From the NCBI RefSeq assembly GCF_025997995.1, contig NZ_AP026683.1, positions 1,426,501 through 1,490,500 on the forward strand: 64,000 bases of DNA, written 5' to 3'. The DNA is from Sediminibacterium sp. TEGAF015. Lineage in GTDB: Bacteria > Bacteroidota > Bacteroidia > Chitinophagales > Chitinophagaceae. A model generated the notes under the pieces. The model was given only the letters and a program-made list of their open reading frames with translations, ran no database searches and was not told where the DNA came from. Made by a program: the position numbers and the translations under genes. This document shows, piece after piece, positions 1-64,000 of this stretch. Positions within the stretch are counted from its first letter, which is position 1. Each line of letters begins with the position of its first letter.

Positions 1-755
1 TCTGTGTAAAGACTTTTGGCCAATTCTTTTGCCCGATCATTTTCGATTTTATGCTCCAACTGATACTCTGCCAAAAAACCGCAGAACACTGCTAGAAACA
101 ACATAAAGAATTCCCAGAAATAAGACTTCCAATTCTTTTTTCCATGATCGTGATGCGCGTGGTGATGTACTTCCATAGTATCGGTTGATTCAGTAGTTTT
201 AGTTGATTCGGTTGTTTCGTTTGATTCAGCTATATTTTCAATCGTAGGATAAAATTTATCTATCAATGAATTAACGTGTAATTCCTTAAGGGCTGCATAG
301 GATTTCTGGTCTTGGCCTGCTTTTTCGGCAAGGTCATACTTTAATTGCTGGTATTCTGCCTTTGCCCATTCATTATTGCGCAAATAATCTCGTGTTATCA
401 AATGGCGTTGGAGAGCAGGACTGTCAGCAGAACAAACATATAAATGGTGTCGGATGGAATCAAGCACTTCGTGTTGCCCACCCTCTTGTCGTTTAAAGAC
501 TTCCCGATCTTCAATTCCCTGATTACCTTTGTGGGAATAGCCGATTACTTCCAATGCTGTTTTAATAGAATGAAAATCAATAGGATCTTTATACACGATA
601 TCAATATCAATAATGGGCTTAGCGGCTAATCCAGGAACAGCAGTACTCCCAATATGCTCAATCCGATAGTTTATTCCCTGCAATGCCTTATCCAAGAACT
701 GTTTGATGGCATCAAATTGGGAATTCCAATGTGGAGAATAAGGATGAATAAGCAT
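1..755 (-). CDS. GrpB (UPF0157) domain fused to His-rich one-helix membrane module (partial)
   Basis: The 3' end lies outside the window. Translating the minus strand from the ATG at 755 gives an open frame to base 1. Residues ~1-150 match the GrpB/UPF0157 family, a nucleotidyltransferase-like fold of unknown substrate (HIGSTAVPGLAAKPIID, RHHLYVC). A Thr/Ser/Glu-rich linker follows, then MEVHHHAHHDHG and one hydrophobic helix (FMLFLAVFCGFLAE). The second half is the same module seen at 3477-4319 and 14834-15844, so this is a domain fusion. The linker is in frame and shows no stop. The His-rich stretch could bind metal (inference). GrpB identity is fairly sure; function is unknown. Confidence 0.75.
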   Translation of the reverse strand, partial: MLIHPYSPHWNSQFDAIKQFLDKALQGINYRIEHIGSTAVPGLAAKPIIDIDIVYKDPIDFHSIKTALEVIGYSHKGNQGIEDREVFKRQEGGQHEVLDSIRHHLYVCSADSPALQRHLITRDYLRNNEWAKAEYQQLKYDLAEKAGQDQKSYAALKELHVNSLIDKFYPTIENIAESNETTESTKTTESTDTMEVHHHAHHDHGKKNWKSYFWEFFMLFLAVFCGFLAEYQLEHKIENDRAKELAKSLYT

Positions 756-791
756 AAATTATTAAGCGGTATAGGATATTAAATATACCAA

Positions 792-2753
792 TTATTGATA
801 CAAAATCACCGCAGAACTACCATCAATGATCAATTGATTTCCAACCAAAGAAGATTGGCTGTGGATAGAAGCAATTTTCCAATTTCCAGCCGGCAATGCA
901 ACCTTTTCCGCCGTTAGATTTCCATTATAGCCTACCCAGATTTTTTTCCAAGTATCTCCTACTGCAGCCCCATTTATAGTATATCCAATCACTCCTTTGG
1001 GCAAATCAGATTGAAACAACAAGTATTGGGCAATTTGTTGAGCAGTCTGCATTCTGAAGGCCGGGTGTGCTTTTCTAATTGCAATTAAAGTCCGGAGATA
1101 CTGATACGTAGCAAAGTGCTTGGACTTCAAACTCCAGTTAATGGCATTGATGCTATCCCCACTGTTAAATGAATTCTCTACTCCATACTTAGTCCTCAAG
1201 AACTCTGAACCCGCAGTTAAAAATGGCGTACCCTGTGCAGTTAAAACAATCGCATAGGCCAGTTCATGCATTTTGATGCGCTGTTTCTCCGTAGCATCTT
1301 TATAAGATAGGGCAATCTTATCCCAAAGAATATTATTATCGTGACAATCTGCATAATTAATTACACCCGCTGGACTCGAAGTATAGGATGCTTTTGAATA
1401 ATTTACTTTATCGTAATCAATTTGGGGATGCTGTCCTGCAGCTACCACACCAAATTTTACCGACTCCGCATTGTCGATTTTACCAGTAGCAAAACCCCGG
1501 TCATCAATATTAAAAACACTTCCTTTAATGCCATCCCGCATATCGTCACTAAAAACAGCTATACCTTTGAGCATGCTTGCATTTTTCTTTAGCGCTCTCT
1601 TATCATCAGACAGTGGTGATCCCCCAGCTGTCCATCCCTCTCCATACAAAACAATAGAAGGTTTAATTTTTCGCAGCGTATCAGCTATCAGATTCATTGT
1701 TTCAATATCATGTATCCCCATCAAATCAAAACGGAATCCATCCACATGATATTCCTTTACCCAATACAAAACACTTTCCAGCATAAACTTTCTAAACATG
1801 GCTTTATCGCTTGCTGTTTCATTACCGCAAGCACTGGCATCTGAAAAAGTTCCATCGGGACGTTTGCGATAATAATAGTCCGGTGCGAATACATTAAAAT
1901 TGGATTGCTGTGTTAAAGCAGTATGATTGTATACCACATCCATGATTACTCGCAAGCCATTACTGTGTATTGCCTGTATGGTCTGCTTCAATTCTTTAAT
2001 ACGTTGTTTGCCATCTGCAGGATTGGTACTATAAGAACCTTCTGGAATATTATAGTTTACGGGATCATAGCCCCAGTTGTATTGGTTCTGCTTAGTTTCG
2101 TCTACACTATTGTAATCGTAAAAAGGCAGCAAATGAATATGAGTTACCCCCAACTCTTTAATATGAGAAAGTCCTGTAGAAAATCCGGCTGCATTTTTAG
2201 TCCCACTTTCTGCCAACCCTAGAAATTTACCTTTATTTTTTATCCCGCTATTGGGATGAATACTAGCGTCTCGAACATGTAATTCATAAATGATTGCATC
2301 GGTTTGCAAATTCCGATTCGAGAAAGCAGGAGATTGATCTTTTTCCCAGCCTACAGGGTTGGTTTCTCTCAAATTAATTACTTGTGCTCTTACTCCATTC
2401 GTGCCACAAGCTTTGGCATAGGGATCCAATGTTTCCGCACTCCATACTCCATTGATATTTACCTGAAAAGTATAATACTGATCTTTGATGTTTTCATTGA
2501 TAGTAATTTGCCAAACGCCATTCAAAGTTTTTTCTAATGCAGCGGTGCGATATAAATCGCCGCCCATATCGGATTTGTACAAATTAATTCGAACCGCGGA
2601 GGCAGTTGGCGCCCAAATTTTAAAAGTTGAACCTTTAGCCGTATAAGTCAATCCTAAATCGTTACCTGTATAAATAGGATAATTGGCGGTAGGGTCTTGG
2701 GCTGCTATTTGAGTAGCAATAATGAGCAGAATAAATAATAAAAAGTTTTGCAT
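792..2753 (-). CDS. pulA: Type I pullulanase, secreted (GH13)
   Basis: Hydrolyses alpha-1,6 branch points in pullulan or glycogen-type glucans. A signal peptide (residues ~1-18, ending IAAQ) is followed by a CBM48-like N-domain (~25-125, FKIWAPTASAVRINLY) and a GH13 barrel. YNWGYDP is the type I pullulanase signature. DVVYNHT, DGFRFDLMG (nucleophile Asp), YGEGWT (acid/base Glu) and ADCHDN (third acid) are all present. At 653 residues it has normal length and looks intact. The signal peptide places it in the periplasm or outside. No susCD or other glycan genes are adjacent, so it is not an obvious part of a polysaccharide utilisation locus here. Confidence 0.93.
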   Translation of the reverse strand: MQNFLLFILLIIATQIAAQDPTANYPIYTGNDLGLTYTAKGSTFKIWAPTASAVRINLYKSDMGGDLYRTAALEKTLNGVWQITINENIKDQYYTFQVNINGVWSAETLDPYAKACGTNGVRAQVINLRETNPVGWEKDQSPAFSNRNLQTDAIIYELHVRDASIHPNSGIKNKGKFLGLAESGTKNAAGFSTGLSHIKELGVTHIHLLPFYDYNSVDETKQNQYNWGYDPVNYNIPEGSYSTNPADGKQRIKELKQTIQAIHSNGLRVIMDVVYNHTALTQQSNFNVFAPDYYYRKRPDGTFSDASACGNETASDKAMFRKFMLESVLYWVKEYHVDGFRFDLMGIHDIETMNLIADTLRKIKPSIVLYGEGWTAGGSPLSDDKRALKKNASMLKGIAVFSDDMRDGIKGSVFNIDDRGFATGKIDNAESVKFGVVAAGQHPQIDYDKVNYSKASYTSSPAGVINYADCHDNNILWDKIALSYKDATEKQRIKMHELAYAIVLTAQGTPFLTAGSEFLRTKYGVENSFNSGDSINAINWSLKSKHFATYQYLRTLIAIRKAHPAFRMQTAQQIAQYLLFQSDLPKGVIGYTINGAAVGDTWKKIWVGYNGNLTAEKVALPAGNWKIASIHSQSSLVGNQLIIDGSSAVILYQ

Positions 2754-2768
2754 ATATAAATAGGGTTA

Positions 2769-2981
2769 TCAACCTTGAACAGATTGTTTACTTCTCCTAT
2801 AACGAATAATATTACCGTAGGTATAAATGATTGAAACAACCAACAAACAGCCACGCGTTATAATCTTCAGATTATCATTTTTCAGATAAGCGTCTACGAT
2901 TCCCACAATTAAAGTAATCACTAAGATAGTTCCTAGAATTGCGCCAAATAATGCTTTGTTAGTTTTAGGTATTGAATTCAT
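2769..2981 (-). CDS. Small two-helix membrane protein, unknown
   Basis: This 70-residue protein has two hydrophobic segments (about residues 10-30 and 42-60), a short polar loop and a basic C-terminus (RYRRSKQS). I do not recognise a family. Its ATG overlaps the stop codon of the DinB-like gene upstream in an ATGA arrangement, so the two are probably co-translated. The overlap is the main support that it is real. Confidence 0.6.
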   Translation of the reverse strand: MNSIPKTNKALFGAILGTILVITLIVGIVDAYLKNDNLKIITRGCLLVVSIIYTYGNIIRYRRSKQSVQG

Positions 2982-3475
2982 TTTACTTTCTTTGGAATAG
3001 ACAAGGACTCCCAGTTTGCATCACATACCATTTTACCGATAAAAACAATTTGACCTACATGATAAGGATAATGGGCCAGCTGGCGATTGATAGCTGCCGT
3101 AACTGTCCAAGGTTCCTTTCTGATATAGATGGTTCTGTCTAAATCCTCTACAGACAAATTATCGAGTACCTCATAAAAACATTGCCAACCTCTCTCCCAC
3201 TTTTCAAGGAGAACTACCCTTGTTAGTAATTCCTCTTCGAACTCACCGTCGCGCATCCGCCATTCTTTTTCACCATCTGTTGTAAATACATCTGTCCAGC
3301 GAGAAAGCATATTACCAACCATATGTTTTGCTATAATGGCAATAGAATTACTCTCTTCATTGTATTTCCAATTCAATTGTTCATCTGTTAAGCGAGAAAA
3401 AGTCTTTTCCGCTAAATTTTTATAATATTCGAATTGCTGTTTTGCACTAATTAGAAACTCGTTTTGCATGTCCAA
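2978..3475 (-). CDS. DinB-like protein (DUF1572 type)
   Basis: This 165-residue protein of the DinB/YfiT helical-bundle superfamily, DUF1572 subgroup, carries typical features: QLNWKYNEESNSIAIIAKHMVGNM early, and HYPYHVGQIVFIGKM near the C-terminus. Conserved His residues (in KHMVGN and HYPYHVGQ) form the metal site in relatives. Some relatives are thiol-dependent transferases; the substrate here cannot be told. It overlaps the small membrane protein gene downstream by 4 nt. Confidence 0.8.
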   Translation of the reverse strand: MDMQNEFLISAKQQFEYYKNLAEKTFSRLTDEQLNWKYNEESNSIAIIAKHMVGNMLSRWTDVFTTDGEKEWRMRDGEFEEELLTRVVLLEKWERGWQCFYEVLDNLSVEDLDRTIYIRKEPWTVTAAINRQLAHYPYHVGQIVFIGKMVCDANWESLSIPKKVK

Positions 3476-3476
3476 T

Positions 3477-4319
3477 TTATTTTAAATGATATTCTTTCTC
3501 AATTAGCTGCAATAAACTCGTCGCTTCCATATCTAACCTCAGCGTAAAGTTTCTCAATGAAACCAACTGCAATTTTCTTTGAAAAAGTATATTTTTTAAT
3601 TCCAATACATAAATGGAAGGCACTTCAGGAAATATAGCTTTATCGGTTTTATACAAGAATAAAGGAGACTTAAATTTTATATCGGAATCAGTTTGATGAA
3701 ATTCTCCCGCATCCCAAAACCGGTTTAGCGCTTTATTGGTTTCAGTCACAGTTTCCAGATATCTATTATCAGCTACCAATGCTCTTTTCTCAATTCCATA
3801 ATAGTAGTCTAGGAGACTATCTAAAATATTTTCTTTTCTAATCAATCTCAAATTTCCTGAGGTTTTCATCTGATCAAAAGCAGTACTATAGTATTCTAAA
3901 TATCGAGTGGATCGAGCTCTTAATAAAAGATCATAAGCCAAATCAGGTGATTTTTTATAGCTGCCATTATCAAGAAAAGTTACTGCAGAATCAAGCAAAC
4001 GATAAATACCCATTTGATAGCTTGCATGCTTTTTATAAAATGCAGTATCCTTTTTCAAATCGTTATAAATACGAAAAACATATTTCTTTTCACGTTGATG
4101 CTCTATGTAGTGCTCTAATTGAAGCTCTGCTAAAAATCCACAAAAGACCGCTAAAAACAACATGAAGAATTCCCAGAAATAAGACTTCCAAGTTTTTGTG
4201 CCGTGGTCGTGATGGGCATGATGGTGTACTTCCATATTTTCGGATGCTTGAGTAGGTTCAATTGAAGTTTCGGGTTCAGAAGAATTGTCGAAGATTTCTT
4301 CTTCGGGTTGCTGTTCCAT
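3477..4319 (-). CDS. His-rich one-helix membrane protein (MEVHHHAH family)
   Basis: This 280-residue protein has an acidic N-terminus (EQQPEEEIFD), then MEVHHHAHHDHG, a single membrane helix (YFWEFFMLFLAVFCGFLAE), QLEHYIEHQRE and a long helical, charged C-terminal part with FDQMKTSGNLRLI. The same layout occurs at 14834-15844 and at the end of 1-755. It resembles a Bacteroidota family annotated from memory as DUF6090; function unknown. The conserved stretch probably puts the His-rich segment in the cytoplasm and the coiled region outside (inference). Confidence 0.7.
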   Translation of the reverse strand: MEQQPEEEIFDNSSEPETSIEPTQASENMEVHHHAHHDHGTKTWKSYFWEFFMLFLAVFCGFLAELQLEHYIEHQREKKYVFRIYNDLKKDTAFYKKHASYQMGIYRLLDSAVTFLDNGSYKKSPDLAYDLLLRARSTRYLEYYSTAFDQMKTSGNLRLIRKENILDSLLDYYYGIEKRALVADNRYLETVTETNKALNRFWDAGEFHQTDSDIKFKSPLFLYKTDKAIFPEVPSIYVLELKNILFQRKLQLVSLRNFTLRLDMEATSLLQLIEKEYHLK

Positions 4320-4373
4320 TTAGCTGGGTAATTATCTTACAATTTAATTAAAAAATTGAATTGAAGATTCCCA

Positions 4374-5207
4374 CTATTCGGGATTGGGTGCTAACGATCG
4401 ATTTTTTGTAATCAATGCCACACCTAACCAATACAATATTAAAAATGGAATGCCAGGAATAAAGAATAAGAATAGAAACTCGAAGCCCTTAGGAAAATTC
4501 ATTTCGGTAAAAAAAACAACAAAGGCAGATACAATTCCTGCAAAGCTTAAAAGAATAGTTAGAATTGGACTCCATAAACTTGAAAGTTTATCCTTATAAC
4601 ATAAAATGGAAACCCATATAATAAAAGTAAATTGAACAAGCCTTCCAAACACCCCCATATTAATTACAGTAATATTATCATACTGCTTTCCAAAATCATC
4701 AGCTAGTTTTCCTTCAGCCACCCATTTAGCCAATGCATCAGGATATGAGTAATGATGTGTGAACTCCCAAATTAACTCAACAAATGAAAGTACAAATAGT
4801 ACAGTAAGCCAAATTCTTCTTGTTTTGCTCATCTTAGCTAAATTTGACTTACCATACACAATAAAGAATGTCAAAAAAAGAAAAGCAGCAAAAAAAAGAA
4901 AAATATACCTCAAATGCTCTCTTTCTGGGTGTTTAAGAACAGTAATACTCAAGTCTGGTGGTGCTTGCATTCCAACAATTCCAATGATTGGACAAGCTAT
5001 TAAAAACAATGGCAAAGCCATACGGTTCAATACAAATCTAAAGCTAAGTGTAAAAAATACTAGCGTGAATGCACACCAGATAATTAGAAAAGTTTGGAAT
5101 GAATTTGTTTCAATGTATGGTGTATGCTTAGCGAGCAAAGAACCCATGAAGAATGGGAGGATAAGTAACAATATGGTTACAATCGAATTAACAAATTTTG
5201 TTTTCAT
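4374..5207 (-). CDS. Polytopic membrane protein, unknown
   Basis: This 277-residue protein has about seven or eight hydrophobic segments spread over its length and a short polar C-terminus (KNRSLAPNPE). No family is recognised. Its start overlaps the stop of the serine hydrolase gene upstream (ATGA), so the two are likely translated together. A conserved-looking amphipathic stretch (ELIWEFTHHYSYPDALAKW) lies mid-protein between helices. Confidence 0.65.
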   Translation of the reverse strand: MKTKFVNSIVTILLLILPFFMGSLLAKHTPYIETNSFQTFLIIWCAFTLVFFTLSFRFVLNRMALPLFLIACPIIGIVGMQAPPDLSITVLKHPEREHLRYIFLFFAAFLFLTFFIVYGKSNLAKMSKTRRIWLTVLFVLSFVELIWEFTHHYSYPDALAKWVAEGKLADDFGKQYDNITVINMGVFGRLVQFTFIIWVSILCYKDKLSSLWSPILTILLSFAGIVSAFVVFFTEMNFPKGFEFLFLFFIPGIPFLILYWLGVALITKNRSLAPNPE

Positions 5208-6835
5208 ATTTTGGTTGGGTTGTATACAATATTCCTAGCCCTCGAAATACTGATTTTCATTGCATAGGATTTACCCTTCCCTTCTTTTTGAAAATAAAGA
5301 TTCCCTCCCAAGCCTACTATATTAAACCCATCTTGATACGTTGGTTGCAATGTATATTCTGTATTCGGTTTTAGTTTGATTACCAATTTTCCTTCTTTCA
5401 AAAAAACTGTAACGGTAGCATTGGTTTCAGATGAAAAATAGTTGCCAACAAATTTTTGTAAATAAGCATTGGTTACCTCTGGCGCTGCCACTTTGGTATA
5501 GCGAATTGTATCTCTTTCTGGCATGATATTGACAAATGAATTGGGTTGCATAAACTCAATCCATCTTGCACTAGCTGTTGTAAATTTTGTATCTGAGTTT
5601 GGCTTCAATAATGCATTGTCTATATACAGCTCATTATTTCTGACGCTTATTTGTGCAGCCATTCCATCTCTATCGTTTTTGTACCAGCCTGTATACCTAT
5701 TCAAAGTAGGCAATTGCACTTTTTCAGTTGGTGCTGTTGAATTATTTGCTGAAGCACTGATTTCTCCAATAAAAATATCTCTTAGCATATTAGCTAGTCT
5801 ACCTCTTGCGGTATCAAATTGGGAGGTGTTGCTTAAGAAAGCGATGGACAAATCTTTGTCCGGAAAATATTCTAAGTTGGCTCTGTATCCAGCTGTAGCA
5901 CCACTGTGTTGAATGTAGGGCTGTCCACGGAATTGTTGTATAAACAATCCAGCACCATAATCATTCAACTTTCCATTATTGAACGGCAATACTTCTTTTT
6001 GTTTGGCCAACAAAGAAGGCGTCCCAAATTTACCTGACAAATAATAATCATTCCACTTTAATAAATCTTCCGTTGTGGTTAACAATCCCCCATTACCATA
6101 TGCATCTTCATTAGGCATTAAAATCTCATATCCTGATGGAGTTAATTGATAGGCAATAGCTCTATTTTTCACAATGCGATTGCGATTATCCCTCCACTCT
6201 GTATTCACCATTCCCGCAGGAATAAAAAGATATTTTTTGGTAAACGCTGCCAAACTCATCCCACTGGCTCTTTGCACTATAATCGCCATGAGATTATAGT
6301 TAGAATTACTATAAATAAATTCTGCCCCAGGGATATTGTTGAGGCTATTTTGTGCAGCTACTATTTCCAAAACATCTTCATTGGTATAGGCTTTTGTTGT
6401 TCTTTCCCAACCCGCTACTGCAGCTACTGCCCCCCAGTCTCTTAAACCGCTGGTATGATGCATCAATTGCTCAATTGTAATTACAGCTCCATAATTTTTG
6501 AGTTCGGGTAAATACTTTCTGATATCATCCTTTTGTGAAAGTTTACTCTGCTGTTCTAGTAAAAGAATGGCAGCGGCCGTAAATTGCTTGGATACAGAAC
6601 CAGCTTCCGTTTTGGATGTTAGGGTCATGGGAACATTTCTTTCCAGATCCGCCAAACCAAAGGCTTTGGAGTAAATGATTTGACCATTTCTTTGAATGGA
6701 CAACTGACACCCAGGATTGGATGGCATATACATGCGCATCGCATTATCTAGTCGTGCCAGGGTATCTTGTAAGGTTTGTCCCAGACCTGTTGCTGTAAGC
6801 AGTAGCAAACAACAAACGATAATTGTATTTTTCAT
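5204..6835 (-). CDS. Secreted serine hydrolase, class C beta-lactamase-like
   Basis: A longer open frame reaches 7030, but it runs into the VOC gene. I start at 6835, where MKNTIIVCCLLLLTATGLGQ forms a clean signal peptide; 6844 is the alternative. The protein is 543 residues. It has the SxxK nucleophile motif (GSVSKQFTAAA), YSN (IYSNSNYN) and the HSG third motif (IQHSGATAGY) of the serine beta-lactamase/D-alanyl-D-alanine carboxypeptidase/esterase superfamily. A C-terminal beta-rich domain (~residues 370-543) follows, as in related periplasmic hydrolases. Its real substrate is unknown; the family includes peptidases and esterases more often than true lactamases. Confidence 0.85.
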   Translation of the reverse strand: MKNTIIVCCLLLLTATGLGQTLQDTLARLDNAMRMYMPSNPGCQLSIQRNGQIIYSKAFGLADLERNVPMTLTSKTEAGSVSKQFTAAAILLLEQQSKLSQKDDIRKYLPELKNYGAVITIEQLMHHTSGLRDWGAVAAVAGWERTTKAYTNEDVLEIVAAQNSLNNIPGAEFIYSNSNYNLMAIIVQRASGMSLAAFTKKYLFIPAGMVNTEWRDNRNRIVKNRAIAYQLTPSGYEILMPNEDAYGNGGLLTTTEDLLKWNDYYLSGKFGTPSLLAKQKEVLPFNNGKLNDYGAGLFIQQFRGQPYIQHSGATAGYRANLEYFPDKDLSIAFLSNTSQFDTARGRLANMLRDIFIGEISASANNSTAPTEKVQLPTLNRYTGWYKNDRDGMAAQISVRNNELYIDNALLKPNSDTKFTTASARWIEFMQPNSFVNIMPERDTIRYTKVAAPEVTNAYLQKFVGNYFSSETNATVTVFLKEGKLVIKLKPNTEYTLQPTYQDGFNIVGLGGNLYFQKEGKGKSYAMKISISRARNIVYNPTKI

Positions 6836-6836
6836 T

Positions 6837-7271
6837 TTATCCATTGTATCGGGGGTCAAAATCAACCATCCACTCAATGCCAAATTTGTCACGGAACATT
6901 CCAAAATAAGAGCCCCATGGACTATCACCAATAGGCATTTCAACCTTTCCACCACTGGAAAGTCCATGAAAAAGTTTGTCTGCTTCTTCTTTCGATTCAG
7001 CACTAATAGAAATTTTACTTCTAGTTTCATTCAGATTGTGAACACCCAGTGCTTCCGGGGTATCACTTCCCATTAAAATATCAGATTTACCAATTGGCAA
7101 AGCAATATGCATGATTTTATTGGCCTCAGATTCCTTGGCAATGCTCCCTTCAAATGCCATATCCTTGAATCGCATGACCATGGCAAACTCGCCACCAAAA
7201 ACGGATTTATAAAATTCAAATGCTTCTTCAGCATTTCCATTAAAATGGATATAGGGATTAATCTGTGCCAT
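6837..7271 (-). CDS. VOC-family protein (PhnB-like)
   Basis: This 144-residue protein of the vicinal-oxygen-chelate superfamily, PhnB/3-demethylubiquinone-methyltransferase-like subgroup, has YIHFNGNAEEAFEFYKSVFGG at the start and DKFGIEWMVDFDPR at the end. Both halves of the paired beta-alpha-beta-beta-beta fold are present. Its stop lies one or two bases from the start of the serine hydrolase gene, so they probably share a transcript. Catalytic role unknown. Confidence 0.85.
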   Translation of the reverse strand: MAQINPYIHFNGNAEEAFEFYKSVFGGEFAMVMRFKDMAFEGSIAKESEANKIMHIALPIGKSDILMGSDTPEALGVHNLNETRSKISISAESKEEADKLFHGLSSGGKVEMPIGDSPWGSYFGMFRDKFGIEWMVDFDPRYNG

Positions 7272-7289
7272 GATTTTTGTTGTTAGGGG

Positions 7290-7751
7290 TTAGTGTTTTT
7301 CTGCGATTTCCTTTAATTTTTCTAGGGCTCTCGGATAGTGATTATTAAAATAATCCAAGTATTCTTCTATGACATCAATGTCAACAGTTACTGTTGTAAC
7401 TCCCCCCACTTCATGAAATGAATAATTTTCATGACCCCCTGCCCACTTTTCAACTTGCTCGCCAGTTGTTACTTCCTTGTCTCCATCTATAAATCCATAG
7501 TGCAAAATGGATACAAATTGTGCTGGCTTGTGCTCCTTTATTTCAGAAACCATGCCCCCTCTTTTTCCATTTTCATCTACCCCCACAAAATAGATTTTGC
7601 TTCCTTTATCCCAACTTCCTTCATAAGTAGAAGTTGGATTAAATACAGAAGTCCATCCTTGATAGGTACTAATGTCTTGTAAACCTAACATGGTTTCATA
7701 GACTTTTTGGGCGGTTGCCTGTATAGCTGTTGTAAACAAGAGTTTTTGCAT
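7290..7751 (-). CDS. SRPBCC/AHSA1-like protein
   Basis: This 153-residue START/AHSA1-type protein opens with KLLFTTAIQATAQKVYETML, followed by NPTSTYEGSWDKGSKIYF and a C-terminal helix (YFNNHYPRALEKLKEIA). The helix-grip fold binds hydrophobic ligands; here it sits next to a VOC protein, a common pairing in this phylum. Start at 7751 fits the family N-terminus. Confidence 0.8.
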   Translation of the reverse strand: MQKLLFTTAIQATAQKVYETMLGLQDISTYQGWTSVFNPTSTYEGSWDKGSKIYFVGVDENGKRGGMVSEIKEHKPAQFVSILHYGFIDGDKEVTTGEQVEKWAGGHENYSFHEVGGVTTVTVDIDVIEEYLDYFNNHYPRALEKLKEIAEKH

Positions 7752-7828
7752 AAAAAGGGGTTATCCTTTAAATGTACAATACTATTGGGAGAGTGTCAAG
7801 TCTTATGAAGTTTATTAATTGAATTCTT

Positions 7829-8428
7829 TCAATCACTAATCTTCTTATCAATACAAGGTTTTAAACTGTCAAAATAGGTTTTAAAAGTCTTGAATTCATC
7901 CGCTGACATTCCATAAACTGGCATGTCTAATAAGCTAACTCCTTTATCAATAAAAGTAAAACCTGTCCAGTGCGCTTCTTTCTTACTTACTGTAAAGTAT
8001 TGAATAATAGTATTATTTAGGTAAAAAGAATCTTCTTTGGTAAGTTTGAACTCATTAGGCCATGGCTTCGCTGGTTTAAAATTCAACTGACGAAAACACT
8101 GTTTTTGGGTAAGCTCATGAAGTTTAGCTAATGAAAGTTTAAGTATTTGGAATTTAGCAGATGGCAGGAAAATATCATTCGGTCCCGTTTTCTCAAATAA
8201 AGAATCCAATTTTTTCCTATCAAAAAAGACACTAAATACAGTATCATACGCCTTCCAGCTTAGATGATTTGTATCTGCTTTAGTAATATCGAATTTTTGA
8301 TAGGGTCTTTTTGAAAGCCAAGTATAAAGCTCTTCAATACTTTGCAATCTTTTTTGATACAAGGTTGAATCATTGGCAAAAACACCAGAAGAAGCAAATA
8401 AAAATAATAGAGACAAAAGTAATTTCAT
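7829..8428 (-). CDS. Secreted hypothetical protein
   Basis: This 199-residue protein has a signal peptide (MKLLLSLLFLFASSGVFA). The mature part is mixed alpha/beta and Phe/Lys-rich with no motif I recognise. It contains two Cys (in QKQCFRQL and KPCIDKK) that could form a disulphide. It stands alone between the SRPBCC and channel-like genes. Confidence 0.6.
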   Translation of the reverse strand: MKLLLSLLFLFASSGVFANDSTLYQKRLQSIEELYTWLSKRPYQKFDITKADTNHLSWKAYDTVFSVFFDRKKLDSLFEKTGPNDIFLPSAKFQILKLSLAKLHELTQKQCFRQLNFKPAKPWPNEFKLTKEDSFYLNNTIIQYFTVSKKEAHWTGFTFIDKGVSLLDMPVYGMSADEFKTFKTYFDSLKPCIDKKISD

Positions 8429-8437
8429 TGAGTCAGT

Positions 8438-8794
8438 TTAGTGTACAAGTTCATCTTGCTCTACATGCAAAATATGCAATAACCTATGAATGAGGGGCGC
8501 AAAAAAAACGGCAGTTATACTTAAGAATGCAACACCACTATACAAAGCATAAATAGAAGAAAATATTTTTGCAGCATTGGATTTCATTTCTACAACAGGC
8601 CCCATACCTGTCAATATCATGCATGCCATATGAAAACTATCTAACCAAGATACATTTCCAATGTAATGATAGCCTATGGTTCCAAATAATACCGAGAATA
8701 CAATTAAGCCTAAAGCAAAAAGTCCATAACGCCCCAGTCTCAGAAAAAAGTGAGGTAAGGGAGTAACTTTTTGTTTGCGATTTTCAAATTTCAT
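8438..8794 (-). CDS. Two-helix ion-channel-like protein with non-canonical pore motif
   Basis: An open frame extends to 8959, but that would overlap the peptidase gene, so I start at MKFENRK (8794), giving 118 residues. It has an N-terminal basic stretch, helix 1 (~22-42), a pore-loop-like segment (SFHMACMILTGMGPVVE), helix 2 (~75-100) and a short C-tail. The spacing is that of Ion_trans_2 potassium channels, but the filter position reads TGMGP instead of TVGYG, so potassium selectivity is doubtful. It may be a channel relative with another role. Confidence 0.55.
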   Translation of the reverse strand: MKFENRKQKVTPLPHFFLRLGRYGLFALGLIVFSVLFGTIGYHYIGNVSWLDSFHMACMILTGMGPVVEMKSNAAKIFSSIYALYSGVAFLSITAVFFAPLIHRLLHILHVEQDELVH

Positions 8795-8834
8795 TTGGAT
8801 TATTTTGTAGTGCCTATTATCAATTGATCTAAAG

Positions 8835-10820
8835 TTAATCCACTGGCATAGCTTCCTCTTCCCCAAAAATGTACTTATTAAACCATTGCCAATTATGCCA
8901 AATGGCTGCCAAGCGCTCTTTGGGTTTATTGATGCCATGACCAAACCCTTTATATACAATCAGCTTAGAAGGAATTCCCCGATCCTGTAAGCCACGGTAC
9001 AATTCATAGGCATTAGAAATAGGAACCCTTTTATCGAATTCTCCATGCTGAATCAAAGTAGGTGTACTCGCTTTATTAATATTGGTCATGGGTGAAGTCT
9101 TGCGATAGATTTCCATATTACTCCAGGGAGTAGCTTCTAAGTATTGGCGTGTAAAGGGTGTAATATCTGTACTCACATAATAGGTTACCCAATTAGAAAT
9201 GCCAGCCCCTACCGAAATGGCTTTAAACATATTTGTATTCGTAGTTAGAAAAGCTGAGATATATCCACCCTGGCTCCAACCCATGCTACCCATTCTAGAT
9301 GTGTCAATGAAACCCTTGCTATTCAAGTATTCCACTCCACTAACCACATCCCACATATCGCCTACTCCCAAATTGCGCACATTGAGTGATCTGAATTTTT
9401 CACCGTAGCCAGCACTACCGCGATAGTTCACTCGTAAGACTAGCGCTCCTTTCTCTACCCAATGCATAATGGGATAAACAGTACCCGGAGCTGGATCTGG
9501 AAAATCAATTCCAGTAGGTCCACCATGTATCACTACCAATAGCGGATACTTTTTCTTTGGATCAAAATTGCTAGGCTTTAGTAAAACCCCTTCAATAGTG
9601 GTATTGTCTTTGCTTTTCCACTGAATCACTTCATTCACAGGGGTATTCCAGTTAGCGATTTGAGCAGAACTGTTACTCAGTTTTTTCAGCTCCGTATTCA
9701 TGCGCCCTATATATACTTCGTTCAACCCATCGTGATTTCGACCCAATACAGCAATTTTATCAGATTGCTTACTAAATGATACAGTCCCAACAATATCTAA
9801 TGGAATTGACACAGGCTGCGTTTTGCCGGTTTTGCTATCTACTACATACAGTTTTTGCTTTGTCTTTTCCAATGCAATAAGATAAATACCATTACTATTC
9901 CACTCCACAACATTTTTATTTTCATCTACATCTGTAGCAATCTCTCTGCTTTTCTGCGTAGCTATATCGTACACAAAGAGTCGATTGTTCTTGTAAAACT
10001 GAGTAATAGAATCGTTCACCGAACTCGTATATACAAAAGCTGTTCCTTCAGGATTCCAGCGAATAAAGAAGTCGGATGCTGGATTAGCTACCAGTGGTGT
10101 GATTTTTTTATCGGAAAGATTAATAGATACAATATCCGCACTGATACCTGAATTGATTAATGGATCCCTTTGGCGATTAAACACAATACTTTTACCATCA
10201 GGACTCCAGTCAAATCCGCTGACTGTAAAATTGCCTTCTGTCAAACGCTTAGATACAGGCATTTTAGCACTATCTGGATGAAAGTTGACAACCCACAAAT
10301 GAGCATGCTTGTATTCTTCGCCTTCTACCCCAAACGCACCAAATTTTTCTTTAATTGCTTTGTCTCTTTTGCTATCTGCCTCTGTTTTTGAAAAGGCAAT
10401 TTGCGCACCATCCGGACTCCACTTATACGCCCCAATGCCTTCCTCTTCTTTGGTAACCTGCAGGGCTTCGCCTCCATTCAAATCAATTACATACAACTGA
10501 TTTTTATCGCCTCTGTCGGCTAAAAAGGAAACGTAGCGACCATTGGGTGAAAATTGCGCTGCTGTGCTGCTAGACTTCCCTGTACGTGTTAATTGAATTG
10601 GCGATGCGCCCTCACGGCTCATCCAAATTTCAGCATCATAGCTGTTACTAGACCAATCGGTTGAAGTAAGCGTATAGACCATTGTATTCCCGTCAGGGGA
10701 AATAATGGGTGCACTTACATTTTTTAAACTGACCCATTTCTCAAATGAGATAGATGCATTTTTTTGAGAAAAGGCAGAGCTAGTAAGGCATAGAAGAATG
10801 CAGAAATATAGGATTCGCAT
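8835..10820 (-). CDS. S9 family prolyl oligopeptidase-like peptidase, secreted
   Basis: Signal peptide (residues 1-18) is followed by a WD40-like beta-propeller built of ~7 blades (ISPDGNTMVYT, FSPNGRYVSFL, WSPDGAQIAFS, WSPDGKSIVFN). An alpha/beta hydrolase domain runs from ~residue 410. The triad is visible: Ser in GWSQGGY, Asp in HGEFDKRVP, His in GFGHGINKP. At 661 residues it has normal length for acylaminoacyl/dipeptidyl-peptidase-type S9 enzymes. It likely degrades peptides in the periplasm. Confidence 0.92.
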   Translation of the reverse strand: MRILYFCILLCLTSSAFSQKNASISFEKWVSLKNVSAPIISPDGNTMVYTLTSTDWSSNSYDAEIWMSREGASPIQLTRTGKSSSTAAQFSPNGRYVSFLADRGDKNQLYVIDLNGGEALQVTKEEEGIGAYKWSPDGAQIAFSKTEADSKRDKAIKEKFGAFGVEGEEYKHAHLWVVNFHPDSAKMPVSKRLTEGNFTVSGFDWSPDGKSIVFNRQRDPLINSGISADIVSINLSDKKITPLVANPASDFFIRWNPEGTAFVYTSSVNDSITQFYKNNRLFVYDIATQKSREIATDVDENKNVVEWNSNGIYLIALEKTKQKLYVVDSKTGKTQPVSIPLDIVGTVSFSKQSDKIAVLGRNHDGLNEVYIGRMNTELKKLSNSSAQIANWNTPVNEVIQWKSKDNTTIEGVLLKPSNFDPKKKYPLLVVIHGGPTGIDFPDPAPGTVYPIMHWVEKGALVLRVNYRGSAGYGEKFRSLNVRNLGVGDMWDVVSGVEYLNSKGFIDTSRMGSMGWSQGGYISAFLTTNTNMFKAISVGAGISNWVTYYVSTDITPFTRQYLEATPWSNMEIYRKTSPMTNINKASTPTLIQHGEFDKRVPISNAYELYRGLQDRGIPSKLIVYKGFGHGINKPKERLAAIWHNWQWFNKYIFGEEEAMPVD

Positions 10821-10866
10821 GGTAAGTGATTATATATAAATATACTCAAAAGAAATAAGCGCTGGA

Positions 10867-11805
10867 CTATTTATTACCCTTTGCCTCTAATGAATCAATA
10901 AACTGTCTGATTGCCTTTAAATCAGCTTCCGTATTATCATTCATAACCGAATGACCTGCATGCTCAATCACAACAAATTTAGCATTAGGTGTAAGGCGTT
11001 GAAACTGCTGAACTGTCGTAGGCAGGGCAATATCAAATTCCCCTGTCGTAAACAAAACAGGTACTTTAATATTCTTTAATTCTCCAATCAAATTAATATC
11101 TCGCAGATTCCCTCCTACTAAAAATTCATTATTGCCGTTCATTTGTAATCCCAGTAATTTACCACTGCGAGCTATGGAAGAATCAAGGTATCGATTCATT
11201 TTGCGATTATAAAATAAGCTGTAATACTTATTTAGAGACTTTGCAAAATTGGCTGTGTCTGAATAATTGCCCGCAATGAATTGCAAAATGGGATTACGAT
11301 CTAATGAATCCATTTCATACACCCGCTTATAGCTATCTTTTATCCAGGTTCTTGCATCCAAAAAAGGACTTTCCAAAATCAAAGCCTTAGGTTTATGTTC
11401 ATTTTTTAAATAATGACTAACTGCTAACATGGATCCATAAGAATGACCATATAGATAAAATTCTTTTACATGTAAGTGGTTTAAGAGCGATTTCAAATGA
11501 GCTAGCTGCGATGTAAGATTCATCAAACTGGTATCTTCCGAATTAGAAGAACGACCAGAACTTAATTGATCGTAAACTATAACTTGACGATCATTGGCCA
11601 ATTCAAAAAGGGGCGTTAAATAATAACTAGGAAAACCTGGCCCTCCATGTAGCATTACAATAGGAGTCTTTCTACCGGTACCGATTATCTTATACCATAT
11701 TTTTCCTCCCTTCACTTCCAAGTAATTTTCTCCTTCTTTGGGCTTGTCATACTTACAGGAAAAGAGAAAAGTTAATAAAAAGCAGGGCAGAAGTAATTTT
11801 TTCAT
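10867..11805 (-). CDS. Lipoprotein alpha/beta hydrolase (proline iminopeptidase-like, S33)
   Basis: I start at MKKLLLPCFLLTFLFSC (11805); this is a lipoprotein signal with the lipid-accepting Cys in FSC. The hydrolase core shows the oxyanion motif MLHGGPGFPSYY, the nucleophile elbow GHSYGSM, Asp in TGEFDIALP and His in EHAGHSVMN. HGGPG is typical of S33 proline iminopeptidases and relatives. About 312 residues, intact. Confidence 0.88.
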   Translation of the reverse strand: MKKLLLPCFLLTFLFSCKYDKPKEGENYLEVKGGKIWYKIIGTGRKTPIVMLHGGPGFPSYYLTPLFELANDRQVIVYDQLSSGRSSNSEDTSLMNLTSQLAHLKSLLNHLHVKEFYLYGHSYGSMLAVSHYLKNEHKPKALILESPFLDARTWIKDSYKRVYEMDSLDRNPILQFIAGNYSDTANFAKSLNKYYSLFYNRKMNRYLDSSIARSGKLLGLQMNGNNEFLVGGNLRDINLIGELKNIKVPVLFTTGEFDIALPTTVQQFQRLTPNAKFVVIEHAGHSVMNDNTEADLKAIRQFIDSLEAKGNK

Positions 11806-11814
11806 ACACACTAA

Positions 11815-12228
11815 TCAGTTTGTCTCAGTGTATGTCTTAAAATTATTCAATATAGCCTGCCATCCATTGCGTTGCAATTCGATTGGATTTTGCGTTTCCG
11901 GATCAAATGTTACAATCACTTTTGTACCATCACCCGTTTCCCGAAATGTAACAGTTGAATATCTACCTCCAAACTCATAGGTAAAATCTGAACCGGGATT
12001 AACTTCTGTATATACGGCAGCAAAATCAAAGCCAAAGCTCCCATCATTTGCTTCCATTCTAGCTACATAATGACCCCCTACATGCATTTCGTTTGTTGCA
12101 GACGGGCAATGCCAACTAGAATCTGCGAAATTCCACTTCGTAATATGTTCGGGCTTAGTATAGTATTCCCAAACTTTATTTTTATCTGCCGAAATGGTGG
12201 CTTGTACTGTTATATTATCTTGAGTCAT
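11815..12228 (-). CDS. AHSA1-type SRPBCC protein
   Basis: This 137-residue AHSA1/CalC-like protein has the diagnostic KVWEYYTKPEHITKWNFA at the start, VGGHYVARMEA in the middle and a C-terminal helix (GWQAILNNFKTYTET). It is a helix-grip fold protein; the ligand or partner is unknown. It lies 9 nt before the lipoprotein hydrolase and is probably co-transcribed with it. Confidence 0.87.
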   Translation of the reverse strand: MTQDNITVQATISADKNKVWEYYTKPEHITKWNFADSSWHCPSATNEMHVGGHYVARMEANDGSFGFDFAAVYTEVNPGSDFTYEFGGRYSTVTFRETGDGTKVIVTFDPETQNPIELQRNGWQAILNNFKTYTETN

Positions 12229-12247
12229 TGTTTCAAATTATAATTTT

Positions 12248-13579
12248 TTATTGATTCGCTTTATCAATAGCCAGTATGGTCTGCAATAATACATTCGCTC
12301 CATTCTCCATATCGATTGCTGTAGAAAATTCTTTGGGAGAATGACTAATCCCCCCAACACTAGGAATAAATATCATTGCAGCAGGGGCAATCATACCTAC
12401 ATGTTGCGTATCGTGCCCTGCCCCACTTTGCATGAACTTGGTACTAAATCCTAAGGACTTAGCAGTGGCATGAATGGTTTGCTGTAATTTCTTGTCCGTT
12501 AAAGCTGGTTTGGATTCATTCGCCTGTCTTTCAAAAAGAATTTTGGTTTTAGTGGCTTTGGCAATTAGATCAGCCCGCTTTTCAATTTCTTTGAATAGCA
12601 TTTCAATTTTTTCGGCCGACAAATCGCGTATTTCTAATCCCATTTGAACTTTCCCTGGAATCACATTGTACGCACCTGGCTGCACCGCTATTTTACCTAC
12701 TGTTCCCACTTGTGTTCCTTTTACGCTGGTGATAACTTCATTTACCGCAATCACCAATTTAGAAGCAGCCAATAAAGCATCCTGACGCATATTCATTTGT
12801 GTAGCACCTGCATGATTCGCAAATCCCTCAACCATTACTTCCCAATGCACAATCCCTACAATTCCTTCTACTACACCAATCTGTATCTTTTCTTTTTCTA
12901 AAATACCACCCTGTTCAATATGCAATTCCAGCCAGGCATGGATATCTCCTTTTTTACGGATGCAAGATTGAATATTATCGGGGTTTCCACCAATAGCCCG
13001 TATACCTTCCCCCATGGTTAAACCACTTTGGCTTCTTTGCTGTAAGCCTTCTTTACTAATATCTCCTACCATAGCTTTACTGCCAATGGTGCCGCCCTCT
13101 TCATTGCTAAAAATGATCAGCTCCAGGGGATGCTCGGTCACTAAATTTTGCTCATTCAAGATCTCTATGACTTCCAATGCACCAATAGAACCCAATGTGC
13201 CGTCGTAATTACCCCCGTCTGGCACCATATCAATATGAGAACCAAAAGCAATGGGTTTCAAAGCATTGTTTTTGCCTTTGCGTTTGCCAATAATATTTCC
13301 TGCGGTATCTATGGTAGGATTTAAACCGGCTCTTTGCATGAGCGCTGTAAACCATGCACGGCCCTCTATATCTGCCTGGGTAAATGCCACGCGGGTACCA
13401 TGGCCATTGGCATCCATTCCAAATTTGGCCAATTCAAAAATGCGGCTTTCAATGCGCTTCCCGTTTACTCGTAGTGCATTGGCAGCGGCAGCGGATCTAG
13501 TTACAGCTTTAATCCCGCCAAAAGCGATAATGCCTAAAGCCGTTAAAGAGGCGTTTTGAATGAATTGTCTTCTTCGCAT
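12248..13579 (-). CDS. M20-family Zn amidohydrolase (N-carbamoyl amino acid hydrolase/allantoate type)
   Basis: This 443-residue protein has a Tat-like leader (MRRRQFIQNASLTALG). It shows the metal and catalytic motifs of the Zn-dependent M20 hydantoinase/carbamoylase group: GSHIDMVPDGGNYDGTLG, FSNEEGG, ELHIEQGG, GFANHAGATQM and a C-terminal His in GAGHDTQH. The family hydrolyses N-carbamoyl-L-amino acids, allantoate or ureidoglycolate; the substrate cannot be told from sequence. It overlaps the sterol-desaturase-like gene upstream by 37 nt. Confidence 0.9.
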   Translation of the reverse strand: MRRRQFIQNASLTALGIIAFGGIKAVTRSAAAANALRVNGKRIESRIFELAKFGMDANGHGTRVAFTQADIEGRAWFTALMQRAGLNPTIDTAGNIIGKRKGKNNALKPIAFGSHIDMVPDGGNYDGTLGSIGALEVIEILNEQNLVTEHPLELIIFSNEEGGTIGSKAMVGDISKEGLQQRSQSGLTMGEGIRAIGGNPDNIQSCIRKKGDIHAWLELHIEQGGILEKEKIQIGVVEGIVGIVHWEVMVEGFANHAGATQMNMRQDALLAASKLVIAVNEVITSVKGTQVGTVGKIAVQPGAYNVIPGKVQMGLEIRDLSAEKIEMLFKEIEKRADLIAKATKTKILFERQANESKPALTDKKLQQTIHATAKSLGFSTKFMQSGAGHDTQHVGMIAPAAMIFIPSVGGISHSPKEFSTAIDMENGANVLLQTILAIDKANQ

Positions 13580-14421
13580 GGGGGGCTATTTTTATTTGTC
13601 TCTGTATTCAGGTTTGGGGATTCTACTCGTTCAATGTGTAAAAAAGTACTTTTCATTAAATAGAGAAAAGATTGCTTCTCTTCTCCCTCAAACTCAACCA
13701 ACCCGTATTTCATTTTTTCTACGGGCATCCATTTAAAAGTACCAAAAATTCTGTCCCAAAGAATGAATATATCAGCATAATTAGAGTCTGTATAGAACTG
13801 TTCTTGCTGATGATGTACCCGATGATGATCGGGCATTACAAAAATGAGTCCAAAAGTATTATTCAGCCATGTAGGATAATGCAGGTTGGAATGCTCAAGA
13901 AATAAAAAGATATAAATAACGAAATAGTACAAGACCATCGCATTTACATCTAGACCAAAAATGCCTGCTGCGAGTATATTACCTGTTTGGTAAACAAGAA
14001 TCAGCTCTAATGGATGAAATCGAAGTACCGTGGAGGAATCCATGGTTGTATCGCTATGATGTACTCTGTGTAATCTCCATAAAAAGGGAACGGTATGCGA
14101 AGCCCTATGGATCCAATAAGTAGTAAAGTCGTAAAGCATAACACCAATCAACAGCTTTGCGATGAATGGGATTTCTACTAGATAGAGCAAACCAATTTCA
14201 TGGGTATTTAGCCATTCTATACAGTACACTTGAATGGAAACAAAAAACACATTCAAGGCTGTTAATACTACCTGATACAGGATATTTTGGAATAAATGTT
14301 TTCCTCTGTTTTTAAAAGAAAAAGGAGTTCCGGAAACTTGTTCCAGTGTAAAGAAAATGGCTAAGAGACCAATGATGAGGTAGTTTTGGTCGAGGTGTAG
14401 GATGGTATTAAGTATACTCAT
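13543..14421 (-). CDS. Sterol desaturase/fatty acid hydroxylase family membrane protein
   Basis: This 292-residue membrane protein has the His boxes of the non-haem di-iron hydroxylase superfamily: HRASHTVPFLWRLHRVHHSD, EHSNLHY and PDHHRVHH. Four to five membrane helices precede and separate them. The family hydroxylates or desaturates lipids in the membrane. The C-terminal ~20 residues overlap the start of the amidohydrolase gene. Confidence 0.9.
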   Translation of the reverse strand: MSILNTILHLDQNYLIIGLLAIFFTLEQVSGTPFSFKNRGKHLFQNILYQVVLTALNVFFVSIQVYCIEWLNTHEIGLLYLVEIPFIAKLLIGVMLYDFTTYWIHRASHTVPFLWRLHRVHHSDTTMDSSTVLRFHPLELILVYQTGNILAAGIFGLDVNAMVLYYFVIYIFLFLEHSNLHYPTWLNNTFGLIFVMPDHHRVHHQQEQFYTDSNYADIFILWDRIFGTFKWMPVEKMKYGLVEFEGEEKQSFLYLMKSTFLHIERVESPNLNTETNKNSPPCEEDNSFKTPL

Positions 14422-14438
14422 TGGACTAATATATGGGC

Positions 14439-14816
14439 TTATTCTTCATCTTCTGCAAAAGTTAATACGTAACCGTTATTATCTTCTATAGAAAATTCCG
14501 TTGCACCGTAAAATGTTTTTTCAATGCCTTTTACCACTTTTACTTTGTCTTTTATAGCATCAAAGAATTTGCGGATTTCGGTGGTCTGAATATACAATAG
14601 CAATGAGCCTCCATTATGTCTTGAAACCATGGGTAAATCTTCTCCCAAACTTTCAAAGGTCTGAAACATAAAAGTTACATTTCCGCAGGTCATCATTGCC
14701 CAAACCAAATCACCTTGCTCTGGAACTGAGGCAATAACAGAAAATCCTAACTGCTTGTAAAAGTCAATAGAGGCATTGATATCCTTAACAAAAATATTGG
14801 GCGATATTGAGTTCAT
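14439..14816 (-). CDS. VOC-family glyoxalase/bleomycin-resistance-like protein
   Basis: This 125-residue protein opens with ISPNIFVKDINASIDFYKQLGF and ends with EFSIEDNNGYVLTFAEDEE. It has the two beta-alpha-beta-beta-beta modules of the VOC fold. Metal ligand positions are not clear, so the catalytic role is open. Confidence 0.85.
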   Translation of the reverse strand: MNSISPNIFVKDINASIDFYKQLGFSVIASVPEQGDLVWAMMTCGNVTFMFQTFESLGEDLPMVSRHNGGSLLLYIQTTEIRKFFDAIKDKVKVVKGIEKTFYGATEFSIEDNNGYVLTFAEDEE

Positions 14817-14833
14817 TTAGGGTTGATTTTTGC

Positions 14834-15844
14834 TTATTCCAAATGATACTTTGTTTGTAAAAAAGAAATAAGCGATTCTGCCTTTGCTTTTTGTTGAATC
14901 AAATAATTCCTATTGACTTTTGTATATAAAATAGATCTTGTCAAATTGCCAAAAAATATTTGATTTTGAAGTTTATTGTTATTCAATTCTGGCAGAACAT
15001 TTGATAATATTTCGCGTTTTTCAAAATCAACATATGAGCTATCAGCAAAAATCCAAGTTTGTATTATCGGAAATGCTTCATCCCATACCTTATCATTTTG
15101 TTTGCTAAAACTTTCATTATGATCTGCAATTGCTCTGTTTCGAGAGTCATAACCTAAAATGCTATCAACTACCTCCTTTCTTCGAATTAATCTCAAGTTA
15201 CCTGCATTTTTTAATTGAATTACTGTTGCGTCCGTAGATCTGAATACTGGCAAAAATGCACCTTTAAAAAAATACTCATAGAATTGCCTAGCTATTACGG
15301 GATTTGAAATGTCTTTCCTAGCAAGTGCTAATAAAGAAGTCCATGCAGCTTCTTTTTGATAGTTTCGGTTTATTGTTCTAGTTAAATCGCTAGTATCCGC
15401 CTTTAGGTTTTGAACCAAACTTTCCACGTATTGAATCTCCCGGTCTCTTTCGATTTTATGTTCCAATTGGTACTCTGCCAAAAAACCACAGAAAACAGCA
15501 AGAAAAAGCATTAGGAATTCCCAGAAATAAGATTTCCAATTCTTTTTGTGATGAGGCGCTGCTGGATCATGAGCATGGTGATGTACTTCCATATTTTTGG
15601 TCTCTTTAGTTTTGGTTTTGAATAATTTTTGAATCGTCTTCCAATTAAACGGAATGATCATAATGAAAGACATCCAGGTTGCATAAAACAAATTGGACAT
15701 CCATGAATGCTTTTCATCAAAAACAAATTGATCGGCAAGTAATCGCATGATGAGCCAGAAAAACCAATTCAGAATAAATGAAAGGGCCAACGCCTTTAAA
15801 GGTGGCTGTTTGCGAAACAATTCACGAATTTTATTTAGTGCCAT
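14834..15844 (-). CDS. His-rich membrane protein (MEVHHHAH family) with extra N-terminal domain
   Basis: I start at MALNKIRELF (15844). Residues ~1-85 hold two extra hydrophobic helices not present in the copy at 3477-4319. MEVHHHAHDPAAPHHKKNWKS, the shared helix (YFWEFLMLFLAVFCGFLAE), EYQLEHKIERDRE and a helical C-terminal region with VIQLKNAGNLRLI follow. With the other two copies this shows one module combined with different N-terminal partners. Function unknown. Confidence 0.7.
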   Translation of the reverse strand: MALNKIRELFRKQPPLKALALSFILNWFFWLIMRLLADQFVFDEKHSWMSNLFYATWMSFIMIIPFNWKTIQKLFKTKTKETKNMEVHHHAHDPAAPHHKKNWKSYFWEFLMLFLAVFCGFLAEYQLEHKIERDREIQYVESLVQNLKADTSDLTRTINRNYQKEAAWTSLLALARKDISNPVIARQFYEYFFKGAFLPVFRSTDATVIQLKNAGNLRLIRRKEVVDSILGYDSRNRAIADHNESFSKQNDKVWDEAFPIIQTWIFADSSYVDFEKREILSNVLPELNNNKLQNQIFFGNLTRSILYTKVNRNYLIQQKAKAESLISFLQTKYHLE

Positions 15845-15877
15845 AGGCTGAATAGTAGAAATCAATTTACACAAAAA

Positions 15878-17137
15878 TTACCTTTTGCCTATAAAGTCTA
15901 TGGTTTGTTCTATCCAATCTTTCCTATTGGTTAAGAAATAATCGGGACTAATACCAGAATCTTCATATTGCAAAGCGGTGGAGCCATTATTCATATCGGT
16001 TTGATAAAACTCAAATTTAGCGCTTGGCAGTCTTAGGTATTTTCCATAATTGCTGCCATAGGCCAACATTCCTTTGGTTTGTTGGCCAAGAATGAAAACA
16101 TTTTTTTGTTGCTTTAGCTCCAAAGTAAACAGTTCTGCTTGGCTCAATGTAGCATTATTAACAAGCAAATATAATTTCCCGATTTTCAGATACCCTTTTA
16201 AAAGTTTAAGGAACTTTGTCATCTCCTTATCTGCACCTCCCTCATTATTTCTTAAGTCTACAATTAGATTAGGCGCTACCAATTGATTTTTAATAGAGTC
16301 GTAAAAAAATTGTGATGCTTGCGCTATTTTAGGATTGGTCTGAAATGAGCGAATCAAAACGTATTGAATTTTTTCATCTATATTTTTGAAAGCGAATTTT
16401 GTACCATCTTTTGGCAGATTACTATAATCCTCTTTTTCTAATTTTTTAGCATACACCGATTGAGAAAAAGAACCATAGAAATAAGAATTCACCAGTGTTT
16501 GGTTTTGGTATTTCTCTATGGGCTGTAGTATAAAATGCTTAAAATAAGGATGTCCGTAGATTGCTTTATAAGTATGTTGAGCAGTTTCATAAAGATGAAT
16601 AGCAATATTCCCGCTTTTCCAAAAGTTTAGTTTTGAATCGAGAATTACTCCAATATATTCCTGGTCATTATTTTTGAAAAGTCCTACAGTGTAAAAAGTA
16701 TCATAGTGATAAATGCCTTCAACGGATTCAATCGGCTTATTGGAAAGAATTACTCTTAATGAATCTAGGTCTAAGGATGTAGTAGGATAATCTTGAAATT
16801 CTTTAGTAGCAACAAAGCTATCTATGCGCTCTTTTGTCCTGAATGGTTCATAATTGGGAATGCGATAGAATCCTATATGGTTGTCGCGAAGAGGGAAAAT
16901 GAGTTGAGATAGGTTGTAGAAATAAGTAAAGCTTTCAGGATTACTTATGGTATCAGATGCTAGTCGAGCATACAATGCATTGAAATCAGCCTTTTTCTCA
17001 CCCTTTATTTGATCCTTAAATGAGGCTGTTTTTTCAACAAATGACTTTAAGGATGTTAAGTCTGAAAGATATGGGCTAGGTTGGGCTGTTAAAACTAATG
17101 AGAGTAATAAAAGAAAGGATGAAAAAATTGTTTTCAT
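15878..17137 (-). CDS. S41-family peptidase-like protein, secreted
   Basis: I start at MKTIFSSFLLLLSLVLTAQ, a signal peptide. The C-terminal half has the S41 (tail-specific protease) layout: LIVDLRNNEGG, then NATLSQAELF, where Ser sits in the usual nucleophile position, and GQQTKGML, with the Lys. No PDZ domain is evident. About 419 residues. The relaxed motifs are typical of the divergent S41 proteins common in Bacteroidota; activity is likely but not certain. Confidence 0.78.
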   Translation of the reverse strand: MKTIFSSFLLLLSLVLTAQPSPYLSDLTSLKSFVEKTASFKDQIKGEKKADFNALYARLASDTISNPESFTYFYNLSQLIFPLRDNHIGFYRIPNYEPFRTKERIDSFVATKEFQDYPTTSLDLDSLRVILSNKPIESVEGIYHYDTFYTVGLFKNNDQEYIGVILDSKLNFWKSGNIAIHLYETAQHTYKAIYGHPYFKHFILQPIEKYQNQTLVNSYFYGSFSQSVYAKKLEKEDYSNLPKDGTKFAFKNIDEKIQYVLIRSFQTNPKIAQASQFFYDSIKNQLVAPNLIVDLRNNEGGADKEMTKFLKLLKGYLKIGKLYLLVNNATLSQAELFTLELKQQKNVFILGQQTKGMLAYGSNYGKYLRLPSAKFEFYQTDMNNGSTALQYEDSGISPDYFLTNRKDWIEQTIDFIGKR

Positions 17138-17164
17138 GTTGAAAGAAGTTATTAGCACTCCTAA

Positions 17165-17788
17165 TTATTTATAACCCAACCTAATTAATTCACGTTTAAC
17201 TTGAGCTGCCGTTTTAAACTTTGCTTTCTTACTTGAGCCATCACTCCAACTACACTCGCAACCTCCGTCCAATTTTTTACTTATTTTTTCAAGCAATTTC
17301 CAATCATTTCTTCTATTGGATAGGTCATAGTCATAAACGAAAGTGCCATAAAGTGTACCATCTACATCAAAATGCTGCTGCTGCCAAGAAGCAATTACTA
17401 CTAACTCTTTAGTTTTATCTGTATCCGCATTAGCGAAAAAGACTGTCTCTATATTGGGCTCTCCTCCTTCTGTATCAATTACCCCAAAACCAGTTTTAAT
17501 GAAAGTATTTTTATCCTTATGCATAAATACTGTCCCCACAATACGAAAATACGTCTGTTGCTCAAGATCCTGCTTTAGCGGTAATTTATAGGGTTGTTTA
17601 TATAGAGCAATAATAATGGGTATATCATTCCATTTCATCTCTATCACACCATGGGTCAATTTTGCATTTTGAGGCTTAAAGCGCTCCGCAAATTGCTCAG
17701 CCGTTTCTCCATCATTTCTTTGAATAACTTGTCCGTTTACAATGGTTGATCCCAATAGAAACAATAAAATGAATATATAAAATCTCAT
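17165..17788 (-). CDS. Secreted hypothetical protein
   Basis: This 207-residue protein has a signal peptide (MRFYIFILLFLLGSTIVNG). The mature part is mostly beta with KELVVIASWQQQHFDVDGTLYGTFVYDY and a small Cys pair (GGCECSW). I do not recognise the family. It is 27 nt upstream of the S41 gene and reads into it. Confidence 0.6.
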   Translation of the reverse strand: MRFYIFILLFLLGSTIVNGQVIQRNDGETAEQFAERFKPQNAKLTHGVIEMKWNDIPIIIALYKQPYKLPLKQDLEQQTYFRIVGTVFMHKDKNTFIKTGFGVIDTEGGEPNIETVFFANADTDKTKELVVIASWQQQHFDVDGTLYGTFVYDYDLSNRRNDWKLLEKISKKLDGGCECSWSDGSSKKAKFKTAAQVKRELIRLGYK

Positions 17789-17816
17789 GGTGTATTATAG
17801 ACTTTTACGAAGAGAA

Positions 17817-18887
17817 TTATTTGATTGATGGCAAGGTAATAAATTGCTTTTCAAAAGTCTTTCCGTTAAACTTAAATATCTTTCCGTCTTCCATCCCAAA
17901 AAGCAAATTGTTCTTATTGTCTTTATAAATTGTCCAAATCATTGGGTTAGATAGGTTGTCACTTATTGGATAGTTTGTCAAAGTTTTACCGTCGTATTTC
18001 CAAGCGCCTGTATCTCTATCCCCAAACCAAATATTGCCATCTGCATCTTCCTCCATAGCAAAAACATGTTCAAGAGTGCCTGGTTTTGACTTATCTCCTC
18101 GTCGAGTACTTGTTGGATGGATTAAATGATGCTTTTCAGAAAAATTAACTATCGTACTACCGTCCATCAACAAAACGCCAATTCCATTATTACCAATCCA
18201 TATTCGTCCTTTTGAATCTGCTAATACACTTCGTATATGCAAAAGCTCATCCCGTTTTAAATTTAATCTTTCAGCATCATAGATGCTTACCTGTTTACCA
18301 TCATAGTTAAATAGCGCAGCATAGGTTGCAATCCAAACTTTACCATCCTTAGACTTGGCTATATCCGTTACACCGTAAGAATTGTCAGCTGTTGTATTGT
18401 TGGGTTTGGGAAAAATTAAATAATGCATATTGATACCGTCAAATCGATTAATTCCATCCTCTTCCCCAGCATTAAACCATAACTCTCCATTGGTTTTACT
18501 CCAATCGTATTCGGGTTGGTTGATATTGGTGGAATAATGTGTAAACGTTCCATTGTTATATTCACTAACTCCCCTTGCAGTGCCAATCCAAATTCTACCC
18601 TTCTTGTCTTCTTGGATAGAACGGATTTGATTATCGGCTAAACCTTGACTTATTGTAAAGTACTCAAATGTTTTGCCATCAAAAAAGGATATGCCCTCTT
18701 TATGACTTCCCAACCAATAATTTCCTTTACTGTCCTGAAAGATTGCTCGGATTCCAGAAGAAAATTGCAAACTGTCCGATTTTGAGGTCATTACCCATTC
18801 TGGCTTATTTGTTTCATTTTCATTTGATTTCTTTTCTACACAAGCAAGGTTCAGTGCCAATATCAGAGATAGGAATATCATTTTCAT
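17817..18887 (-). CDS. Lipoprotein with two-component-regulator-type beta-propeller
   Basis: I start at MKMIFLSLILALNLAC, which gives a lipobox with Cys. The rest is a repeat protein of the Reg_prop type: about eight short units such as DSKGNYWLGSHKEG, DKKGRIWIGTARG, KSKDGKVWIATYA and DADGNIWFGDRDTG. Such propellers are usually sensor domains of hybrid two-component systems; here no kinase domain follows, so it is a free-standing propeller lipoprotein. About 356 residues. Confidence 0.8.
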   Translation of the reverse strand: MKMIFLSLILALNLACVEKKSNENETNKPEWVMTSKSDSLQFSSGIRAIFQDSKGNYWLGSHKEGISFFDGKTFEYFTISQGLADNQIRSIQEDKKGRIWIGTARGVSEYNNGTFTHYSTNINQPEYDWSKTNGELWFNAGEEDGINRFDGINMHYLIFPKPNNTTADNSYGVTDIAKSKDGKVWIATYAALFNYDGKQVSIYDAERLNLKRDELLHIRSVLADSKGRIWIGNNGIGVLLMDGSTIVNFSEKHHLIHPTSTRRGDKSKPGTLEHVFAMEEDADGNIWFGDRDTGAWKYDGKTLTNYPISDNLSNPMIWTIYKDNKNNLLFGMEDGKIFKFNGKTFEKQFITLPSIK

Positions 18888-18949
18888 TTTTTGTTTGTAT
18901 TGGAATTTTCTAGAATGGAACAATACGGGCAGGATTGGTGAAAGAGTGG

Positions 18950-19051
18950 AATCGATTAGTTAAGGCTAAATTACTGAAGTTGATTAGTAATGCCAAAGAT
19001 GAGGAGGAGTTGCTGAGGGCTAAAGTGGAGTGAAGATGTTTGTTAGCAGTT
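18950..19051 (-). repeat. Decayed attC-like site at left end of the cassette array
   Basis: The interval carries a degraded version of the loop shared by the 157-bp sites (GATTAGTTAAGGCTAAATTA followed by CTGAAG) and ends GTTAGCAGTTG at 19042-19052. The last bases pair with ACTGCT before the site at 20299. The other end is no longer recognisable. No accepted gene lies in 18888-19059. Confidence 0.45.
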
Positions 19052-19059
19052 GAAATCCA

Positions 19060-19428
19060 TCAGTCTACAATGTAGTATGTCCAATGCTTATAACCCGCCT
19101 TAAGAAATTCTTCCTCCTCATTTTCGTCTTCATTAGGATTATAAGACACTAGTTCATAATTAAAGTTAAATAGCACTTCCTGCTTAAAAGTCAGTCGATA
19201 TGTACTATCAAGATTTTCGTATTGAAAACTTGGAATACCTATTATATGTGAACTAGGTATGGTTTTTACAAATTTGGGTTGAAGATTGATTAGACCTTGT
19301 GGGTATGCATTATAAGCTTTTCTGTAAGATTCAATAGCAACTACAATTTTATTTGCTTGCCCAATTGCAATATTGCGGCTAAAGCTTCGAATTTTGTAAC
19401 CCAAGAAGAGGCAAATTATAAGTGTCAT
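19060..19428 (-). CDS. Hypothetical single-helix protein
   Basis: This 122-residue protein has one N-terminal membrane helix (TLIICLFLGYKI). A helical stretch and AYPQGLINLQPKFV follow, recalling pseudopilin-like secreted proteins. The C-terminal part is acidic (PNEDENEEEEFLKAG). Its ATG overlaps the stop of the small gene upstream (ATGA). The pilin resemblance is weak; function unknown. Confidence 0.5.
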   Translation of the reverse strand: MTLIICLFLGYKIRSFSRNIAIGQANKIVVAIESYRKAYNAYPQGLINLQPKFVKTIPSSHIIGIPSFQYENLDSTYRLTFKQEVLFNFNYELVSYNPNEDENEEEEFLKAGYKHWTYYIVD

Positions 19429-19601
19429 AGAAATTGCAAAAGTAAAAAATGAACCCTGAAACTACTCAAAATCAGTGCTGTTGAATAAAAGACTTTTGCA
19501 AGTCCACTCAAATAAGAAGGGCCTGGCAAAAAAGGTGATAAAGCCAATAATGCTATTATTAGAAGTGTAATTATAAGTTGAGCAAACTTCTTATATGACA
19601 T
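19425..19601 (-). CDS. Small two-helix membrane protein (58 aa)
   Basis: Translating from the ATG at 19601 gives 58 residues with two hydrophobic segments (KFAQLIITLLIIALLALSPF and VFYSTALILSSF). Its stop overlaps the ATG of the next gene as ATGA, the best argument that it is real. The pair could be one gene split by a frameshift, since helix and pilin-like body are often joined. Confidence 0.45.
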   Translation of the reverse strand: MSYKKFAQLIITLLIIALLALSPFLPGPSYLSGLAKVFYSTALILSSFRVHFLLLQFL

Positions 19602-19614
19602 AGGCTAATTGGAA

Positions 19615-19640
19615 AGTGGTAGTTAACGTTCGTGGCTTTT
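19615..19640 (-). repeat. Half attC-like site remnant
   Basis: AACGTTCGTGGCTTT at 19625-19639 matches the left arm of the full sites, but no right arm follows before the next gene end. I read it as a truncated site. Confidence 0.4.
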
Positions 19641-19657
19641 TTCTTTTTCACCCAGAA

Positions 19658-20284
19658 TTAAACGTCTAAAAAGTCCTCTTTTTTTGTAAAATATTCTAAT
19701 CCTACAACCAAGATTAATGAACATATAGAGAATATTTTCTGCATTATAACTGTCAAACCCAAATAACCAAATCCGTATAGTGCAAAAAAACAGTAATAAG
19801 TTATAAGGCAAAAAACACAGCAAACTTTAAGAAAATGGAGTTTGGATTTTATTATATAAATAGAAATTGTAAACAAACCTAATAAAGTCAAAACAATGGA
19901 TATAGTCCCTATATCATGTAAGGGTGTTGCAATTAAAAAAATAAATACAATATTGATAACACCAATAAATTTCAAAATCTTTGCCCACAACTTTGAAGAA
20001 ATTTTATTGGCCATATTTATAAAGAAAGTTCCATAACCAATAGATTGGAAAGCCATGCCAATAATTGCCCAAATCCTTCCAGTGTTTTCAGAACCATTTA
20101 TTGCCTTAGGTGCAAACAAATGACTGAAAAAATTTCCTGACCAGTCAAAACCAATAGAATTTTTGTCAAATAATGACCCACCAGGATAATTGAAAGTTGC
20201 AACTATTATCAAAACCGCTGATGTAATGATGCATATCAAAACAAAATATTTCTTAATCAATTTTATAATTTTTAATAAATTCAT
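19658..20284 (-). CDS. Six-helix membrane protein, unknown
   Basis: This 208-residue protein starts at ATG 20284 (a TTG six bases earlier is possible). About six hydrophobic helices alternate with short loops; FNYPGGSLFD and FDWSGNFFSHLFAP lie between helices 1 and 2, the layout of DUF998-like membrane proteins. It occupies a unit bounded by sites at 20299 and about 19625. Function unknown. Confidence 0.55.
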   Translation of the reverse strand: MNLLKIIKLIKKYFVLICIITSAVLIIVATFNYPGGSLFDKNSIGFDWSGNFFSHLFAPKAINGSENTGRIWAIIGMAFQSIGYGTFFINMANKISSKLWAKILKFIGVINIVFIFLIATPLHDIGTISIVLTLLGLFTISIYIIKSKLHFLKVCCVFCLITYYCFFALYGFGYLGLTVIMQKIFSICSLILVVGLEYFTKKEDFLDV

Positions 20285-20298
20285 TTGCAATGACTGCT

Positions 20299-20455
20299 AA
20301 CGTTCGGGGCTTAGCACCGTTTGGATAATCTGTGTTAATACTGCTGGCTTGGCCACTAAATCCCCGATTAGCTAAAGCCAAATTACTGAAGTCCATTTGA
20401 AATACAAAAGCTGATGGGCCATTGCTGAACCTCCAACTGGCGTAAGCCTTTTGTA
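20299..20455 (-). repeat. attC-like site C (157 bp)
   Basis: It starts AACGTTCGGGGCTTAG and ends CGTAAGCCTTTTGTAAG, so the terminal GTT has decayed to GTA. The central loop GATTAGCTAAAGCCAAATTA is shared with the other 157-bp sites. Flanks no longer pair with the next site. A spurious open frame (20253-20528) crosses it. Confidence 0.65.
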
Positions 20456-20467
20456 AGCGGTAGTATT

Positions 20468-20904
20468 TTAACAAGCTATCCAATAGTCCACTCTCACTAA
20501 CTTGCCAGCTTTGAAAAACAAAAGCCATCCATCATCTGAGTTTTTGTTTGAAGTCAGCAGCTTAATACTTAAAACTTTTCCTTTATTATCGATAATTAAT
20601 TCCTGAGCCAGCTTAGTTGACTTTGGGAATAACCGTTTGATTTTTTCTAAGGTAACTGAGCTATCTAGTGTTATTTTAGGTGAAAATAAGACGTGCAAAA
20701 GTCAAGATTTTGAGGATCTAATATTTTATCGGGCTTTCCTAATAGATTTAATAAATCTTTCTTCTTGCACAATAAAGGCAACTTATTATTTATTCTAATA
20801 GAGTTCCATTCTAAGATCTCCTGCGAGTTTTGCACCCTTCCCATTGAATTCATGATAAACGCTAAGAAAAGAAGTGAGCAAAATATTCTTACACTATATT
20901 TCAT
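20468..20904 (-). pseudogene. Broken secreted-protein gene (frameshift plus internal deletion)
   Basis: Two overlapping frames together make one secreted protein. The first (20904 to ~20671) has a signal-like N-terminus (MKYSVRIFCSLLFLAFIMNS) and KKDLLNLLGKPDKIL. The second (~20698 to 20468) continues with TLEKIKRLFPKSTKLAQELI and WLLFFKAGKLVRVDYW. Frames change near 20690, at DFCTSYF. Intact relatives I recall have more sequence between the two parts, so about 30 residues also seem lost. It could be a sequencing error only if the deletion reading is wrong. Confidence 0.55.
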
Positions 20905-20972
20905 AATTAATATTACGTCAGCCCCGGTACAAATGCCGAATTAAAATATTTTGTTAAAGATAACGGTTGCAG

Positions 20973-21872
20973 TTATTCTCTCTTGCGATTGATGACTTCT
21001 TCAAGTCCTGGCTTGCAAGTCAGTAAATGCCAACCACCGAAAACAATAAATATTTTGTCGTGTGTGTTTAATAGTTTGTCAACTGTTTTTATTAAAAACT
21101 GGTCTCTTATTTCTTTTGAGGCTCTGCCAATTTTTTGAAATTCTCCATTTGGTTCAAACGGATTAGTCGGTTCAAGTTCTGAAATGTCAAAAGGTCGTTT
21201 TAATAACTGCTCATAATTTGATTTAAAAAAACTAAAACTCTGTTCAGTTTTTTCAAGTGCTATCCCACCTTCTTTAATGATGTAATTTTGAACAAATGCT
21301 TCATACTTTTTTTCGATTTCCGAGGTTTTTGAAATGCCTTGCCCTTTAAGTCCCCACATAAGACGTTCAGTAACGATATAAGCCAAAAACTCACCCTTTG
21401 AATATGTTTTAAGTAATTCTTGAAATTCAAACTCAACTGTTGGGTCGCCGTCAACTGTTTTTATTTTTAAACTATCACTTAATATTTTAGTTAACCCAAT
21501 TTCGCCATCCTTCAATAAAGCATCTTTTCTTGAACTGTAAACTTTATTTGAAATGTCGCCACCTTCGTTAATTGCTATTTCAGGTTTGAAAGCAAAGAAT
21601 TTTTGTTCAATTTTTGCGAACATTGGATTTTCTATATCTGAATTATCTGTCAAATGATTAACACCACAAAACACCACCCTTTTTTTCCCGTTTGTAAATT
21701 CTAAAATATATGGGTTGGAAGGAAGTTGTCCCATAGAGTCAAGTTTTATGTCTAGGTAACTTATTGTAGGATAAATGTTAGTTGTGTCATTATTTGCTTT
21801 TTTGTCAAACTTAGAGTTGTTGCAGTTAGATAATAAAACAGAAATAGAAGTCAAGATGATAAAATGTCTCAT
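20973..21872 (-). CDS. Lipoprotein, TraB/GumN-like fold suspected
   Basis: This 299-residue protein has a lipoprotein signal with Cys in LLSNC. FCGVNHLTDN early, PEIAINEGGD in the middle and IFVFGGWHLL near the end give the spacing of the TraB/PrgY/GumN (TIKI-like) family, where G-x-x-H and E residues bind metal. The family assignment is my inference. It sits between decayed sites, so it may be a former cassette. Confidence 0.5.
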   Translation of the reverse strand: MRHFIILTSISVLLSNCNNSKFDKKANNDTTNIYPTISYLDIKLDSMGQLPSNPYILEFTNGKKRVVFCGVNHLTDNSDIENPMFAKIEQKFFAFKPEIAINEGGDISNKVYSSRKDALLKDGEIGLTKILSDSLKIKTVDGDPTVEFEFQELLKTYSKGEFLAYIVTERLMWGLKGQGISKTSEIEKKYEAFVQNYIIKEGGIALEKTEQSFSFFKSNYEQLLKRPFDISELEPTNPFEPNGEFQKIGRASKEIRDQFLIKTVDKLLNTHDKIFIVFGGWHLLTCKPGLEEVINRKRE

Positions 21873-21904
21873 AATTATTTTGGTGTTCCGATATAATTGC
21901 CACT

Positions 21905-21966
21905 AACGTCTGTGGGTTTAGGCTGGTTGGATAATCTGTGTTACTCCTGGCGTAAAGCCTATTGTT
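21905..21966 (-). repeat. attC-like site E (62 bp, minimal)
   Basis: It begins AACGTCTGTGGGTTTAGGC and ends GGCGTAAAGCCTATTGTT. It has the same ends as the 157-bp sites with the middle missing, so it is an internal-deletion form. Its outer flanks no longer pair with the neighbours. Confidence 0.65.
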
Positions 21967-21976
21967 AGCAGTGGTT

Positions 21977-22276
21977 TTACTCTTGTATCCTATTTTTCAA
22001 ATCCATTTGTGCATGCAAGATTCTAGCTATTTCAACTTTACCTATGCTCAGCTTTCTATAGAAAAGTATGTGCTGCCCAGCTTTAAATCCTAAAATTTCT
22101 GCACTTACCTCTGGATAATTTTTACCTATAACCTTACCATCTGCTATGTCTTGACAAAAATCTAATAGCATGAAATAGTACTTGTCTGCTTGTCTCTCTG
22201 ACCAGGTATCAACTGTATATTCCCAAATTGATGATAAATCTTGAACTGCTTTATTTGTTAAAGAGTAACTACCCAT
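21977..22276 (-). CDS. parE: ParE/RelE-family toxin
   Basis: This 99-residue RelE/ParE-superfamily protein has YSLTNKAVQDLSSIWEYTVD at the start, WSERQADKYY, and HILFYRKLSIGKVEIARILH near the end, the usual core strand. ParE toxins act on DNA gyrase, RelE on ribosome-bound mRNA; the RHH partner points to ParE. It overlaps the antitoxin gene by 8 nt in the usual antitoxin-first order. Confidence 0.88.
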   Translation of the reverse strand: MGSYSLTNKAVQDLSSIWEYTVDTWSERQADKYYFMLLDFCQDIADGKVIGKNYPEVSAEILGFKAGQHILFYRKLSIGKVEIARILHAQMDLKNRIQE

Positions 22277-22520
22277 TTTTTCTTCTAGCAGCTTTTAATT
22301 TTTCAAGATGCTTTTTAGGGTCGAAACTTCTAGCCACACCACTTTCAATACCATCTGTAATAGCTTTTTTGAGTGCTTGAATTTTTGATTCTTCCTCCTC
22401 TAAAAGCCTAAGACCTGCCCTTATTACCTCACTAGCATTCTTAAATCTTCCTGTTGATACTTTGGCGTCAACGAAATCTTCAAAGTGATCCCCTAATGAA
22501 ATGGATGTATTGCGTCCCAT
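22269..22520 (-). CDS. parD: ParD-type RHH antitoxin
   Basis: This 83-residue protein has a ribbon-helix-helix N-terminus (NTSISLGDHFEDFVDAKV) and the ParD signature NASEVIRAGLRLLEEEE. It binds DNA and neutralises ParE. A perfect 7-bp inverted repeat lies 22-36 bp upstream (22542-22556) and is the likely operator. Confidence 0.88.
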   Translation of the reverse strand: MGRNTSISLGDHFEDFVDAKVSTGRFKNASEVIRAGLRLLEEEESKIQALKKAITDGIESGVARSFDPKKHLEKLKAARRKNG

Positions 22521-22541
22521 TAATTAATATTTAAGTAAATG

Positions 22542-22556
22542 TACCAAAATTTGGTA
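22542..22556. promoter_or_regulatory. Candidate ParD operator
   Basis: TACCAAA-A-TTTGGTA is a perfect inverted repeat with one central base, placed between the parD start and any promoter upstream. RHH antitoxins bind such short palindromes to repress their own operon; binding here is inferred from position. Confidence 0.5.
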
Positions 22557-22593
22557 ACTTTTCAAATTTCTGAGGGGTTAAAAAATCAGAGCT

Positions 22594-22656
22594 AACGTCC
22601 GTGGCTTTACGCTGGTTGGATGATCTGTGTTCCTACTTGAGCAAATCCTTTTTGTT
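22594..22656 (-). repeat. attC-like site F (63 bp, minimal)
   Basis: It begins AACGTCCGTGGCTTTACGC and ends CAAATCCTTTTTGTT. It is a second short form with a degraded right arm. Its terminal TAAC (minus strand) supplies the stop codon of the HigA gene. Confidence 0.65.
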
Positions 22657-22954
22657 ATGCGGCTGTATTACTGTATCTGGATATTGAAGCTAACTGAGAT
22701 TTCAGTGAATGTTTCTTTTCTTCGATATCAAAGTCATCTTGCAAGCCCAGCCAAAACTTAGCTGAAGTCCCAAAATACTTTGAGAATCTTAGCGCAGTAT
22801 CCGCTGTAATTCTCCGATTGCCTTTTATGATCACAGAAATCCTTGTTTGTGGAATACCTGTATCCTTGCAGAGCCTGTACGCAGAAATACCAAGAGGAAT
22901 TAGAAATTCTTCTTGTAAAATTTCGCCTGGATGAATGTTCTTTAGAGGTTTCAT
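22655..22954 (-). CDS. higA: HigA-type XRE antitoxin
   Basis: This 99-residue addiction-module antidote has KNIHPGEILQEEFLIPLGIS, a helix-turn-helix with RISVIIKGNRRIT, and SKYFGTSAKFWLGLQ, diagnostic for HigA. The usual HigB toxin is not next to it; a 50-residue ORF precedes it instead. The stop codon lies inside the attC-like core, so the gene uses the recombination site to terminate translation. Confidence 0.87.
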   Translation of the reverse strand: MKPLKNIHPGEILQEEFLIPLGISAYRLCKDTGIPQTRISVIIKGNRRITADTALRFSKYFGTSAKFWLGLQDDFDIEEKKHSLKSQLASISRYSNTAA

Positions 22955-23107
22955 TTATTTAAGAATGATGATTCCGTCAGATTTATGCTTAAGAATTTTC
23001 TCCGATTTTTGAATTTTAGCCATTATTCGTTTCCAATCATTAATTGGCATTTGAATCGCTAAAATACTGCCATTTATATCGCTTATATATTGAATTTTAA
23101 ATTTCAC
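22955..23107 (-). CDS. Small protein (50 aa) upstream of HigA
   Basis: A GTG at 23107 opens 50 codons ending one base before higA (TAAATG). The sequence KIQYISDINGSILAIQMPIN followed by DWKRIM resembles the short antitoxin-like proteins that accompany RelE toxins in Bacteroidota. Position where HigB is expected suggests either a replaced partner or an orphan. Not certain to be expressed. Confidence 0.45.
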   Translation of the reverse strand: MKFKIQYISDINGSILAIQMPINDWKRIMAKIQKSEKILKHKSDGIIILK

Positions 23108-23137
23108 AATTATGGAGCAATTTAATGTGTTTGTTAA

Positions 23138-23380
23138 TTATTTTTTATGAGCGTATTTTCTTCTACGATTAATCTTTTCTTCTAAATAATCAGCTATTTC
23201 AATGAATTGAATGCCTATTGGCTTTGAAAAATCAACAATTATATCAATGTCACTTTTTGTGGGTGAAAAATCATCTCTTACAATTGAACCAAATAGCCCT
23301 ATTGATTTAACAAAGTATCTCTCTGCTAATTCTGGCTTTAGTTTTACTAGCAAAGCTTTTATTGCTTCTAATTGTGACAT
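23138..23380 (-). pseudogene. Truncated MntA-like nucleotidyltransferase
   Basis: Residues 1-70 align with the two intact MntA copies (27494-27787 and 55493-55786): SIGLFGSIVRDDFSP, SDIDIIVDFSKPIGI, FIEIADYLEEKI. The last ten residues (NRRRKYAHKK) differ, where the others read KRKIDLVSRNG, so the C-terminus is lost by frameshift or deletion. No HepT partner follows. An 80-residue remnant without a toxin to neutralise. Confidence 0.7.
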
Positions 23381-23414
23381 GTATTAAAGATATAAAACCA
23401 GATAAAAAAAGTCA

Positions 23415-23506
23415 GGCGTTTGTGGCCTTAAGCTGGATGGATAATCCGCATTCCTACTGCTGATTGTTCTAATGCAGTAATCCCAAATGGCGTAAAGCCA
23501 TTTGTT
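23415..23506 (-). repeat. attC-like site G (92 bp)
   Basis: The left core AACG has decayed to GGCG. The right end reads GGCGTAAAGCCATTTGTTAG. Middle is partly deleted relative to the 157-bp sites. Its terminal TAA (minus strand) is the stop codon of the Doc frame. Confidence 0.6.
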
Positions 23507-23887
23507 AGCCGCTTATTTTTACTTTATGATTAGCTAACCATTTTACTATAGTTTCAAAATTCGAGTATCCAGAAGCAATATCCATAACAAAGGAGTATTT
23601 CTCTTCTTGGCTTGCTACTATATCTAGTTTATTTTGTAATAAAAGCAGGCGCATTAAAACATAACCCGTTCGCTTATTGCCATCTACGAATGGGTGATTA
23701 ATAAGAATACTTTCGATTAATGAGGCAGCTTTATCTAAAGGGGTAGGGCAAAGTTCTTTCCCATCAAATGTTTGGAAAGGTCTGGCTAAAGCGGAGTTCA
23801 AAAAATCTTTGTCTCTGATTCCATTCGCGCCACCGAATTCCGAAATTAGAATTTGATGTATTTTTCAACTTCTTGTAATGAAATCAT
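23505..23887 (-). pseudogene. doc: Doc/Fic-family toxin with single-base frameshift
   Basis: The start MISLQEVEK at 23887 is in one frame. One base after a run of five A (~23860) would restore IHQILISEFGGANGIRDKDF, which continues into the main frame (NSALARPFQTFDG...). The main frame has the intact Fic motif HPFVDGNKRTGYVLMRLLLL. Doc phosphorylates EF-Tu. The homopolymer makes a sequencing error or slippage possible, but as written the toxin is split. Its ATG overlaps the antitoxin stop (ATGA). Confidence 0.75.
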
Positions 23888-24072
23888 TTGGCTAGTTTCT
23901 CTAATAACTCTTTGTCTTCTGCAAGAATTTTAGTGAGTAAAGCATCGGTTGAGAATTTAGATTGATGCTTTAAATCCAAGTCTTTTAAAAATGCCAAGAG
24001 TTCAGTCAAAGCTGTGTCTGAAAATTGATCCAGAACTTTACTGATTTCAGATTTAATTTCTTCTTTAGACAT
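23884..24072 (-). CDS. Probable antitoxin of the Doc pair
   Basis: This 62-residue, mostly helical and acidic protein (MSKEEIKSEISKVLDQF, LTELLAFLKDLD) lies directly before doc with a 4-nt overlap. It is not a recognisable Phd; the assignment rests on position, size and charge. Confidence 0.6.
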   Translation of the reverse strand: MSKEEIKSEISKVLDQFSDTALTELLAFLKDLDLKHQSKFSTDALLTKILAEDKELLEKLAK

Positions 24073-24136
24073 CTTTTGTATCTTAAGCTATAAAGTTACA
24101 GATTTTCGTAGATAATTAAATTTTAAAATAGCTGCT

Positions 24137-24294
24137 AACGTCCGTGGCTTTACGCTGGTTGGATAATCTGTGTTACTAATGCTGGCTTGGCCACTATAGA
24201 CTCGATTAGCTAAAGCCAAATTACTGAAGTTCATTTGAAATATTAAAGTTGATGGGCCATTGCTAATAGCCCAACTGGCGTAAAGCCTTTTGTT
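24137..24294 (-). repeat. attC-like site H (158 bp)
   Basis: AACGTCCGTGGCTTTACGC ... GCGTAAAGCCTTTTGTT. Inner arms GGCTTTACGC/GCGTAAAGCC are exact complements; GTCCGT versus TTTT stays unpaired. The right flank GGTGGCAGTT pairs with the left flank of site I (AATTGCCACC). It fills the 24073-24309 gap. Confidence 0.78.
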
Positions 24295-24309
24295 GGTGGC
24301 AGTTATTTG

Positions 24310-25020
24310 TTAATTCAAATTAAGTCCAAATGCAAGCCCAAACCAAGGTTTGTTTTGATACAACCAAGAAGTCTTGTTTTTGTCCAATAAATTGTCAAAT
24401 CCTAAAGCAACACCAACAGTAAAATTGTTAACTGCAAAAATACCTGATATTCCCTTGCTCCAAACTATTCCATCATATTCTTGTTGCAAAATATTATTAG
24501 TATTAGTTGGCGACATAAAAGTATTGCCAATACCGGTAAACCCACCAAAGGAAAATCCAAAGTGATTTATATTTCTCTCAGATTTTCCTAATGGATTAGA
24601 AATATGATTTAATACATATTTATCATATCGATAACCAAAATAAACAGCCCCATTGAGGTTCGTATTTAATTGAGAAGGAATGTTGTTTGCAGGACTTCTG
24701 TATTTAAGTGGGATAGTTAGAAAATCAATGTCAAATGAGGGCTTACCAAAAGATATAGTCTGATTACCCTCATATTTCATTTCTTTTATAATAAGTTTGG
24801 GATTTTGTAGGGTATCAATAATTCTCTTACCGTCTTGAAGCTTTGTTCTATGAATTTGTATTGTTTCATCAACAATATTCAAATAAACTCTTTCTTTCTT
24901 GCCGTCAATTTTTTGAGAATAATATCCGTCATTAAATTCTTTTTTGGCTGTTTTTTGCAACATGCCACAACTCGATAGTGCTAAAATCGAAATAATGAGA
25001 TATGGTTGCTGTTTTAACAT
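24310..25020 (-). CDS. Lipoprotein hypothetical
   Basis: This 236-residue protein has a lipobox (SILALSSCG). A beta-rich, aromatic C-terminal half (FGYRYDKYVL, FGFSFGGFTGIGNTF, FTVGVALGFDNLL) ends in alternating residues typical of outer-membrane beta structure. I do not recognise a family. It is the sole gene of the H-I unit, so it is cassette cargo. Confidence 0.55.
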   Translation of the reverse strand: MLKQQPYLIISILALSSCGMLQKTAKKEFNDGYYSQKIDGKKERVYLNIVDETIQIHRTKLQDGKRIIDTLQNPKLIIKEMKYEGNQTISFGKPSFDIDFLTIPLKYRSPANNIPSQLNTNLNGAVYFGYRYDKYVLNHISNPLGKSERNINHFGFSFGGFTGIGNTFMSPTNTNNILQQEYDGIVWSKGISGIFAVNNFTVGVALGFDNLLDKNKTSWLYQNKPWFGLAFGLNLN

Positions 25021-25089
25021 AATTATTTAATGACTAATATACCACTAAATGTTTGTCATTGCTTACACTATTTGTTTATAATTGCCACC

Positions 25090-25280
25090 AACGAGCAGGC
25101 ATTGCCGATAGTGGGGTAATAGAATTTCGTCCGCCGGAGCTACTGCCCGGCTATTTTGATAAAGTTAAATATTAAGAACTAAAGCTGATCTTTATTCGTC
25201 TAGCCTCGAACCACAGCATAGCAGAATTGCCGCTGCTGATTGCTCCAATGTCTAGCCCCACTATTGGCAATACCAATGTT
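25090..25280 (-). repeat. attC-like site I (191 bp)
   Basis: AACGAGCAGGCATTGCCGATAG ... CTATTGGCAATACCAATGTT. Inner arms pair (ATTGCC with GGCAAT; TAGTGGGG with CCCCACTA). The right flank GTACGCC pairs exactly with GGCGTAC before site J. The gap 25021-25379 holds this site and no gene. Confidence 0.75.
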
Positions 25281-25379
25281 GTACGCCGTATTAGTCGGTC
25301 TAACCAAAAGCCTGTTGTTTGTTTTTGTCAAAGCTGCAATACAAGACGCCAATTAAAAATGCTGAATAACTTTATCCTT

Positions 25380-25847
25380 CTACTTTGCAACTTCTCTATC
25401 AAAAACCCAAATACTATGGTGGTCTTTTGGTCTGCCTGTAAATACTTCGTCAGCAACAAGTTCATTTGGGTTTGTCCCAAATTTATAATTAACACTGTTT
25501 AAATAATTCTTTCTCCACATTGTTGCCTGCAAACTATTGTCTTTCTGTTCTAATTTGCCTTTGAATATTATTTTCACTCTTCTTGCTTTTCCGTCAGCTG
25601 TCATTTTGAAACCTATTTTTCGTTTTTTGTCACCATAAATGTGATAAATTTTCAAACTGAATTCATTGTCAACTTGCTTGATAACGAATATTTGACCTGT
25701 AAGTCCGTTTAGGTTGTCGGTTGTGTCTAATTTACTTTTTTGAAAATTTAGCACCCAAGTCCCCGTGAAGTTAGGTCTCTGGGCAAACATTTGTAATTGA
25801 AACCCTAAGCCAAGCAGCAACACTAAAAGTTTTAGTTTGGTAGTCAC
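25380..25847 (-). CDS. Secreted lipocalin-like hypothetical protein
   Basis: This 155-residue protein has a signal peptide ending in MFAQ. The mature part begins NFTGTWVLNFQKSKLD, a lipocalin-like start, and consists of short beta strands (EFSLKIYHIYGD, ARRVKIIFKGKL). A binding role is possible (inference). Only gene in the I-J unit. Confidence 0.6.
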   Translation of the reverse strand: MTTKLKLLVLLLGLGFQLQMFAQRPNFTGTWVLNFQKSKLDTTDNLNGLTGQIFVIKQVDNEFSLKIYHIYGDKKRKIGFKMTADGKARRVKIIFKGKLEQKDNSLQATMWRKNYLNSVNYKFGTNPNELVADEVFTGRPKDHHSIWVFDREVAK

Positions 25848-25993
25848 AGTTTTTTAAGTATTTAGTTTTCTAAGGTCGTGTTATAGTTTTTTACCGACCG
25901 ACAATATTATGTTAAAAGTGATCACTAATTTTCGTCAACACAAAAAGATAAGACTTGAAATATGGAAATGAGGGCTGTCAAAAAATGGCGTAC

Positions 25994-26182
25994 AACGTTC
26001 GAGGCTTGCCGCAGGGCTGTAATTGTTGCTGTGTCCGCCCGGTAACTGAAGCCAATTGAAAGACTAATGATGAAGTTAACAACTAAAAGCCAAATAGAAT
26101 TCGGTCAAGCCCGATATTAGCTGATAGTAGTACAACAACCGATTGTTATTCCGTCCGCCAGCCTTGCGGCAAACCTTTTGTT
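25994..26182 (-). repeat. attC-like site J (189 bp)
   Basis: AACGTTCGAGGCTTGCCGCA ... TTGCGGCAAACCTTTTGTT. Inner arms TTGCCGCA/TGCGGCAA pair. It is nearly identical to site T. The right flank GTAGGCAAT pairs with ATTGCCTAC before site K. The gap 25848-26193 holds this site and no gene. Confidence 0.78.
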
Positions 26183-26193
26183 GTAGGCAATAT

Positions 26194-26967
26194 TTAGTCG
26201 TAATGCTCGTTTATTTTCTTTGTCAATTTTATTGCGTCTTCTTGGTTCATTCTTAATACAAATAATTTAGCAATTTCTCCAATTTTCTTATCGTCAAATT
26301 CGTATAACTCTTTATAAATTGCTGAAATTAACTCTTGCAAAAAAATATTCGGTTTGTCCTTTATTCTATTATAAAAATGGTCGATTTTATTATAGGTAAT
26401 CTTGTCAGAATTTTTAAACTCTTGAATTGATGACAGTGAAGTTTCGTAATCGTCAGAATGCTTAATAGCATTATTCACATTCTTTAGTTGCGTTATTTCA
26501 AAATAACTGTTAAGTGTCTTGGCATCAATATTTTTATCCTTTAAAAATTTTATAAGGTTGTCCCACTTATAAAAGTCTTTAGTTGACTGCAATGAGAATG
26601 CTGCTCTTAATAATTTTTTTATATTAATTTCTAAAAATTTGAAAGCATATATTACTTTCATTTCAACTAAAGATAATAACTGCTCTTCGTTGTAGATAAT
26701 GTCTAAAAAGGTTTCATATTGTTGATGGTTAATACTAATTTCATAGCGTTCTGCTTGCTCTACTAATTCTGCATAACGCTCTGGGTCTGTTTCCTGCAAT
26801 TTATTCCATCCGTCAAATTGGTCTTGTGATTTTAAAATTCCTGTTTTGAGTTTATCTATTAATTTGTCAATAGCTATGTCAAACATATTTGTCTTGTCAA
26901 GAAAGTATGTTTCCAAACCAATTTTATTTTGTTCTCGTTCGTCGTGTATATTAAACTGATTGTTCAT
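26194..26967 (-). CDS. Helical hypothetical protein, possible HEPN-like
   Basis: This 257-residue protein is almost entirely helical and charged. INIKKLLRAAFSL and LKNVNNAIKHSDDYE recall HEPN-domain RNases, where an N/R-x4-6-H motif is catalytic, but the motif here (NNAIKH) is weak. It is the sole gene of the J-K unit, near several toxin-antitoxin units. Function unknown; a defence or toxin role is only a guess from context. Confidence 0.5.
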   Translation of the reverse strand: MNNQFNIHDEREQNKIGLETYFLDKTNMFDIAIDKLIDKLKTGILKSQDQFDGWNKLQETDPERYAELVEQAERYEISINHQQYETFLDIIYNEEQLLSLVEMKVIYAFKFLEINIKKLLRAAFSLQSTKDFYKWDNLIKFLKDKNIDAKTLNSYFEITQLKNVNNAIKHSDDYETSLSSIQEFKNSDKITYNKIDHFYNRIKDKPNIFLQELISAIYKELYEFDDKKIGEIAKLFVLRMNQEDAIKLTKKINEHYD

Positions 26968-26994
26968 ATAGAGTGGTCTGATAAAATTGCCTAC

Positions 26995-27151
26995 AACGTC
27001 CGTGGCTTTAGGCTGGTTGGATAATCAGTGTTCCTACTGCTGGCTTGGCCACTAAAGACTCGATTAGTTAAAGCCAAATTACTGAAGCCCAATTGAAACA
27101 CCAAAGCCGATGGGCCATTGCAGGTGTCCAACTAGCGTAAAGCCTTTTGTT
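26995..27151 (-). repeat. attC-like site K (157 bp)
   Basis: AACGTCCGTGGCTTTAGGC ... GCGTAAAGCCTTTTGTT. It has the shared loop of the 157-bp group. The right flank ATGGGCTGT pairs with ATAGCCCAT before site L, bracketing the HepT/MntA pair. Confidence 0.78.
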
Positions 27152-27165
27152 ATGGGCTGTGTAAG

Positions 27166-27501
27166 TTAGCCTTGAAGTTTAATTAACTGTTCAATCATTT
27201 TAGGAAGAAATGTCTCTTTTATTACCCAAACAATAGAATAATCTATTCCAAAATAGTCGTGAACAATTCTATTTCTGAAGCCTCGTATTTTATGCCAGTC
27301 AATTTCTGAATGCGTCTCCTTAAAATCTTCGGGTAATCTGTTAGCCGCTTCTCCTATGATTTCGAAATTTCTAATTACAGCATCTACTGTTTTTGAGTCA
27401 GCTGAAAATTGCTCCAGAGTCAAGCCATAAGTATAATCAAGGATTTTATGTCCACTATCAAGGATATCGTCAATTAGCAGGTCTGTAGATCTTTTAGACA
27501 T
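27166..27501 (-). CDS. hepT: HepT-type HEPN toxin (copy 1)
   Basis: This 111-residue DUF86/HEPN RNase-type toxin has the catalytic R-x4-H-x-Y motif in RNRIVHDYFG and upstream VDAVIRNFEIIGEAANRLP. HepT is controlled by MntA, which in studied systems adds AMP groups to it. It overlaps mntA by 8 nt, antitoxin first. Almost identical to the copy at 55165-55500 (differences such as TYGLT/TLDLT). Confidence 0.9.
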   Translation of the reverse strand: MSKRSTDLLIDDILDSGHKILDYTYGLTLEQFSADSKTVDAVIRNFEIIGEAANRLPEDFKETHSEIDWHKIRGFRNRIVHDYFGIDYSIVWVIKETFLPKMIEQLIKLQG

Positions 27502-27787
27502 AAATGATATCGGATTCTATGGCTTGAAAATACTTTTGCTTGATTCCGTTTCTCGATACAAGATCTATTTTTCTTTTAATCTTCTGTTCGAGGTAATCGG
27601 CCAAATCAATGAATTCAATTCCGATAGGCTTAGAAAAATCTACAATGATATCGATATCGCTTGTTGTTGGTGAAAAATCATTGCGCACCACTGATCCAAA
27701 AAGGCCAATAGAGCTGATAGAATACTTTTCCATTAGCTCTGGTTTGAGTCTAAGCAGCAAATCTTTTATGGATTCCAACTGTGTCAT
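27494..27787 (-). CDS. mntA: MntA-type nucleotidyltransferase antitoxin (copy 1)
   Basis: This 97-residue minimal nucleotidyltransferase has the GSx10DxD signature (GSVVRNDFSPTTSDIDIIVD). It pairs with HepT downstream. A TATCTTTG motif ten bases before the start (27793-27800) fits a Bacteroidota -7 element, so the unit may carry its own promoter. Copy 2 is at 55493-55786. Confidence 0.9.
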   Translation of the reverse strand: MTQLESIKDLLLRLKPELMEKYSISSIGLFGSVVRNDFSPTTSDIDIIVDFSKPIGIEFIDLADYLEQKIKRKIDLVSRNGIKQKYFQAIESDIIYV

Positions 27788-27792
27788 ACTTC

Positions 27793-27800
27793 AAAGATAC
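27793..27800 (-). promoter_or_regulatory. Candidate -7 element of the mntA-hepT unit
   Basis: TATCTTTG matches TAnnTTTG just before mntA. No clear TTG lies 19-21 bp further upstream, so the promoter call is weak. The same motif precedes copy 2. Confidence 0.3.
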
Positions 27801-27824
27801 GAAACCTTATAATAAATAGCCCAT

Positions 27825-28013
27825 AACGGACAGGGCTTGCTGCTGTGCTGGTATTCATTGAACGTCCAGCCCGGAACCCCTGATGATTGCAAATATGTAG
27901 TTGAAGTTAACAACTAAAAGCCAAATAGAATTACGTCGGCTGGAACTGGTGCTGATAGCGAACAAAAAGATGAGGATATGTTCGTCCGCCAGTATAGCAG
28001 CAAACCCCCTGTT
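27825..28013 (-). repeat. attC-like site L (189 bp)
   Basis: AACGGACAGGGCTTGCTGC ... GCAGCAAACCCCCTGTT. Inner arms TTGCTGCT/AGCAGCAA pair. The right flank GTACGTTCGCC is repeated after site M; its first six bases pair with ACGTAC before site M, bracketing the nrd block. Several spurious frames cross it. Confidence 0.75.
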
Positions 28014-28100
28014 GTACGTTCGCCCTTTTCTCTGTCCAGTAGTAGAGTGTTGCATTTTAACTGTGTCAACCTAAAGACTGTTACCCAAGCCGAGCAAGAA

Positions 28101-28164
28101 GGCAAGCTCTTTGGCAGGTTGGCTTCTGTGCTGTGGGTTTTGTGTGCCTGCCAATGTGCTTGCC
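28101..28164. repeat. Covarying palindrome PB1
   Basis: GGCAAGC-TCTTT-GGCAGG ... CCTGCC-AATGT-GCTTGCC: two stems separated by an unpaired TCTTT/AATGT loop, apex rich in TTGGC and TTGTG. Between site L and the thioesterase gene. The remaining bases of 28014-28221 show nothing else clear. Confidence 0.7.
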
Positions 28165-28221
28165 TTGCGGCGTTGGCTATTGGAGACTTCGCTTATTGTC
28201 CTTTTGTCATTGTGTGTTTGG

Positions 28222-28605
28222 TCAATTGATTTTCGTTGGCTTTTTATTGTCGTCAATAGCAACAAATGTAAACTCTCCGCTTACTGCTTTTTGTCTGTCG
28301 TTAGAATACATCTGTTCAACAAAAATATCAACTCTTACTTTTAAGCTCGTATTGCCGGTATAAGATACTTTACCAACCAACTCTATTATAGTTCCTGCAG
28401 GTATGGGCATTTTAAAATCTATTCTGTCGCTGCTAACAGTTACCATTTTTTGTCTGCTGTAACGGGTTGCAGTTATAAAAGCCACTTCATCCATCAAGTG
28501 CATTGCTGTCCCACCAAATAAAGTGTCATAATGATTTGTACTGTCGGGAAATACAGCTTTAAATATTCTTGTGATTGATTTTTCAATTTTTTCTTCGTTC
28601 ATCAT
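28222..28605 (-). CDS. Acyl-CoA thioesterase (YciA/hotdog family)
   Basis: This 127-residue hotdog-fold protein has TLFGGTAMHLMDEVAFITATR with the conserved Gly-Gly and Asp of the YciA/BACH group. VSSDRIDFKMPIPAGTIIEL follows. It hydrolyses acyl-CoA; chain preference is not readable. Last gene of the nrd block; it abuts the PAS gene directly. Confidence 0.88.
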   Translation of the reverse strand: MMNEEKIEKSITRIFKAVFPDSTNHYDTLFGGTAMHLMDEVAFITATRYSRQKMVTVSSDRIDFKMPIPAGTIIELVGKVSYTGNTSLKVRVDIFVEQMYSNDRQKAVSGEFTFVAIDDNKKPTKIN

Positions 28606-29067
28606 TTATGCAACATTTTCAATTGCAATGAAGTTTACTAAATTCCCTTTTTTGTTGAAGACAGGATAACCTTCAATTTGGCATTTGTAAATACTCCCGT
28701 CTTTTTTATAATTTGTAATGATACTTTTAAATGGGTTTTGTTTATCAACCGCTATTTTAATTTTTTCTCTTTCTATAATTTCAGTTTTAGCACCTTGAAA
28801 CATTGTGGGCTTTTTGTGAATTACATCCTCCTGTCTGTAACCATTCATGGCAAATATATTTTCAGTAGCATGAATGATATTGAGTTTCGTATCCGTAATA
28901 ATAATCACTTTGTTTTCCCAAACCAATGTATTGTCAAGAGAAACGAGGGGTTTATGCCAGTTACCTGCATTCATTATACTTTGCATTATTCTCAAGTCAT
29001 TGGCTAATTGCATTCTTCTGTGCAATCCTTCTAAACATATATCCCAGCATAAAAGTGGATGTGCCAT
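28606..29067 (-). CDS. Single PAS-domain protein (LOV-like, no reactive Cys)
   Basis: This 153-residue protein is a short helical N-terminus plus one PAS domain (~50-150): IITDTKLNIIHATENIFAMN, GYRQEDVIHKKPTMFQG, and the PAC part KKDGSIYKCQIEGYPV. The spacing resembles LOV domains, but the flavin-binding NCRFLQ position reads PTMFQG, so it lacks the adduct Cys. No output domain follows; it may act through a partner. Why it lies in the nrd operon is unclear. Confidence 0.75.
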   Translation of the reverse strand: MAHPLLCWDICLEGLHRRMQLANDLRIMQSIMNAGNWHKPLVSLDNTLVWENKVIIITDTKLNIIHATENIFAMNGYRQEDVIHKKPTMFQGAKTEIIEREKIKIAVDKQNPFKSIITNYKKDGSIYKCQIEGYPVFNKKGNLVNFIAIENVA

Positions 29068-29078
29068 AGTTATTAGTT

Positions 29079-29522
29079 TTAATCAGTTCGTTTCATCCTT
29101 GAAAATGGATAACCATTACATCCTTTACGGGGGTTAATCCTATCTGCCGTTGCTGTATTCATTGCTTCCTCCATAGTACTTGCTTTATATGTAGTAAGGC
29201 AATAACCCCAATGCCAGGGTTTCATGTTTTCAAAATACATTATGTCTATCCTTGTGTACAGCCCACCGTCCGAAGGATTAGCTTCATCATTCTTTGCAAT
29301 AAAAAAATTTTCAGCCTTGTTGTACTGTAACAAGTGATACTTTATGCTTTTACCTTGCACCCATTCTTTGTTTGTAATAATATAGCTGCTTCCGTAATCA
29401 TCTTTAAAGTTTCCAAGTAAGGCAGATGGCATCTGCTTTAATGTTTGCTGGCTAATTTTGGCAGTCGTATGACAAGCCGATACCAATAGCCAAAAAGCAA
29501 CTATGAGATTTCTTATTTTCAC
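29079..29522 (-). CDS. Lipoprotein hypothetical
   Basis: This 147-residue protein has a lipobox (FWLLVSACH). The mature part has YGSSYIITNKEWVQG and MKPWHWGYCLTTY; two further Cys could pair. It is 9 nt downstream of nrdA on the same strand, inside the block. No family recognised. Confidence 0.55.
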   Translation of the reverse strand: MKIRNLIVAFWLLVSACHTTAKISQQTLKQMPSALLGNFKDDYGSSYIITNKEWVQGKSIKYHLLQYNKAENFFIAKNDEANPSDGGLYTRIDIMYFENMKPWHWGYCLTTYKASTMEEAMNTATADRINPRKGCNGYPFSRMKRTD

Positions 29523-29531
29523 TTGCTTATT

Positions 29532-31931
29532 TTACGAACCACAACTAATACAACCATCTTCCATATTGCAACTTGGGGCATCAGTTTGCGTTGGCTCCAC
29601 ATCATTATTTATTTGTGGTTGTTGATTTACTATTTCTGTTGATGGAACTACAGGGCTTATTTCATTGCTACCTTGCTTTTCTACTGTAAATTGAACAGCT
29701 TGTGTGGCGGCTTGTGTACGCAAATAATACATGCCAGTTTTTAAACCTTTCTTCCATGCGTAAAAGTGCATAGAAGTAAGTTTAGAAGTATTTGGGTTGT
29801 CAACAAATAAATTCAACGATTGGGATTGACAAATGTATGCCCCTCTGTCAGCTGCCATATCAATAATATTGCGTTGTTTTATTTCCCAAACTGTTTTGTA
29901 TAATTCTTTTATGTCGGTTGGTATTTCTGCAATGTTTTGGATAGAACCATTGGCAGCAATAATTTTATTTTTCATACTGTTATTCCACAATCCTAAATTC
30001 ACTAAGTCTTTTAAGAGATGTTTATTTACGATTATAAATTCACCGCTTAAAACCCTTCTTGTATAAATATTGCTTGTATACGGCTCAAAACATTCGTTGT
30101 TGCCAAATATTTGTGACGTAGAAGCAGTAGGCATAGGCGCTAATAAAAGCGAATTACGTACTCCGTATTGTTTTACCTCTTCTTTTAGCAAAGCCCAATC
30201 CCAACAGTCAGTTGGTGTTACACCCCACATATCAAATTGAAAAATACCTTTTGAAACTGGCGAATCTACAAAGGTTTCATAAGCACCTTGTTCTTTTGCC
30301 AAATCTTTACTGGCTGTCATTGCCGCAAAGTAGATGGTTTCAAAAATATTTTTATTTAACAGTTTTGCCAACTCACTTTCGAATGGCAAACGCAATAAAA
30401 TAAATACATCTGCTAAGCCCTGCACACCCAAACCAATTGGGCGGTGCTTCATATTGGAAGTTCTTGCCTCTTCTATTGGGTAGTAATTATTGTCAATTAT
30501 TTTGTTGAGGTTTTTTGTTACTTGATAAGTTACTTCATATAGTTTTTGCTGGTCAAACTTTCCATCAATAACAAAACGGGGTAATGCCAATGAAGCTAAA
30601 TTACAAACTGCCACTTCATCAGGGCTGGTATATTCCATTATTTCAGTACAAAGATTACTGCTTTTAATTGTGCCTAGATTTTGCTGATTACTTTTACTGT
30701 TTGCAGCATCTTTATATAACATGTAGGGTGTACCTGTTTCAATTTGTGATTGTAAAATCGCAAACCACAAATCCTGTGCTTTCACTGTTTTTCTTGCTTT
30801 GCCTTCAGCTTCATATTTAACGTAAAGCGTTTCAAATTCTTTACCCCAACACTCACTTAACCCCGGTGCCTCATTGGGGCAAAACAAACTCCAATCACCA
30901 TTTGCTTCCACCCGTTTCATAAACAAATCGCAAATCCATAAAGCAAAAAATAAATCTCTTGCCCTCATTTCTTCTTTACCATGATTTTTTCTTAAATCTA
31001 AAAACTCAAATACATCACTATGCCATGGCTCTAAGTAAATAGCAAAAGCACCTTTGCGTTTTCCGCCACCTTGGTCAACATATCTGGCAGTATCATTAAA
31101 TACACGGAGCATTGGAATAATGCCGTTGCTTGTTCCATTTGTGCCGCCAATATAACTGCCTGTGGCTCTGATATTGTGAATGGCTAAACCAATACCACCA
31201 GCACTTTGAGAAATTTTTGCTGTTTGTTTTAGTGTGTCGTAAATGCCGTCAATGCTATCTTCTTTCATTGTTAAAAGAAAACATGAACTCATTTGAGGTT
31301 TAGGAGAACCTGCATTAAACAATGTTGGTGTGGCATGTGTCATCCATCGTTCACTCATTAAGTGATATGTTTTTATGGCACTCTCAATATCTTCTTTGTG
31401 TATGCCTATTGCAACTCTCATATACATGTGTTGCGGACGTTCTGCAATTTTTCCATCAACTTTTAGCAGGTACGATTTTTCCAAAGTTTTAAAACCAAAA
31501 TAGTCAAAACCAAAATCTCTGTCGTAAATAATGGTGCTGTCCAGTAACTCTGCATGTTCTTCAATTATCTGCATCACATCATCTGCTATTAGTGGTAATT
31601 TTTTTCCTGTTGCAGCATCTGTATAATTATAAAGCCTTTGCATTGTTGCAGAAAAACTTTTAATGGTATTCTTATGCAGGTTGCTTACTGCAATTCTTGA
31701 CGCAAGTATTGCATAGTCGGGATGTGTGATAGTAAGCGATGCTGCTGTTTCTGCTGCAAGGTTGTCCAGCTCTGTTGTCGGCACGCCTGCATAAATACCT
31801 TCAATGGTTTTCTTTGCAACATCAATTACATTCACCATTGGGCTTAAACTGTAACTTAATTTTTCAATTCTTGCGGTTACTTTGTCAAATTTTACAGATT
31901 CCTGCTTACCGTTTCTTTTTATTACAAACAT
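29532..31931 (-). CDS. nrdA: Ribonucleotide reductase class I, large subunit
   Basis: Reduces ribonucleoside diphosphates to deoxy forms with NrdB. At 799 residues it has normal length. An N-terminal ATP-cone (~1-90) is followed by the catalytic barrel with [42 protein letters not shown] and [15 protein letters not shown] (active-site Cys). The C-terminal CISCGS is the shuttling dithiol. The gene lies 25 nt after nrdB and is controlled with it by the upstream cobalamin riboswitch. Confidence 0.96.
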
Positions 31932-31956
31932 GGGTGTAGTATATATTTAATGTTGT

Positions 31957-32928
31957 TCAAAAATCTTCTTCAGTTGAAAATACTTGAGTTTCTTTATTAC
32001 CCATTACTCCAGCTTTTTGATAATCGCCAACTCTTTTTTCAAAAAAATTTGTTTTGCCTTGCAATGAAATCATTTCCATAAAGTCAAATGGATTGGTGGC
32101 GTTGTAAATTTTTGTACAACCTAATTCACTTAGCCAACGGTCTGCAACAAACTCAATGTATTGTTGCATCAATTTAGCGTTCATACCAATTAAATCAACA
32201 GGTAATGCTTCAGTAATAAATTCCTTTTCTATTGTTACAGCATCGGCAATAATATCCTGGACTTTTTTTTCTGACAATTTGTTTTGCAGCATACTATAAA
32301 GTAGACAAGCAAACTCACAATGTAAACCTTCATCACGGCTTATTAATTCATTACTGAACGTAAGCCCCGGCATTAAGCCTCTTTTTTTCATCCAGAAAAT
32401 AGAACAGAAACTGCCGCTAAAAAATATTCCTTCTACTGCTGCAAATGCAACAAGGCGTTCAGCAAAATTTCCATTGTCAATCCAACGCAAAGCCCATTCT
32501 GCTTTTTTCTTTACTGCTGGTACAGTGTCAATAGCATGAAATAGTTTATGTTTTTCTTGTGGGTCTTTGATGTAAGTGTCAATAAGCAAAGCGTAGGTTT
32601 CGCTGTGTATATTTTCCATCATTATCTGAAAACCATAAAAGCATCTGGCTTCGGGTAATTGCACTTCACTCATAAAGTTTACCGCAAGATTTTCATTTAC
32701 GATGCCATCACTTGCAGCAAAAAAGGCTAACACATGAGAGATAAAATGGCGTTCTCCATCATTTAGTGCAGCCCAATCTTTTAAGTCGCCACTTAAATCA
32801 ATTTCTTCGGCTGTCCAAAAGCTGGCTTCATGTCTTTTGTATTGTTCCCAAATTTTTGGGTAATTAATTGGCAGGATAACAAAGCGGTCTTTATTTTCTT
32901 TTAAAAGTATTTCTTCTGTATGTACCAT
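31957..32928 (-). CDS. nrdB: Ribonucleotide reductase class I, small subunit (eukaryote-like R2)
   Basis: I start at MVHTEEILL (32928). It supplies the di-iron/tyrosyl radical to NrdA. Iron ligands and radical Tyr are in place: [30 protein letters not shown] (Tyr in CFYGF), [10 protein letters not shown] and [10 protein letters not shown]. The sequence is strikingly like eukaryotic R2, as known for Bacteroidota. 323 residues. A 130-nt leader with a cobalamin riboswitch precedes it. Confidence 0.96.
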
Positions 32929-33044
32929 AATCAATATTTGTTTCAAAAATTTTTAGCTACAGGAGAAAAATATAGTGCTGAAAGAATGAGCCGCATGAAG
33001 CAGCGAAGACTGTCAGTACCATGCCTTTCACCCGAAAGCGTTGT

Positions 33045-33225
33045 TACTAAATGTTTGATTCTGGCAGGTCTTCTGACTTGCTCCATTGTTTAAAGCCTTC
33101 CCGTCCAAAATGACAGTGGCATGGGGATTAAACAACTTTGGTGGAGCTTACAGCTACGGGGATAGTTCAAGACTTAAACTTGATTCCCTTTTAATGAAAT
33201 CCGCTTGTGGCGAATTGTCAACCAA
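33045..33225 (-). ncRNA. Cobalamin riboswitch in the nrdBA leader
   Basis: On the minus strand the conserved elements appear in order: GGGAATCAAG, CCCCGTAGCTGTAA, GCCACTGTC, GACGGGAAGG and the B12 box AAGTCAGAAGACCTGCC. A hairpin-forming segment (CTTTCGGGTGAAAG) follows before nrdB. These are the core of AdoCbl riboswitches. It should lower nrdBA expression when B12 is present, which makes sense where a B12-dependent class II reductase exists elsewhere (known logic, not shown here). Confidence 0.93.
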
Positions 33226-33394
33226 AATGTGGTGTAAAATAATAACCTAAATTTAAAATTGGGGCAAGTTGTTATACACTTTATGTTGAAAACATTGGAA
33301 AGTCGCAATGGGAGGATGTTGTAAAATATTGTGGGTTGCTGATGGTAGTAATTTTTTCATATTTAAGGAGATGCCGATAAGAATTCAGTCCGCT

Positions 33395-33415
33395 GGGTGG
33401 TGGGTGGGCATGGGG
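33395..33415 (+). other. G-quadruplex motif
   Basis: Four runs of at least three G with short loops on the plus strand (GGGTGGTGGGTGGGCATGGGG has loops TGGT, T and CAT). Stands out in an AT-rich genome; sits upstream of the nrd leader beside palindrome PB2. Confidence 0.55.
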
Positions 33416-33426
33416 CCTTGGCATTA

Positions 33427-33483
33427 TTAGCTCTTGGCAAGGTTGGCTTTGTGTCGGGGTTTGTGTGCCTTGCCATGTGCTAA
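33427..33483. repeat. Covarying palindrome PB2
   Basis: TTAGC-TCT-TGGCAAGG ... CCTTGCCA-TGT-GCTAA. Same architecture as PB1 with different stem bases. Marks the 5' side of the nrd block. The rest of 33226-33565 shows no gene. Confidence 0.7.
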
Positions 33484-33565
33484 AAATAGCGTAGGGTCGG
33501 GTCGGCTGATTTTTGTATTTGTCGGAATGATGAATGTTAGCAGGAAGTTCGTTAGGGTGACGTAC

Positions 33566-33759
33566 AACGAACAGGGCTTTGTGCAGGAGCGGTATTCCGT
33601 GTTCCGTCAAGCCCCGAACTGAAGATGAAAATAGTTGTTTTTGTTGATGTTTACTACTGCTGACCAACAGCGTTCTGACAAGCTGGATATGCCGCACAAT
33701 AGCGAACAAAAAGTTGATGCTGCGTTTCGTCGCCCCGCTATTGCACAAAGCCCCATGTT
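33566..33759 (-). repeat. attC-like site M (194 bp)
   Basis: AACGAACAGGGCTTTGTGCA ... TGCACAAAGCCCCATGTT. Inner arms GGGCTTTGTGCA/TGCACAAAGCCC are exact complements. The right flank GTACGT pairs with ACGTAC before site N, bracketing the sulfur block. Confidence 0.78.
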
Positions 33760-33841
33760 GTACGTTCGCCTTCTGTCGGGTGTGTCATTATAACGTTTGT
33801 GTCAACCGAAGTAGGGTGTGTCCGAAGAAGCATAGGAACAA

Positions 33842-33906
33842 GGCAGGCTCTTTTGCAAGGTTGGCTTTTGTGTCTCGGCTTTGTGCGCCTTGCAAATGTG
33901 CCTGCC
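33842..33906. repeat. Covarying palindrome PB3
   Basis: GGCAGGC-TCTTT-TGCAAGG ... CCTTGCA-AATGT-GCCTGCC. 3' side of the sulfur block, between site M and the binding-protein gene. No gene in 33760-33960. Confidence 0.7.
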
Positions 33907-33960
33907 TTGGTGCGTTGGGAATCTGTCGTTAAAACTCATGTATTCAACCAATTTTAGTTA

Positions 33961-34704
33961 TTATTCCCATCCCCACTTTTTAAAAATAATGTGTCCATCA
34001 TTTGAAAGCATGAAATTTATAAATAGCTCCGATAAATCTTTGTGAGCAGACCTGTTTGTAATAGCGATTGGTGTACCTCTATAAACATTTATAGCCGTTG
34101 GAATTTTTACCAGTTGCGTTATATCTTTTAATCGGTAATGCCAGGAAGCATAAGTTATCCAGGCATCATAAGTAGTGTCTGCTTTCCATGCGGAAATACC
34201 CAATGCTGTGTTTTCAAAAGATGTTTTTATGTTTCTCTGAATTTCTTCAATCAGGTTTTGTTTTCCAGCAAGGTCTTCCCACAAGCCAAACTGGCCAGCA
34301 CCATTTACGTCTAAAATGCGAATACCTTTTTTAGTAAGGTCTGCAAGGTTCTTTATGTGCTTTGGATTGCCAGGCCGTACAAGAATGGCTGCCCCACGTT
34401 TGTAAAGTTCTGTTCTTGTGCTGCTGTCAATCATTCCCGGATGTTTCAGGGCAAAAGAAGTAAGCATATATTCTGCCCCGCCAAAAATAATATCAGCATT
34501 GCTTAACGCATCACCTATCCAGTTCGCCTCCGGCCCGGCAGTAACTTTTACCACAATGTTGTGTTTTTTTCCAAATAGCTGGGCACATTCATTAATGGGT
34601 GCAAATGGACCACCGGGTCCATATACATACAGAGTATCTGTTTGCGCATTTGCTATGGCAGGCACTATGAGTATTGCCATACATGTGTATAGTATTTTTT
34701 TCAT
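33961..34704 (-). CDS. Periplasmic substrate-binding protein 1 (oxyanion type)
   Basis: I start at MKKILYTCMAILIVPAIANA, a signal peptide. The 247-residue protein has LYVYGPGGPFAPINECAQLF, GAAILVRPGNPKHIKNLADL and DAWITYASW, the pattern of PBP type-2 proteins for molybdate/sulfate-like anions. No ABC permease or ATPase lies beside it. Context (YeiH, DsrE, TsdA-like cytochrome) suggests a sulfur oxyanion, by inference. Confidence 0.78.
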   Translation of the reverse strand: MKKILYTCMAILIVPAIANAQTDTLYVYGPGGPFAPINECAQLFGKKHNIVVKVTAGPEANWIGDALSNADIIFGGAEYMLTSFALKHPGMIDSSTRTELYKRGAAILVRPGNPKHIKNLADLTKKGIRILDVNGAGQFGLWEDLAGKQNLIEEIQRNIKTSFENTALGISAWKADTTYDAWITYASWHYRLKDITQLVKIPTAINVYRGTPIAITNRSAHKDLSELFINFMLSNDGHIIFKKWGWE

Positions 34705-34714
34705 CATCAACTTT

Positions 34715-35626
34715 TTAATTGGTTGTAAAACCATATTTTTGATAAATATTTTTAGCCGTTTCACTGATAAGAAATTGCATAAAATCTTTTGCAGCCTGCG
34801 GATGTGGTGCAGCTTTCATTAAACCCGCCATATAAGTTGCACTGATGTTTTCTTTATCGGGTATAGTAATCATCTCAACCGGGTGGTTAATCATTTGCTG
34901 ATAATATGCTTCACTATACCATACAGGTGCTGCATCGCTTTGTTGGTATAAAATACGCATTGGGGATTGTCGGTGGTGAATTTGAGTTAAATACGTACTG
35001 CTGTCTTTTACTTTTGTTTCCATAATCGTATTTTTTAGTTTTTCACCACCAGCTTTTACATAAGCCTCTTCTATACGCCTGCCAATACCTTCCCAGGCCG
35101 GGTTGGGCATACTTATTTTTACATCTTTCCCTGCTAAATCTTTCAGGCTCCTGATATTTTTTGGATTGCCTTTGTGTACCATAATGGCCAGTTTGTTATA
35201 GGCATACGCAACGGTATCGGTAAACAAATTGGTCATTTGCAAAATCCGTGTTTTACCGGCTGTATAAACATCGGGCTTTAATGTAATACGCATGTTCCCT
35301 ATTGTTATGCTTCCACCTTCAATTTGATTTGCTAAAATACCGGGCGGCAGTGTTTCTGCAAAAATGCGTTGGTACTGCGGATACTGTTTTTTAAAAGCCG
35401 CAATTATATCATCAATGCACATAAACTGGTTACCTGCAAAGAATACTACTAATTGAGGGTCGTTAATATTGCCAAATAAATCCGGAACATTATCTACACC
35501 TGGCACGGTAAACATTACGGCACTTTGTGGTGGGATGTTCCAGGGTGGGTCAAAGCGGTGTTCCTGTGCATACGTTGTAATCATGGTAATAAAGCTCATT
35601 AAGATGGTTATAGATACTTTTTTCAT
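34715..35626 (-). CDS. Periplasmic substrate-binding protein 2 (oxyanion type)
   Basis: I start at MKKVSITILMSFITMITTYA (signal peptide); the longer frame to 35731 is not needed. 303 residues of PBP type-2 fold: VVFFAGNQFMCIDDIIAAF, KLAIMVHKGNPKNIRSLKDL, KISMPNPAWEGIG. A diverged tandem partner of the previous gene. Again without transporter subunits, so both may act as sensors or deliver to a distant ABC system. Confidence 0.78.
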   Translation of the reverse strand: MKKVSITILMSFITMITTYAQEHRFDPPWNIPPQSAVMFTVPGVDNVPDLFGNINDPQLVVFFAGNQFMCIDDIIAAFKKQYPQYQRIFAETLPPGILANQIEGGSITIGNMRITLKPDVYTAGKTRILQMTNLFTDTVAYAYNKLAIMVHKGNPKNIRSLKDLAGKDVKISMPNPAWEGIGRRIEEAYVKAGGEKLKNTIMETKVKDSSTYLTQIHHRQSPMRILYQQSDAAPVWYSEAYYQQMINHPVEMITIPDKENISATYMAGLMKAAPHPQAAKDFMQFLISETAKNIYQKYGFTTN

Positions 35627-35727
35627 TTTTTTTATTTTTTTGAAATAAGCTGAGGTACAACTATTAGGCTGTTGTTGCGTCGCACACTTGTACAGTTGTA
35701 GTGCTATTCGGCAGTATAAAACATGTA

Positions 35728-36195
35728 TCATGGTTTTATTACACTCCAGCCTTCTGCCTGCCTGATGATGAGTTCACCATTACCGCTGGGCACAATGGCA
35801 ATAAAGTTGTACAATTGGTCACGGTTTATTTTTCTTTCTTTTAGTGTATTGTTGCATTGAGATACGATTACTCCTTTTTCTATCAATGCTTTCAGGTCTT
35901 CTTCATATTTGCTGCCTTTCATGTAAGCATCCGTGCCACCGCCAAATGCAATTAGCTCAATTTCTATTTTACCTGCCAGCCGTGGGTCGGTTAGTGCATT
36001 ATTAATATTACGGATGGCCTTCTCAATAATCTTAGGGTCATTTACATCTAACTGGTAAATGGCATGATACATTTTTTTTGTGGTGGTTGCTCCGGTAAAT
36101 GCAGCATTTCTTTCTAATGCTTTGCTGGTTGTTTGTGCTGTTATTGCTGTTGTGAGCAGTACAAGGCTTAGTGCCAAAATTGATAATTGTTTCAT
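35728..36195 (-). CDS. Secreted DsrE-family protein
   Basis: This 155-residue protein has a signal peptide (ending ITAQ) and a DsrE/F-like fold: HAIYQLDVNDPKIIEKAIRN, IEIELIAFGGGTDAYMKG, LIEKGVIVSQCNNTL (single Cys in the usual reactive position). DsrE-like proteins carry or sense sulfane sulfur; a periplasmic version beside a diheme cytochrome suggests sulfur-compound handling. Confidence 0.82.
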   Translation of the reverse strand: MKQLSILALSLVLLTTAITAQTTSKALERNAAFTGATTTKKMYHAIYQLDVNDPKIIEKAIRNINNALTDPRLAGKIEIELIAFGGGTDAYMKGSKYEEDLKALIEKGVIVSQCNNTLKERKINRDQLYNFIAIVPSGNGELIIRQAEGWSVIKP

Positions 36196-36297
36196 ACGTT
36201 TATATTTATTGTTTAAAAAAGTTTAATAGTAGTACAGCAGTTGAACTGATTGCGACGCAACGATGCTAAACCTAAGCTATCGCCGCTGGTAACTAAA

Positions 36298-37293
36298 CTA
36301 TTTTTTTGTTTTTTGTGCATCGCTTATTGGTTTAAAAGGGCCATACTTGTGTTGATGCTCACTGAAACTGTCTATATAGGGGCCAAAAGGAAAATCAATA
36401 GGCTTTTTAACAATATTTTTCCAGTCTGCACTTTGGTCTTTATGTGGCCGTGGCTGACTGTTTACAAATGCGGCTACGTCCCAGGCTTCTTCATCAGTTA
36501 GTTTTGGATTGTGGTATTCTGTACCGAATGGCATGTTGTTTTTTACAAATCCGGCAAAACTACTGAGGCGGTACAAGCCTGCACCATCGTTGTAACTATG
36601 TTTACCCCAAAGTGGCGGATAGCTATAGCCTGTTCCATCCATGTTCAGTTGCCCTTCGCCATTGGCACCATGGCAGCTCTGGCAGTTGGCTGTATATACC
36701 TGTAAACCTTTAGCAGGGTCGGCGGCTCTGTCAAGATATTTTAGTTTCATCAGACTGGTGCCACCTCTGGCAACACCTTTTGGCACATCATCACCTAACC
36801 ATTTCATGTAAGCATATATGGCCTGCATTTCTTTAGTTGTGCTGTCCATTTTCTTTCCGTTGAGGCTTCGTTCAAAACAATCGTTAACCCGGTCGTAAAT
36901 ACTTTGCATACCATTATTTCTTGCCCTAAACTGCGGATAGGTTGCATACACTTTACCAAAATTATTTCCGAAAGGAATGGTGCCCCCATCTAAGTGACAA
37001 TTCTGGCAGTTCATACCATTGGTAATTTGAGCAACGATCCCTTTAGTACCCAAATAATAAGAAGTGTTGGATATAAGTTCGTGACCATACCAAATTAACT
37101 TACCATTATCTGTCCAAACAGGAATTTGATATTTATTCCATCCTCTCCATACGGTATCCACCGGTTCAGAAGCGATATAAGCTGCAAAGGCTTTGTCTGC
37201 CTCTTTTCTTTTTTGATAGCCTGAAATACTTTCATTCGCTACAACAATAGCAATGATAATAAACAGCATTATGGGAAACCAATGTACTTTCAT
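36298..37293 (-). CDS. Diheme cytochrome c, thiosulfate dehydrogenase (TsdA)-like
   Basis: I start at MKVHWFPIMLFIIIAIVVA (membrane anchor/signal). Two haem motifs, CQNCHLDGG and CQSCHGANGEG. YPQFRARNNGMQSIYDRVND then CFERSLNGK is the TsdA signature. TsdA couples two thiosulfates to tetrathionate and passes electrons to cytochromes. 331 residues. It overlaps the DUF2892-like gene region only in the longer frame. Confidence 0.85.
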   Translation of the reverse strand: MKVHWFPIMLFIIIAIVVANESISGYQKRKEADKAFAAYIASEPVDTVWRGWNKYQIPVWTDNGKLIWYGHELISNTSYYLGTKGIVAQITNGMNCQNCHLDGGTIPFGNNFGKVYATYPQFRARNNGMQSIYDRVNDCFERSLNGKKMDSTTKEMQAIYAYMKWLGDDVPKGVARGGTSLMKLKYLDRAADPAKGLQVYTANCQSCHGANGEGQLNMDGTGYSYPPLWGKHSYNDGAGLYRLSSFAGFVKNNMPFGTEYHNPKLTDEEAWDVAAFVNSQPRPHKDQSADWKNIVKKPIDFPFGPYIDSFSEHQHKYGPFKPISDAQKTKK

Positions 37294-37303
37294 AACAATA
37301 ATT

Positions 37304-37642
37304 TTAAACGGCTTCAACAGGGATGTTCAGGTCAGTAGCAAAATTGCAAATGGCCGCCGTTTTCATATGTTTTATCCAATGCTGCCATGCATAGCGGATA
37401 AAGCAGAAATGCGTTAAGGCTGTTACAAACAAATAGAACATTACCGGTGCAGCATAAATGAGCAGGTTGTGGTTTATTGCGAGCAGGGGCCAGGGAATAA
37501 AGATGGTGATGAACCCTCTTATCATACTTTCCTGGAAGCCTACATTTAAAACGATGTCTCTTTTAATCCATGCTTTTTTATTTAGTATCGCATTGGCAGT
37601 AACTGTATTTTCAGTTGTGTTTGCCAGTTGATTTTTTTTCAT
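37304..37642 (-). CDS. DUF2892-like membrane protein
   Basis: This 112-residue protein has DIVLNVGFQESMIRGFITIF, like the NVG..R..RG start of DUF2892 domains, then two helices and a basic tail. DUF2892 proteins often accompany rhodanese and sulfur-handling genes, which fits this block. Catalytic role unknown. Confidence 0.65.
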   Translation of the reverse strand: MKKNQLANTTENTVTANAILNKKAWIKRDIVLNVGFQESMIRGFITIFIPWPLLAINHNLLIYAAPVMFYLFVTALTHFCFIRYAWQHWIKHMKTAAICNFATDLNIPVEAV

Positions 37643-37739
37643 TTTGTTTGCTTTTGATTAACGATGTAAAGGTCAGTTGTTAATGAAGCCGGGAGAAATC
37701 ATACAAATTAATGAGCCATAACCACAAGTAATAAGAGTG

Positions 37740-38723
37740 CTAGGCTAAAGAGGTTACTGCCCACAACGCAGCAGCAGATATAAGTATCCAAAGTATTACC
37801 CCTTGTATCAACGGCCTGAAGCCTACGCTTAACAATAGTTTCCTATTTAGCCCGCAACCAATAAGAAATAATGTTACCGTTAAACCTGCTTTGGCAAAAT
37901 CGGTTAAGTAGTGGCTGTATTGATTTACAAAAGGCACATAAGTATTTACAATCATTGCCAAAACAAACAAGCAAATGAAATAGGGGATTTTAACTTTGCT
38001 TCCTTTATTCTTGAAGATGAAAGTTGACAAGAATGCAACAGGGATTATCCATAGTGCCCTTGCTAACTTTACGGTAGTTGCCACTTCCAGGGCATGTGTG
38101 CCATATTTGCTTGCCGCCCCTACCACTGAGCTTGTATCGTGTATGGCAATAGCACTCCACAAACCAAACTGCGTTTGTGACAAATTGATTGCATAGCCTA
38201 TTGCAGGAAAAAGAAATAATGCAATAGAATTTAAAATAAAGATGGTACCGAGGGCTACTGAAATTTGCTTTTCCTGTGCTTTAATAACGGGAGAAACAGC
38301 GGCTATTGCACTACCGCCGCATATTGCTGTACCGGCACTTATGAGGTAAGAAGTTTTCTTTTCTATTTTTAAAAACTTGCCCAATAAAAAACCTATTACC
38401 AATGTGCCAATGATAGATACAATGGTAAAAATAATTCCTTCTTTACCGGCTTTCACTGCACTAGTTACGTTCATGCCAAACCCTAAACCCACTACAGATA
38501 CCTGTAATAAAATATGAGTAGCTTTATGATTAAGGTGTAAATAAGGATGACCGATAAACTGGGCTATTACCAAACCCATTAACAAGGCAACAGGCGGCGA
38601 AATGAGGGGCGATATACAAAATACAAGAGCAAGTAAAAATATCAGTTCCCTGGTGGTAATGCTACGGTCTAATAATTTTTTTGCAGGTTTTTGTTTAGTT
38701 GGCAGTGCAGTTATTTCTTCCAT
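37740..38723 (-). CDS. yeiH: YeiH-family (UPF0324) membrane protein, putative sulfate/sulfite exporter
   Basis: I start at MEEITALPTKQKPAK (38723). 327 residues with about ten membrane helices; GTAICGGSAIAAVSPVI and AIHDTSSVVGAASKYG are hallmarks of UPF0324. Family members are proposed sulfate or sulfite exporters, usually under a LysR regulator, exactly as here. Confidence 0.9.
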   Translation of the reverse strand: MEEITALPTKQKPAKKLLDRSITTRELIFLLALVFCISPLISPPVALLMGLVIAQFIGHPYLHLNHKATHILLQVSVVGLGFGMNVTSAVKAGKEGIIFTIVSIIGTLVIGFLLGKFLKIEKKTSYLISAGTAICGGSAIAAVSPVIKAQEKQISVALGTIFILNSIALFLFPAIGYAINLSQTQFGLWSAIAIHDTSSVVGAASKYGTHALEVATTVKLARALWIIPVAFLSTFIFKNKGSKVKIPYFICLFVLAMIVNTYVPFVNQYSHYLTDFAKAGLTVTLFLIGCGLNRKLLLSVGFRPLIQGVILWILISAAALWAVTSLA

Positions 38724-38801
38724 AATGATTACTTTGTTTTTTGAAAACACAAAGCTCATTAGATTATATGCGGAAGAGAAATTGCTATTGATAATGTATC
38801 A

Positions 38802-39695
38802 TTACCTGAAGTTATAGTGCCGGGCAAATTTCATGAAAAGGTCTGGCAGTGCCTCTGCCTGCCCATGCTGCTGGATAAAATAAAAATGGCGTTCAATATT
38901 TAGTCCTTTTACATCAATAATACAGCATTCCTTGTTTTGTAATTCCTTTAAAATTGCATGTATGGAAAGAAAGGCCATAGCATTGGAATTTAATAAATAC
39001 AGCTTCATGCTTTCTGTACTGCCCAGTTCCATTTCGTTTTGCAATTGGGAAATTTTAATCCCAAATGGTTTCAACGCATGTGCAATAACTTCCAGTGTGC
39101 CAGAGCCTGGCTCTCTTAACAGCAATGGAATTTTTAGTAATTCATCGGGTTTAATCACTCCTTTTCTTGCTATTGGATGATTCATGTTAGCAACTAAGAC
39201 TAATTCATCTTTTACAAATTCTGTGTATTTGAACAAATTATTTTTTGATTGGCCTTCGATAATTCCTAAGTCAATCTGTTTGTTTTCTAAAGCCTGTTCA
39301 ATTTGCCCTGTGTTGTTAATACTTAATACAACTTTTATATTGCTAAATTTTTTGTAGAAAGCAGCGAGTACCGGCGGCAACACATACTGTGCTACAGTGG
39401 TGCTTGCACCAATACTTAGCTTTCCGGAATACTTCTGAGTAAATGTGTTCAATTCAAACTCAAGGTTTCGGTACACATCAAATAGCTGTTTGGTGTGCTG
39501 CAAAAGAGTTTGACCTGCTGTTGTCAATTTTATTTTAGTGCCATTGCGTTCAAACAATTTTACTTTAAAATGATGTTCAATTTCCTGTATGTGTTTGGTA
39601 ACTGCCGGTTGGGTGATAAATAACTCTTCTGCAGCTTTAGTAAAGCTGAGGCGTTTGGCAACGGTGTTAAAAACCTGTAATCTAAAATCGAACAT
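38802..39695 (-). CDS. LysR-family regulator (CysL/YeiE-like)
   Basis: This 297-residue LTTR has an N-terminal winged HTH (FNTVAKRLSFTKAAEELFIT, QPAVTKHIQEIE) and a C-terminal effector domain (LVANMNHPIARKG, LLREPGSGTLEVI). CysL/YeiE regulators control yeiH and sulfite reductase genes. It lies upstream of yeiH on the same strand, not divergent, so it likely heads the block. Confidence 0.9.
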   Translation of the reverse strand: MFDFRLQVFNTVAKRLSFTKAAEELFITQPAVTKHIQEIEHHFKVKLFERNGTKIKLTTAGQTLLQHTKQLFDVYRNLEFELNTFTQKYSGKLSIGASTTVAQYVLPPVLAAFYKKFSNIKVVLSINNTGQIEQALENKQIDLGIIEGQSKNNLFKYTEFVKDELVLVANMNHPIARKGVIKPDELLKIPLLLREPGSGTLEVIAHALKPFGIKISQLQNEMELGSTESMKLYLLNSNAMAFLSIHAILKELQNKECCIIDVKGLNIERHFYFIQQHGQAEALPDLFMKFARHYNFR

Positions 39696-39858
39696 ATATG
39701 TTATTGAGGCTTGATAGAAAAGTTGAAGTTACATAAAGTTGCGTTTGGGATTCCATATAAAGGCCGTTGCAATAGGTATAGTTTAATTGGGGTGATGGTG
39801 TTACGTGTGCAGATGATAACATGTTGTCGCCCCGGCGGGTGGGGCAGTGCGTTGGCAT

Positions 39859-39921
39859 TTTTAGCTCTTGGCAAGGTTGGCATTTGTGTCCGGGTTTTGT
39901 GTGCCTTGCCATGTGCTAAAA
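39859..39921. repeat. Covarying palindrome PB4
   Basis: TTTTTAGC-TCT-TGGCAAGG ... CCTTGCCA-TGT-GCTAAAA. 5' side of the sulfur block before site N, next to a G-rich stretch. 39696-40161 holds this and site N, no gene. Confidence 0.7.
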
Positions 39922-39993
39922 TTGCGTAGGGCAGCATTGCAAAGTTTTAAGTCGTGTCAAACTGGAATGATGTGTCCCAGTAGGGTGACGTAC

Positions 39994-40151
39994 AACGTCC
40001 GTGGCTTTACGCTGGTTGGATAATCCGTGTTACTACAGCTGGCTTGGCCACTAAAGCCCCGATTAGTTAAAGCCAAATTACTGAAGCCCATTTGAAATAC
40101 ACAAGTTGATAGGCCATTGCTGAACCTCCAACTGGCGTAAAGCCTTTTGTT
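39994..40151 (-). repeat. attC-like site N (158 bp)
   Basis: AACGTCCGTGGCTTTACGC ... GCGTAAAGCCTTTTGTT. 157-bp group. The right flank GCCTGC pairs with GCAGGC before site O. Confidence 0.78.
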
Positions 40152-40161
40152 GCCTGCTGGC

Positions 40162-40686
40162 TTATTTAATTACAGCGTTTCCTTGATACTCTTTTGCTTG
40201 TTTATAGATTGTAGCACCAAGTAATTTCCATTCTAAAACCCCGTAAACAGAATAATCAAATTTATTATTATCGTTTGTCCGATTTACAATAATTGAAACC
40301 GGCCTCCAATGTATCCCACTAATTAATCCAGTTGTAGAAGAATTGGAACTAATTGGGATATTGCTTTGTCCTTGTTTATCTTTACCATACTTTATACCCA
40401 AAGTATATTTTGAAACTAAAGTGTTTTCCAAATCAATACTAACAAAATAGTTCTCATTACTTTTTAAGCTATCCTCAGGAATAAAATTCCAAGTCTTTAT
40501 TTGGCTTGAATTTGGTTCTTCGTTATCACTGTTTGAGTTCCCAATAAAAGATAAAAGTCCGAACACAAAAATAACTGAAGCGAAAATCCCCAACTTTTCA
40601 CGAATGAGCTTTGTCGCATTGAAGCAAATAAAGACAAAGAAAATAAAGAGTCCAACGTTTAGTAGAGACCAAAGTAGATAAAGCAT
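40162..40686 (-). CDS. Membrane protein, unknown
   Basis: This 174-residue protein has two N-terminal membrane helices (LYLLWSLLNVGLFIFFVFIC and IFASVIFVFGLLSFIG) and an outer beta-rich domain (ENYFVSIDLENTLVSKY, IHWRPVSIIVNRT). Sole gene of the N-O unit. No family recognised. Confidence 0.55.
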   Translation of the reverse strand: MLYLLWSLLNVGLFIFFVFICFNATKLIREKLGIFASVIFVFGLLSFIGNSNSDNEEPNSSQIKTWNFIPEDSLKSNENYFVSIDLENTLVSKYTLGIKYGKDKQGQSNIPISSNSSTTGLISGIHWRPVSIIVNRTNDNNKFDYSVYGVLEWKLLGATIYKQAKEYQGNAVIK

Positions 40687-40723
40687 ATTGTTTAATTATT
40701 TGTATTTAAGAATGCTTGCAGGC

Positions 40724-40881
40724 AACGTCCGTGGCTTTACGCTGGTTGGACAATCCATGTTACTACTGCTGGCTTGGCCACTAAAGACTCGATTAGTTAA
40801 AGCCAAATTACTGAAGCTCTTTTGAAATACCTAAGCTGATGGGCCATTGCTGAAAGCCCAACTTGAGTAAAGCCTTTTGTT
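40724..40881 (-). repeat. attC-like site O (158 bp)
   Basis: AACGTCCGTGGCTTTACGC ... GAGTAAAGCCTTTTGTT. The right flank GTCTGTAGTTTT pairs over 12 bases (one G.T) with AAAATTACAGAC before site P. Confidence 0.78.
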
Positions 40882-40892
40882 GTCTGTAGTTT

Positions 40893-41837
40893 TTAAATAC
40901 ACTCGTTCCTAACTTTGATTTTATAAGTCTCTAATTTGTCTTTTAAGTCTAACCAATTATTGACTCTAAGTGTTCCCGCTGGGTAAAGTTTGCTGTTAAA
41001 GTCTTTTGTTATTACTCGTAAACAATTAGGCATTTTCCCTTGGGTCTCAAATACAATTTGATTTATTTCGTCAATATTGTATACTTTCTTTTTCCAAAAA
41101 AAATTATGATTTCGGATTATAAAATAATTATCAGAGACCTGAAAGTAGTGCATTTGATAAGAAAATGCGATAAACCACAAAAACGAAAAGCCAGAAATAA
41201 AAAGCATCCCTTCAATGTTAACTGGAGTTTTACTAATTAAAGCTTTAAAGACAAAAAAACCAATAAATCCCCAAAGGCAAATCCCTCTTAACGAAGTAAT
41301 CTGATTCCCTTTAAAAGTATCACAAATGTCAAATATGAGAGCCCCATTATCAATTGGGGAAATGGCACCTTCAGAGAATTCTATTTTATCAACAACAACC
41401 ATTTTAATGAAAGATTTTATCTCCCAAGAATTTGAATACATATCATCAAATATGACTTTATTGACTCCATTTTTAAAAGTTAAAGTAGCAGCCTCCATAT
41501 AAAAATTACCCAAAAAAGGAAATCTCTTCTTACCTACAAGTTCTATGTGTGCTATATCTAACCAAAGAAATTCTTCATTATTAAATGTTATTGAATTAGA
41601 ATTAACTTTTAGTCTTGGTGCATTTCTGAAATAAGCATATATGACATAAACAGAGATAAAATAAAGAAAAATGCTAATAACAAGTACAAAATAATGTTTA
41701 GAGTATAAATAGTTACTACTTCGTTGAATTAAAAATTCTCGCAATAAAATAGTTGCAATAAGTTTAAGAGAAATACAGCTTAAAAATAAAACTAGATAAA
41801 ACTTTAATTTATGTCTTTTAGATACTATTTCTTTCAT
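40893..41837 (-). CDS. Membrane protein, unknown
   Basis: I start at MKEIVSKRHKL (41837); the longer frame enters site P. 314 residues: two N-terminal helices, a soluble part like a PH/bPH domain (LKVNSNSITFNNEEFLWLDI), two more helices (~200-240) and a second similar strand-rich part (YFIIRNHNFFWKKKVYNI). Two copies of the same domain around helices is plausible. Sole gene of the O-P unit. Confidence 0.55.
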   Translation of the reverse strand: MKEIVSKRHKLKFYLVLFLSCISLKLIATILLREFLIQRSSNYLYSKHYFVLVISIFLYFISVYVIYAYFRNAPRLKVNSNSITFNNEEFLWLDIAHIELVGKKRFPFLGNFYMEAATLTFKNGVNKVIFDDMYSNSWEIKSFIKMVVVDKIEFSEGAISPIDNGALIFDICDTFKGNQITSLRGICLWGFIGFFVFKALISKTPVNIEGMLFISGFSFLWFIAFSYQMHYFQVSDNYFIIRNHNFFWKKKVYNIDEINQIVFETQGKMPNCLRVITKDFNSKLYPAGTLRVNNWLDLKDKLETYKIKVRNECI

Positions 41838-41849
41838 AAAATTACAGAC

Positions 41850-41973
41850 AACGTTTTGCGGGTTTAAGAAGTTGGCAATTGCGGAGCACAAAACTGTCTG
41901 CCAGCACTGCACTTGATACGAAGAACAAATATTCATTTAAGCACGTCACCGCCAATTTCTTAAACCCGCTGTT
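41850..41973 (-). repeat. attC-like site P (124 bp)
   Basis: AACGTTTTGCGGGTTTAAGAA ... TTCTTAAACCCGCTGTT. Inner arms GCGGGTTTAAGAA/TTCTTAAACCCGC pair exactly. The right flank AGCAGCAGGG pairs with CCTTGCTGCT before site Q. Confidence 0.8.
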
Positions 41974-42002
41974 AGCAGCAGGGTTACTTGTTTATCGGTC
42001 TG

Positions 42003-44605
<2,603 letters not shown>

Positions 44606-44629
44606 TGTTATGTAACGATAATTGTTCGG

Positions 44630-44663
44630 CAAAGATAATAATTCTCATTTAGAAATAAATCAA
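44630..44663 (-). promoter_or_regulatory. Candidate promoter of the regulator-katG operon
   Basis: TATCTTTG (-7 type) at 44630-44637 with TTG at 44661-44663, spacing 23 (a little long). GAGAATTATTATC between them resembles a Fur/PerR box, so autoregulation is plausible. Confidence 0.4.
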
Positions 44664-44708
44664 TTTTCGAAAATATTCTGAATCAGGCGGTAGAAAAACC
44701 TTGCTGCT

Positions 44709-44834
44709 AACGGTTCTCAGCTATACGCAGGCAGGGATTTTTACCACTGAACTTCCTACGAAGAACTGAACTCCAAATATAGCAATTTACTGTCCTACGA
44801 AGCACGAAACCCCTGCTTGCGTATAGGTGATGTT
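44709..44834 (-). repeat. attC-like site Q (126 bp)
   Basis: AACGGTTCTCAGCTATACGC ... GCGTATAGGTGATGTT. Arms CTATACGCAGGCAGGG/CCCTGCTTGCGTATAG pair with one mismatch. The right flank ATGCCT pairs with AGGCAT before site R. 44664-44911 holds no gene. Confidence 0.76.
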
Positions 44835-44911
44835 ATGCCTTCGCCCTTCTTTTTCTGTCGTCTGTTTGGTTGTCATTTCGTGTCTGTTTAGGTGCGTTGG
44901 CTTGTATGTGT

Positions 44912-45613
44912 CTATTTGCTTAACTGTTCTAAAATGGCTTTCATAATTTTATTGCAGTGTCCGATATGTTGTATGCCTTTTTCTATGTCGCTCAAAGATT
45001 GAACGAAACGAGAATTTATCAAGTCGCTTTTTCCATTTTCTAACATCAGTTCAGTAGTCTGTTCGCTTACTTCCAAATGAAACTGTAAGCCGATTACATT
45101 GTCGCCATAGCTGAATGCTTGATTGGTATTTGCTTCTGATACTAATATGTTTGAGCAATTGGTGGGAATTTCAAATTGGTCTCCGTGCCAATGAAAAACA
45201 ATTGGGTTGTCTTTGAATAGTTCATAAAACCAAGAAAGTTTTTTACACTGGTCAGTCGGAAATACAGGAAACCACCCAATTTCTTTGTTTTTAGCTTTCA
45301 TCACTTCTGCTCCCAAACAACAAGCAATTAATTGAGCACCCAAACAAATGCCTACTACTTTTTTCTCTGCTTCAATGCTTTTTTTGATAAATAATTTCTC
45401 TTCTTCTAACCAACTAAATTCAAGTTCATCATAAACGCCCATTGGTCCACCCATTACAATCAACCAATCAAAATCGGCAATTTCAGGCAAAACAAAATCT
45501 TCATAAAATTTTGTAGCCGTTAAAATGTGATTATTCTCGTTCGCCCAAGTTTCTATATAGCCTAATCCTTCAAAGGCTACGTGTTGTAAATAATGTATTC
45601 GTAATGATTTCAT
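44912..45613 (-). CDS. Class I glutamine amidotransferase-like protein
   Basis: I start at MKSLRIHYLQHVAFEG (45613). 233 residues with the triad of GATase1: Cys in VVGICLGAQLIA, His and Glu in GLQFHLEVSEQ. Resembles GuaA-like stand-alone amidotransferases of unknown acceptor. Last gene of the MarR-linked operon, 4 nt after the PLP-protein gene. Confidence 0.85.
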   Translation of the reverse strand: MKSLRIHYLQHVAFEGLGYIETWANENNHILTATKFYEDFVLPEIADFDWLIVMGGPMGVYDELEFSWLEEEKLFIKKSIEAEKKVVGICLGAQLIACCLGAEVMKAKNKEIGWFPVFPTDQCKKLSWFYELFKDNPIVFHWHGDQFEIPTNCSNILVSEANTNQAFSYGDNVIGLQFHLEVSEQTTELMLENGKSDLINSRFVQSLSDIEKGIQHIGHCNKIMKAILEQLSK

Positions 45614-45617
45614 TTTA

Positions 45618-46334
45618 CTATTTTTTTTCGTTCCAATAATAACTGTCGGGATAAGGTCTTTTGCCAAAAATGGCTGTTCCAACCCGAATAATGGTTGACC
45701 CTTCTTCAATGGCTGTTTCAAGGTCGCCACTCATACCCATAGATAACTCGTGAACAGGTATGTTTTTCTCTAACATTTGGTTTTGGATATTCTTAAGAAG
45801 TTTAAAACATTTACGGACTTTTTCTGTCTCTGCCGAAAAAAGTCCTATCGTCATCAAACCTTTTATGTGCAGTCTTTCAAGTTGCTGAACTTGTAAAGCA
45901 AAATCCAAAGCCTTTTCTGGTGCAATGCCAAATTTGCTTTCTTCGTACGATGTATTTACTTGCACAAAAACATCAATCGTTTTATCTTCAAACTCTAAAC
46001 GCTTTTGTAATTTTTCTGCTAATTCTATTCTGTCAAGCGATTGAATACAATTAGCATATTTTATTACTTCTTTAATTTTGTTTGTTTGTAAGTGCCCAAT
46101 AAAATGGGTTTGGTGCGGTGTGGCTTTTAGCGTTTTATATTTTTCTTTTAGCTCTTGTAGTTTGTTTTCTGCAATCAAGTTTTCGCCTGTTTGCAGTGCA
46201 ATTAAAATCTTCTCGGCCGAAACTGTTTTTGTTGCCAACAGAAGTTTTACACCTTGGCTATCTCTACCACAGTTGGTGCAAGCGGATTTTATCCGATTAT
46301 GAATAACTGCAATATTTTGAATTATCTCATTCAT
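45618..46334 (-). CDS. yggS: YggS-family PLP homeostasis protein
   Basis: This 238-residue protein is an alanine-racemase-like barrel with the PLP Lys in LLLATKTVSAEKI, HFIGHLQTNKIKEVIKY, and MGMSGDLETAIEEGSTIIRVG. It buffers pyridoxal phosphate. Its start overlaps the AAA gene stop. Confidence 0.93.
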   Translation of the reverse strand: MNEIIQNIAVIHNRIKSACTNCGRDSQGVKLLLATKTVSAEKILIALQTGENLIAENKLQELKEKYKTLKATPHQTHFIGHLQTNKIKEVIKYANCIQSLDRIELAEKLQKRLEFEDKTIDVFVQVNTSYEESKFGIAPEKALDFALQVQQLERLHIKGLMTIGLFSAETEKVRKCFKLLKNIQNQMLEKNIPVHELSMGMSGDLETAIEEGSTIIRVGTAIFGKRPYPDSYYWNEKK

Positions 46335-47056
46335 CCCAATAATTGAGTTTGAAGTTCAGCTTCCAATTCTTCAATTAGAAGCGATTTTATTGTTGTAAAA
46401 GCGTAGTCTTTGGCTTCGGCAAAAGAAATTTCATATTTGCGATTGATATTTGCTAAATGTTCAGGCATTGAAACTAAAATTTTGTCGTAGTAATCATCTA
46501 ATGATTTTTTATTAGGCATTTCAAATTTTACTACTACTTGAAAACGTCTAACAAGTGCTTTGTCTAAGATTTCTAAATGGTTGGTAGCAGAAATAAGTAA
46601 TGCTCTTTCGGGCAAATAATCAATGAGTTGTAGAAGTGTATTAACAAGCCTTCGCATTTCGCCCACATCTCTATCGTCATTGCTTCGCATTTTACCTATT
46701 TGGTCAAATTCGTCTAAAAATAATACCGAATTTTCTCTTGCCACTTTATCAAAAACCATTTTTAGATTTTGAGAAGTTTCCCCAATTCTTGATTGCACTA
46801 CATTACTCAAACTAAGAATGTTTAAAGGCTTACCCAAACTATTTGCAATGGCTTTAGCTGTTGTGGTTTTGCCACAGCCCGAACTGCCATAAAGCAAAAT
46901 TTTATTATTTACGGGTAGACCATACTTTTTTAACTCATCAATGTATTTGTATTCTTTTATGAGTTGATGAATGGCAAAACGATTTTCTTCATCCATTAAA
47001 ATCTCTGATAATTCTACTTTCTCTCGGTCAATTATGATGATTTCGTGAACGTTCAT
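46331..47056 (-). CDS. AAA ATPase (single domain)
   Basis: This 241-residue AAA protein has Walker A (YGSSGCGKTTTAKAIA), Walker B (SVLFLDEFDQIG), sensor 1 (LLISATNHLE) and Arg finger region (DKALVRRFQVVVKFEM). A short N-terminal extension precedes. No protease domain follows. Its partner is unknown; overlaps both neighbours by 4 nt. Confidence 0.88.
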   Translation of the reverse strand: MNVHEIIIIDREKVELSEILMDEENRFAIHQLIKEYKYIDELKKYGLPVNNKILLYGSSGCGKTTTAKAIANSLGKPLNILSLSNVVQSRIGETSQNLKMVFDKVARENSVLFLDEFDQIGKMRSNDDRDVGEMRRLVNTLLQLIDYLPERALLISATNHLEILDKALVRRFQVVVKFEMPNKKSLDDYYDKILVSMPEHLANINRKYEISFAEAKDYAFTTIKSLLIEELEAELQTQLLG

Positions 47057-47595
47057 TCGCTTTTATTTTGTTTGAGTTCTTCCCTAAGAATTTGATAAAT
47101 AAAATTGAGCTTCGCTTCTTCTCCAAAATAAGCAACTTCCTGTTCAGCTATTTTTGTTGCACCAATTCGGGTTATGGCTATATGTGACCTTACATAAGAT
47201 GCTCCAACTTGAAATTTTACTCTATCTACAAATTGAAAAATGTAATCCAACATTGTACGCTTAACCGATGCGTTTATCCCTTTCCCCCAATATTCTGTAG
47301 CATAAAAGGTATAACCAATAAAAATACTTTTATCATTTTCATCCCAATCATAAAAACGGGTGCAACCAAGAGTTTTATGTGTAGCTTTTTCTAAAATTTT
47401 GTATGCTCCTTTGCTCTGCAATGCACCTTCAAAAAAAACTTTGAATACTTCTTTTTTCCAACGGTCTTTATTGGGATGCTGTTCCCAAATTTTAGGGTCA
47501 GATGCAACTTTGAATAAATCGTCAAAATCATCTTCTTTTAATGGTTGAAGAATTACTCTTTCATTCTGTAAAATATTTTGGATTTCAAAATTCAT
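47053..47595 (-). CDS. GNAT-family N-acetyltransferase (RimJ-like)
   Basis: I start at MNFEIQNILQ (47595). 180 residues: VILQPLKEDDFDDLFKVASD, IFIGYTFYATEYWGKGINAS (acetyl-CoA loop) and VGASYVRSHIAITRIGATKI. RimJ/YdaF-type fold. The acceptor is unknown. Confidence 0.86.
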   Translation of the reverse strand: MNFEIQNILQNERVILQPLKEDDFDDLFKVASDPKIWEQHPNKDRWKKEVFKVFFEGALQSKGAYKILEKATHKTLGCTRFYDWDENDKSIFIGYTFYATEYWGKGINASVKRTMLDYIFQFVDRVKFQVGASYVRSHIAITRIGATKIAEQEVAYFGEEAKLNFIYQILREELKQNKSE

Positions 47596-47618
47596 TGGTT
47601 TGAAAATGTGTTTAATGA

Positions 47619-48224
47619 TTAGTTTAAAGTCAATTCGTGTTCGGGGCAATCAATTCGTAAATCTGTTGTTGCCAATTTTGATTGAAGCAATTTGCAGTAA
47701 TGTTGTCCGTTTGTATTTTGATAGTTTGAACAAGTAAAACACATTCGTTGAATGGTGATGATACCTGCCTTGTTCAATTCGTGAATAAGTTTGAGCAACC
47801 CCGAAAGGATAATTTCTTTTTGATCTTCCGTCAACGAACCCAATGGTTTTTCAATAGCAAAAGCAAAATTGGCTGACTTGTCTGCTGTTTGTTTTCCTTG
47901 GTCAGTTAAGCCAATCACGTAACTTCTTGTGTCAATAGGGTCATCAAATTTTTGTACTAGCCCTTTTTTCAATAGTAGTTTTACGCTATCGCTAATCGTA
48001 GCTTTTGACATATTAAATTCTTGTGCCAAGTAGCTCACCTTACATTGATGTTCGCTATGAAAAAGCAGGAAGATTAAAACCTGTATTTGAATAGGGCTTA
48101 AAGCGTTTTCTTTGCTTTCGTTCCATAGCAACACACGGAAGGCTTCGGAAATACGCTCCAAAGCCACAACAATTTTACTTTCTACTTTTTTATTCTGTCG
48201 GTTTACATCAAATGCTGATTTCAT
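47619..48224 (-). CDS. MarR-family regulator with Cys-rich tail
   Basis: This 201-residue protein has a winged helix (SPIQIQVLIFLLFHSE, YLAQEFNMSKATISDSVKLL) and KFDDPIDTRSYVIGLTDQG. The C-terminal ~45 residues add CFTCSNY and HYC...CPEHEL, a possible metal or thiol site. Palindromes in two promoters just upstream are the likely operators, so it probably represses its own operon. Confidence 0.88.
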   Translation of the reverse strand: MKSAFDVNRQNKKVESKIVVALERISEAFRVLLWNESKENALSPIQIQVLIFLLFHSEHQCKVSYLAQEFNMSKATISDSVKLLLKKGLVQKFDDPIDTRSYVIGLTDQGKQTADKSANFAFAIEKPLGSLTEDQKEIILSGLLKLIHELNKAGIITIQRMCFTCSNYQNTNGQHYCKLLQSKLATTDLRIDCPEHELTLN

Positions 48225-48569
48225 CTATTTGCAGTTTTCCATTTCAATTATAAAATATCCTTTTTGTTTTATCGCAGCTTCCCACTCTGCTCGTAGAGTT
48301 TCTATATGGCAGAACCTACATTCTTTTGATGTTAATGGTTGTCCTTCTTGTCCCTTTGATGTCAGATAGTCTTTACCATAACCGTAAATTATGGATGTAT
48401 CTCTAATTTCTTCGGGTGCGATAATGTCAAAGTGCATTACGCTACCGTCTTTTTTTGTTACATAAGTGTCCCAAACTGCTACTTTCATTTCTTTTGATTT
48501 ATTGTTTTGTGCGTTTACCGAAATAGCAAACAACACTGTGATGGTTAAACAAAATGTTCTCATCGCCAT
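48225..48569 (-). CDS. DUF2024-family protein with signal-like N-terminus
   Basis: I start at MAMRTFCLTITVLFAISVNA (48569). The core MKVAVWDTYVTKKDGSVMHF, YGYGKDYLTSKGQEG and SKECRFCHIE is DUF2024, normally an ~87-residue cytoplasmic protein. The extra N-terminus looks like a signal peptide; alternatively translation starts at the internal MKVAVWD. Family function unknown; a CxxC is present. Confidence 0.78.
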   Translation of the reverse strand: MAMRTFCLTITVLFAISVNAQNNKSKEMKVAVWDTYVTKKDGSVMHFDIIAPEEIRDTSIIYGYGKDYLTSKGQEGQPLTSKECRFCHIETLRAEWEAAIKQKGYFIIEMENCK

Positions 48570-48570
48570 A

Positions 48571-48617
48571 GAAAAAAACAAAGCCCCACAAAGGTAGTTA
48601 TCCTAACAATGTGGGGC
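48571..48617 (-). terminator. Terminator between the thioredoxin-like and DUF2024 genes
   Basis: GCCCCACA...TGTGGGGC hairpin followed on the minus strand by TTTGTTTTTTT. It lies within the operon and overlaps a second promoter. Confidence 0.65.
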
Positions 48618-48619
48618 AA
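48589..48619 (-). promoter_or_regulatory. Second promoter with operator-like sequence
   Basis: TTG at 48617-48619, 20-nt spacer, TACCTTTG at 48589-48596. The spacer contains GTTAGGATAACTA, a shortened form of the palindrome in the first promoter. It would drive DUF2024, marR and downstream genes. Confidence 0.5.
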
Positions 48620-48624
48620 ACTTT

Positions 48625-48858
48625 TTAACCTTTTACGTCCGCCATAGACGCACCAAAGTTGAGGTGAAGCACGTTCCCGTTTGGGGTAAGCAATGCAGGA
48701 ACAGATTTAACGCCTTTTGCTTCCGCTTCGGCAATTCTGTTCTTTTGCTCGCCCAAATGAACGATTTCTACTTTGTCGCTACCGATAAGCGACACGATGT
48801 CCTGCTCTGCACTAACGCATACCGGACAACCTGCGTGGTAAAATACTGATTTTGTCAT
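48625..48858 (-). CDS. Small thioredoxin-fold protein (CPVC)
   Basis: This 77-residue protein has FYHAGCPVCVSAEQDI (redox CxxC), VEIVHLGEQKNRIAEAEAKG and KSVPALLTPNG with the cis-Pro. It is a glutaredoxin/thioredoxin-like mini protein heading the MarR operon. Confidence 0.85.
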   Translation of the reverse strand: MTKSVFYHAGCPVCVSAEQDIVSLIGSDKVEIVHLGEQKNRIAEAEAKGVKSVPALLTPNGNVLHLNFGASMADVKG

Positions 48859-48897
48859 TTTTTGAATGAATTAAGTTTTGTGGCAAGATTGCCGATG

Positions 48898-48927
48898 CAA
48901 ATATAGTTAGGCATCCTAACTATACAA
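48898..48927 (-). promoter_or_regulatory. Promoter with embedded MarR-type operator
   Basis: TTG (48925-48927), 19-nt spacer and TATATTTG (48898-48905) match the Bacteroidota promoter. A perfect 9-bp inverted repeat with a 3-nt centre, ATAGTTAGG-CAT-CCTAACTAT (48903-48923), covers the spacer. A bound MarR dimer would block the polymerase. Confidence 0.75.
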
Positions 48928-48953
48928 AATATTTTAGCTTTTTTTAATTGTCA

Positions 48954-48973
48954 GGGTGGTGGGCGGGCTTTGG
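48954..48973 (+). other. G-quadruplex motif
   Basis: GGG-TGGT-GGG-C-GGG-CTTT-GGG on the plus strand, upstream of the MarR operon promoter. Very like the motif at 33395. Confidence 0.55.
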
Positions 48974-48985
48974 GTGCGGTTGGGT

Positions 48986-49045
48986 AAAATTAAATGTGCT
49001 GCAAAAGCGTTGGCTAGTTTGTCGGCTTGCAGCTCTTTTAATTTT
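48986..49045. repeat. Covarying palindrome PB6 (inverted)
   Basis: AAAATTAA-ATGT-GCTGCAA ... TTGCAGC-TCTT-TTAATTTT. Same pair of internal loops as PB1-PB5 but in swapped order, so the element lies the other way round. 48928-49266 has no gene. Confidence 0.6.
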
Positions 49046-49120
49046 ATGAAGCGTTGGGGCTTTGTCTGTCTGTTTACTGCTGGTTTTCTCTCAGTGGTGT
49101 CGTCTTTTAGGGTGAGGCAT

Positions 49121-49244
49121 AACGTTTTGCAGCTACCCGAAGGGCGGGACTTTTACCACAAAACTTGATTTGAAAAACTAATGTTTGATTAACCACAAAA
49201 CTGTCTTTGGAACACGAAACCCCGCCTTTTGGGTAGGTGCTGTT
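49121..49244 (-). repeat. attC-like site R (124 bp)
   Basis: AACGTTTTGCAGCTACCCGAAG ... GGGTAGGTGCTGTT. Arms CTACCCGAAGGCGGG/CCCGCCTTTTGGGTAG pair with small bulges. The right flank ATGCCCAGTGC pairs over 11 bases (one G.T) with GCATTGGGCAT before site S. Confidence 0.78.
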
Positions 49245-49266
49245 ATGCCCAGTGCTTTCTTTCGGT

Positions 49267-51036
49267 TTATGCAAACATTGCAATTTGTCCATTGTTTATA
49301 GGTGTCATTTCGTTGATAAAGTTGTCCCACAAGTTCAATGTCAAATTGAGTTTATACTTTTCGTTCAGCATTTCAAGTTCTGATTGCAGTTGTGTCTTGT
49401 TAATTTGTTTTGCTAATTTTAAAAGGTCAATTCTCATTAGAACGTCCTTTGTAAAAGTCCTTTTAGCGTCTGGAAAAGTTACAGATTGTAAAAACTGAAC
49501 TGTCGTGTCGGAGTTTAAAAGAATTAAAGCATAAACCGCAAATTCTATTTTGTCAAAACCTATTAAATAACAAGTGTCGTCAAGCATTACGGGCTTATTG
49601 TCCTGTGGCAGAATTAGCGTAAAATGAAAGGTCTTGTAAAGTCCTGATATGGCAACTTTGAAAGGTTTGAAGGAATAGTCGCCAATACCAAATATTGAAA
49701 ACAAAGGTTTGTTGTTGTAGATACTTGATTTTCTTGCATCAAAATTTGCTTGATGCTGTGTCAAGTATTGATATGTTTTAGGATATTCAGTTTTGATATA
49801 TTTGGTTTCCTGTCCAACTTTCTTTTGCGTAACAATCGTAAACTTTCGTGTCTGATTTATTACAGTATTTTTAAGGTCTGAACTTTTGAGAATACCGTAA
49901 ACTAAACCGTCTTCCAATTTTACTTCTTCATTTAACCCATTTACATAATGTCCATTTACTTTATCCAATTCCATAACTGTTGAACAGTCGTGTTTTAAAC
50001 CTTGTCGCCAAACAAAAGGACATTCACCGTCAATCTCTTTCGTGTGCATGTAAGTGTCAATGTTTGAAACAAATTTATCATTAAGCCAACCGAATTCAAG
50101 TTGAGATGTTTGATTGTTGTAAAAATCAAATTCCGTGCAATCAAATGTAGGAAGTGAGTTTAACTTACAATAGAATAAAGACGCTTCAACGGAAACATTA
50201 AATTCTTTTTTGCTGTCAATGCAATGTTTTTCAATAGTTGAAATCTTGTATCGGTTTTTACTTTGGTCAAAGACGATGTTTTTGATAACAGAATTTTTTA
50301 CCAATAACAATAAATTCCCTTTCATATTTTGAAAGGTTTCAATCATAGTCAATGTAATAAATTCAGCAATGTCAAAATTCCCTTTTCCTGTCATTGCGTC
50401 TAAACCACTATGATTTTTGAAATTCGTTTTTTTAGGAAGATTTGTTGAATTTAAACTACCCAATTTTGAATTGGTTACCCAAGGTGGATTACCAATTACT
50501 AAAATATCATTTGTAGAATGCTCCTTTGCTATCGTTTTGAAGTCGAAGTCGAAAACATTACAATGAACTATCGAAATTTTTGGCTTGTGTGATTTTGGAT
50601 TAGAAAGAAAGAAATCTACAATGCTGAATTTAGTTTCCCAAACGTAAGGTTTATAAATTTCAACCCCGAATACATTTTTTATGTTTTTGAAATTGCGTAG
50701 AGAAGCAATAATAAAATTCCCTTTTCCGCAGGTTGGCTCAATAACAACTTCAGGTGAAATGTTTTTTGAAGCCAAGTGTAATGTAACTTTATTAGCTAAA
50801 TCTGAATTGGTTTGAAAGTCGCCATATTCTGCTCTGTCGGGTTCTTCAACAATATTATTAGTAATTGAAAGAACTTCTTTAAGCGTTTCTAATTCTTCAT
50901 CATTATCAAAAAAATGTATGATGCCGAAGGCATCATACATTTTTTGATTTGCCTTTTCAAAAGACGTAATCTTTTTCAGATTGTCATTTAAGAAATCAGA
51001 AACTTGATGAGTAATATTTGCTTCAAATACTTTCAT
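49267..51036 (-). CDS. DNA N6-adenine methyltransferase of a restriction-modification pair
   Basis: This 589-residue SAM-dependent enzyme has motif I VIEPTCGKGNFIIASL, motif IV GNPPWVTNSKLG (NPPW, amino-methyltransferase) and FGVEIYKPYVW. The C-terminal half (~330-589) is probably target recognition. The start codon abuts the stop of the nuclease gene upstream. Sequence specificity is not readable. Confidence 0.85.
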   Translation of the reverse strand: MKVFEANITHQVSDFLNDNLKKITSFEKANQKMYDAFGIIHFFDNDEELETLKEVLSITNNIVEEPDRAEYGDFQTNSDLANKVTLHLASKNISPEVVIEPTCGKGNFIIASLRNFKNIKNVFGVEIYKPYVWETKFSIVDFFLSNPKSHKPKISIVHCNVFDFDFKTIAKEHSTNDILVIGNPPWVTNSKLGSLNSTNLPKKTNFKNHSGLDAMTGKGNFDIAEFITLTMIETFQNMKGNLLLLVKNSVIKNIVFDQSKNRYKISTIEKHCIDSKKEFNVSVEASLFYCKLNSLPTFDCTEFDFYNNQTSQLEFGWLNDKFVSNIDTYMHTKEIDGECPFVWRQGLKHDCSTVMELDKVNGHYVNGLNEEVKLEDGLVYGILKSSDLKNTVINQTRKFTIVTQKKVGQETKYIKTEYPKTYQYLTQHQANFDARKSSIYNNKPLFSIFGIGDYSFKPFKVAISGLYKTFHFTLILPQDNKPVMLDDTCYLIGFDKIEFAVYALILLNSDTTVQFLQSVTFPDAKRTFTKDVLMRIDLLKLAKQINKTQLQSELEMLNEKYKLNLTLNLWDNFINEMTPINNGQIAMFA

Positions 51037-51735
51037 TTACTGTTCAGTAACTTTATGAATGATATTATGTACACCGTCAAGATTATTTAATGGTTTCGTT
51101 TTTCCTTCTCGATTTGGACAAATCCAACTATATGAAAGTCTCCACTGCAATGCATTAGAAATCGTCAAGCAACCATTTTGAATTTCAGTTTCAAGAATTT
51201 GTTTTGCTAATAGTTCTTTAGTTGAATCATCTGCTGGCAAATTTATTCCTGTCAGAAACGCCACTATATCATCAGTACTACTTCCGACTCTTTTCATATC
51301 ATTTATAATTCGAGTTGTTGAATAATCGCCCGTGAATTTCGCAGGAACAAAGGAACAACTAACAAAATCTAGAATAGAAGTTTGGTTTTGTGAATCGTCT
51401 TTTTTATCGTAAACAAAAACCAATAGATTATAACCTAATCCGAATATTTTTTGCTTAGCATCTTTATATGGACAAGATGATTGGGGTTTGTTTATGGATG
51501 TTACCTTTATGTCTGTGAGTATATTTTCAGATGGAAGGTCAATTCCACTGGCAGATGAACCAACAATTGTGTCATACACAGCAAGTAAATGGTCTTTGAA
51601 TTTATGTTCGACATGGGTTCCAACTTTTTTACCGTCAGTTACTCCATAAAGTTCCGTATTTTGAACAGTTGATTCACTTTTACAAAACTTTTGAGCTTCC
51701 TCAATTAACTTTTCTATTGTTAAATTTTGCTTCAT
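51037..51735 (-). CDS. Candidate type II restriction endonuclease
   Basis: This 232-residue protein is followed directly by the methyltransferase gene. GSSASGIDLPSENILTDIKV fits a PD-(D/E)XK core (Asp, then D-I-K), and GYNLLVFVYDKKDD is the following strand. WRLSYSWICPNREGKTKPLN near the end is typical of R-M nucleases. Identified by motif and partner; family not named. Confidence 0.72.
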   Translation of the reverse strand: MKQNLTIEKLIEEAQKFCKSESTVQNTELYGVTDGKKVGTHVEHKFKDHLLAVYDTIVGSSASGIDLPSENILTDIKVTSINKPQSSCPYKDAKQKIFGLGYNLLVFVYDKKDDSQNQTSILDFVSCSFVPAKFTGDYSTTRIINDMKRVGSSTDDIVAFLTGINLPADDSTKELLAKQILETEIQNGCLTISNALQWRLSYSWICPNREGKTKPLNNLDGVHNIIHKVTEQ

Positions 51736-51873
51736 TTATGTTTTAAAGTATTTGTGGCTAAGTTAATATTTTTAAAGGTTAAAATCGTCTCATTTGGTCG
51801 TGAAGTTTTACACAAAAGTTTGATGTCAAGCTGCAATGTTCGTCTGTTGCACTGTCGTCATAGCATTGGGCAT

Positions 51874-52052
51874 AACGAGCAGGGCTTTATGCAGGTTGGG
51901 AATTAGAATTCCGTCCGCCCATAACCACTGCTGATTGAAAATATGAAATTAAGTATAAAAGCTGATAGTTATTCGTCTGCTGGAACTCAAGCTGGGATTA
52001 GCGAATAGCTGATGATACAAGGTCAAGCCCAACTTGCATAAAACCCAATGTT
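51874..52052 (-). repeat. attC-like site S (179 bp)
   Basis: AACGAGCAGGGCTTTATGCAGG ... TTGCATAAAACCCAATGTT. Arms TTTATGCA/TGCATAAA pair. The right flank GCCTGTA pairs with TACAGGC before site T. No gene in 51736-52075. Confidence 0.75.
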
Positions 52053-52075
52053 GCCTGTAGTGCTATCAATTACTT

Positions 52076-53452
52076 TCATTTACTTACGAGTCTTAACAAT
52101 TCTTGGTATACGTCATTTGGTCGGTCTGCACGTTTACTTATAATTTTCCCATCTTTATCAATTATAGCATAATGCGGTATGCCGTTAATTCCAAAAAGCT
52201 CGTCTGCTTCTTTTATCATTTTTTCGGTCAATAAATAATGTTCACCAGCAATCTCTAATTGATTACGAGCTTTTCTCCAAGCTTTTTCTTTGTCATTATA
52301 TCCAAAGTAAATAAATGCAATATTCTTTCCCTTTAGTTTTTCCTTTAAGATGGCAGCATTGAGCATTTCTGCCCTGCATGGTATGCACCAGCTCGCCCAA
52401 AAGTCCAGGTAAATTATTTTCCCTCTATACTTTTTTAAAATGTCAGCAATAGAATTTGCTCTGCTATTATCGACAAAAATGGATGAAGATACTGCCGGAT
52501 TCACATAATCATTTCGCCTACTAATTACATTTTGTTTCATTTCATCGTTACGAACAATTATATCATACTTTTTAAATAATGGACTATAAATACTGTCAGG
52601 AGTTTTAATCAACCATGCCATAAACCTAGATAGATAAACTTCTTTTGTACTTCCTGTCAGGATATTGCTGTCTGCTACATAATTAAAGCGATCATTTAGT
52701 GTTAGCTTTCTTCCAATTTTATTAAGTTTTGAAGCAACATAAAAGTCTATAAGGTCATTATATTCGGTCGTATTTAAGGCAGCGTACTCATCGTTAATAC
52801 CTTTTTCCATAATTTTTGATATGGCGATATTATCTAAAGAATCCCGATTGGGTATGTTTTCAACCACTGTTCTCTCATAAGGCTCGTATAAATATTTAGA
52901 GCGAATCCAACTATAATATTCATCAGACATTTCATGTGAACGCTTGTACTCATTTAATAGATTTACTTTGTAAAAGGCTAACTCTTTTCTATAAAAAAGA
53001 ACGCTGTCTATATCTTTGTTTCTGACCTTTTCGCTGAAATTATTCACCGAATAGTATTTACTTAAGCTGTCTTGCAAATGGGCAAAATAATTGAAGTCAT
53101 CGGCGTTTACTCCAATTGCATAAACAGGATTTCGTTTAGAAAAGTCTACGATTAAGTTTAGCTTTTCCCCTTTCACCAAATCAAATAATTGACTCCCATT
53201 TTGTGTTTTTATAGACCAACTACCGATTGATTCCTCGGGAACTGTAACTTTAAAATTTCTACTTCTATCAAGCACTACTTTTACTCTATTGTCACGCCAA
53301 ACTCTGGTAAAATTGTGAAAACCTCCTGTTTCATTGATGTAAAGTATTGAGTCGCTATAATTTTTTACCGTTCCATAAATGTCAACTTGAGCGTTAATAC
53401 TAAGTGTAGCTGTGGAGATAAATAATACCAATAAAATTCTTGTTGTCATCAT
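52076..53452 (-). CDS. TlpA-like thiol-disulphide protein, secreted
   Basis: This 458-residue protein has a signal peptide ending SINA, an N-terminal beta domain and helical middle typical of Bacteroidota TlpA-type proteins, and a thioredoxin domain (~330-458) with IYLDFWASWCIPCRAEM and GIPHYAIIDKDG. It reduces or isomerises periplasmic disulphides. Sole gene of the S-T unit. Confidence 0.88.
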   Translation of the reverse strand: MMTTRILLVLFISTATLSINAQVDIYGTVKNYSDSILYINETGGFHNFTRVWRDNRVKVVLDRSRNFKVTVPEESIGSWSIKTQNGSQLFDLVKGEKLNLIVDFSKRNPVYAIGVNADDFNYFAHLQDSLSKYYSVNNFSEKVRNKDIDSVLFYRKELAFYKVNLLNEYKRSHEMSDEYYSWIRSKYLYEPYERTVVENIPNRDSLDNIAISKIMEKGINDEYAALNTTEYNDLIDFYVASKLNKIGRKLTLNDRFNYVADSNILTGSTKEVYLSRFMAWLIKTPDSIYSPLFKKYDIIVRNDEMKQNVISRRNDYVNPAVSSSIFVDNSRANSIADILKKYRGKIIYLDFWASWCIPCRAEMLNAAILKEKLKGKNIAFIYFGYNDKEKAWRKARNQLEIAGEHYLLTEKMIKEADELFGINGIPHYAIIDKDGKIISKRADRPNDVYQELLRLVSK

Positions 53453-53490
53453 TTTGATAAAGTTGGAGTGTCTCTGAAAGTATTACAGGC

Positions 53491-53679
53491 AACGTTCGAG
53501 GCTTGCCGCAGGGCTGGAATTGTTGCTGTGTCTGCCCGGCAACTGAAGCCGATTAAAAAACTGATGTTGAAGTTAACAACTAAAAGCCAAATAGAATTCG
53601 TTCAAGCCCAATATTAGCTGATAGTAGTACAACTGTCGATTGTTATTCCGTCCGCCAGCCTTGCGGCAAACCTTTTGTT
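53491..53679 (-). repeat. attC-like site T (189 bp)
   Basis: AACGTTCGAGGCTTGCCGCA ... TTGCGGCAAACCTTTTGTT. Near-identical to site J. The right flank ACATGCAATGC pairs over 11 bases without mismatch with GCATTGCATGT before site U. Confidence 0.8.
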
Positions 53680-53695
53680 ACATGCAATGCTATCA

Positions 53696-54934
53696 CTATG
53701 TTGTCGGATTGTTACTTACATCTTTGACTTGTAATTCAGTAATTGTCTTGTCTGTAAATAAGTCTTGGTTTGAATGGCTGAACCAGAAATCATGTATTGT
53801 CTGTGTGCCGCAGTCTTCAATTTTATAAATAAAGTCTGTTTCTTCCTCTTCAAATGGTGCAGCAAGACCTTCTTTAGTTCTTGCGTCTCCTATAATTGAA
53901 TAATCAGAGTTTACAATTGGGGATTCATTCTTGATAAAATGATTATCGTCAAAAGTTAAAGTGCTGCCTGCAGTAAGTTTAAGTCTATGTATGTAAGGGA
54001 AACAGATTTCAAAGAAAAATAAATTCCCTTGATTGTGTAAGTAAATATGCTTTATGTCGATAGATTCCACTGGGAGATAAAATTCGAGAGGATGATTTCT
54101 GTCGTTTGTCGTCGAACGGTAAACTTGTGCTGTATAGATTGAATTCTCAAATCTTGTTCTATAGTTGGGAGGCATCGCTTTTGGAGGTATAAATGAGTCA
54201 ATCATGTAATCAATGTTACCATCGGCAGACATAGCAACTGTAATGAGGTCATTTGAGTATTTTATTTCTGGTATATGTGTAAAGTAAGCAAAATGGAAAT
54301 TTGTACATTCTTTACTTCCTCTGTAGTTCCATTTTGAGGAGCGTAATGATTTGCTGCTTGTAATACCAGCAAAACCTGTATCATTAGTATGATGGTATAG
54401 CTTCAGGTAAATTTGGTTATTTTCTACTTCAAATTCACCTGATGTATATTCTTCTATGTCAGCTGGTCCATAAATCTCACATTTAAAAAGTTGGCTTTTG
54501 TCCGAATAAATCTTCAGAATATCAGAGTTATAAAATCTAACTTTTATGGTTTGTCCATTCTGAATATCAATAAAAAAATCGCAGCCAATTTTATCGTCGT
54601 CAATTTTAAATAAGTTAGGAGCAGTAAAATGCAGTGGTTGTATCCAGCCATTATTTACGAAAATGAAATCAGGGACGATTATTGAGTTGCCTTGCTCATG
54701 TACAAGCCGACATTTAATCTTCCCTACATAGGGTTTCGAGTCTAGGAAGTCACAGCCTCGATAATTAAACGTGAAATAATGATGGTCAAGGTTTGTCTCA
54801 TAGCGGTTTAAATTCTTATTGAATTTCTTGTAACCTCCCGACTTCGCTATCGTTATGCCTCCTGTAAGAAAGCAACACCTTTTATACTTCTTGCCACTAC
54901 CACAAGGGCATGGTGCGTTTTTACTCGGTTCCAT
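53696..54934 (-). CDS. SEC-C zinc-motif protein, unknown
   Basis: This 412-residue protein has an N-terminal SEC-C motif APCPCGSGKKYKRCC, a zinc-binding tag found on SecA and many nucleic-acid or defence-associated proteins. The rest is beta-rich and matches no family I know (DKIGCDFFIDIQNGQTIKV, NFHFAYFTHIPEIKY). Sole gene of the T-U unit. Confidence 0.65.
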   Translation of the reverse strand: MEPSKNAPCPCGSGKKYKRCCFLTGGITIAKSGGYKKFNKNLNRYETNLDHHYFTFNYRGCDFLDSKPYVGKIKCRLVHEQGNSIIVPDFIFVNNGWIQPLHFTAPNLFKIDDDKIGCDFFIDIQNGQTIKVRFYNSDILKIYSDKSQLFKCEIYGPADIEEYTSGEFEVENNQIYLKLYHHTNDTGFAGITSSKSLRSSKWNYRGSKECTNFHFAYFTHIPEIKYSNDLITVAMSADGNIDYMIDSFIPPKAMPPNYRTRFENSIYTAQVYRSTTNDRNHPLEFYLPVESIDIKHIYLHNQGNLFFFEICFPYIHRLKLTAGSTLTFDDNHFIKNESPIVNSDYSIIGDARTKEGLAAPFEEEETDFIYKIEDCGTQTIHDFWFSHSNQDLFTDKTITELQVKDVSNNPTT

Positions 54935-54992
54935 CGTTGGTTGAACTAAAAGTCATCTTTATATGGGTGAACTCTGTCAAAGCATTGCATGT

Positions 54993-55150
54993 AACGTACA
55001 GGGCTTTACGCAGGGTGGGGAAGGATAATTCCCGCTGCTGGCTTGGCCACTAAAAACTCGATTAGCTAAAGCCAAATTACTGAAGTTGATTTGAAATACC
55101 TAAGCTGATGGGCCATTGCTGAAAGCCCAACTTGCGTAAAGCCTTTTGTT
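54993..55150 (-). repeat. attC-like site U (158 bp)
   Basis: AACGTACAGGGCTTTACGCAGG ... GCGTAAAGCCTTTTGTT. Left part differs from site K, right part is the same. The right flank ATGGGCTGTGTA pairs over 12 bases (one G.T) with TACATAGCCCAT before site V. Confidence 0.8.
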
Positions 55151-55164
55151 ATGGGCTGTGTAAG

Positions 55165-55500
55165 TTAGCCTTGAAGTTTAATTAACTGTTCGATCATTTT
55201 AGGAAGAAATGTCTCTTTTATTACCCAAACTATAGAATAATCTATTCCAAAATAGTCGTGAACAATTCTGTTTCTGAAGCCTCGTATTTTATGCCAGTCA
55301 ATTTCTGAATGCGTCTCCTTAAAATCTTCGGGTAATCTGTTAGCCGCTTCTCCTATGATTTCGAAATTTCGGATTACAGCATCTACTGTTTTTGAGTCAG
55401 CTGAAAATTGCTCTAGAGTCAAGTCAAGAGTATAATCTAGGATTTTTTGTCCACTATCAAGGATATCGTCAATAAGCAGGTCTGTAGATCTTTTAGACAT
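55165..55500 (-). CDS. hepT: HepT-type HEPN toxin (copy 2)
   Basis: This 111-residue protein is nearly identical to 27166-27501, with the R-x4-H-x-Y motif (RNRIVHDYFG) intact. It overlaps mntA copy 2 by 8 nt. The unit, from site end to site start, has the same length (673 nt) as copy 1, so the whole cassette body was duplicated. Confidence 0.9.
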   Translation of the reverse strand: MSKRSTDLLIDDILDSGQKILDYTLDLTLEQFSADSKTVDAVIRNFEIIGEAANRLPEDFKETHSEIDWHKIRGFRNRIVHDYFGIDYSIVWVIKETFLPKMIEQLIKLQG

Positions 55501-55786
55501 AAATTATATCGGATTCTATGGCTTGAAAATATTTCTGTTTAATTCCGTTTCTCGATACAAGATCTATTTTTCTTTTAATTTTCTGTTCGAGATAATCAGC
55601 CAAATCAATGAATTCAATTCCGATAGGCTTAGAAAAATCTACAATAATATCGATGTCGCTTGATGTTGGTGAAAAATCATCGCGCACAACTGATCCAAAA
55701 AGGCCAATAGAGCTGATAGAATACTTTTCCATTAGCTCTGGCTTCAGCCTAAGTAGCAAATCTTTTATGGATTCCAATTGTGTCAT
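55493..55786 (-). CDS. mntA: MntA-type nucleotidyltransferase antitoxin (copy 2)
   Basis: This 97-residue protein has GSVVRDDFSPTSSDIDIIVD with the GSx10DxD signature. It differs from copy 1 at two residues in this motif region (RND/RDD, TTSD/TSSD). The antitoxins are likely interchangeable, which would affect stability of both copies. Confidence 0.9.
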   Translation of the reverse strand: MTQLESIKDLLLRLKPELMEKYSISSIGLFGSVVRDDFSPTSSDIDIIVDFSKPIGIEFIDLADYLEQKIKRKIDLVSRNGIKQKYFQAIESDIIYV

Positions 55787-55823
55787 ACTTCAAAGATACG
55801 AAACCTGATAATACATAGCCCAT

Positions 55824-55947
55824 AACGGTTTGCGGCTTTGCGATGTTGGGAAAATCAAAGGACAAATGCTCAATTTAGTACAAATGTTCAATAGAATTCC
55901 AATGCTCAAATTTAGTACTTCAGCCCCAATATCGCAAAACCGATGTT
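55824..55947 (-). repeat. attC-like site V (124 bp)
   Basis: AACGGTTTGCGGCTTTGCGATG ... ATCGCAAAACCGATGTT. Arms TTTGCGAT/ATCGCAAA and TTGGG/CCCAA pair. The right flank AGCTGCTGTTT pairs over 11 bases (one G.T) with AAATAGCAGCT before site W. Confidence 0.78.
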
Positions 55948-55956
55948 AGCTGCTGT

Positions 55957-57033
55957 TTATTTTTTCTTTAATCTGTCTTTAAATAACTTTTCAAATTTTT
56001 CTATTTTGGGTGTAATTACAGATTTACAATAAGGTTTTTCAGTATTGCTTGAATAATAATTTTGGTGATAGTCTTCTGCTTTATAAAATTGACTAAAAGG
56101 TTCTAATGTCGTCACAATTTTATTGTCATACACATCTTTATTTAGTTCAGAAATTAAAGAAGTAGCTATTTCTTTTTGATTTTCATTAGCATAAAAAATA
56201 ACACTTCTATATTGAGAACCTCTATCGGCACCCTGTTGGTTTAAAGTGGTAGGGTTATGAGTAGCAAAAAACACTTTAAATAGTTCATCTAAATTTGTTT
56301 TTGTTATATCAAACACAATTTTCACTACTTCTGCATGATTAGTGTTTCCTGAGCAAACTTCCATATAACTTGGATCTTTTATATTTCCTCCGCTATACCC
56401 ACTTTCCACACTTATTACTCCATCAAGCATTTCGTAAATTGCTTCGGTACACCAAAAACAACCTCCACCTAATACAATACTATCAGTTTTAGAATGTATG
56501 TTTGGGTCAGCAAAATTTTGCTCTTTTTGGGTAGGAACAAATTCTAACGAGAGTGAATTAACACAATAGCGTTTTCCAGTTTCAGTAGGTCCATCATCAA
56601 AAATATGTCCTAAATGACCACCACATTTTGTGCAAGTAATTTCGGTGCGTACCATGCCATGGCTGCGATCGGTAGTTTGTGTAATTTTGTTACCTTCTAT
56701 TTCTTTATCAAAACTTGGCCAGCCACAATGGCTATCAAATTTCATGTCATCTGTAAATAATTCTGCTCCACAACCAGCACATTTATATACTCCTTTTTCT
56801 TTTTTCATTAGCAACGCTCCTGTAAAAGGCTTTTCAGTACCTTTTTCACGAAGTACATAGTATTGTTCATTGCTTAATTGAGCTTTCCATTCGGCATCTG
56901 TCTTATGTACCATATTAGAATCTTTTAAATTTTGTTCGTTATTTTTTAAAGTAGGTGTTTGTGAACAACTACTTAATGCCACTGTAAAAAACAGTAGCAT
57001 TAAGTCTATTTTTGTATAAAACATTTTACTCAA
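55957..57033 (-). CDS. msrAB: MsrB-MsrA fusion, methionine sulfoxide reductase lipoprotein
   Basis: Repairs both epimers of methionine sulfoxide. Lipobox VALSSCS; MsrB domain (~45-165) with zinc Cys pairs CAGCGAELF and CTKCGGHLGH and catalytic Cys in RYCVNSLSLEF; MsrA domain (~185-340) with GGGCFWCTEAIYEM. 358 residues, domain order B then A. Exported, so it protects envelope proteins. Confidence 0.93.
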   Translation of the reverse strand: MSKMFYTKIDLMLLFFTVALSSCSQTPTLKNNEQNLKDSNMVHKTDAEWKAQLSNEQYYVLREKGTEKPFTGALLMKKEKGVYKCAGCGAELFTDDMKFDSHCGWPSFDKEIEGNKITQTTDRSHGMVRTEITCTKCGGHLGHIFDDGPTETGKRYCVNSLSLEFVPTQKEQNFADPNIHSKTDSIVLGGGCFWCTEAIYEMLDGVISVESGYSGGNIKDPSYMEVCSGNTNHAEVVKIVFDITKTNLDELFKVFFATHNPTTLNQQGADRGSQYRSVIFYANENQKEIATSLISELNKDVYDNKIVTTLEPFSQFYKAEDYHQNYYSSNTEKPYCKSVITPKIEKFEKLFKDRLKKK

Positions 57034-57034
57034 G

Positions 57035-57478
57035 TTAATTTTTTATAGTTGCAGATAGTGCTTCACCAGCAGTCCAAAATGAAGCTCCTAAAAGAACTAA
57101 ATCTTTAACTAGAAACTGCCCAGGTATAGCAGAAATAAACGGAAATGAGTGTCCAGTTTGAATAACTCCATGGGTGGACAACATAAATGTCAGGGTTATG
57201 ACAAAAGTAACAATGCCCCCAATACTACCCAAAGCAGATGCCATAGGGCTTATGGAACGCAGTGCTATCAATAGTCCTGTAGAAATTTCAATAACTCCAA
57301 GCATATTAGAAAATCCTTGGGTACTTAAAAAGCCAAACATCCATGAGAAAAATGGACTATGCTCGGCTAAAGGGCGTATTCCTTCTGCTTCATAAGTTGT
57401 AAACTTCAAAAGTCCTATCCAAATTAAAACTAATGCTAAACCATAACGAGTTATGATAAGACCTAACTTGTTAAACAT
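57035..57478 (-). CDS. DUF417/DoxX-like membrane protein
   Basis: This 147-residue four-helix protein of the YkgB/DUF417 type has RYGLALVLIWIGLLKFTTYE, AEGIRPLAEHSPFFSWM and GVIEISTGLLIALRSISP. Its role in relatives is unclear, often under oxidative or chlorine stress. It ends 1 nt before msrBA. Confidence 0.85.
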   Translation of the reverse strand: MFNKLGLIITRYGLALVLIWIGLLKFTTYEAEGIRPLAEHSPFFSWMFGFLSTQGFSNMLGVIEISTGLLIALRSISPMASALGSIGGIVTFVITLTFMLSTHGVIQTGHSFPFISAIPGQFLVKDLVLLGASFWTAGEALSATIKN

Positions 57479-57520
57479 TTCTATTCTTATTTTTCCATTT
57501 TATTATTTTTTATTTTATTT

Positions 57521-57560
57521 AAAAAAAGCAAACAGGTCAAGGATTTTCTCTTGACCTGTT
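57521..57560 (-). terminator. Terminator after the AhpD-like gene
   Basis: AACAGGTCAAG/CTTGACCTGTT, a perfect 11-bp stem with an 8-nt loop, followed on the minus strand by a run of T. It separates the AhpD-like gene from the DUF417 gene. Confidence 0.85.
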
Positions 57561-57570
57561 TTAATTCAAT

Positions 57571-58104
57571 TTAGATAGCTTTTGCAGCTGGGAAATCAAT
57601 GGCTACTTTGGTTACAGCATGTAAATAGTTCATTGCTATTTTTTCGGCTACAAGCATTACCAATTCTACTGCCTGTCCTTTGGTATAACCAGCATTAAAG
57701 AAGTTTTCTAATGCAGATTCCTCTACAAACCCCTTTTTAAGAGTAACTTCTTTTGCCAAGGCTACCAAGACGTTTAACTTATTATCAAATGCAGCACCGC
57801 CTTTTCTTATTTCAATGGTTTGCTCTTCGGTAAGCCCATTCATTTTACCTAATAAAGTATGCGCTGCTTGACAGTATGCACATTCATTTACCTGACTTAC
57901 TACTAAATTAATAGCTTGTTTTTCTTTGTTATTGAATGTGGTTTTTGCATTTTGAAATGCGAGATAATTACCTAGTGCTGTATCAGAATGTGCCATTACA
58001 GCATACAGGTTAGGAACAGTGCCAAGACCTTTTTTTAAGTTGTCAAAAATTTCTTGATTGTTGCCAGATATTTCTCCTCTGGTAGGAACATTAAAATTTG
58101 GCAT
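57571..58104 (-). CDS. AhpD-like carboxymuconolactone decarboxylase family protein
   Basis: This 177-residue protein carries VSQVNECAYCQAAHTLLGKM with the CxxC-x3-H redox centre of AhpD-type alkylhydroperoxidases. It likely reduces peroxides or thiols. TACATTTG 25 nt upstream could be its -7 element. A strong terminator follows. Confidence 0.88.
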   Translation of the reverse strand: MPNFNVPTRGEISGNNQEIFDNLKKGLGTVPNLYAVMAHSDTALGNYLAFQNAKTTFNNKEKQAINLVVSQVNECAYCQAAHTLLGKMNGLTEEQTIEIRKGGAAFDNKLNVLVALAKEVTLKKGFVEESALENFFNAGYTKGQAVELVMLVAEKIAMNYLHAVTKVAIDFPAAKAI

Positions 58105-58128
58105 TTTTTATTTTTTAAAATTATAATG

Positions 58129-58136
58129 CAAATGTA
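58129..58136 (-). promoter_or_regulatory. Candidate -7 element of the AhpD-like gene
   Basis: TACATTTG matches TAnnTTTG; no TTG at the usual distance, so weak. Confidence 0.3.
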
Positions 58137-58214
58137 AAATGCTTATGACCTTTGCTATTAGGTAGTATTTCCCTTTATGTTGTCAATTTTTCCTTTTAAT
58201 AATTTATATCAAAA

Positions 58215-58799
58215 TTAAAGGGTAGCACTCTGTATAATAAAACTGATTTTGTTTTTTAAAATAGGAAGAACGTCTTTTTCAAACCATTTATTTTTTGCCA
58301 TCCAAATATTATTTCGTGGCGATGGGTGTGGCAAAACTATATATTGTGGCAAATAGCTTTTATAATTTTTTACGGTTTCGGTAAGCGTTTCTTTTATACT
58401 ATTTTTTAAATAATAATTTTGAGCATATTGTCCAATAAGTAAGGTTAATTGAATGGATTTGGTTTGGGCTAAAAATTGACTGTGCCAATATGGTGCACAT
58501 TCGGTACGTGGAGGCAAGTCGCCATTTTTACCAGTGCCAGGATAGCAAAATCCCATGGGCATTAATCCAAAGATTTTATTGTCGTAAAAAATAGTTTTAT
58601 CTACACCCAACCAAGCTCTTAAATTATCGCCACTTTTATCGTTCCAAGGTATGCCCGTTTTATGAACTGTCTGTCCTGGTGCTTGCCCAATGATTAGTAT
58701 TTTGCTATGCTTACTGATTGAGACAATTGGATTGGGTTGCAAATAATTTTCACATATTGTACAGTTTTTTACTTGAGCGATAAGTTTATTTATTTCCAT
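58215..58799 (-). CDS. Uracil-DNA glycosylase family protein
   Basis: This 194-residue UDG-superfamily protein has ILIIGQAPGQTVHKTGIPW and VLPHPSPRNNIWM, the two active-site motifs. CTICENY near the start could be half of an Fe-S site. Family relatives remove damaged bases; substrate unproven. It lies 17 nt after the AraC regulator gene. Confidence 0.87.
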   Translation of the reverse strand: MEINKLIAQVKNCTICENYLQPNPIVSISKHSKILIIGQAPGQTVHKTGIPWNDKSGDNLRAWLGVDKTIFYDNKIFGLMPMGFCYPGTGKNGDLPPRTECAPYWHSQFLAQTKSIQLTLLIGQYAQNYYLKNSIKETLTETVKNYKSYLPQYIVLPHPSPRNNIWMAKNKWFEKDVLPILKNKISFIIQSATL

Positions 58800-58815
58800 T
58801 ATTAAAAAAATATTG

Positions 58816-59640
58816 CTACAGATTATTTCTAAAATTTATTGGGCTAATACTTTCTTGTTTTTTAAAAAAACGACTAAAGGTTTGTACATCTTCAAAACCC
58901 AAATCATAGGCTATTTCTTTAATAGTTTTATCAGTATAGCGTAGCATACGTCTGGCTTCTAACATTTTTCTATCTTGAATAATTTGTAATGGCGATCGGT
59001 CGGAAAGTTTTGCAAATAAGTTAGAAAGCGTTTTGGGCGATTTATTGAGCATATCGGCATAGTCATGTACGGTATGTTTGGTTTTGAAATAAATTTCTAC
59101 CAAGTAATTATATTCTCTTACTATGTCTGTTTCTTTAGTATTGAGTTCTGAAAAACTGTTTTGCTTTTTATAAATTCTCGTACATAAAATAATAAATCTT
59201 TTCAGCATAGATTGTAGCATTTCTAATTGCATATCATCTTTTGATTGCATTTCTATTTCAAACATTTTCCATAGTACTTCAAATTTTTCTAACTCGTTGG
59301 TGGGAATTTGAAAAGTGGGCAATTCTTTCGCTCCATAAAACAATATTCCTTTACAGCTAACTTCTCTGTCATGGTCAAGTATGCAGTAAAACTCTCGGTT
59401 AAATTTTATGCTTCTCAATTCACTACAATGTCGAATATCTATATTGTAAAAATCGGTCAGGCAAATAATGGTGTTCTTTTTAAATTTTATTTCATTTCCC
59501 TCATAGTAAATAATAGATTTCTCATCCTTTGTCCACAAAAAAGTCAAAGGTGAGTTTATATCTTTGTCATAAGTTATTTGAGTACTTCGTTTTAAAGTAC
59601 TTAAAAAAAATAGTTCGTTATGTTGTCCTATGAATATCAT
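58816..59640 (-). CDS. AraC-family regulator
   Basis: This 274-residue protein has a cupin-like N-domain and a C-terminal AraC double HTH (TVHDYADMLNKSPKTLSNLF and KTIKEIAYDLGFEDVQTFSR, FFKKQESISPINFR). First gene of the V-W block; it probably controls the oxidative repair genes that follow. Confidence 0.92.
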   Translation of the reverse strand: MIFIGQHNELFFLSTLKRSTQITYDKDINSPLTFLWTKDEKSIIYYEGNEIKFKKNTIICLTDFYNIDIRHCSELRSIKFNREFYCILDHDREVSCKGILFYGAKELPTFQIPTNELEKFEVLWKMFEIEMQSKDDMQLEMLQSMLKRFIILCTRIYKKQNSFSELNTKETDIVREYNYLVEIYFKTKHTVHDYADMLNKSPKTLSNLFAKLSDRSPLQIIQDRKMLEARRMLRYTDKTIKEIAYDLGFEDVQTFSRFFKKQESISPINFRNNL

Positions 59641-59669
59641 AAATTTAGGGTTGTTCTTAAATAGCAGCT

Positions 59670-59853
59670 AACGTGCGGAGCTTGCCGAAGGTGTGGTATT
59701 AGAATTGTGTCCGCCCGAACGTCTGCTGATAAATTTGATTAGTTGAAAGTTAATACTAAAGCCCAATATAGTTGTGTCTGCCCGAACCAATGACCGGCTT
59801 TGTACTTAGTTGATGTTTGTTTGTCCAGCCACACTTTTGGCAAACTACTTGTT
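59670..59853 (-). repeat. attC-like site W (184 bp)
   Basis: AACGTGCGGAGCTTGCCGAAGG ... TTGGCAAACTACTTGTT. Arms TTGCCGAAGGTGTGG/CCACACTTTTGGCAA pair. The right flank AGCGGCAGATT pairs over 11 bases (one G.T) with AATTTGCCGCT before site X. Confidence 0.78.
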
Positions 59854-59871
59854 AGCGGCAGATTGCTATAA

Positions 59872-60312
59872 CTAGGACTTTTTATTTATTTTGGTCAACT
59901 CTTGTATTTTTAATTTCAACTTTTCGTTTTCCATTTTTACACTTTTTACTTCTTGTTTTAAGGTTTCATACTCAAGAAATGTATCAAAAGTTGGAAATTT
60001 TCTTGCAAGATTTAAATCATTTGTTAAGCTTTGGAGTACAATTGAAAGTTCTCCACCTCGAGTGATAATGTCAAAGTATTTCTCTGATTTTTTATCGAAT
60101 ATTTCGATTTCACTTTTTAATAACCTTTTATTGAATTTTGTAATTACAAAGTCATTTATGATAAGAGGCATTGATTTGTTAAAGTTTGGCAAGAATTTTA
60201 TTTCCCCATTTAAAACAGAGTATACATTATATTTTCCAAGAGACGAAAATATTTCTCTCTTTGATTCCGTTTCTCTTGTTTTTCCACCATTTTCGTAAAT
60301 CGCATAATACAT
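59872..60312 (-). CDS. Hypothetical protein with C-terminal coiled coil
   Basis: I start at MYYAIYENGGKTRET (60312); an in-frame start 33 bases earlier is possible. 146 residues: beta-rich first two thirds (VYSVLNGEIKFLPNF), then LEYETLKQEVKSVKMENEKL, a clear coiled coil. No family recognised. Sole gene of the W-X unit, with long flanks pairing on both sides. Confidence 0.55.
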   Translation of the reverse strand: MYYAIYENGGKTRETESKREIFSSLGKYNVYSVLNGEIKFLPNFNKSMPLIINDFVITKFNKRLLKSEIEIFDKKSEKYFDIITRGGELSIVLQSLTNDLNLARKFPTFDTFLEYETLKQEVKSVKMENEKLKLKIQELTKINKKS

Positions 60313-60358
60313 ATTGTAATATTTTAGCTTACTAATGTCTGCCAATAAATTTGCCGCT

Positions 60359-60483
60359 AACGTTTTTCGGCTTGGCGTAGTGGCGGATTTTTAGCACAAA
60401 AGTTCAACCGAAGAACTACACTTGAACCTACCACAAAACTGTCATACGAAGCACTGCACCCGCCATTACGCCAAACCGCTGTT
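60359..60483 (-). repeat. attC-like site X (125 bp)
   Basis: AACGTTTTTCGGCTTGGCGTAG ... ATTACGCCAAACCGCTGTT. Arms TTGGCGTA/TACGCCAA and GGCGG/CCGCC pair. Rightmost site; the right flank GTTGACAGCTGG has no partner inside the window. Confidence 0.78.
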
Positions 60484-60648
60484 GACAGCTGGTGTTCTGT
60501 CGTCTGCCCTTGTAAACCATTGTCAGTGTTGGGTTTGAGTTTCATTGTCTGTTTGCTTTTTTGTCTGTCTGTGTCGGCTTTTGCGTTGCGTTTTTTATTT
60601 TTTTGAAGGGTCGGGAAATTTTTTAAAAACAATTTTTCTTGCGTTGGC

Positions 60649-60717
60649 TTTGCAAGCTCTTTGACAAAGCTTTGGTCTGGGCGTTGGCTCGTGGGGCTTT
60701 GGCAATGTGCTTGCAAA
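60649..60717. repeat. Covarying palindrome PB5
   Basis: TTTGCAAGC-TCTTT-GACAAAGC ... GGCTTTGGC-AATGT-GCTTGCAAA. 3' side of the methyltransferase operon. 60484-60729 has no gene. Confidence 0.6.
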
Positions 60718-60729
60718 ATATTGAGGGAT

Positions 60730-61857
60730 TTATATGATTTCATTTGTTAATAAAAAGTCTTTTAATGATTCTGCTACTGCTTTAGCTAATGGAACAGGAA
60801 CGCCATTACCAATCATTTTAAATTTCTTAGATAATGAAATTTCTGGCGGAAGTATATATTCATCAGGCACACCTTGTATTCTTAGAGCCTCCCTCGCAGA
60901 TAAACGCCTATTTAAATAAGGGTGTAAATGAACTTCATTGTTTCCATAACAAGCTGTTGGGCTATATTTATAACGGTGTAATCGTTTAAAAGATGGTCTA
61001 TTTGTTTCTCCTTCAGCTATTTTACTTAACTCGTTTATATGCTTGTGCAAGGTAAAGACCTCATTTGCATTCGGAATAATATCTATTTTACTATTTGGTA
61101 CTAAACAGCTTACAACACACAATTCAAAAGGAACATCTTCTGGTTTTTTCAATTTGCTCCCAAAAGGTATTTGTTTTCCCCAATTATACTTTGTCGCAGA
61201 ATCGTGATATTTTTCGTTTACAGGAAAAGGAAACCATTTACCAAACGGTGCTTTTTCAATGGCTTTTTTGCTCATACAATCTTTTCTAATACCTACAAAA
61301 AATACACGTTCTCTGTGTTGCGGAACACCATAATTCAACGAATTTAGTTTTTCGTGGTCAACGTAGTAATCTTTTTCAACACGCTTCAATAGCGTTTGTA
61401 AATACTCTTTTGTGTCTTTTCTTTTTGTTAAACCGGTAACATTTTCCATAACGAAGAACGTTGGTTTTAATTCCAAGATTTTATTAAAGTATACAATTGT
61501 AAGTTTTCCTCTTTCTCCGCCAAAACCTTTTAATGAACCATTCATACTAAAGTCCTGACAAGGCGGTCCTCCAATCATTCCAAAGTGTTCGGGTTTCCCG
61601 TTTGGAAACGCTTCTGAAACAATTTCTTCTGATTTTACTTCTGTGATTGATTTCGTATTGAATATTTCTGCTTTTATTCTATTGCCCTGCGATTTTTTCC
61701 ACGAAGTCATACCGGCAGCGTGAAGTTTGGCGAAAGTTTCATCAAATTCATTTGTCCAAATTACCTCAAACCCGGCTTGTTCAAATCCCATATCCATAAA
61801 ACCTCCTCCTGAAAAAAAAGAAAGTATCGGAATTTTATGTTCTCTACTCTTATTCAT
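60730..61857 (-). CDS. DNA (cytosine-5) methyltransferase
   Basis: This 375-residue C5 methyltransferase has motif I ILSFFSGGGFMDMGFEQAGF, catalytic motif IV GGPPCQDFSMNGS, ENVTGL (VI), PQHRERVFFVG (VIII) and IGNGVPVPLAKAVA (X). It starts within the stop of the nuclease gene upstream (8-nt overlap), so the two are co-translated. It may protect host DNA in the defence operon. Confidence 0.95.
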   Translation of the reverse strand: MNKSREHKIPILSFFSGGGFMDMGFEQAGFEVIWTNEFDETFAKLHAAGMTSWKKSQGNRIKAEIFNTKSITEVKSEEIVSEAFPNGKPEHFGMIGGPPCQDFSMNGSLKGFGGERGKLTIVYFNKILELKPTFFVMENVTGLTKRKDTKEYLQTLLKRVEKDYYVDHEKLNSLNYGVPQHRERVFFVGIRKDCMSKKAIEKAPFGKWFPFPVNEKYHDSATKYNWGKQIPFGSKLKKPEDVPFELCVVSCLVPNSKIDIIPNANEVFTLHKHINELSKIAEGETNRPSFKRLHRYKYSPTACYGNNEVHLHPYLNRRLSAREALRIQGVPDEYILPPEISLSKKFKMIGNGVPVPLAKAVAESLKDFLLTNEII

Positions 61858-62923
61858 AAATCATTGTTGTGTCGGTCACAGAATAAACAAATTCGGCTGC
61901 TTCCTTTCTCAAATTATAAATTCTAATTTGTTTATTCTTGTGATTATTTAGCTTGTCAAATTCTTCGACAGCAAAATTTTTAATGGTTAAATTCTTATTT
62001 CCATATTGTAAAAATAAACTCACATTTCCATTCTGAAATTTCTTCACGTCTTTAATTTCACCCAACACATCGTTGAAATAAAAATCTGTTTCAAGTTTCT
62101 TATGAAAGAAAGAACAAGCTGGTCTGTAAAGGCAATATTTGCAATTTTCTTGTTTTGGATTTGCTGAAAATGATTTTGTTTTTATGCTATCATTAGTAGA
62201 TTTTAAAAGGCTTTTCGCTTCATCAAAAAGCGATTTACATTCTAGTTCTGAAAATTCAACCGGAAATTTTTGCTTCGCTAAATCAACCAAACTCAAATCT
62301 GTTGGAAACTTGTTTGTGTTTTCAAAATACAAGTATGCATAAAGTTTAAGTTGTTCTTTGTATTCAATCTTTACATCTGAATAAATTTCGCCTTCATCAT
62401 CTAAACAATCTTGTGTAATTGCTCCGGTTTTAAAATCAATAATTTCAATTTCGTTTCCGTTTTCAATCACTAAATCAACTTTTCCGCCAATCAATTTGTC
62501 GTTTGATTCAAACCATTTTTCAGAATAAAATTTAATGTTACCTAAACTTGTTATTTTTTCAGATTCGCTTCGTAAATGCTTTTTTAGTTGAATTTTTTTC
62601 AATCCAAAATTTCGCAACTTAATTTTTAAAGGAACAAAAACGCCAAAACCTTTTTGTTGCAAATCTTCTTCAAGTGCTTTCACTTGCTTGTCAAATTCCA
62701 CATTAAAATCATCTTCACTTTTCACAATTCCCTTTGCAATCAGTTCAAGCATTTTGTGCATTACTGTTCCGAAATAGGCATTTGGCGAAAGTGAAAGTAA
62801 AGGCTTCTTGTCAAACGCTTCTGCCAATAATGATTTGTAAGCACAATTCTTCATTGAATAAAATTGGCTTGGCGAAATACGTTTAATTTCCTTAAAATTT
62901 GTTTCTCCAATTTTATTCATCAT
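61850..62923 (-). CDS. PD-(D/E)XK nuclease with Cys cluster
   Basis: This 357-residue protein opens SPSQFYSMKNCAYKSLLAEA. GTVMHKMLELIAKG, GGKVDLVIENGNEIEIIDFK with the catalytic D...E/D-x-K, and CKYCLYRPACSFF follow. The first and last Cys groups give the four ligands of the Fe-S cluster in AddB/Cas4-like nucleases. A C-terminal OB-like part (KDVKKFQNGNVSLFL) ends it. Confidence 0.85.
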   Translation of the reverse strand: MMNKIGETNFKEIKRISPSQFYSMKNCAYKSLLAEAFDKKPLLSLSPNAYFGTVMHKMLELIAKGIVKSEDDFNVEFDKQVKALEEDLQQKGFGVFVPLKIKLRNFGLKKIQLKKHLRSESEKITSLGNIKFYSEKWFESNDKLIGGKVDLVIENGNEIEIIDFKTGAITQDCLDDEGEIYSDVKIEYKEQLKLYAYLYFENTNKFPTDLSLVDLAKQKFPVEFSELECKSLFDEAKSLLKSTNDSIKTKSFSANPKQENCKYCLYRPACSFFHKKLETDFYFNDVLGEIKDVKKFQNGNVSLFLQYGNKNLTIKNFAVEEFDKLNNHKNKQIRIYNLRKEAAEFVYSVTDTTMIYE

Positions 62924-64000
62924 CTCTCAATCAATTTTTCATAACACCAACCTGGTCTGCGATGCAAGTTAAATGTGTCAATTATGCTAATTTTTCCACC
63001 ATTACTCTCTGTATGTTCTTTTATTTCATTGTAAATTTCCGCCAACCAATTTGCTTCCGTGAAATTTCTCATATTCCAAAATGGGTGAACAATCATTATC
63101 ACGTTTCTTTGATTTCTTCCAAATTTGATAATTGGCAAACCATTTATCTCGGCTGTATTTAAGAAACCAAAACTTTGAGCAAAAGCATTTCTTAATTCTG
63201 TTGCAAATGCGAACCAATTCTGCAATTCAACAAAGTTGAAATTTCCGTCCGCACCGCAAACAAAAGTTGAATCATTCATTACACGAAGCATTGATATACC
63301 TAAACGCCAATCAAGCAAACTATGATAATTCATATTCCGGAAAACTTTCAAACAATCATAACAAGCATCATCACATTTTCCTTGATGAGTTTCCGAATGA
63401 ATTTTCCCTAAATAACTATTCGCATTACTTGGATTTATGGATTCTGAAAGAATGTTTGCAAGATTGTTGTATAAATATCTTACGAAACCCGAACCGTTTG
63501 GTAATTCATCAGTCAAGATAATTTCAGCAATTCTTCTTCCGTCTTCAAGTTCTTTCATTGAAATATCAGCAATTTCAATTTCTGTTGGGTCAACGTCAAG
63601 TTTGTCTGCTAAAATTCTTTGAAGTAAAAATGCTGCGGAATAATAACCGGAACGCACTCCGTTACTTTGTGCTTTGACGTGTGGCAAATCTGTTTCGCTA
63701 AAAAACATATTTAAGTCAAGTTCATACGAAACATTTGCTGGTGCAATTCTGAATATCTCTGTGTTTTTATTGCTCGCTAACGCAATTTGCTCGTCTTCAC
63801 TAGTTACGATTTGCTGTACAAGCATAGAATAGCCATTTTCATCAGGGACATTTGTTGCAAAGTCATTTAATAACCATTGGTTATTGAACCAATATCCATT
63901 TGAATTAAAAGGAAAACGGTTATTTGTATTGTAAAGTCGTCCTGTAAAAAATTTATCTGAATTTGTATTCACACGCCAAGTAACATCATTATCAGAAATA
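62920..64000 (-). CDS. DUF1998-type C-terminal region, likely of a helicase (partial)
   Basis: The frame is open to the window's right edge, so the N-terminus lies outside. FNSNGYWFNNQWLLNDFA and GKCDDACYDCLKVFRNMNYH with LLDWRLG are the DUF1998 signature, with a CxxxCxxC zinc site. DUF1998 occurs in DISARM DrmB, Druantia DruE and YprA/MrfA-type helicases. Helicase motifs are not inside the visible part. It overlaps the nuclease gene by 4 nt. Confidence 0.82.
   Translation of the reverse strand, partial: ISDNDVTWRVNTNSDKFFTGRLYNTNNRFPFNSNGYWFNNQWLLNDFATNVPDENGYSMLVQQIVTSEDEQIALASNKNTEIFRIAPANVSYELDLNMFFSETDLPHVKAQSNGVRSGYYSAAFLLQRILADKLDVDPTEIEIADISMKELEDGRRIAEIILTDELPNGSGFVRYLYNNLANILSESINPSNANSYLGKIHSETHQGKCDDACYDCLKVFRNMNYHSLLDWRLGISMLRVMNDSTFVCGADGNFNFVELQNWFAFATELRNAFAQSFGFLNTAEINGLPIIKFGRNQRNVIMIVHPFWNMRNFTEANWLAEIYNEIKEHTESNGGKISIIDTFNLHRRPGWCYEKLIER

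Follow-up and report, generated by a model that had tools for sequence, protein, structure and literature searches.

Is the one-way series of genes and palindromic sites in Sediminibacterium sp. TEGAF015 an array of mobile cassettes, and which enzyme would move them? The window (the whole stretch of 64,000 nucleotides analysed) had been predicted to carry an integron-like cassette array without integrase. It is argued here that the locus is, very probably, an integron-like gene-capture platform composed of an Xer-type recombinase free of the IntI insertion (I2), an attI-like site, and 25 cassette units, and that the recombinase is the likely mover of the cassettes.

Sites and units of the array

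A scan for complementary arms over 119 kb (score of at least 16) gave 27 candidates on the minus strand versus 2 on the plus strand, and three Markov shuffles gave 5, 3, and 3 candidates. Two of the scan candidates (C1:1476685 and C1:1483310) were rejected because their arms and ends did not fit. There are 25 strong attC-like sites, of which 17 lie in the window (24136-60484) and 8, found by the arm scan, lie past its end up to 79491 in continued window numbering. Towards low coordinates, between 18945 and 23507, five degraded sites were found with covariance models made from the array's own sites. The array thus has 30 attC-like sites, all on the minus strand, and the 22 inside the window agree with the original prediction of at least 21. 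The predicted layout of outer cores, complementary inner arms, and unpaired spacers was also confirmed; it runs from YAAC through a short spacer and the first arm to the second arm, a longer spacer, and CGTTR.

The sites form length classes (122, 156, and 187), one of which has a mean column identity of 89%. In the window, the 122 class was matched by model R1 at 41849..41974 (110 bits), 44708..44835 (108.1 bits), 49120..49245 (122.4 bits), 55823..55948 (101.5 bits), and 60358..60484 (124.1 bits), the last being the window's final site. The 156 class, supported by the arm scan, end complementarity, and model R2, lies at 24136..24295, 26994..27152, 39993..40152, 40723..40882, and 54992..55151. 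The 187 class, supported by the arm scan and end complementarity, lies at 25089..25281, 25993..26183, 27824..28014, 33565..33760, 51873..52053, 53490..53680, and 59669..59854. The distal, low-coordinate end of the array consists of decayed sites, all recognized by R2: 18945..19021 (34.6 bits, partial 25-134), 20298..20456 (162.6 bits, 156-nt class with a mutated R''), 21904..21967 and 22593..22657 (32.8 and 35.7 bits, both with the middle part deleted), and 23414..23507 (41.3 bits). When the whole 3.06-Mb genome was searched with R1 and R2 (E ≤0.001; 150 first-look candidates scored per model), 26 of the 30 array sites were matched and no match was found outside the array; all matches lie on the minus strand within C1:1445445-1505991.

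The genes point one way, as predicted: non-overlapping ATG ORFs of at least 60 aa in the 25 units number 60 on the minus strand and 0 on the plus strand. Unit sizes reach 5.5, 6.2, and 11.6 kb. A cassette with a HepT-like and MNT nucleotidyltransferase pair (27155..27822, minus strand; PF01934 and PF01909) has a second copy at 55154-55821, with 92.3% identity over 845 bp, or about one unit. A type II restriction-modification cassette (PADLOC MTase_II and REase_II) lies at 49267..51735 on the minus strand. Two large cassette-like units are on the same strand. The 5.5-kb unit (28017..33563) encodes the large and small subunits of ribonucleotide reductase, with a cobalamin riboswitch ahead and three further ORFs, and its ends match over 9 bp. 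The 11.6-kb unit (60487..72083, in the window up to 64000) carries four Druantia-like genes (PADLOC DruM, DruK, DruE, and DruF/DruL); its ends match over 4 contiguous bp and at 13/18 positions overall.

Do the units have the ends of cassettes? In 23 of 24 units, the two ends are mutually complementary over 9-15 bp. Summed over the 24 units, 235 bp are matched, versus 103 bp for the ends within the same site; 20,000 permutations gave a mean of 98.6 and a maximum of 139. Beyond this genome, consecutive site pairs match over at least 8 bp in 25 of 34 cases (permutation mean 1.5, maximum 7). Such mutual complementarity of unit ends is the mark of circularisable cassettes.

The R stem is mostly paired up to position 15 and is lost at position 16 (2/24). 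Fixed A.C mismatches occur at R position 11 (17/24) and at one L-stem position (15/16), and outside that fixed column the A.C excess of the L stem is slight (11 vs 7). In the L stems of 16 sites, 262 of 304 cells are Watson-Crick pairs, and most positions show several types of pair; the stems are kept via compensatory changes. Among sites reconstructed as in free cassettes, the gene-opposite strand has the more stable fold in 20 of 24, and among sites as they stand in the array, in only 16 of 25.

The recombinase and its attI-like site

No tyrosine recombinase had been noticed in the original prediction. This holds for the window, but not beyond it: the array continues beyond the window end and leads to an Xer-type tyrosine recombinase of 384 aa with its own attI (gene at 82520-83671 in continued window numbering; C1:1509020-1510171, minus strand), so that the predicted absence of an integrase is not supported. 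With a distance of 18.5 kb from the window end, the gene was out of reach of the original prediction.

Is it an IntI? Against TIGR02249 (IntI) it scores 170.7 bits, below the curated cut-off of 265, and against the curated XerC and XerD profiles it scores 176.7 of the required 335.15 bits and 168.2 of the required 329.6 bits. The spacing from the Lys motif to HxLRH is 64 residues, and 64-68 in 28 of 33 measurable rows of its family; in the reference enzymes it is 69 and 73 for XerC/D and 107 for IntI (14 of 20 measurable rows). Therefore, I2 is missing, and an alignment with IntI4 (2a3v) skips IntI4 residues 208-250. The identification as IntI was rejected on both grounds, the cut-off and the absent insertion; since the enzyme is not an IntI, the locus can be classed neither as a classical integron nor as an orphan CALIN. 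In the tree, the recombinase stands well apart from the genome's own XerC/D-like proteins on a separate branch (100/99). Its core resembles both XerA and IntI4, and its C-terminus is of the SPLD type, resembling IntI4. For the N-terminal domain (residues 1-83), model comparison suggests a best likeness to the damage-recognition domain of the XPB helicase.

About 130 nt behind the recombinase gene lies an attI-like site (82386-82517 in continued window numbering, minus strand; crossover GTT at 82386-82388). The proposed genome search for IntI and attI had a divided outcome, with an attI and, at the TIGR02249 threshold of E 1e-60, no IntI. The attI motif, ending at GTT, follows the recombinase in this genome and in 7 relatives; in 2 of these relatives, the contig stops at that GTT or two bases later. 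For the attI repeats, the value is 18, versus a shuffle mean of 3.9 and maximum of 10. The motif was seen only in this recombinase clade and L076; in 16 of the 24 loci listed, it is absent or the contig is too short. The first cassette is joined at attI, and the R' of this unit, GTTAGTGGCA, is complementary to CTGCCACTAAC in the unit's own site.

The relatives show what happens at this junction. Kapaibacterium L073 and Ignavibacteria L074 are identical up to attI (1000/1000 nt), have 1 and 4 sites after it, respectively, and rejoin exactly at GTT, followed by 189/189 identical nucleotides. Aquirufa L076 and this genome share 487 nt at 99.6% and diverge directly past attI. On homologous platforms in relatives, the first cassettes differ. 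Hence, cassettes are exchanged exactly at GTT between near-identical relatives. Together with end complementarity and attI, this exchange bears out the integron-like array; contents vary, and the same order everywhere, as in a static repeat, was not found.

How does the locus compare with known systems? It shares with IntI integrons (TIGR02249) the recombinase platform, an attI with accessory repeats, a one-way array reading away from the recombinase, palindromic sites with YAAC/GTTR ends, unequal spacers and covarying stems, exchange at GTT, and decayed distal sites. The seven-base core boxes of classical integron sites are RYYYAAC/GTTRRRY; here, none of the 24 R' boxes fits GTTRRRY, and the R stem is 15 bp. 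The enzyme lacks the IntI insertion (64-68 vs 107 residues) and has an extra N-terminal domain, and the units are as large as 5.5, 6.2, and 11.6 kb. The array here is 3' of the recombinase and co-directional with it, an arrangement found at 17 of 19 loci in one sample, but at only 5 of 12 in another, where the rest are divergent, as in classical integrons. A CALIN is likewise an array without a neighbouring IntI, but the present locus does have a recombinase together with an attI of its own. Unlike XerA, XerC, and XerD (NF040815, TIGR02224, TIGR02225), the enzyme is linked to attI and cassettes and has the N-terminal domain and the SPLD-type C-terminus. According to the accessible passages of PMC8138268, conservation of the insertion is incomplete within an integron-like subgroup of simple tyrosine recombinases; members without it may thus be of this kind, although those passages report no arrays or attI for them.

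Distribution of sites and recombinases

Is the association general? Among 295 Bacteroidia genomes, sites were found in 206, a recombinase relative in 145, and both in 134. Sites co-occur with the recombinase in 134/145 positive versus 72/150 negative genomes (Fisher p 9e-18). In these 72 genomes with sites, the recombinase search gave nothing at E 1e-45; a further 11 genomes carry the recombinase and no R1 site. In all 33 listed pairs within 65 kb, the sites read away from the recombinase, as do 44 of 46 model hits in a second sample; the R1 match L178 is an exception, oriented towards its recombinase. In a first survey, sites were found at 13 of 32 recombinase loci (5/12, 3/6, and 5/14), many of which had little sequence on the side covered, one subset being covered on one side only. 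In that survey, no sites were found at G086, where each flank spans about 20 kb or more, or at G091 and G068:C19, where the 3' flank covered was 39 and 19 kb. A 20-locus sample had no sites at 8 loci, 7 of them with at most 1.05 kb on one side, but G731 with flanks of 20 and 6.3 kb.

Mechanism, alternatives, and meaning

It would be this recombinase, and no other enzyme, that moves the cassettes, because attI follows its own gene and, in relatives, arrays begin beside a member of the same recombinase family and point away from it. The recombinase would insert, excise, and shuffle cassettes with the GTT of each site as the crossover point, and new cassettes would enter via attI. With less certainty, the compensatory stem changes and the stabler fold in 20 of 24 free-cassette sites suggest that the site serves as substrate in the form of a folded single strand, the gene-opposite one, as in integrons. 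It might be conjectured from the domain model that residues 1-83 stand in for the IntI-specific helix when the folded site is read.

Could this be an orphan attC cluster (CALIN) beside an unrelated recombinase, its cassettes moved by a classical IntI that lies elsewhere or acted formerly? The sites do share the attC plan, 105 of 395 genomes of a phylum sample have a classical IntI above the TIGR02249 cut-off, and across the 380 kb surrounding ten such genes, R1 gave three weak matches (31.5, 26.8, and 24.9 bits). This account is nevertheless quite improbable. A search of this genome for TIGR02249 gave no match at E 1e-60, the arm scan of the same 380 kb found no site at score 28 (highest, 27), the attI motif comes after this recombinase in relatives, and arrays start at its family and point away from it. 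It is scarcely conceivable that static intergenic repeats or small transposons (REP/MITE type) separate co-directional genes by chance. Length classes, one with high identity, do look like a repeat family, but the complementarity joins the ends of the gene unit and not those of the repeat, whole units are exchanged at GTT between near-identical genomes, and the site models match nowhere else in the genome.

A closer competitor keeps the same platform and recombinase and differs only in the DNA form used: the sites would be double-stranded or cruciform, handled by the ordinary two-strand Xer pathway, with the palindrome merely presenting paired arms. In PMC7790495, cassette capture is described as requiring I2, a segment tied to single-strand recombination, and recombination of this kind as a property of IntI alone; the present enzyme lacks I2 and has a core like XerA and IntI4 alike. 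On the other hand, a double-stranded core would not need unpaired unequal spacers, long covarying stems, or strand-specific mismatches, and the gene-opposite strand folds better in most free-cassette sites. The two-strand pathway is thus considered possible but rather unlikely, and the single-strand use of a gene-capture platform is preferred.

A bolder proposal, plausible though tentative, is that integrons arose more than once: Bacteroidota would run a second, I2-free integron system, to judge by sites in about 70% of sampled Bacteroidia, with the damage-recognition-like N-terminal domain taking the role of the IntI helix in reading single-stranded hairpins and with operon-sized cassettes up to Druantia. 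No description of an I2-free integron system was found in the open-access literature searched. As far as the available part of PMC9024848 goes, an IntegronFinder survey found few complete integrons in Bacteroidetes: only In0 had been known earlier, followed by a complete one in Salinibacter ruber, with others known in Chlorobi and Ignavibacteriae. An I2-free system would explain this scarcity, although 206/295 Bacteroidia carry sites. A working integron plan without I2 would make the necessity of I2 directly testable and would raise the question of a double origin of integrons. It would also give access to a large pool of cassettes so far hidden, including restriction-modification and Druantia-like systems.

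Cassette sites and the ends of cassette units

The genome is one contig (C1) of 3,055,665 bases, in which the window is C1:1426501-1490500. In a scan of both strands of 119 kb for YAAC ... CGTTR pairs whose inner arms are complementary, the minus strand yielded 27 candidates and the plus strand 2; the counts in three Markov shuffles were 5, 3 and 3. Two poor candidates of the 27 were discarded, and the remaining 25 strong sites fall into length classes of 122-124, 155-156 and 177-192 nt from YAAC to GTT. Sites of this genome and of others served to build two covariance models, R1 with 16 sites (126 positions) and R2 with 13 sites (160 positions), which added five degraded sites at the far end of the array. 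In a whole-genome search at E <= 0.001, R1 and R2 together recovered 26 of the 30 sites. Every match lies on the minus strand within C1:1445445-1505991; the rest of the genome gave none. The original prediction of a cassette array had counted at least 21 sites in the window; it is now seen to contain 22 of the 30. The 25 units contain 60 non-overlapping ATG ORFs with a length of 60 aa or more, and every one has the same orientation.

The two ends of an integron cassette derive from one circle. Thus, the outer box that opens a unit (R') should pair with the outer box at that unit's own end (R''), not with the R'' of the surrounding site. Summed over 24 units, the matched R'/R'' length was 235 bp; pairing within sites gave 103, and none of 20000 permutations exceeded 139. 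A contiguous match of 9 to 15 bp is present in 23 of the 24 units, the lone exception being a unit of 11.6 kb (4 contiguous bp, 13/18 in all). The R stem extends to position 15, position 16 being paired in just 2/24, and position 11 is a fixed A.C mismatch in 17/24. The end-pairing rule holds in other genomes too, where a match of at least 8 bp is seen in 25 of 34 consecutive pairs (permutation mean 1.5, maximum 7). A HepT/MNT toxin-antitoxin cassette exists in two copies, whose common block (845 bp, 92.3%) amounts to one unit and stops about a dozen bases or less from the unit ends.

In the 16-site alignment of the inner arms (L stem), 262 of 304 cells are Watson-Crick pairs and most positions show several pair types; the alignment indicates that the stems are maintained by compensatory change. 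One L-stem position is A.C in 15 of the 16 sites, and A.C mismatches become G.T wobbles on the gene-opposite strand. With this fixed column set aside, the rest of the stem has A.C over G.T by only 11 to 7. Free-cassette sites were reconstructed computationally from each unit's own ends and folded with DNA parameters; 20 of 24 fold better on the gene-opposite strand, with a mean advantage of 2.6 kcal/mol, as do only 16 of 25 sites in their array context. Strand-specific folding is therefore predicted as likely, which leaves some room for a rival in which the recombinase acts on double-stranded sites without such folding; I regard this rival as rather unlikely.

The recombinase, its attI-like site and the array layout

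The last site of the array ends at C1:1505991 (minus strand), past the window; one more unit follows, and then the gene of a 384-aa tyrosine recombinase (C1:1509020-1510171, minus strand), which also lies past the window. Its named relatives are a protein of a Sediminibacterium sp. MAG (71% identity) and those of further Chitinophagaceae; relatives with 71 and 80% identity lie on two contigs named 'Sphingobacteriia bacterium'. The host thus most probably belongs to the Chitinophagaceae. An attI-like motif, AACGCGTACTTTTAAGT|GTTAGTGGC, lies about 130 nt behind the recombinase stop codon, between the recombinase and the array, and the R' of the first unit, GTTAGTGGCA, is complementary to CTGCCACTAAC in the first site. 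The motif was found behind the recombinase gene in seven relatives or named contigs (genomes G060, G034, G026, G020 and G042, contigs L072 and L076); the G034 copy carries one change, and that of G020 is altered in its left part. Where these seven loci continue, their sequences diverge after GTT. L072 stops precisely at this GTT and the G042 contig two bases further, as might be expected if an assembler halted where several continuations meet. At 16 of the 24 loci listed, the motif is absent or the sequence ends too early. Upstream copies of the motif lie at -125 and -103 (this genome, G060, L072), with an inverted copy at -75 (G060, L072). In total, 18 extra copies at threshold, some overlapping, were counted over the seven loci (mononucleotide shuffles: mean 3.9, maximum 10). 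They resemble the accessory repeats of classical attI sites.

Among the matches listed, 33 site rows share a contig with a listed recombinase at a distance of no more than 65 kb. Every one of these reads away from the recombinase, and 25 are co-directional with it. The layout is co-directional at 17 of 19 listed recombinase loci and divergent, as in classical integrons, at the other two. As a second sample, 20 of 29 listed recombinase loci of other genomes were taken, with up to 20 kb fetched on each side. Sites were found by scan or model at 12 of the 20, five co-directional (G774, G132, G786, G709, G895) and seven divergent (G766, G740, G728, G869, G882, G902, G706); thus, both layouts are common. 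The divergent layout of classical integrons occurs inside a broad recombinase family that is elsewhere co-directional. Of 46 model hits in this sample, 44 read away from the recombinase; one of the remaining two shadows an opposite-strand hit, and the second (contig L178) reads towards the recombinase. Reading direction is the constant feature, while the layout varies. Neither scan nor model found a site at eight of the 20 loci, seven of which have at most 1.05 kb on one side; the eighth, G731, has flanks of 20 and 6.3 kb. An earlier and less even survey had found sites at 13 of 32 recombinase loci (one contig counted twice); most of the site-less loci stop soon after the gene, or only one of their flanks was fetched. 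No sites were found in that survey at G086, which has roughly 20 kb or more of sequence on either side, at G091 or at contig C19 of G068.

Cargo and exchange of cassettes

The cassettes carry HepT/MNT pairs, a PemK-type toxin together with a small ORF as its partner, type II restriction-modification, MsrAB (two units) and a peroxidase. Ribonucleotide reductase genes preceded by a cobalamin riboswitch lie in a single 5.5-kb cassette-like unit (28017-33563 in the window); such a core enzyme is unusual cassette cargo. Matches to the Druantia defence genes DruM, DruK, DruE and DruF/DruL lie in the 11.6-kb unit between two attC-like sites (60487-64000 in the window, continued in L011:987-12583, to 72083 in window numbering), and an AAA ATPase matching IetA models of a defence system (46331-47056) lies within a seven-ORF unit. 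Fourteen of 25 units are shorter than 1 kb and four exceed 4 kb. The latter would break the limit of 4 kb between sites that was used in an attC survey, a distance described there as double the size of the largest annotated cassette (PMC8352920).

Contigs L073 (Candidatus Kapaibacterium) and L074 (Ignavibacteria UBA2373) share 98.96% identity over 11.3 kb including the recombinase, and are identical at 1000/1000 nt up to the attI GTT; in place of the motif given above, both have another sequence, which ends at GTTAGC. Beyond the GTT, a single site is present in L073, as against four in L074, of which one is a weak scan hit (score 22). Both then resume with a common next unit, identical from GTT on (189/189 nt), while the preceding 60 nt match at just 27 positions. 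Contig L076 of Aquirufa rosea matches this genome over 487 nt at 99.6% up to attI and has a different cassette thereafter. Its attI is almost identical to that of this genome, although I take the two hosts to belong to different orders. Judged from its ORFs, the L076 recombinase gene is interrupted or truncated (L076:3333-4985) by an insertion, presumably an IS3-like element. The chromosomal flank behind the recombinase is common to G020 and this genome (79% over 2.9 kb), but their first cassettes differ.

Relation to classical integrons and distribution in Bacteroidia

Bacteroidota, or the Bacteroidetes/Chlorobi group, have been named among carriers of integrons or intI (PMC8618304, PMC2426708), and classical IntI exceeded the cut-off in 105 of 395 genomes of the phylum. 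Structures resembling attC were also seen close to classical IntI genes of other Bacteroidota (L126:16624-16748; G347, contig C2, near 574870). The IntI-specific domain is treated as a defining trait in work on archaeal integrons (PMC9668308), and an eLife 2020 paper holds the IntI insertion (I2) necessary for cassette capture and present in no other protein (PMC7790495). An integron-like subgroup in which the insertion is not fully conserved appears in another report (PMC8138268). No account of a comparable system was found in searches of an open-access library; since preprints and most subscription papers fall outside that scope, a description may already exist.

An R1 site is present in 206 of 295 Bacteroidia genomes (E 0.001) and a recombinase relative in 145 (E 1e-45). 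The two co-occur in 134 genomes, with 11 having the recombinase alone, 72 sites alone and 78 neither (Fisher p 9e-18). In the 72 genomes that have sites and no recombinase match at E 1e-45, either the platform has presumably decayed or the recombinase is a more distant one.
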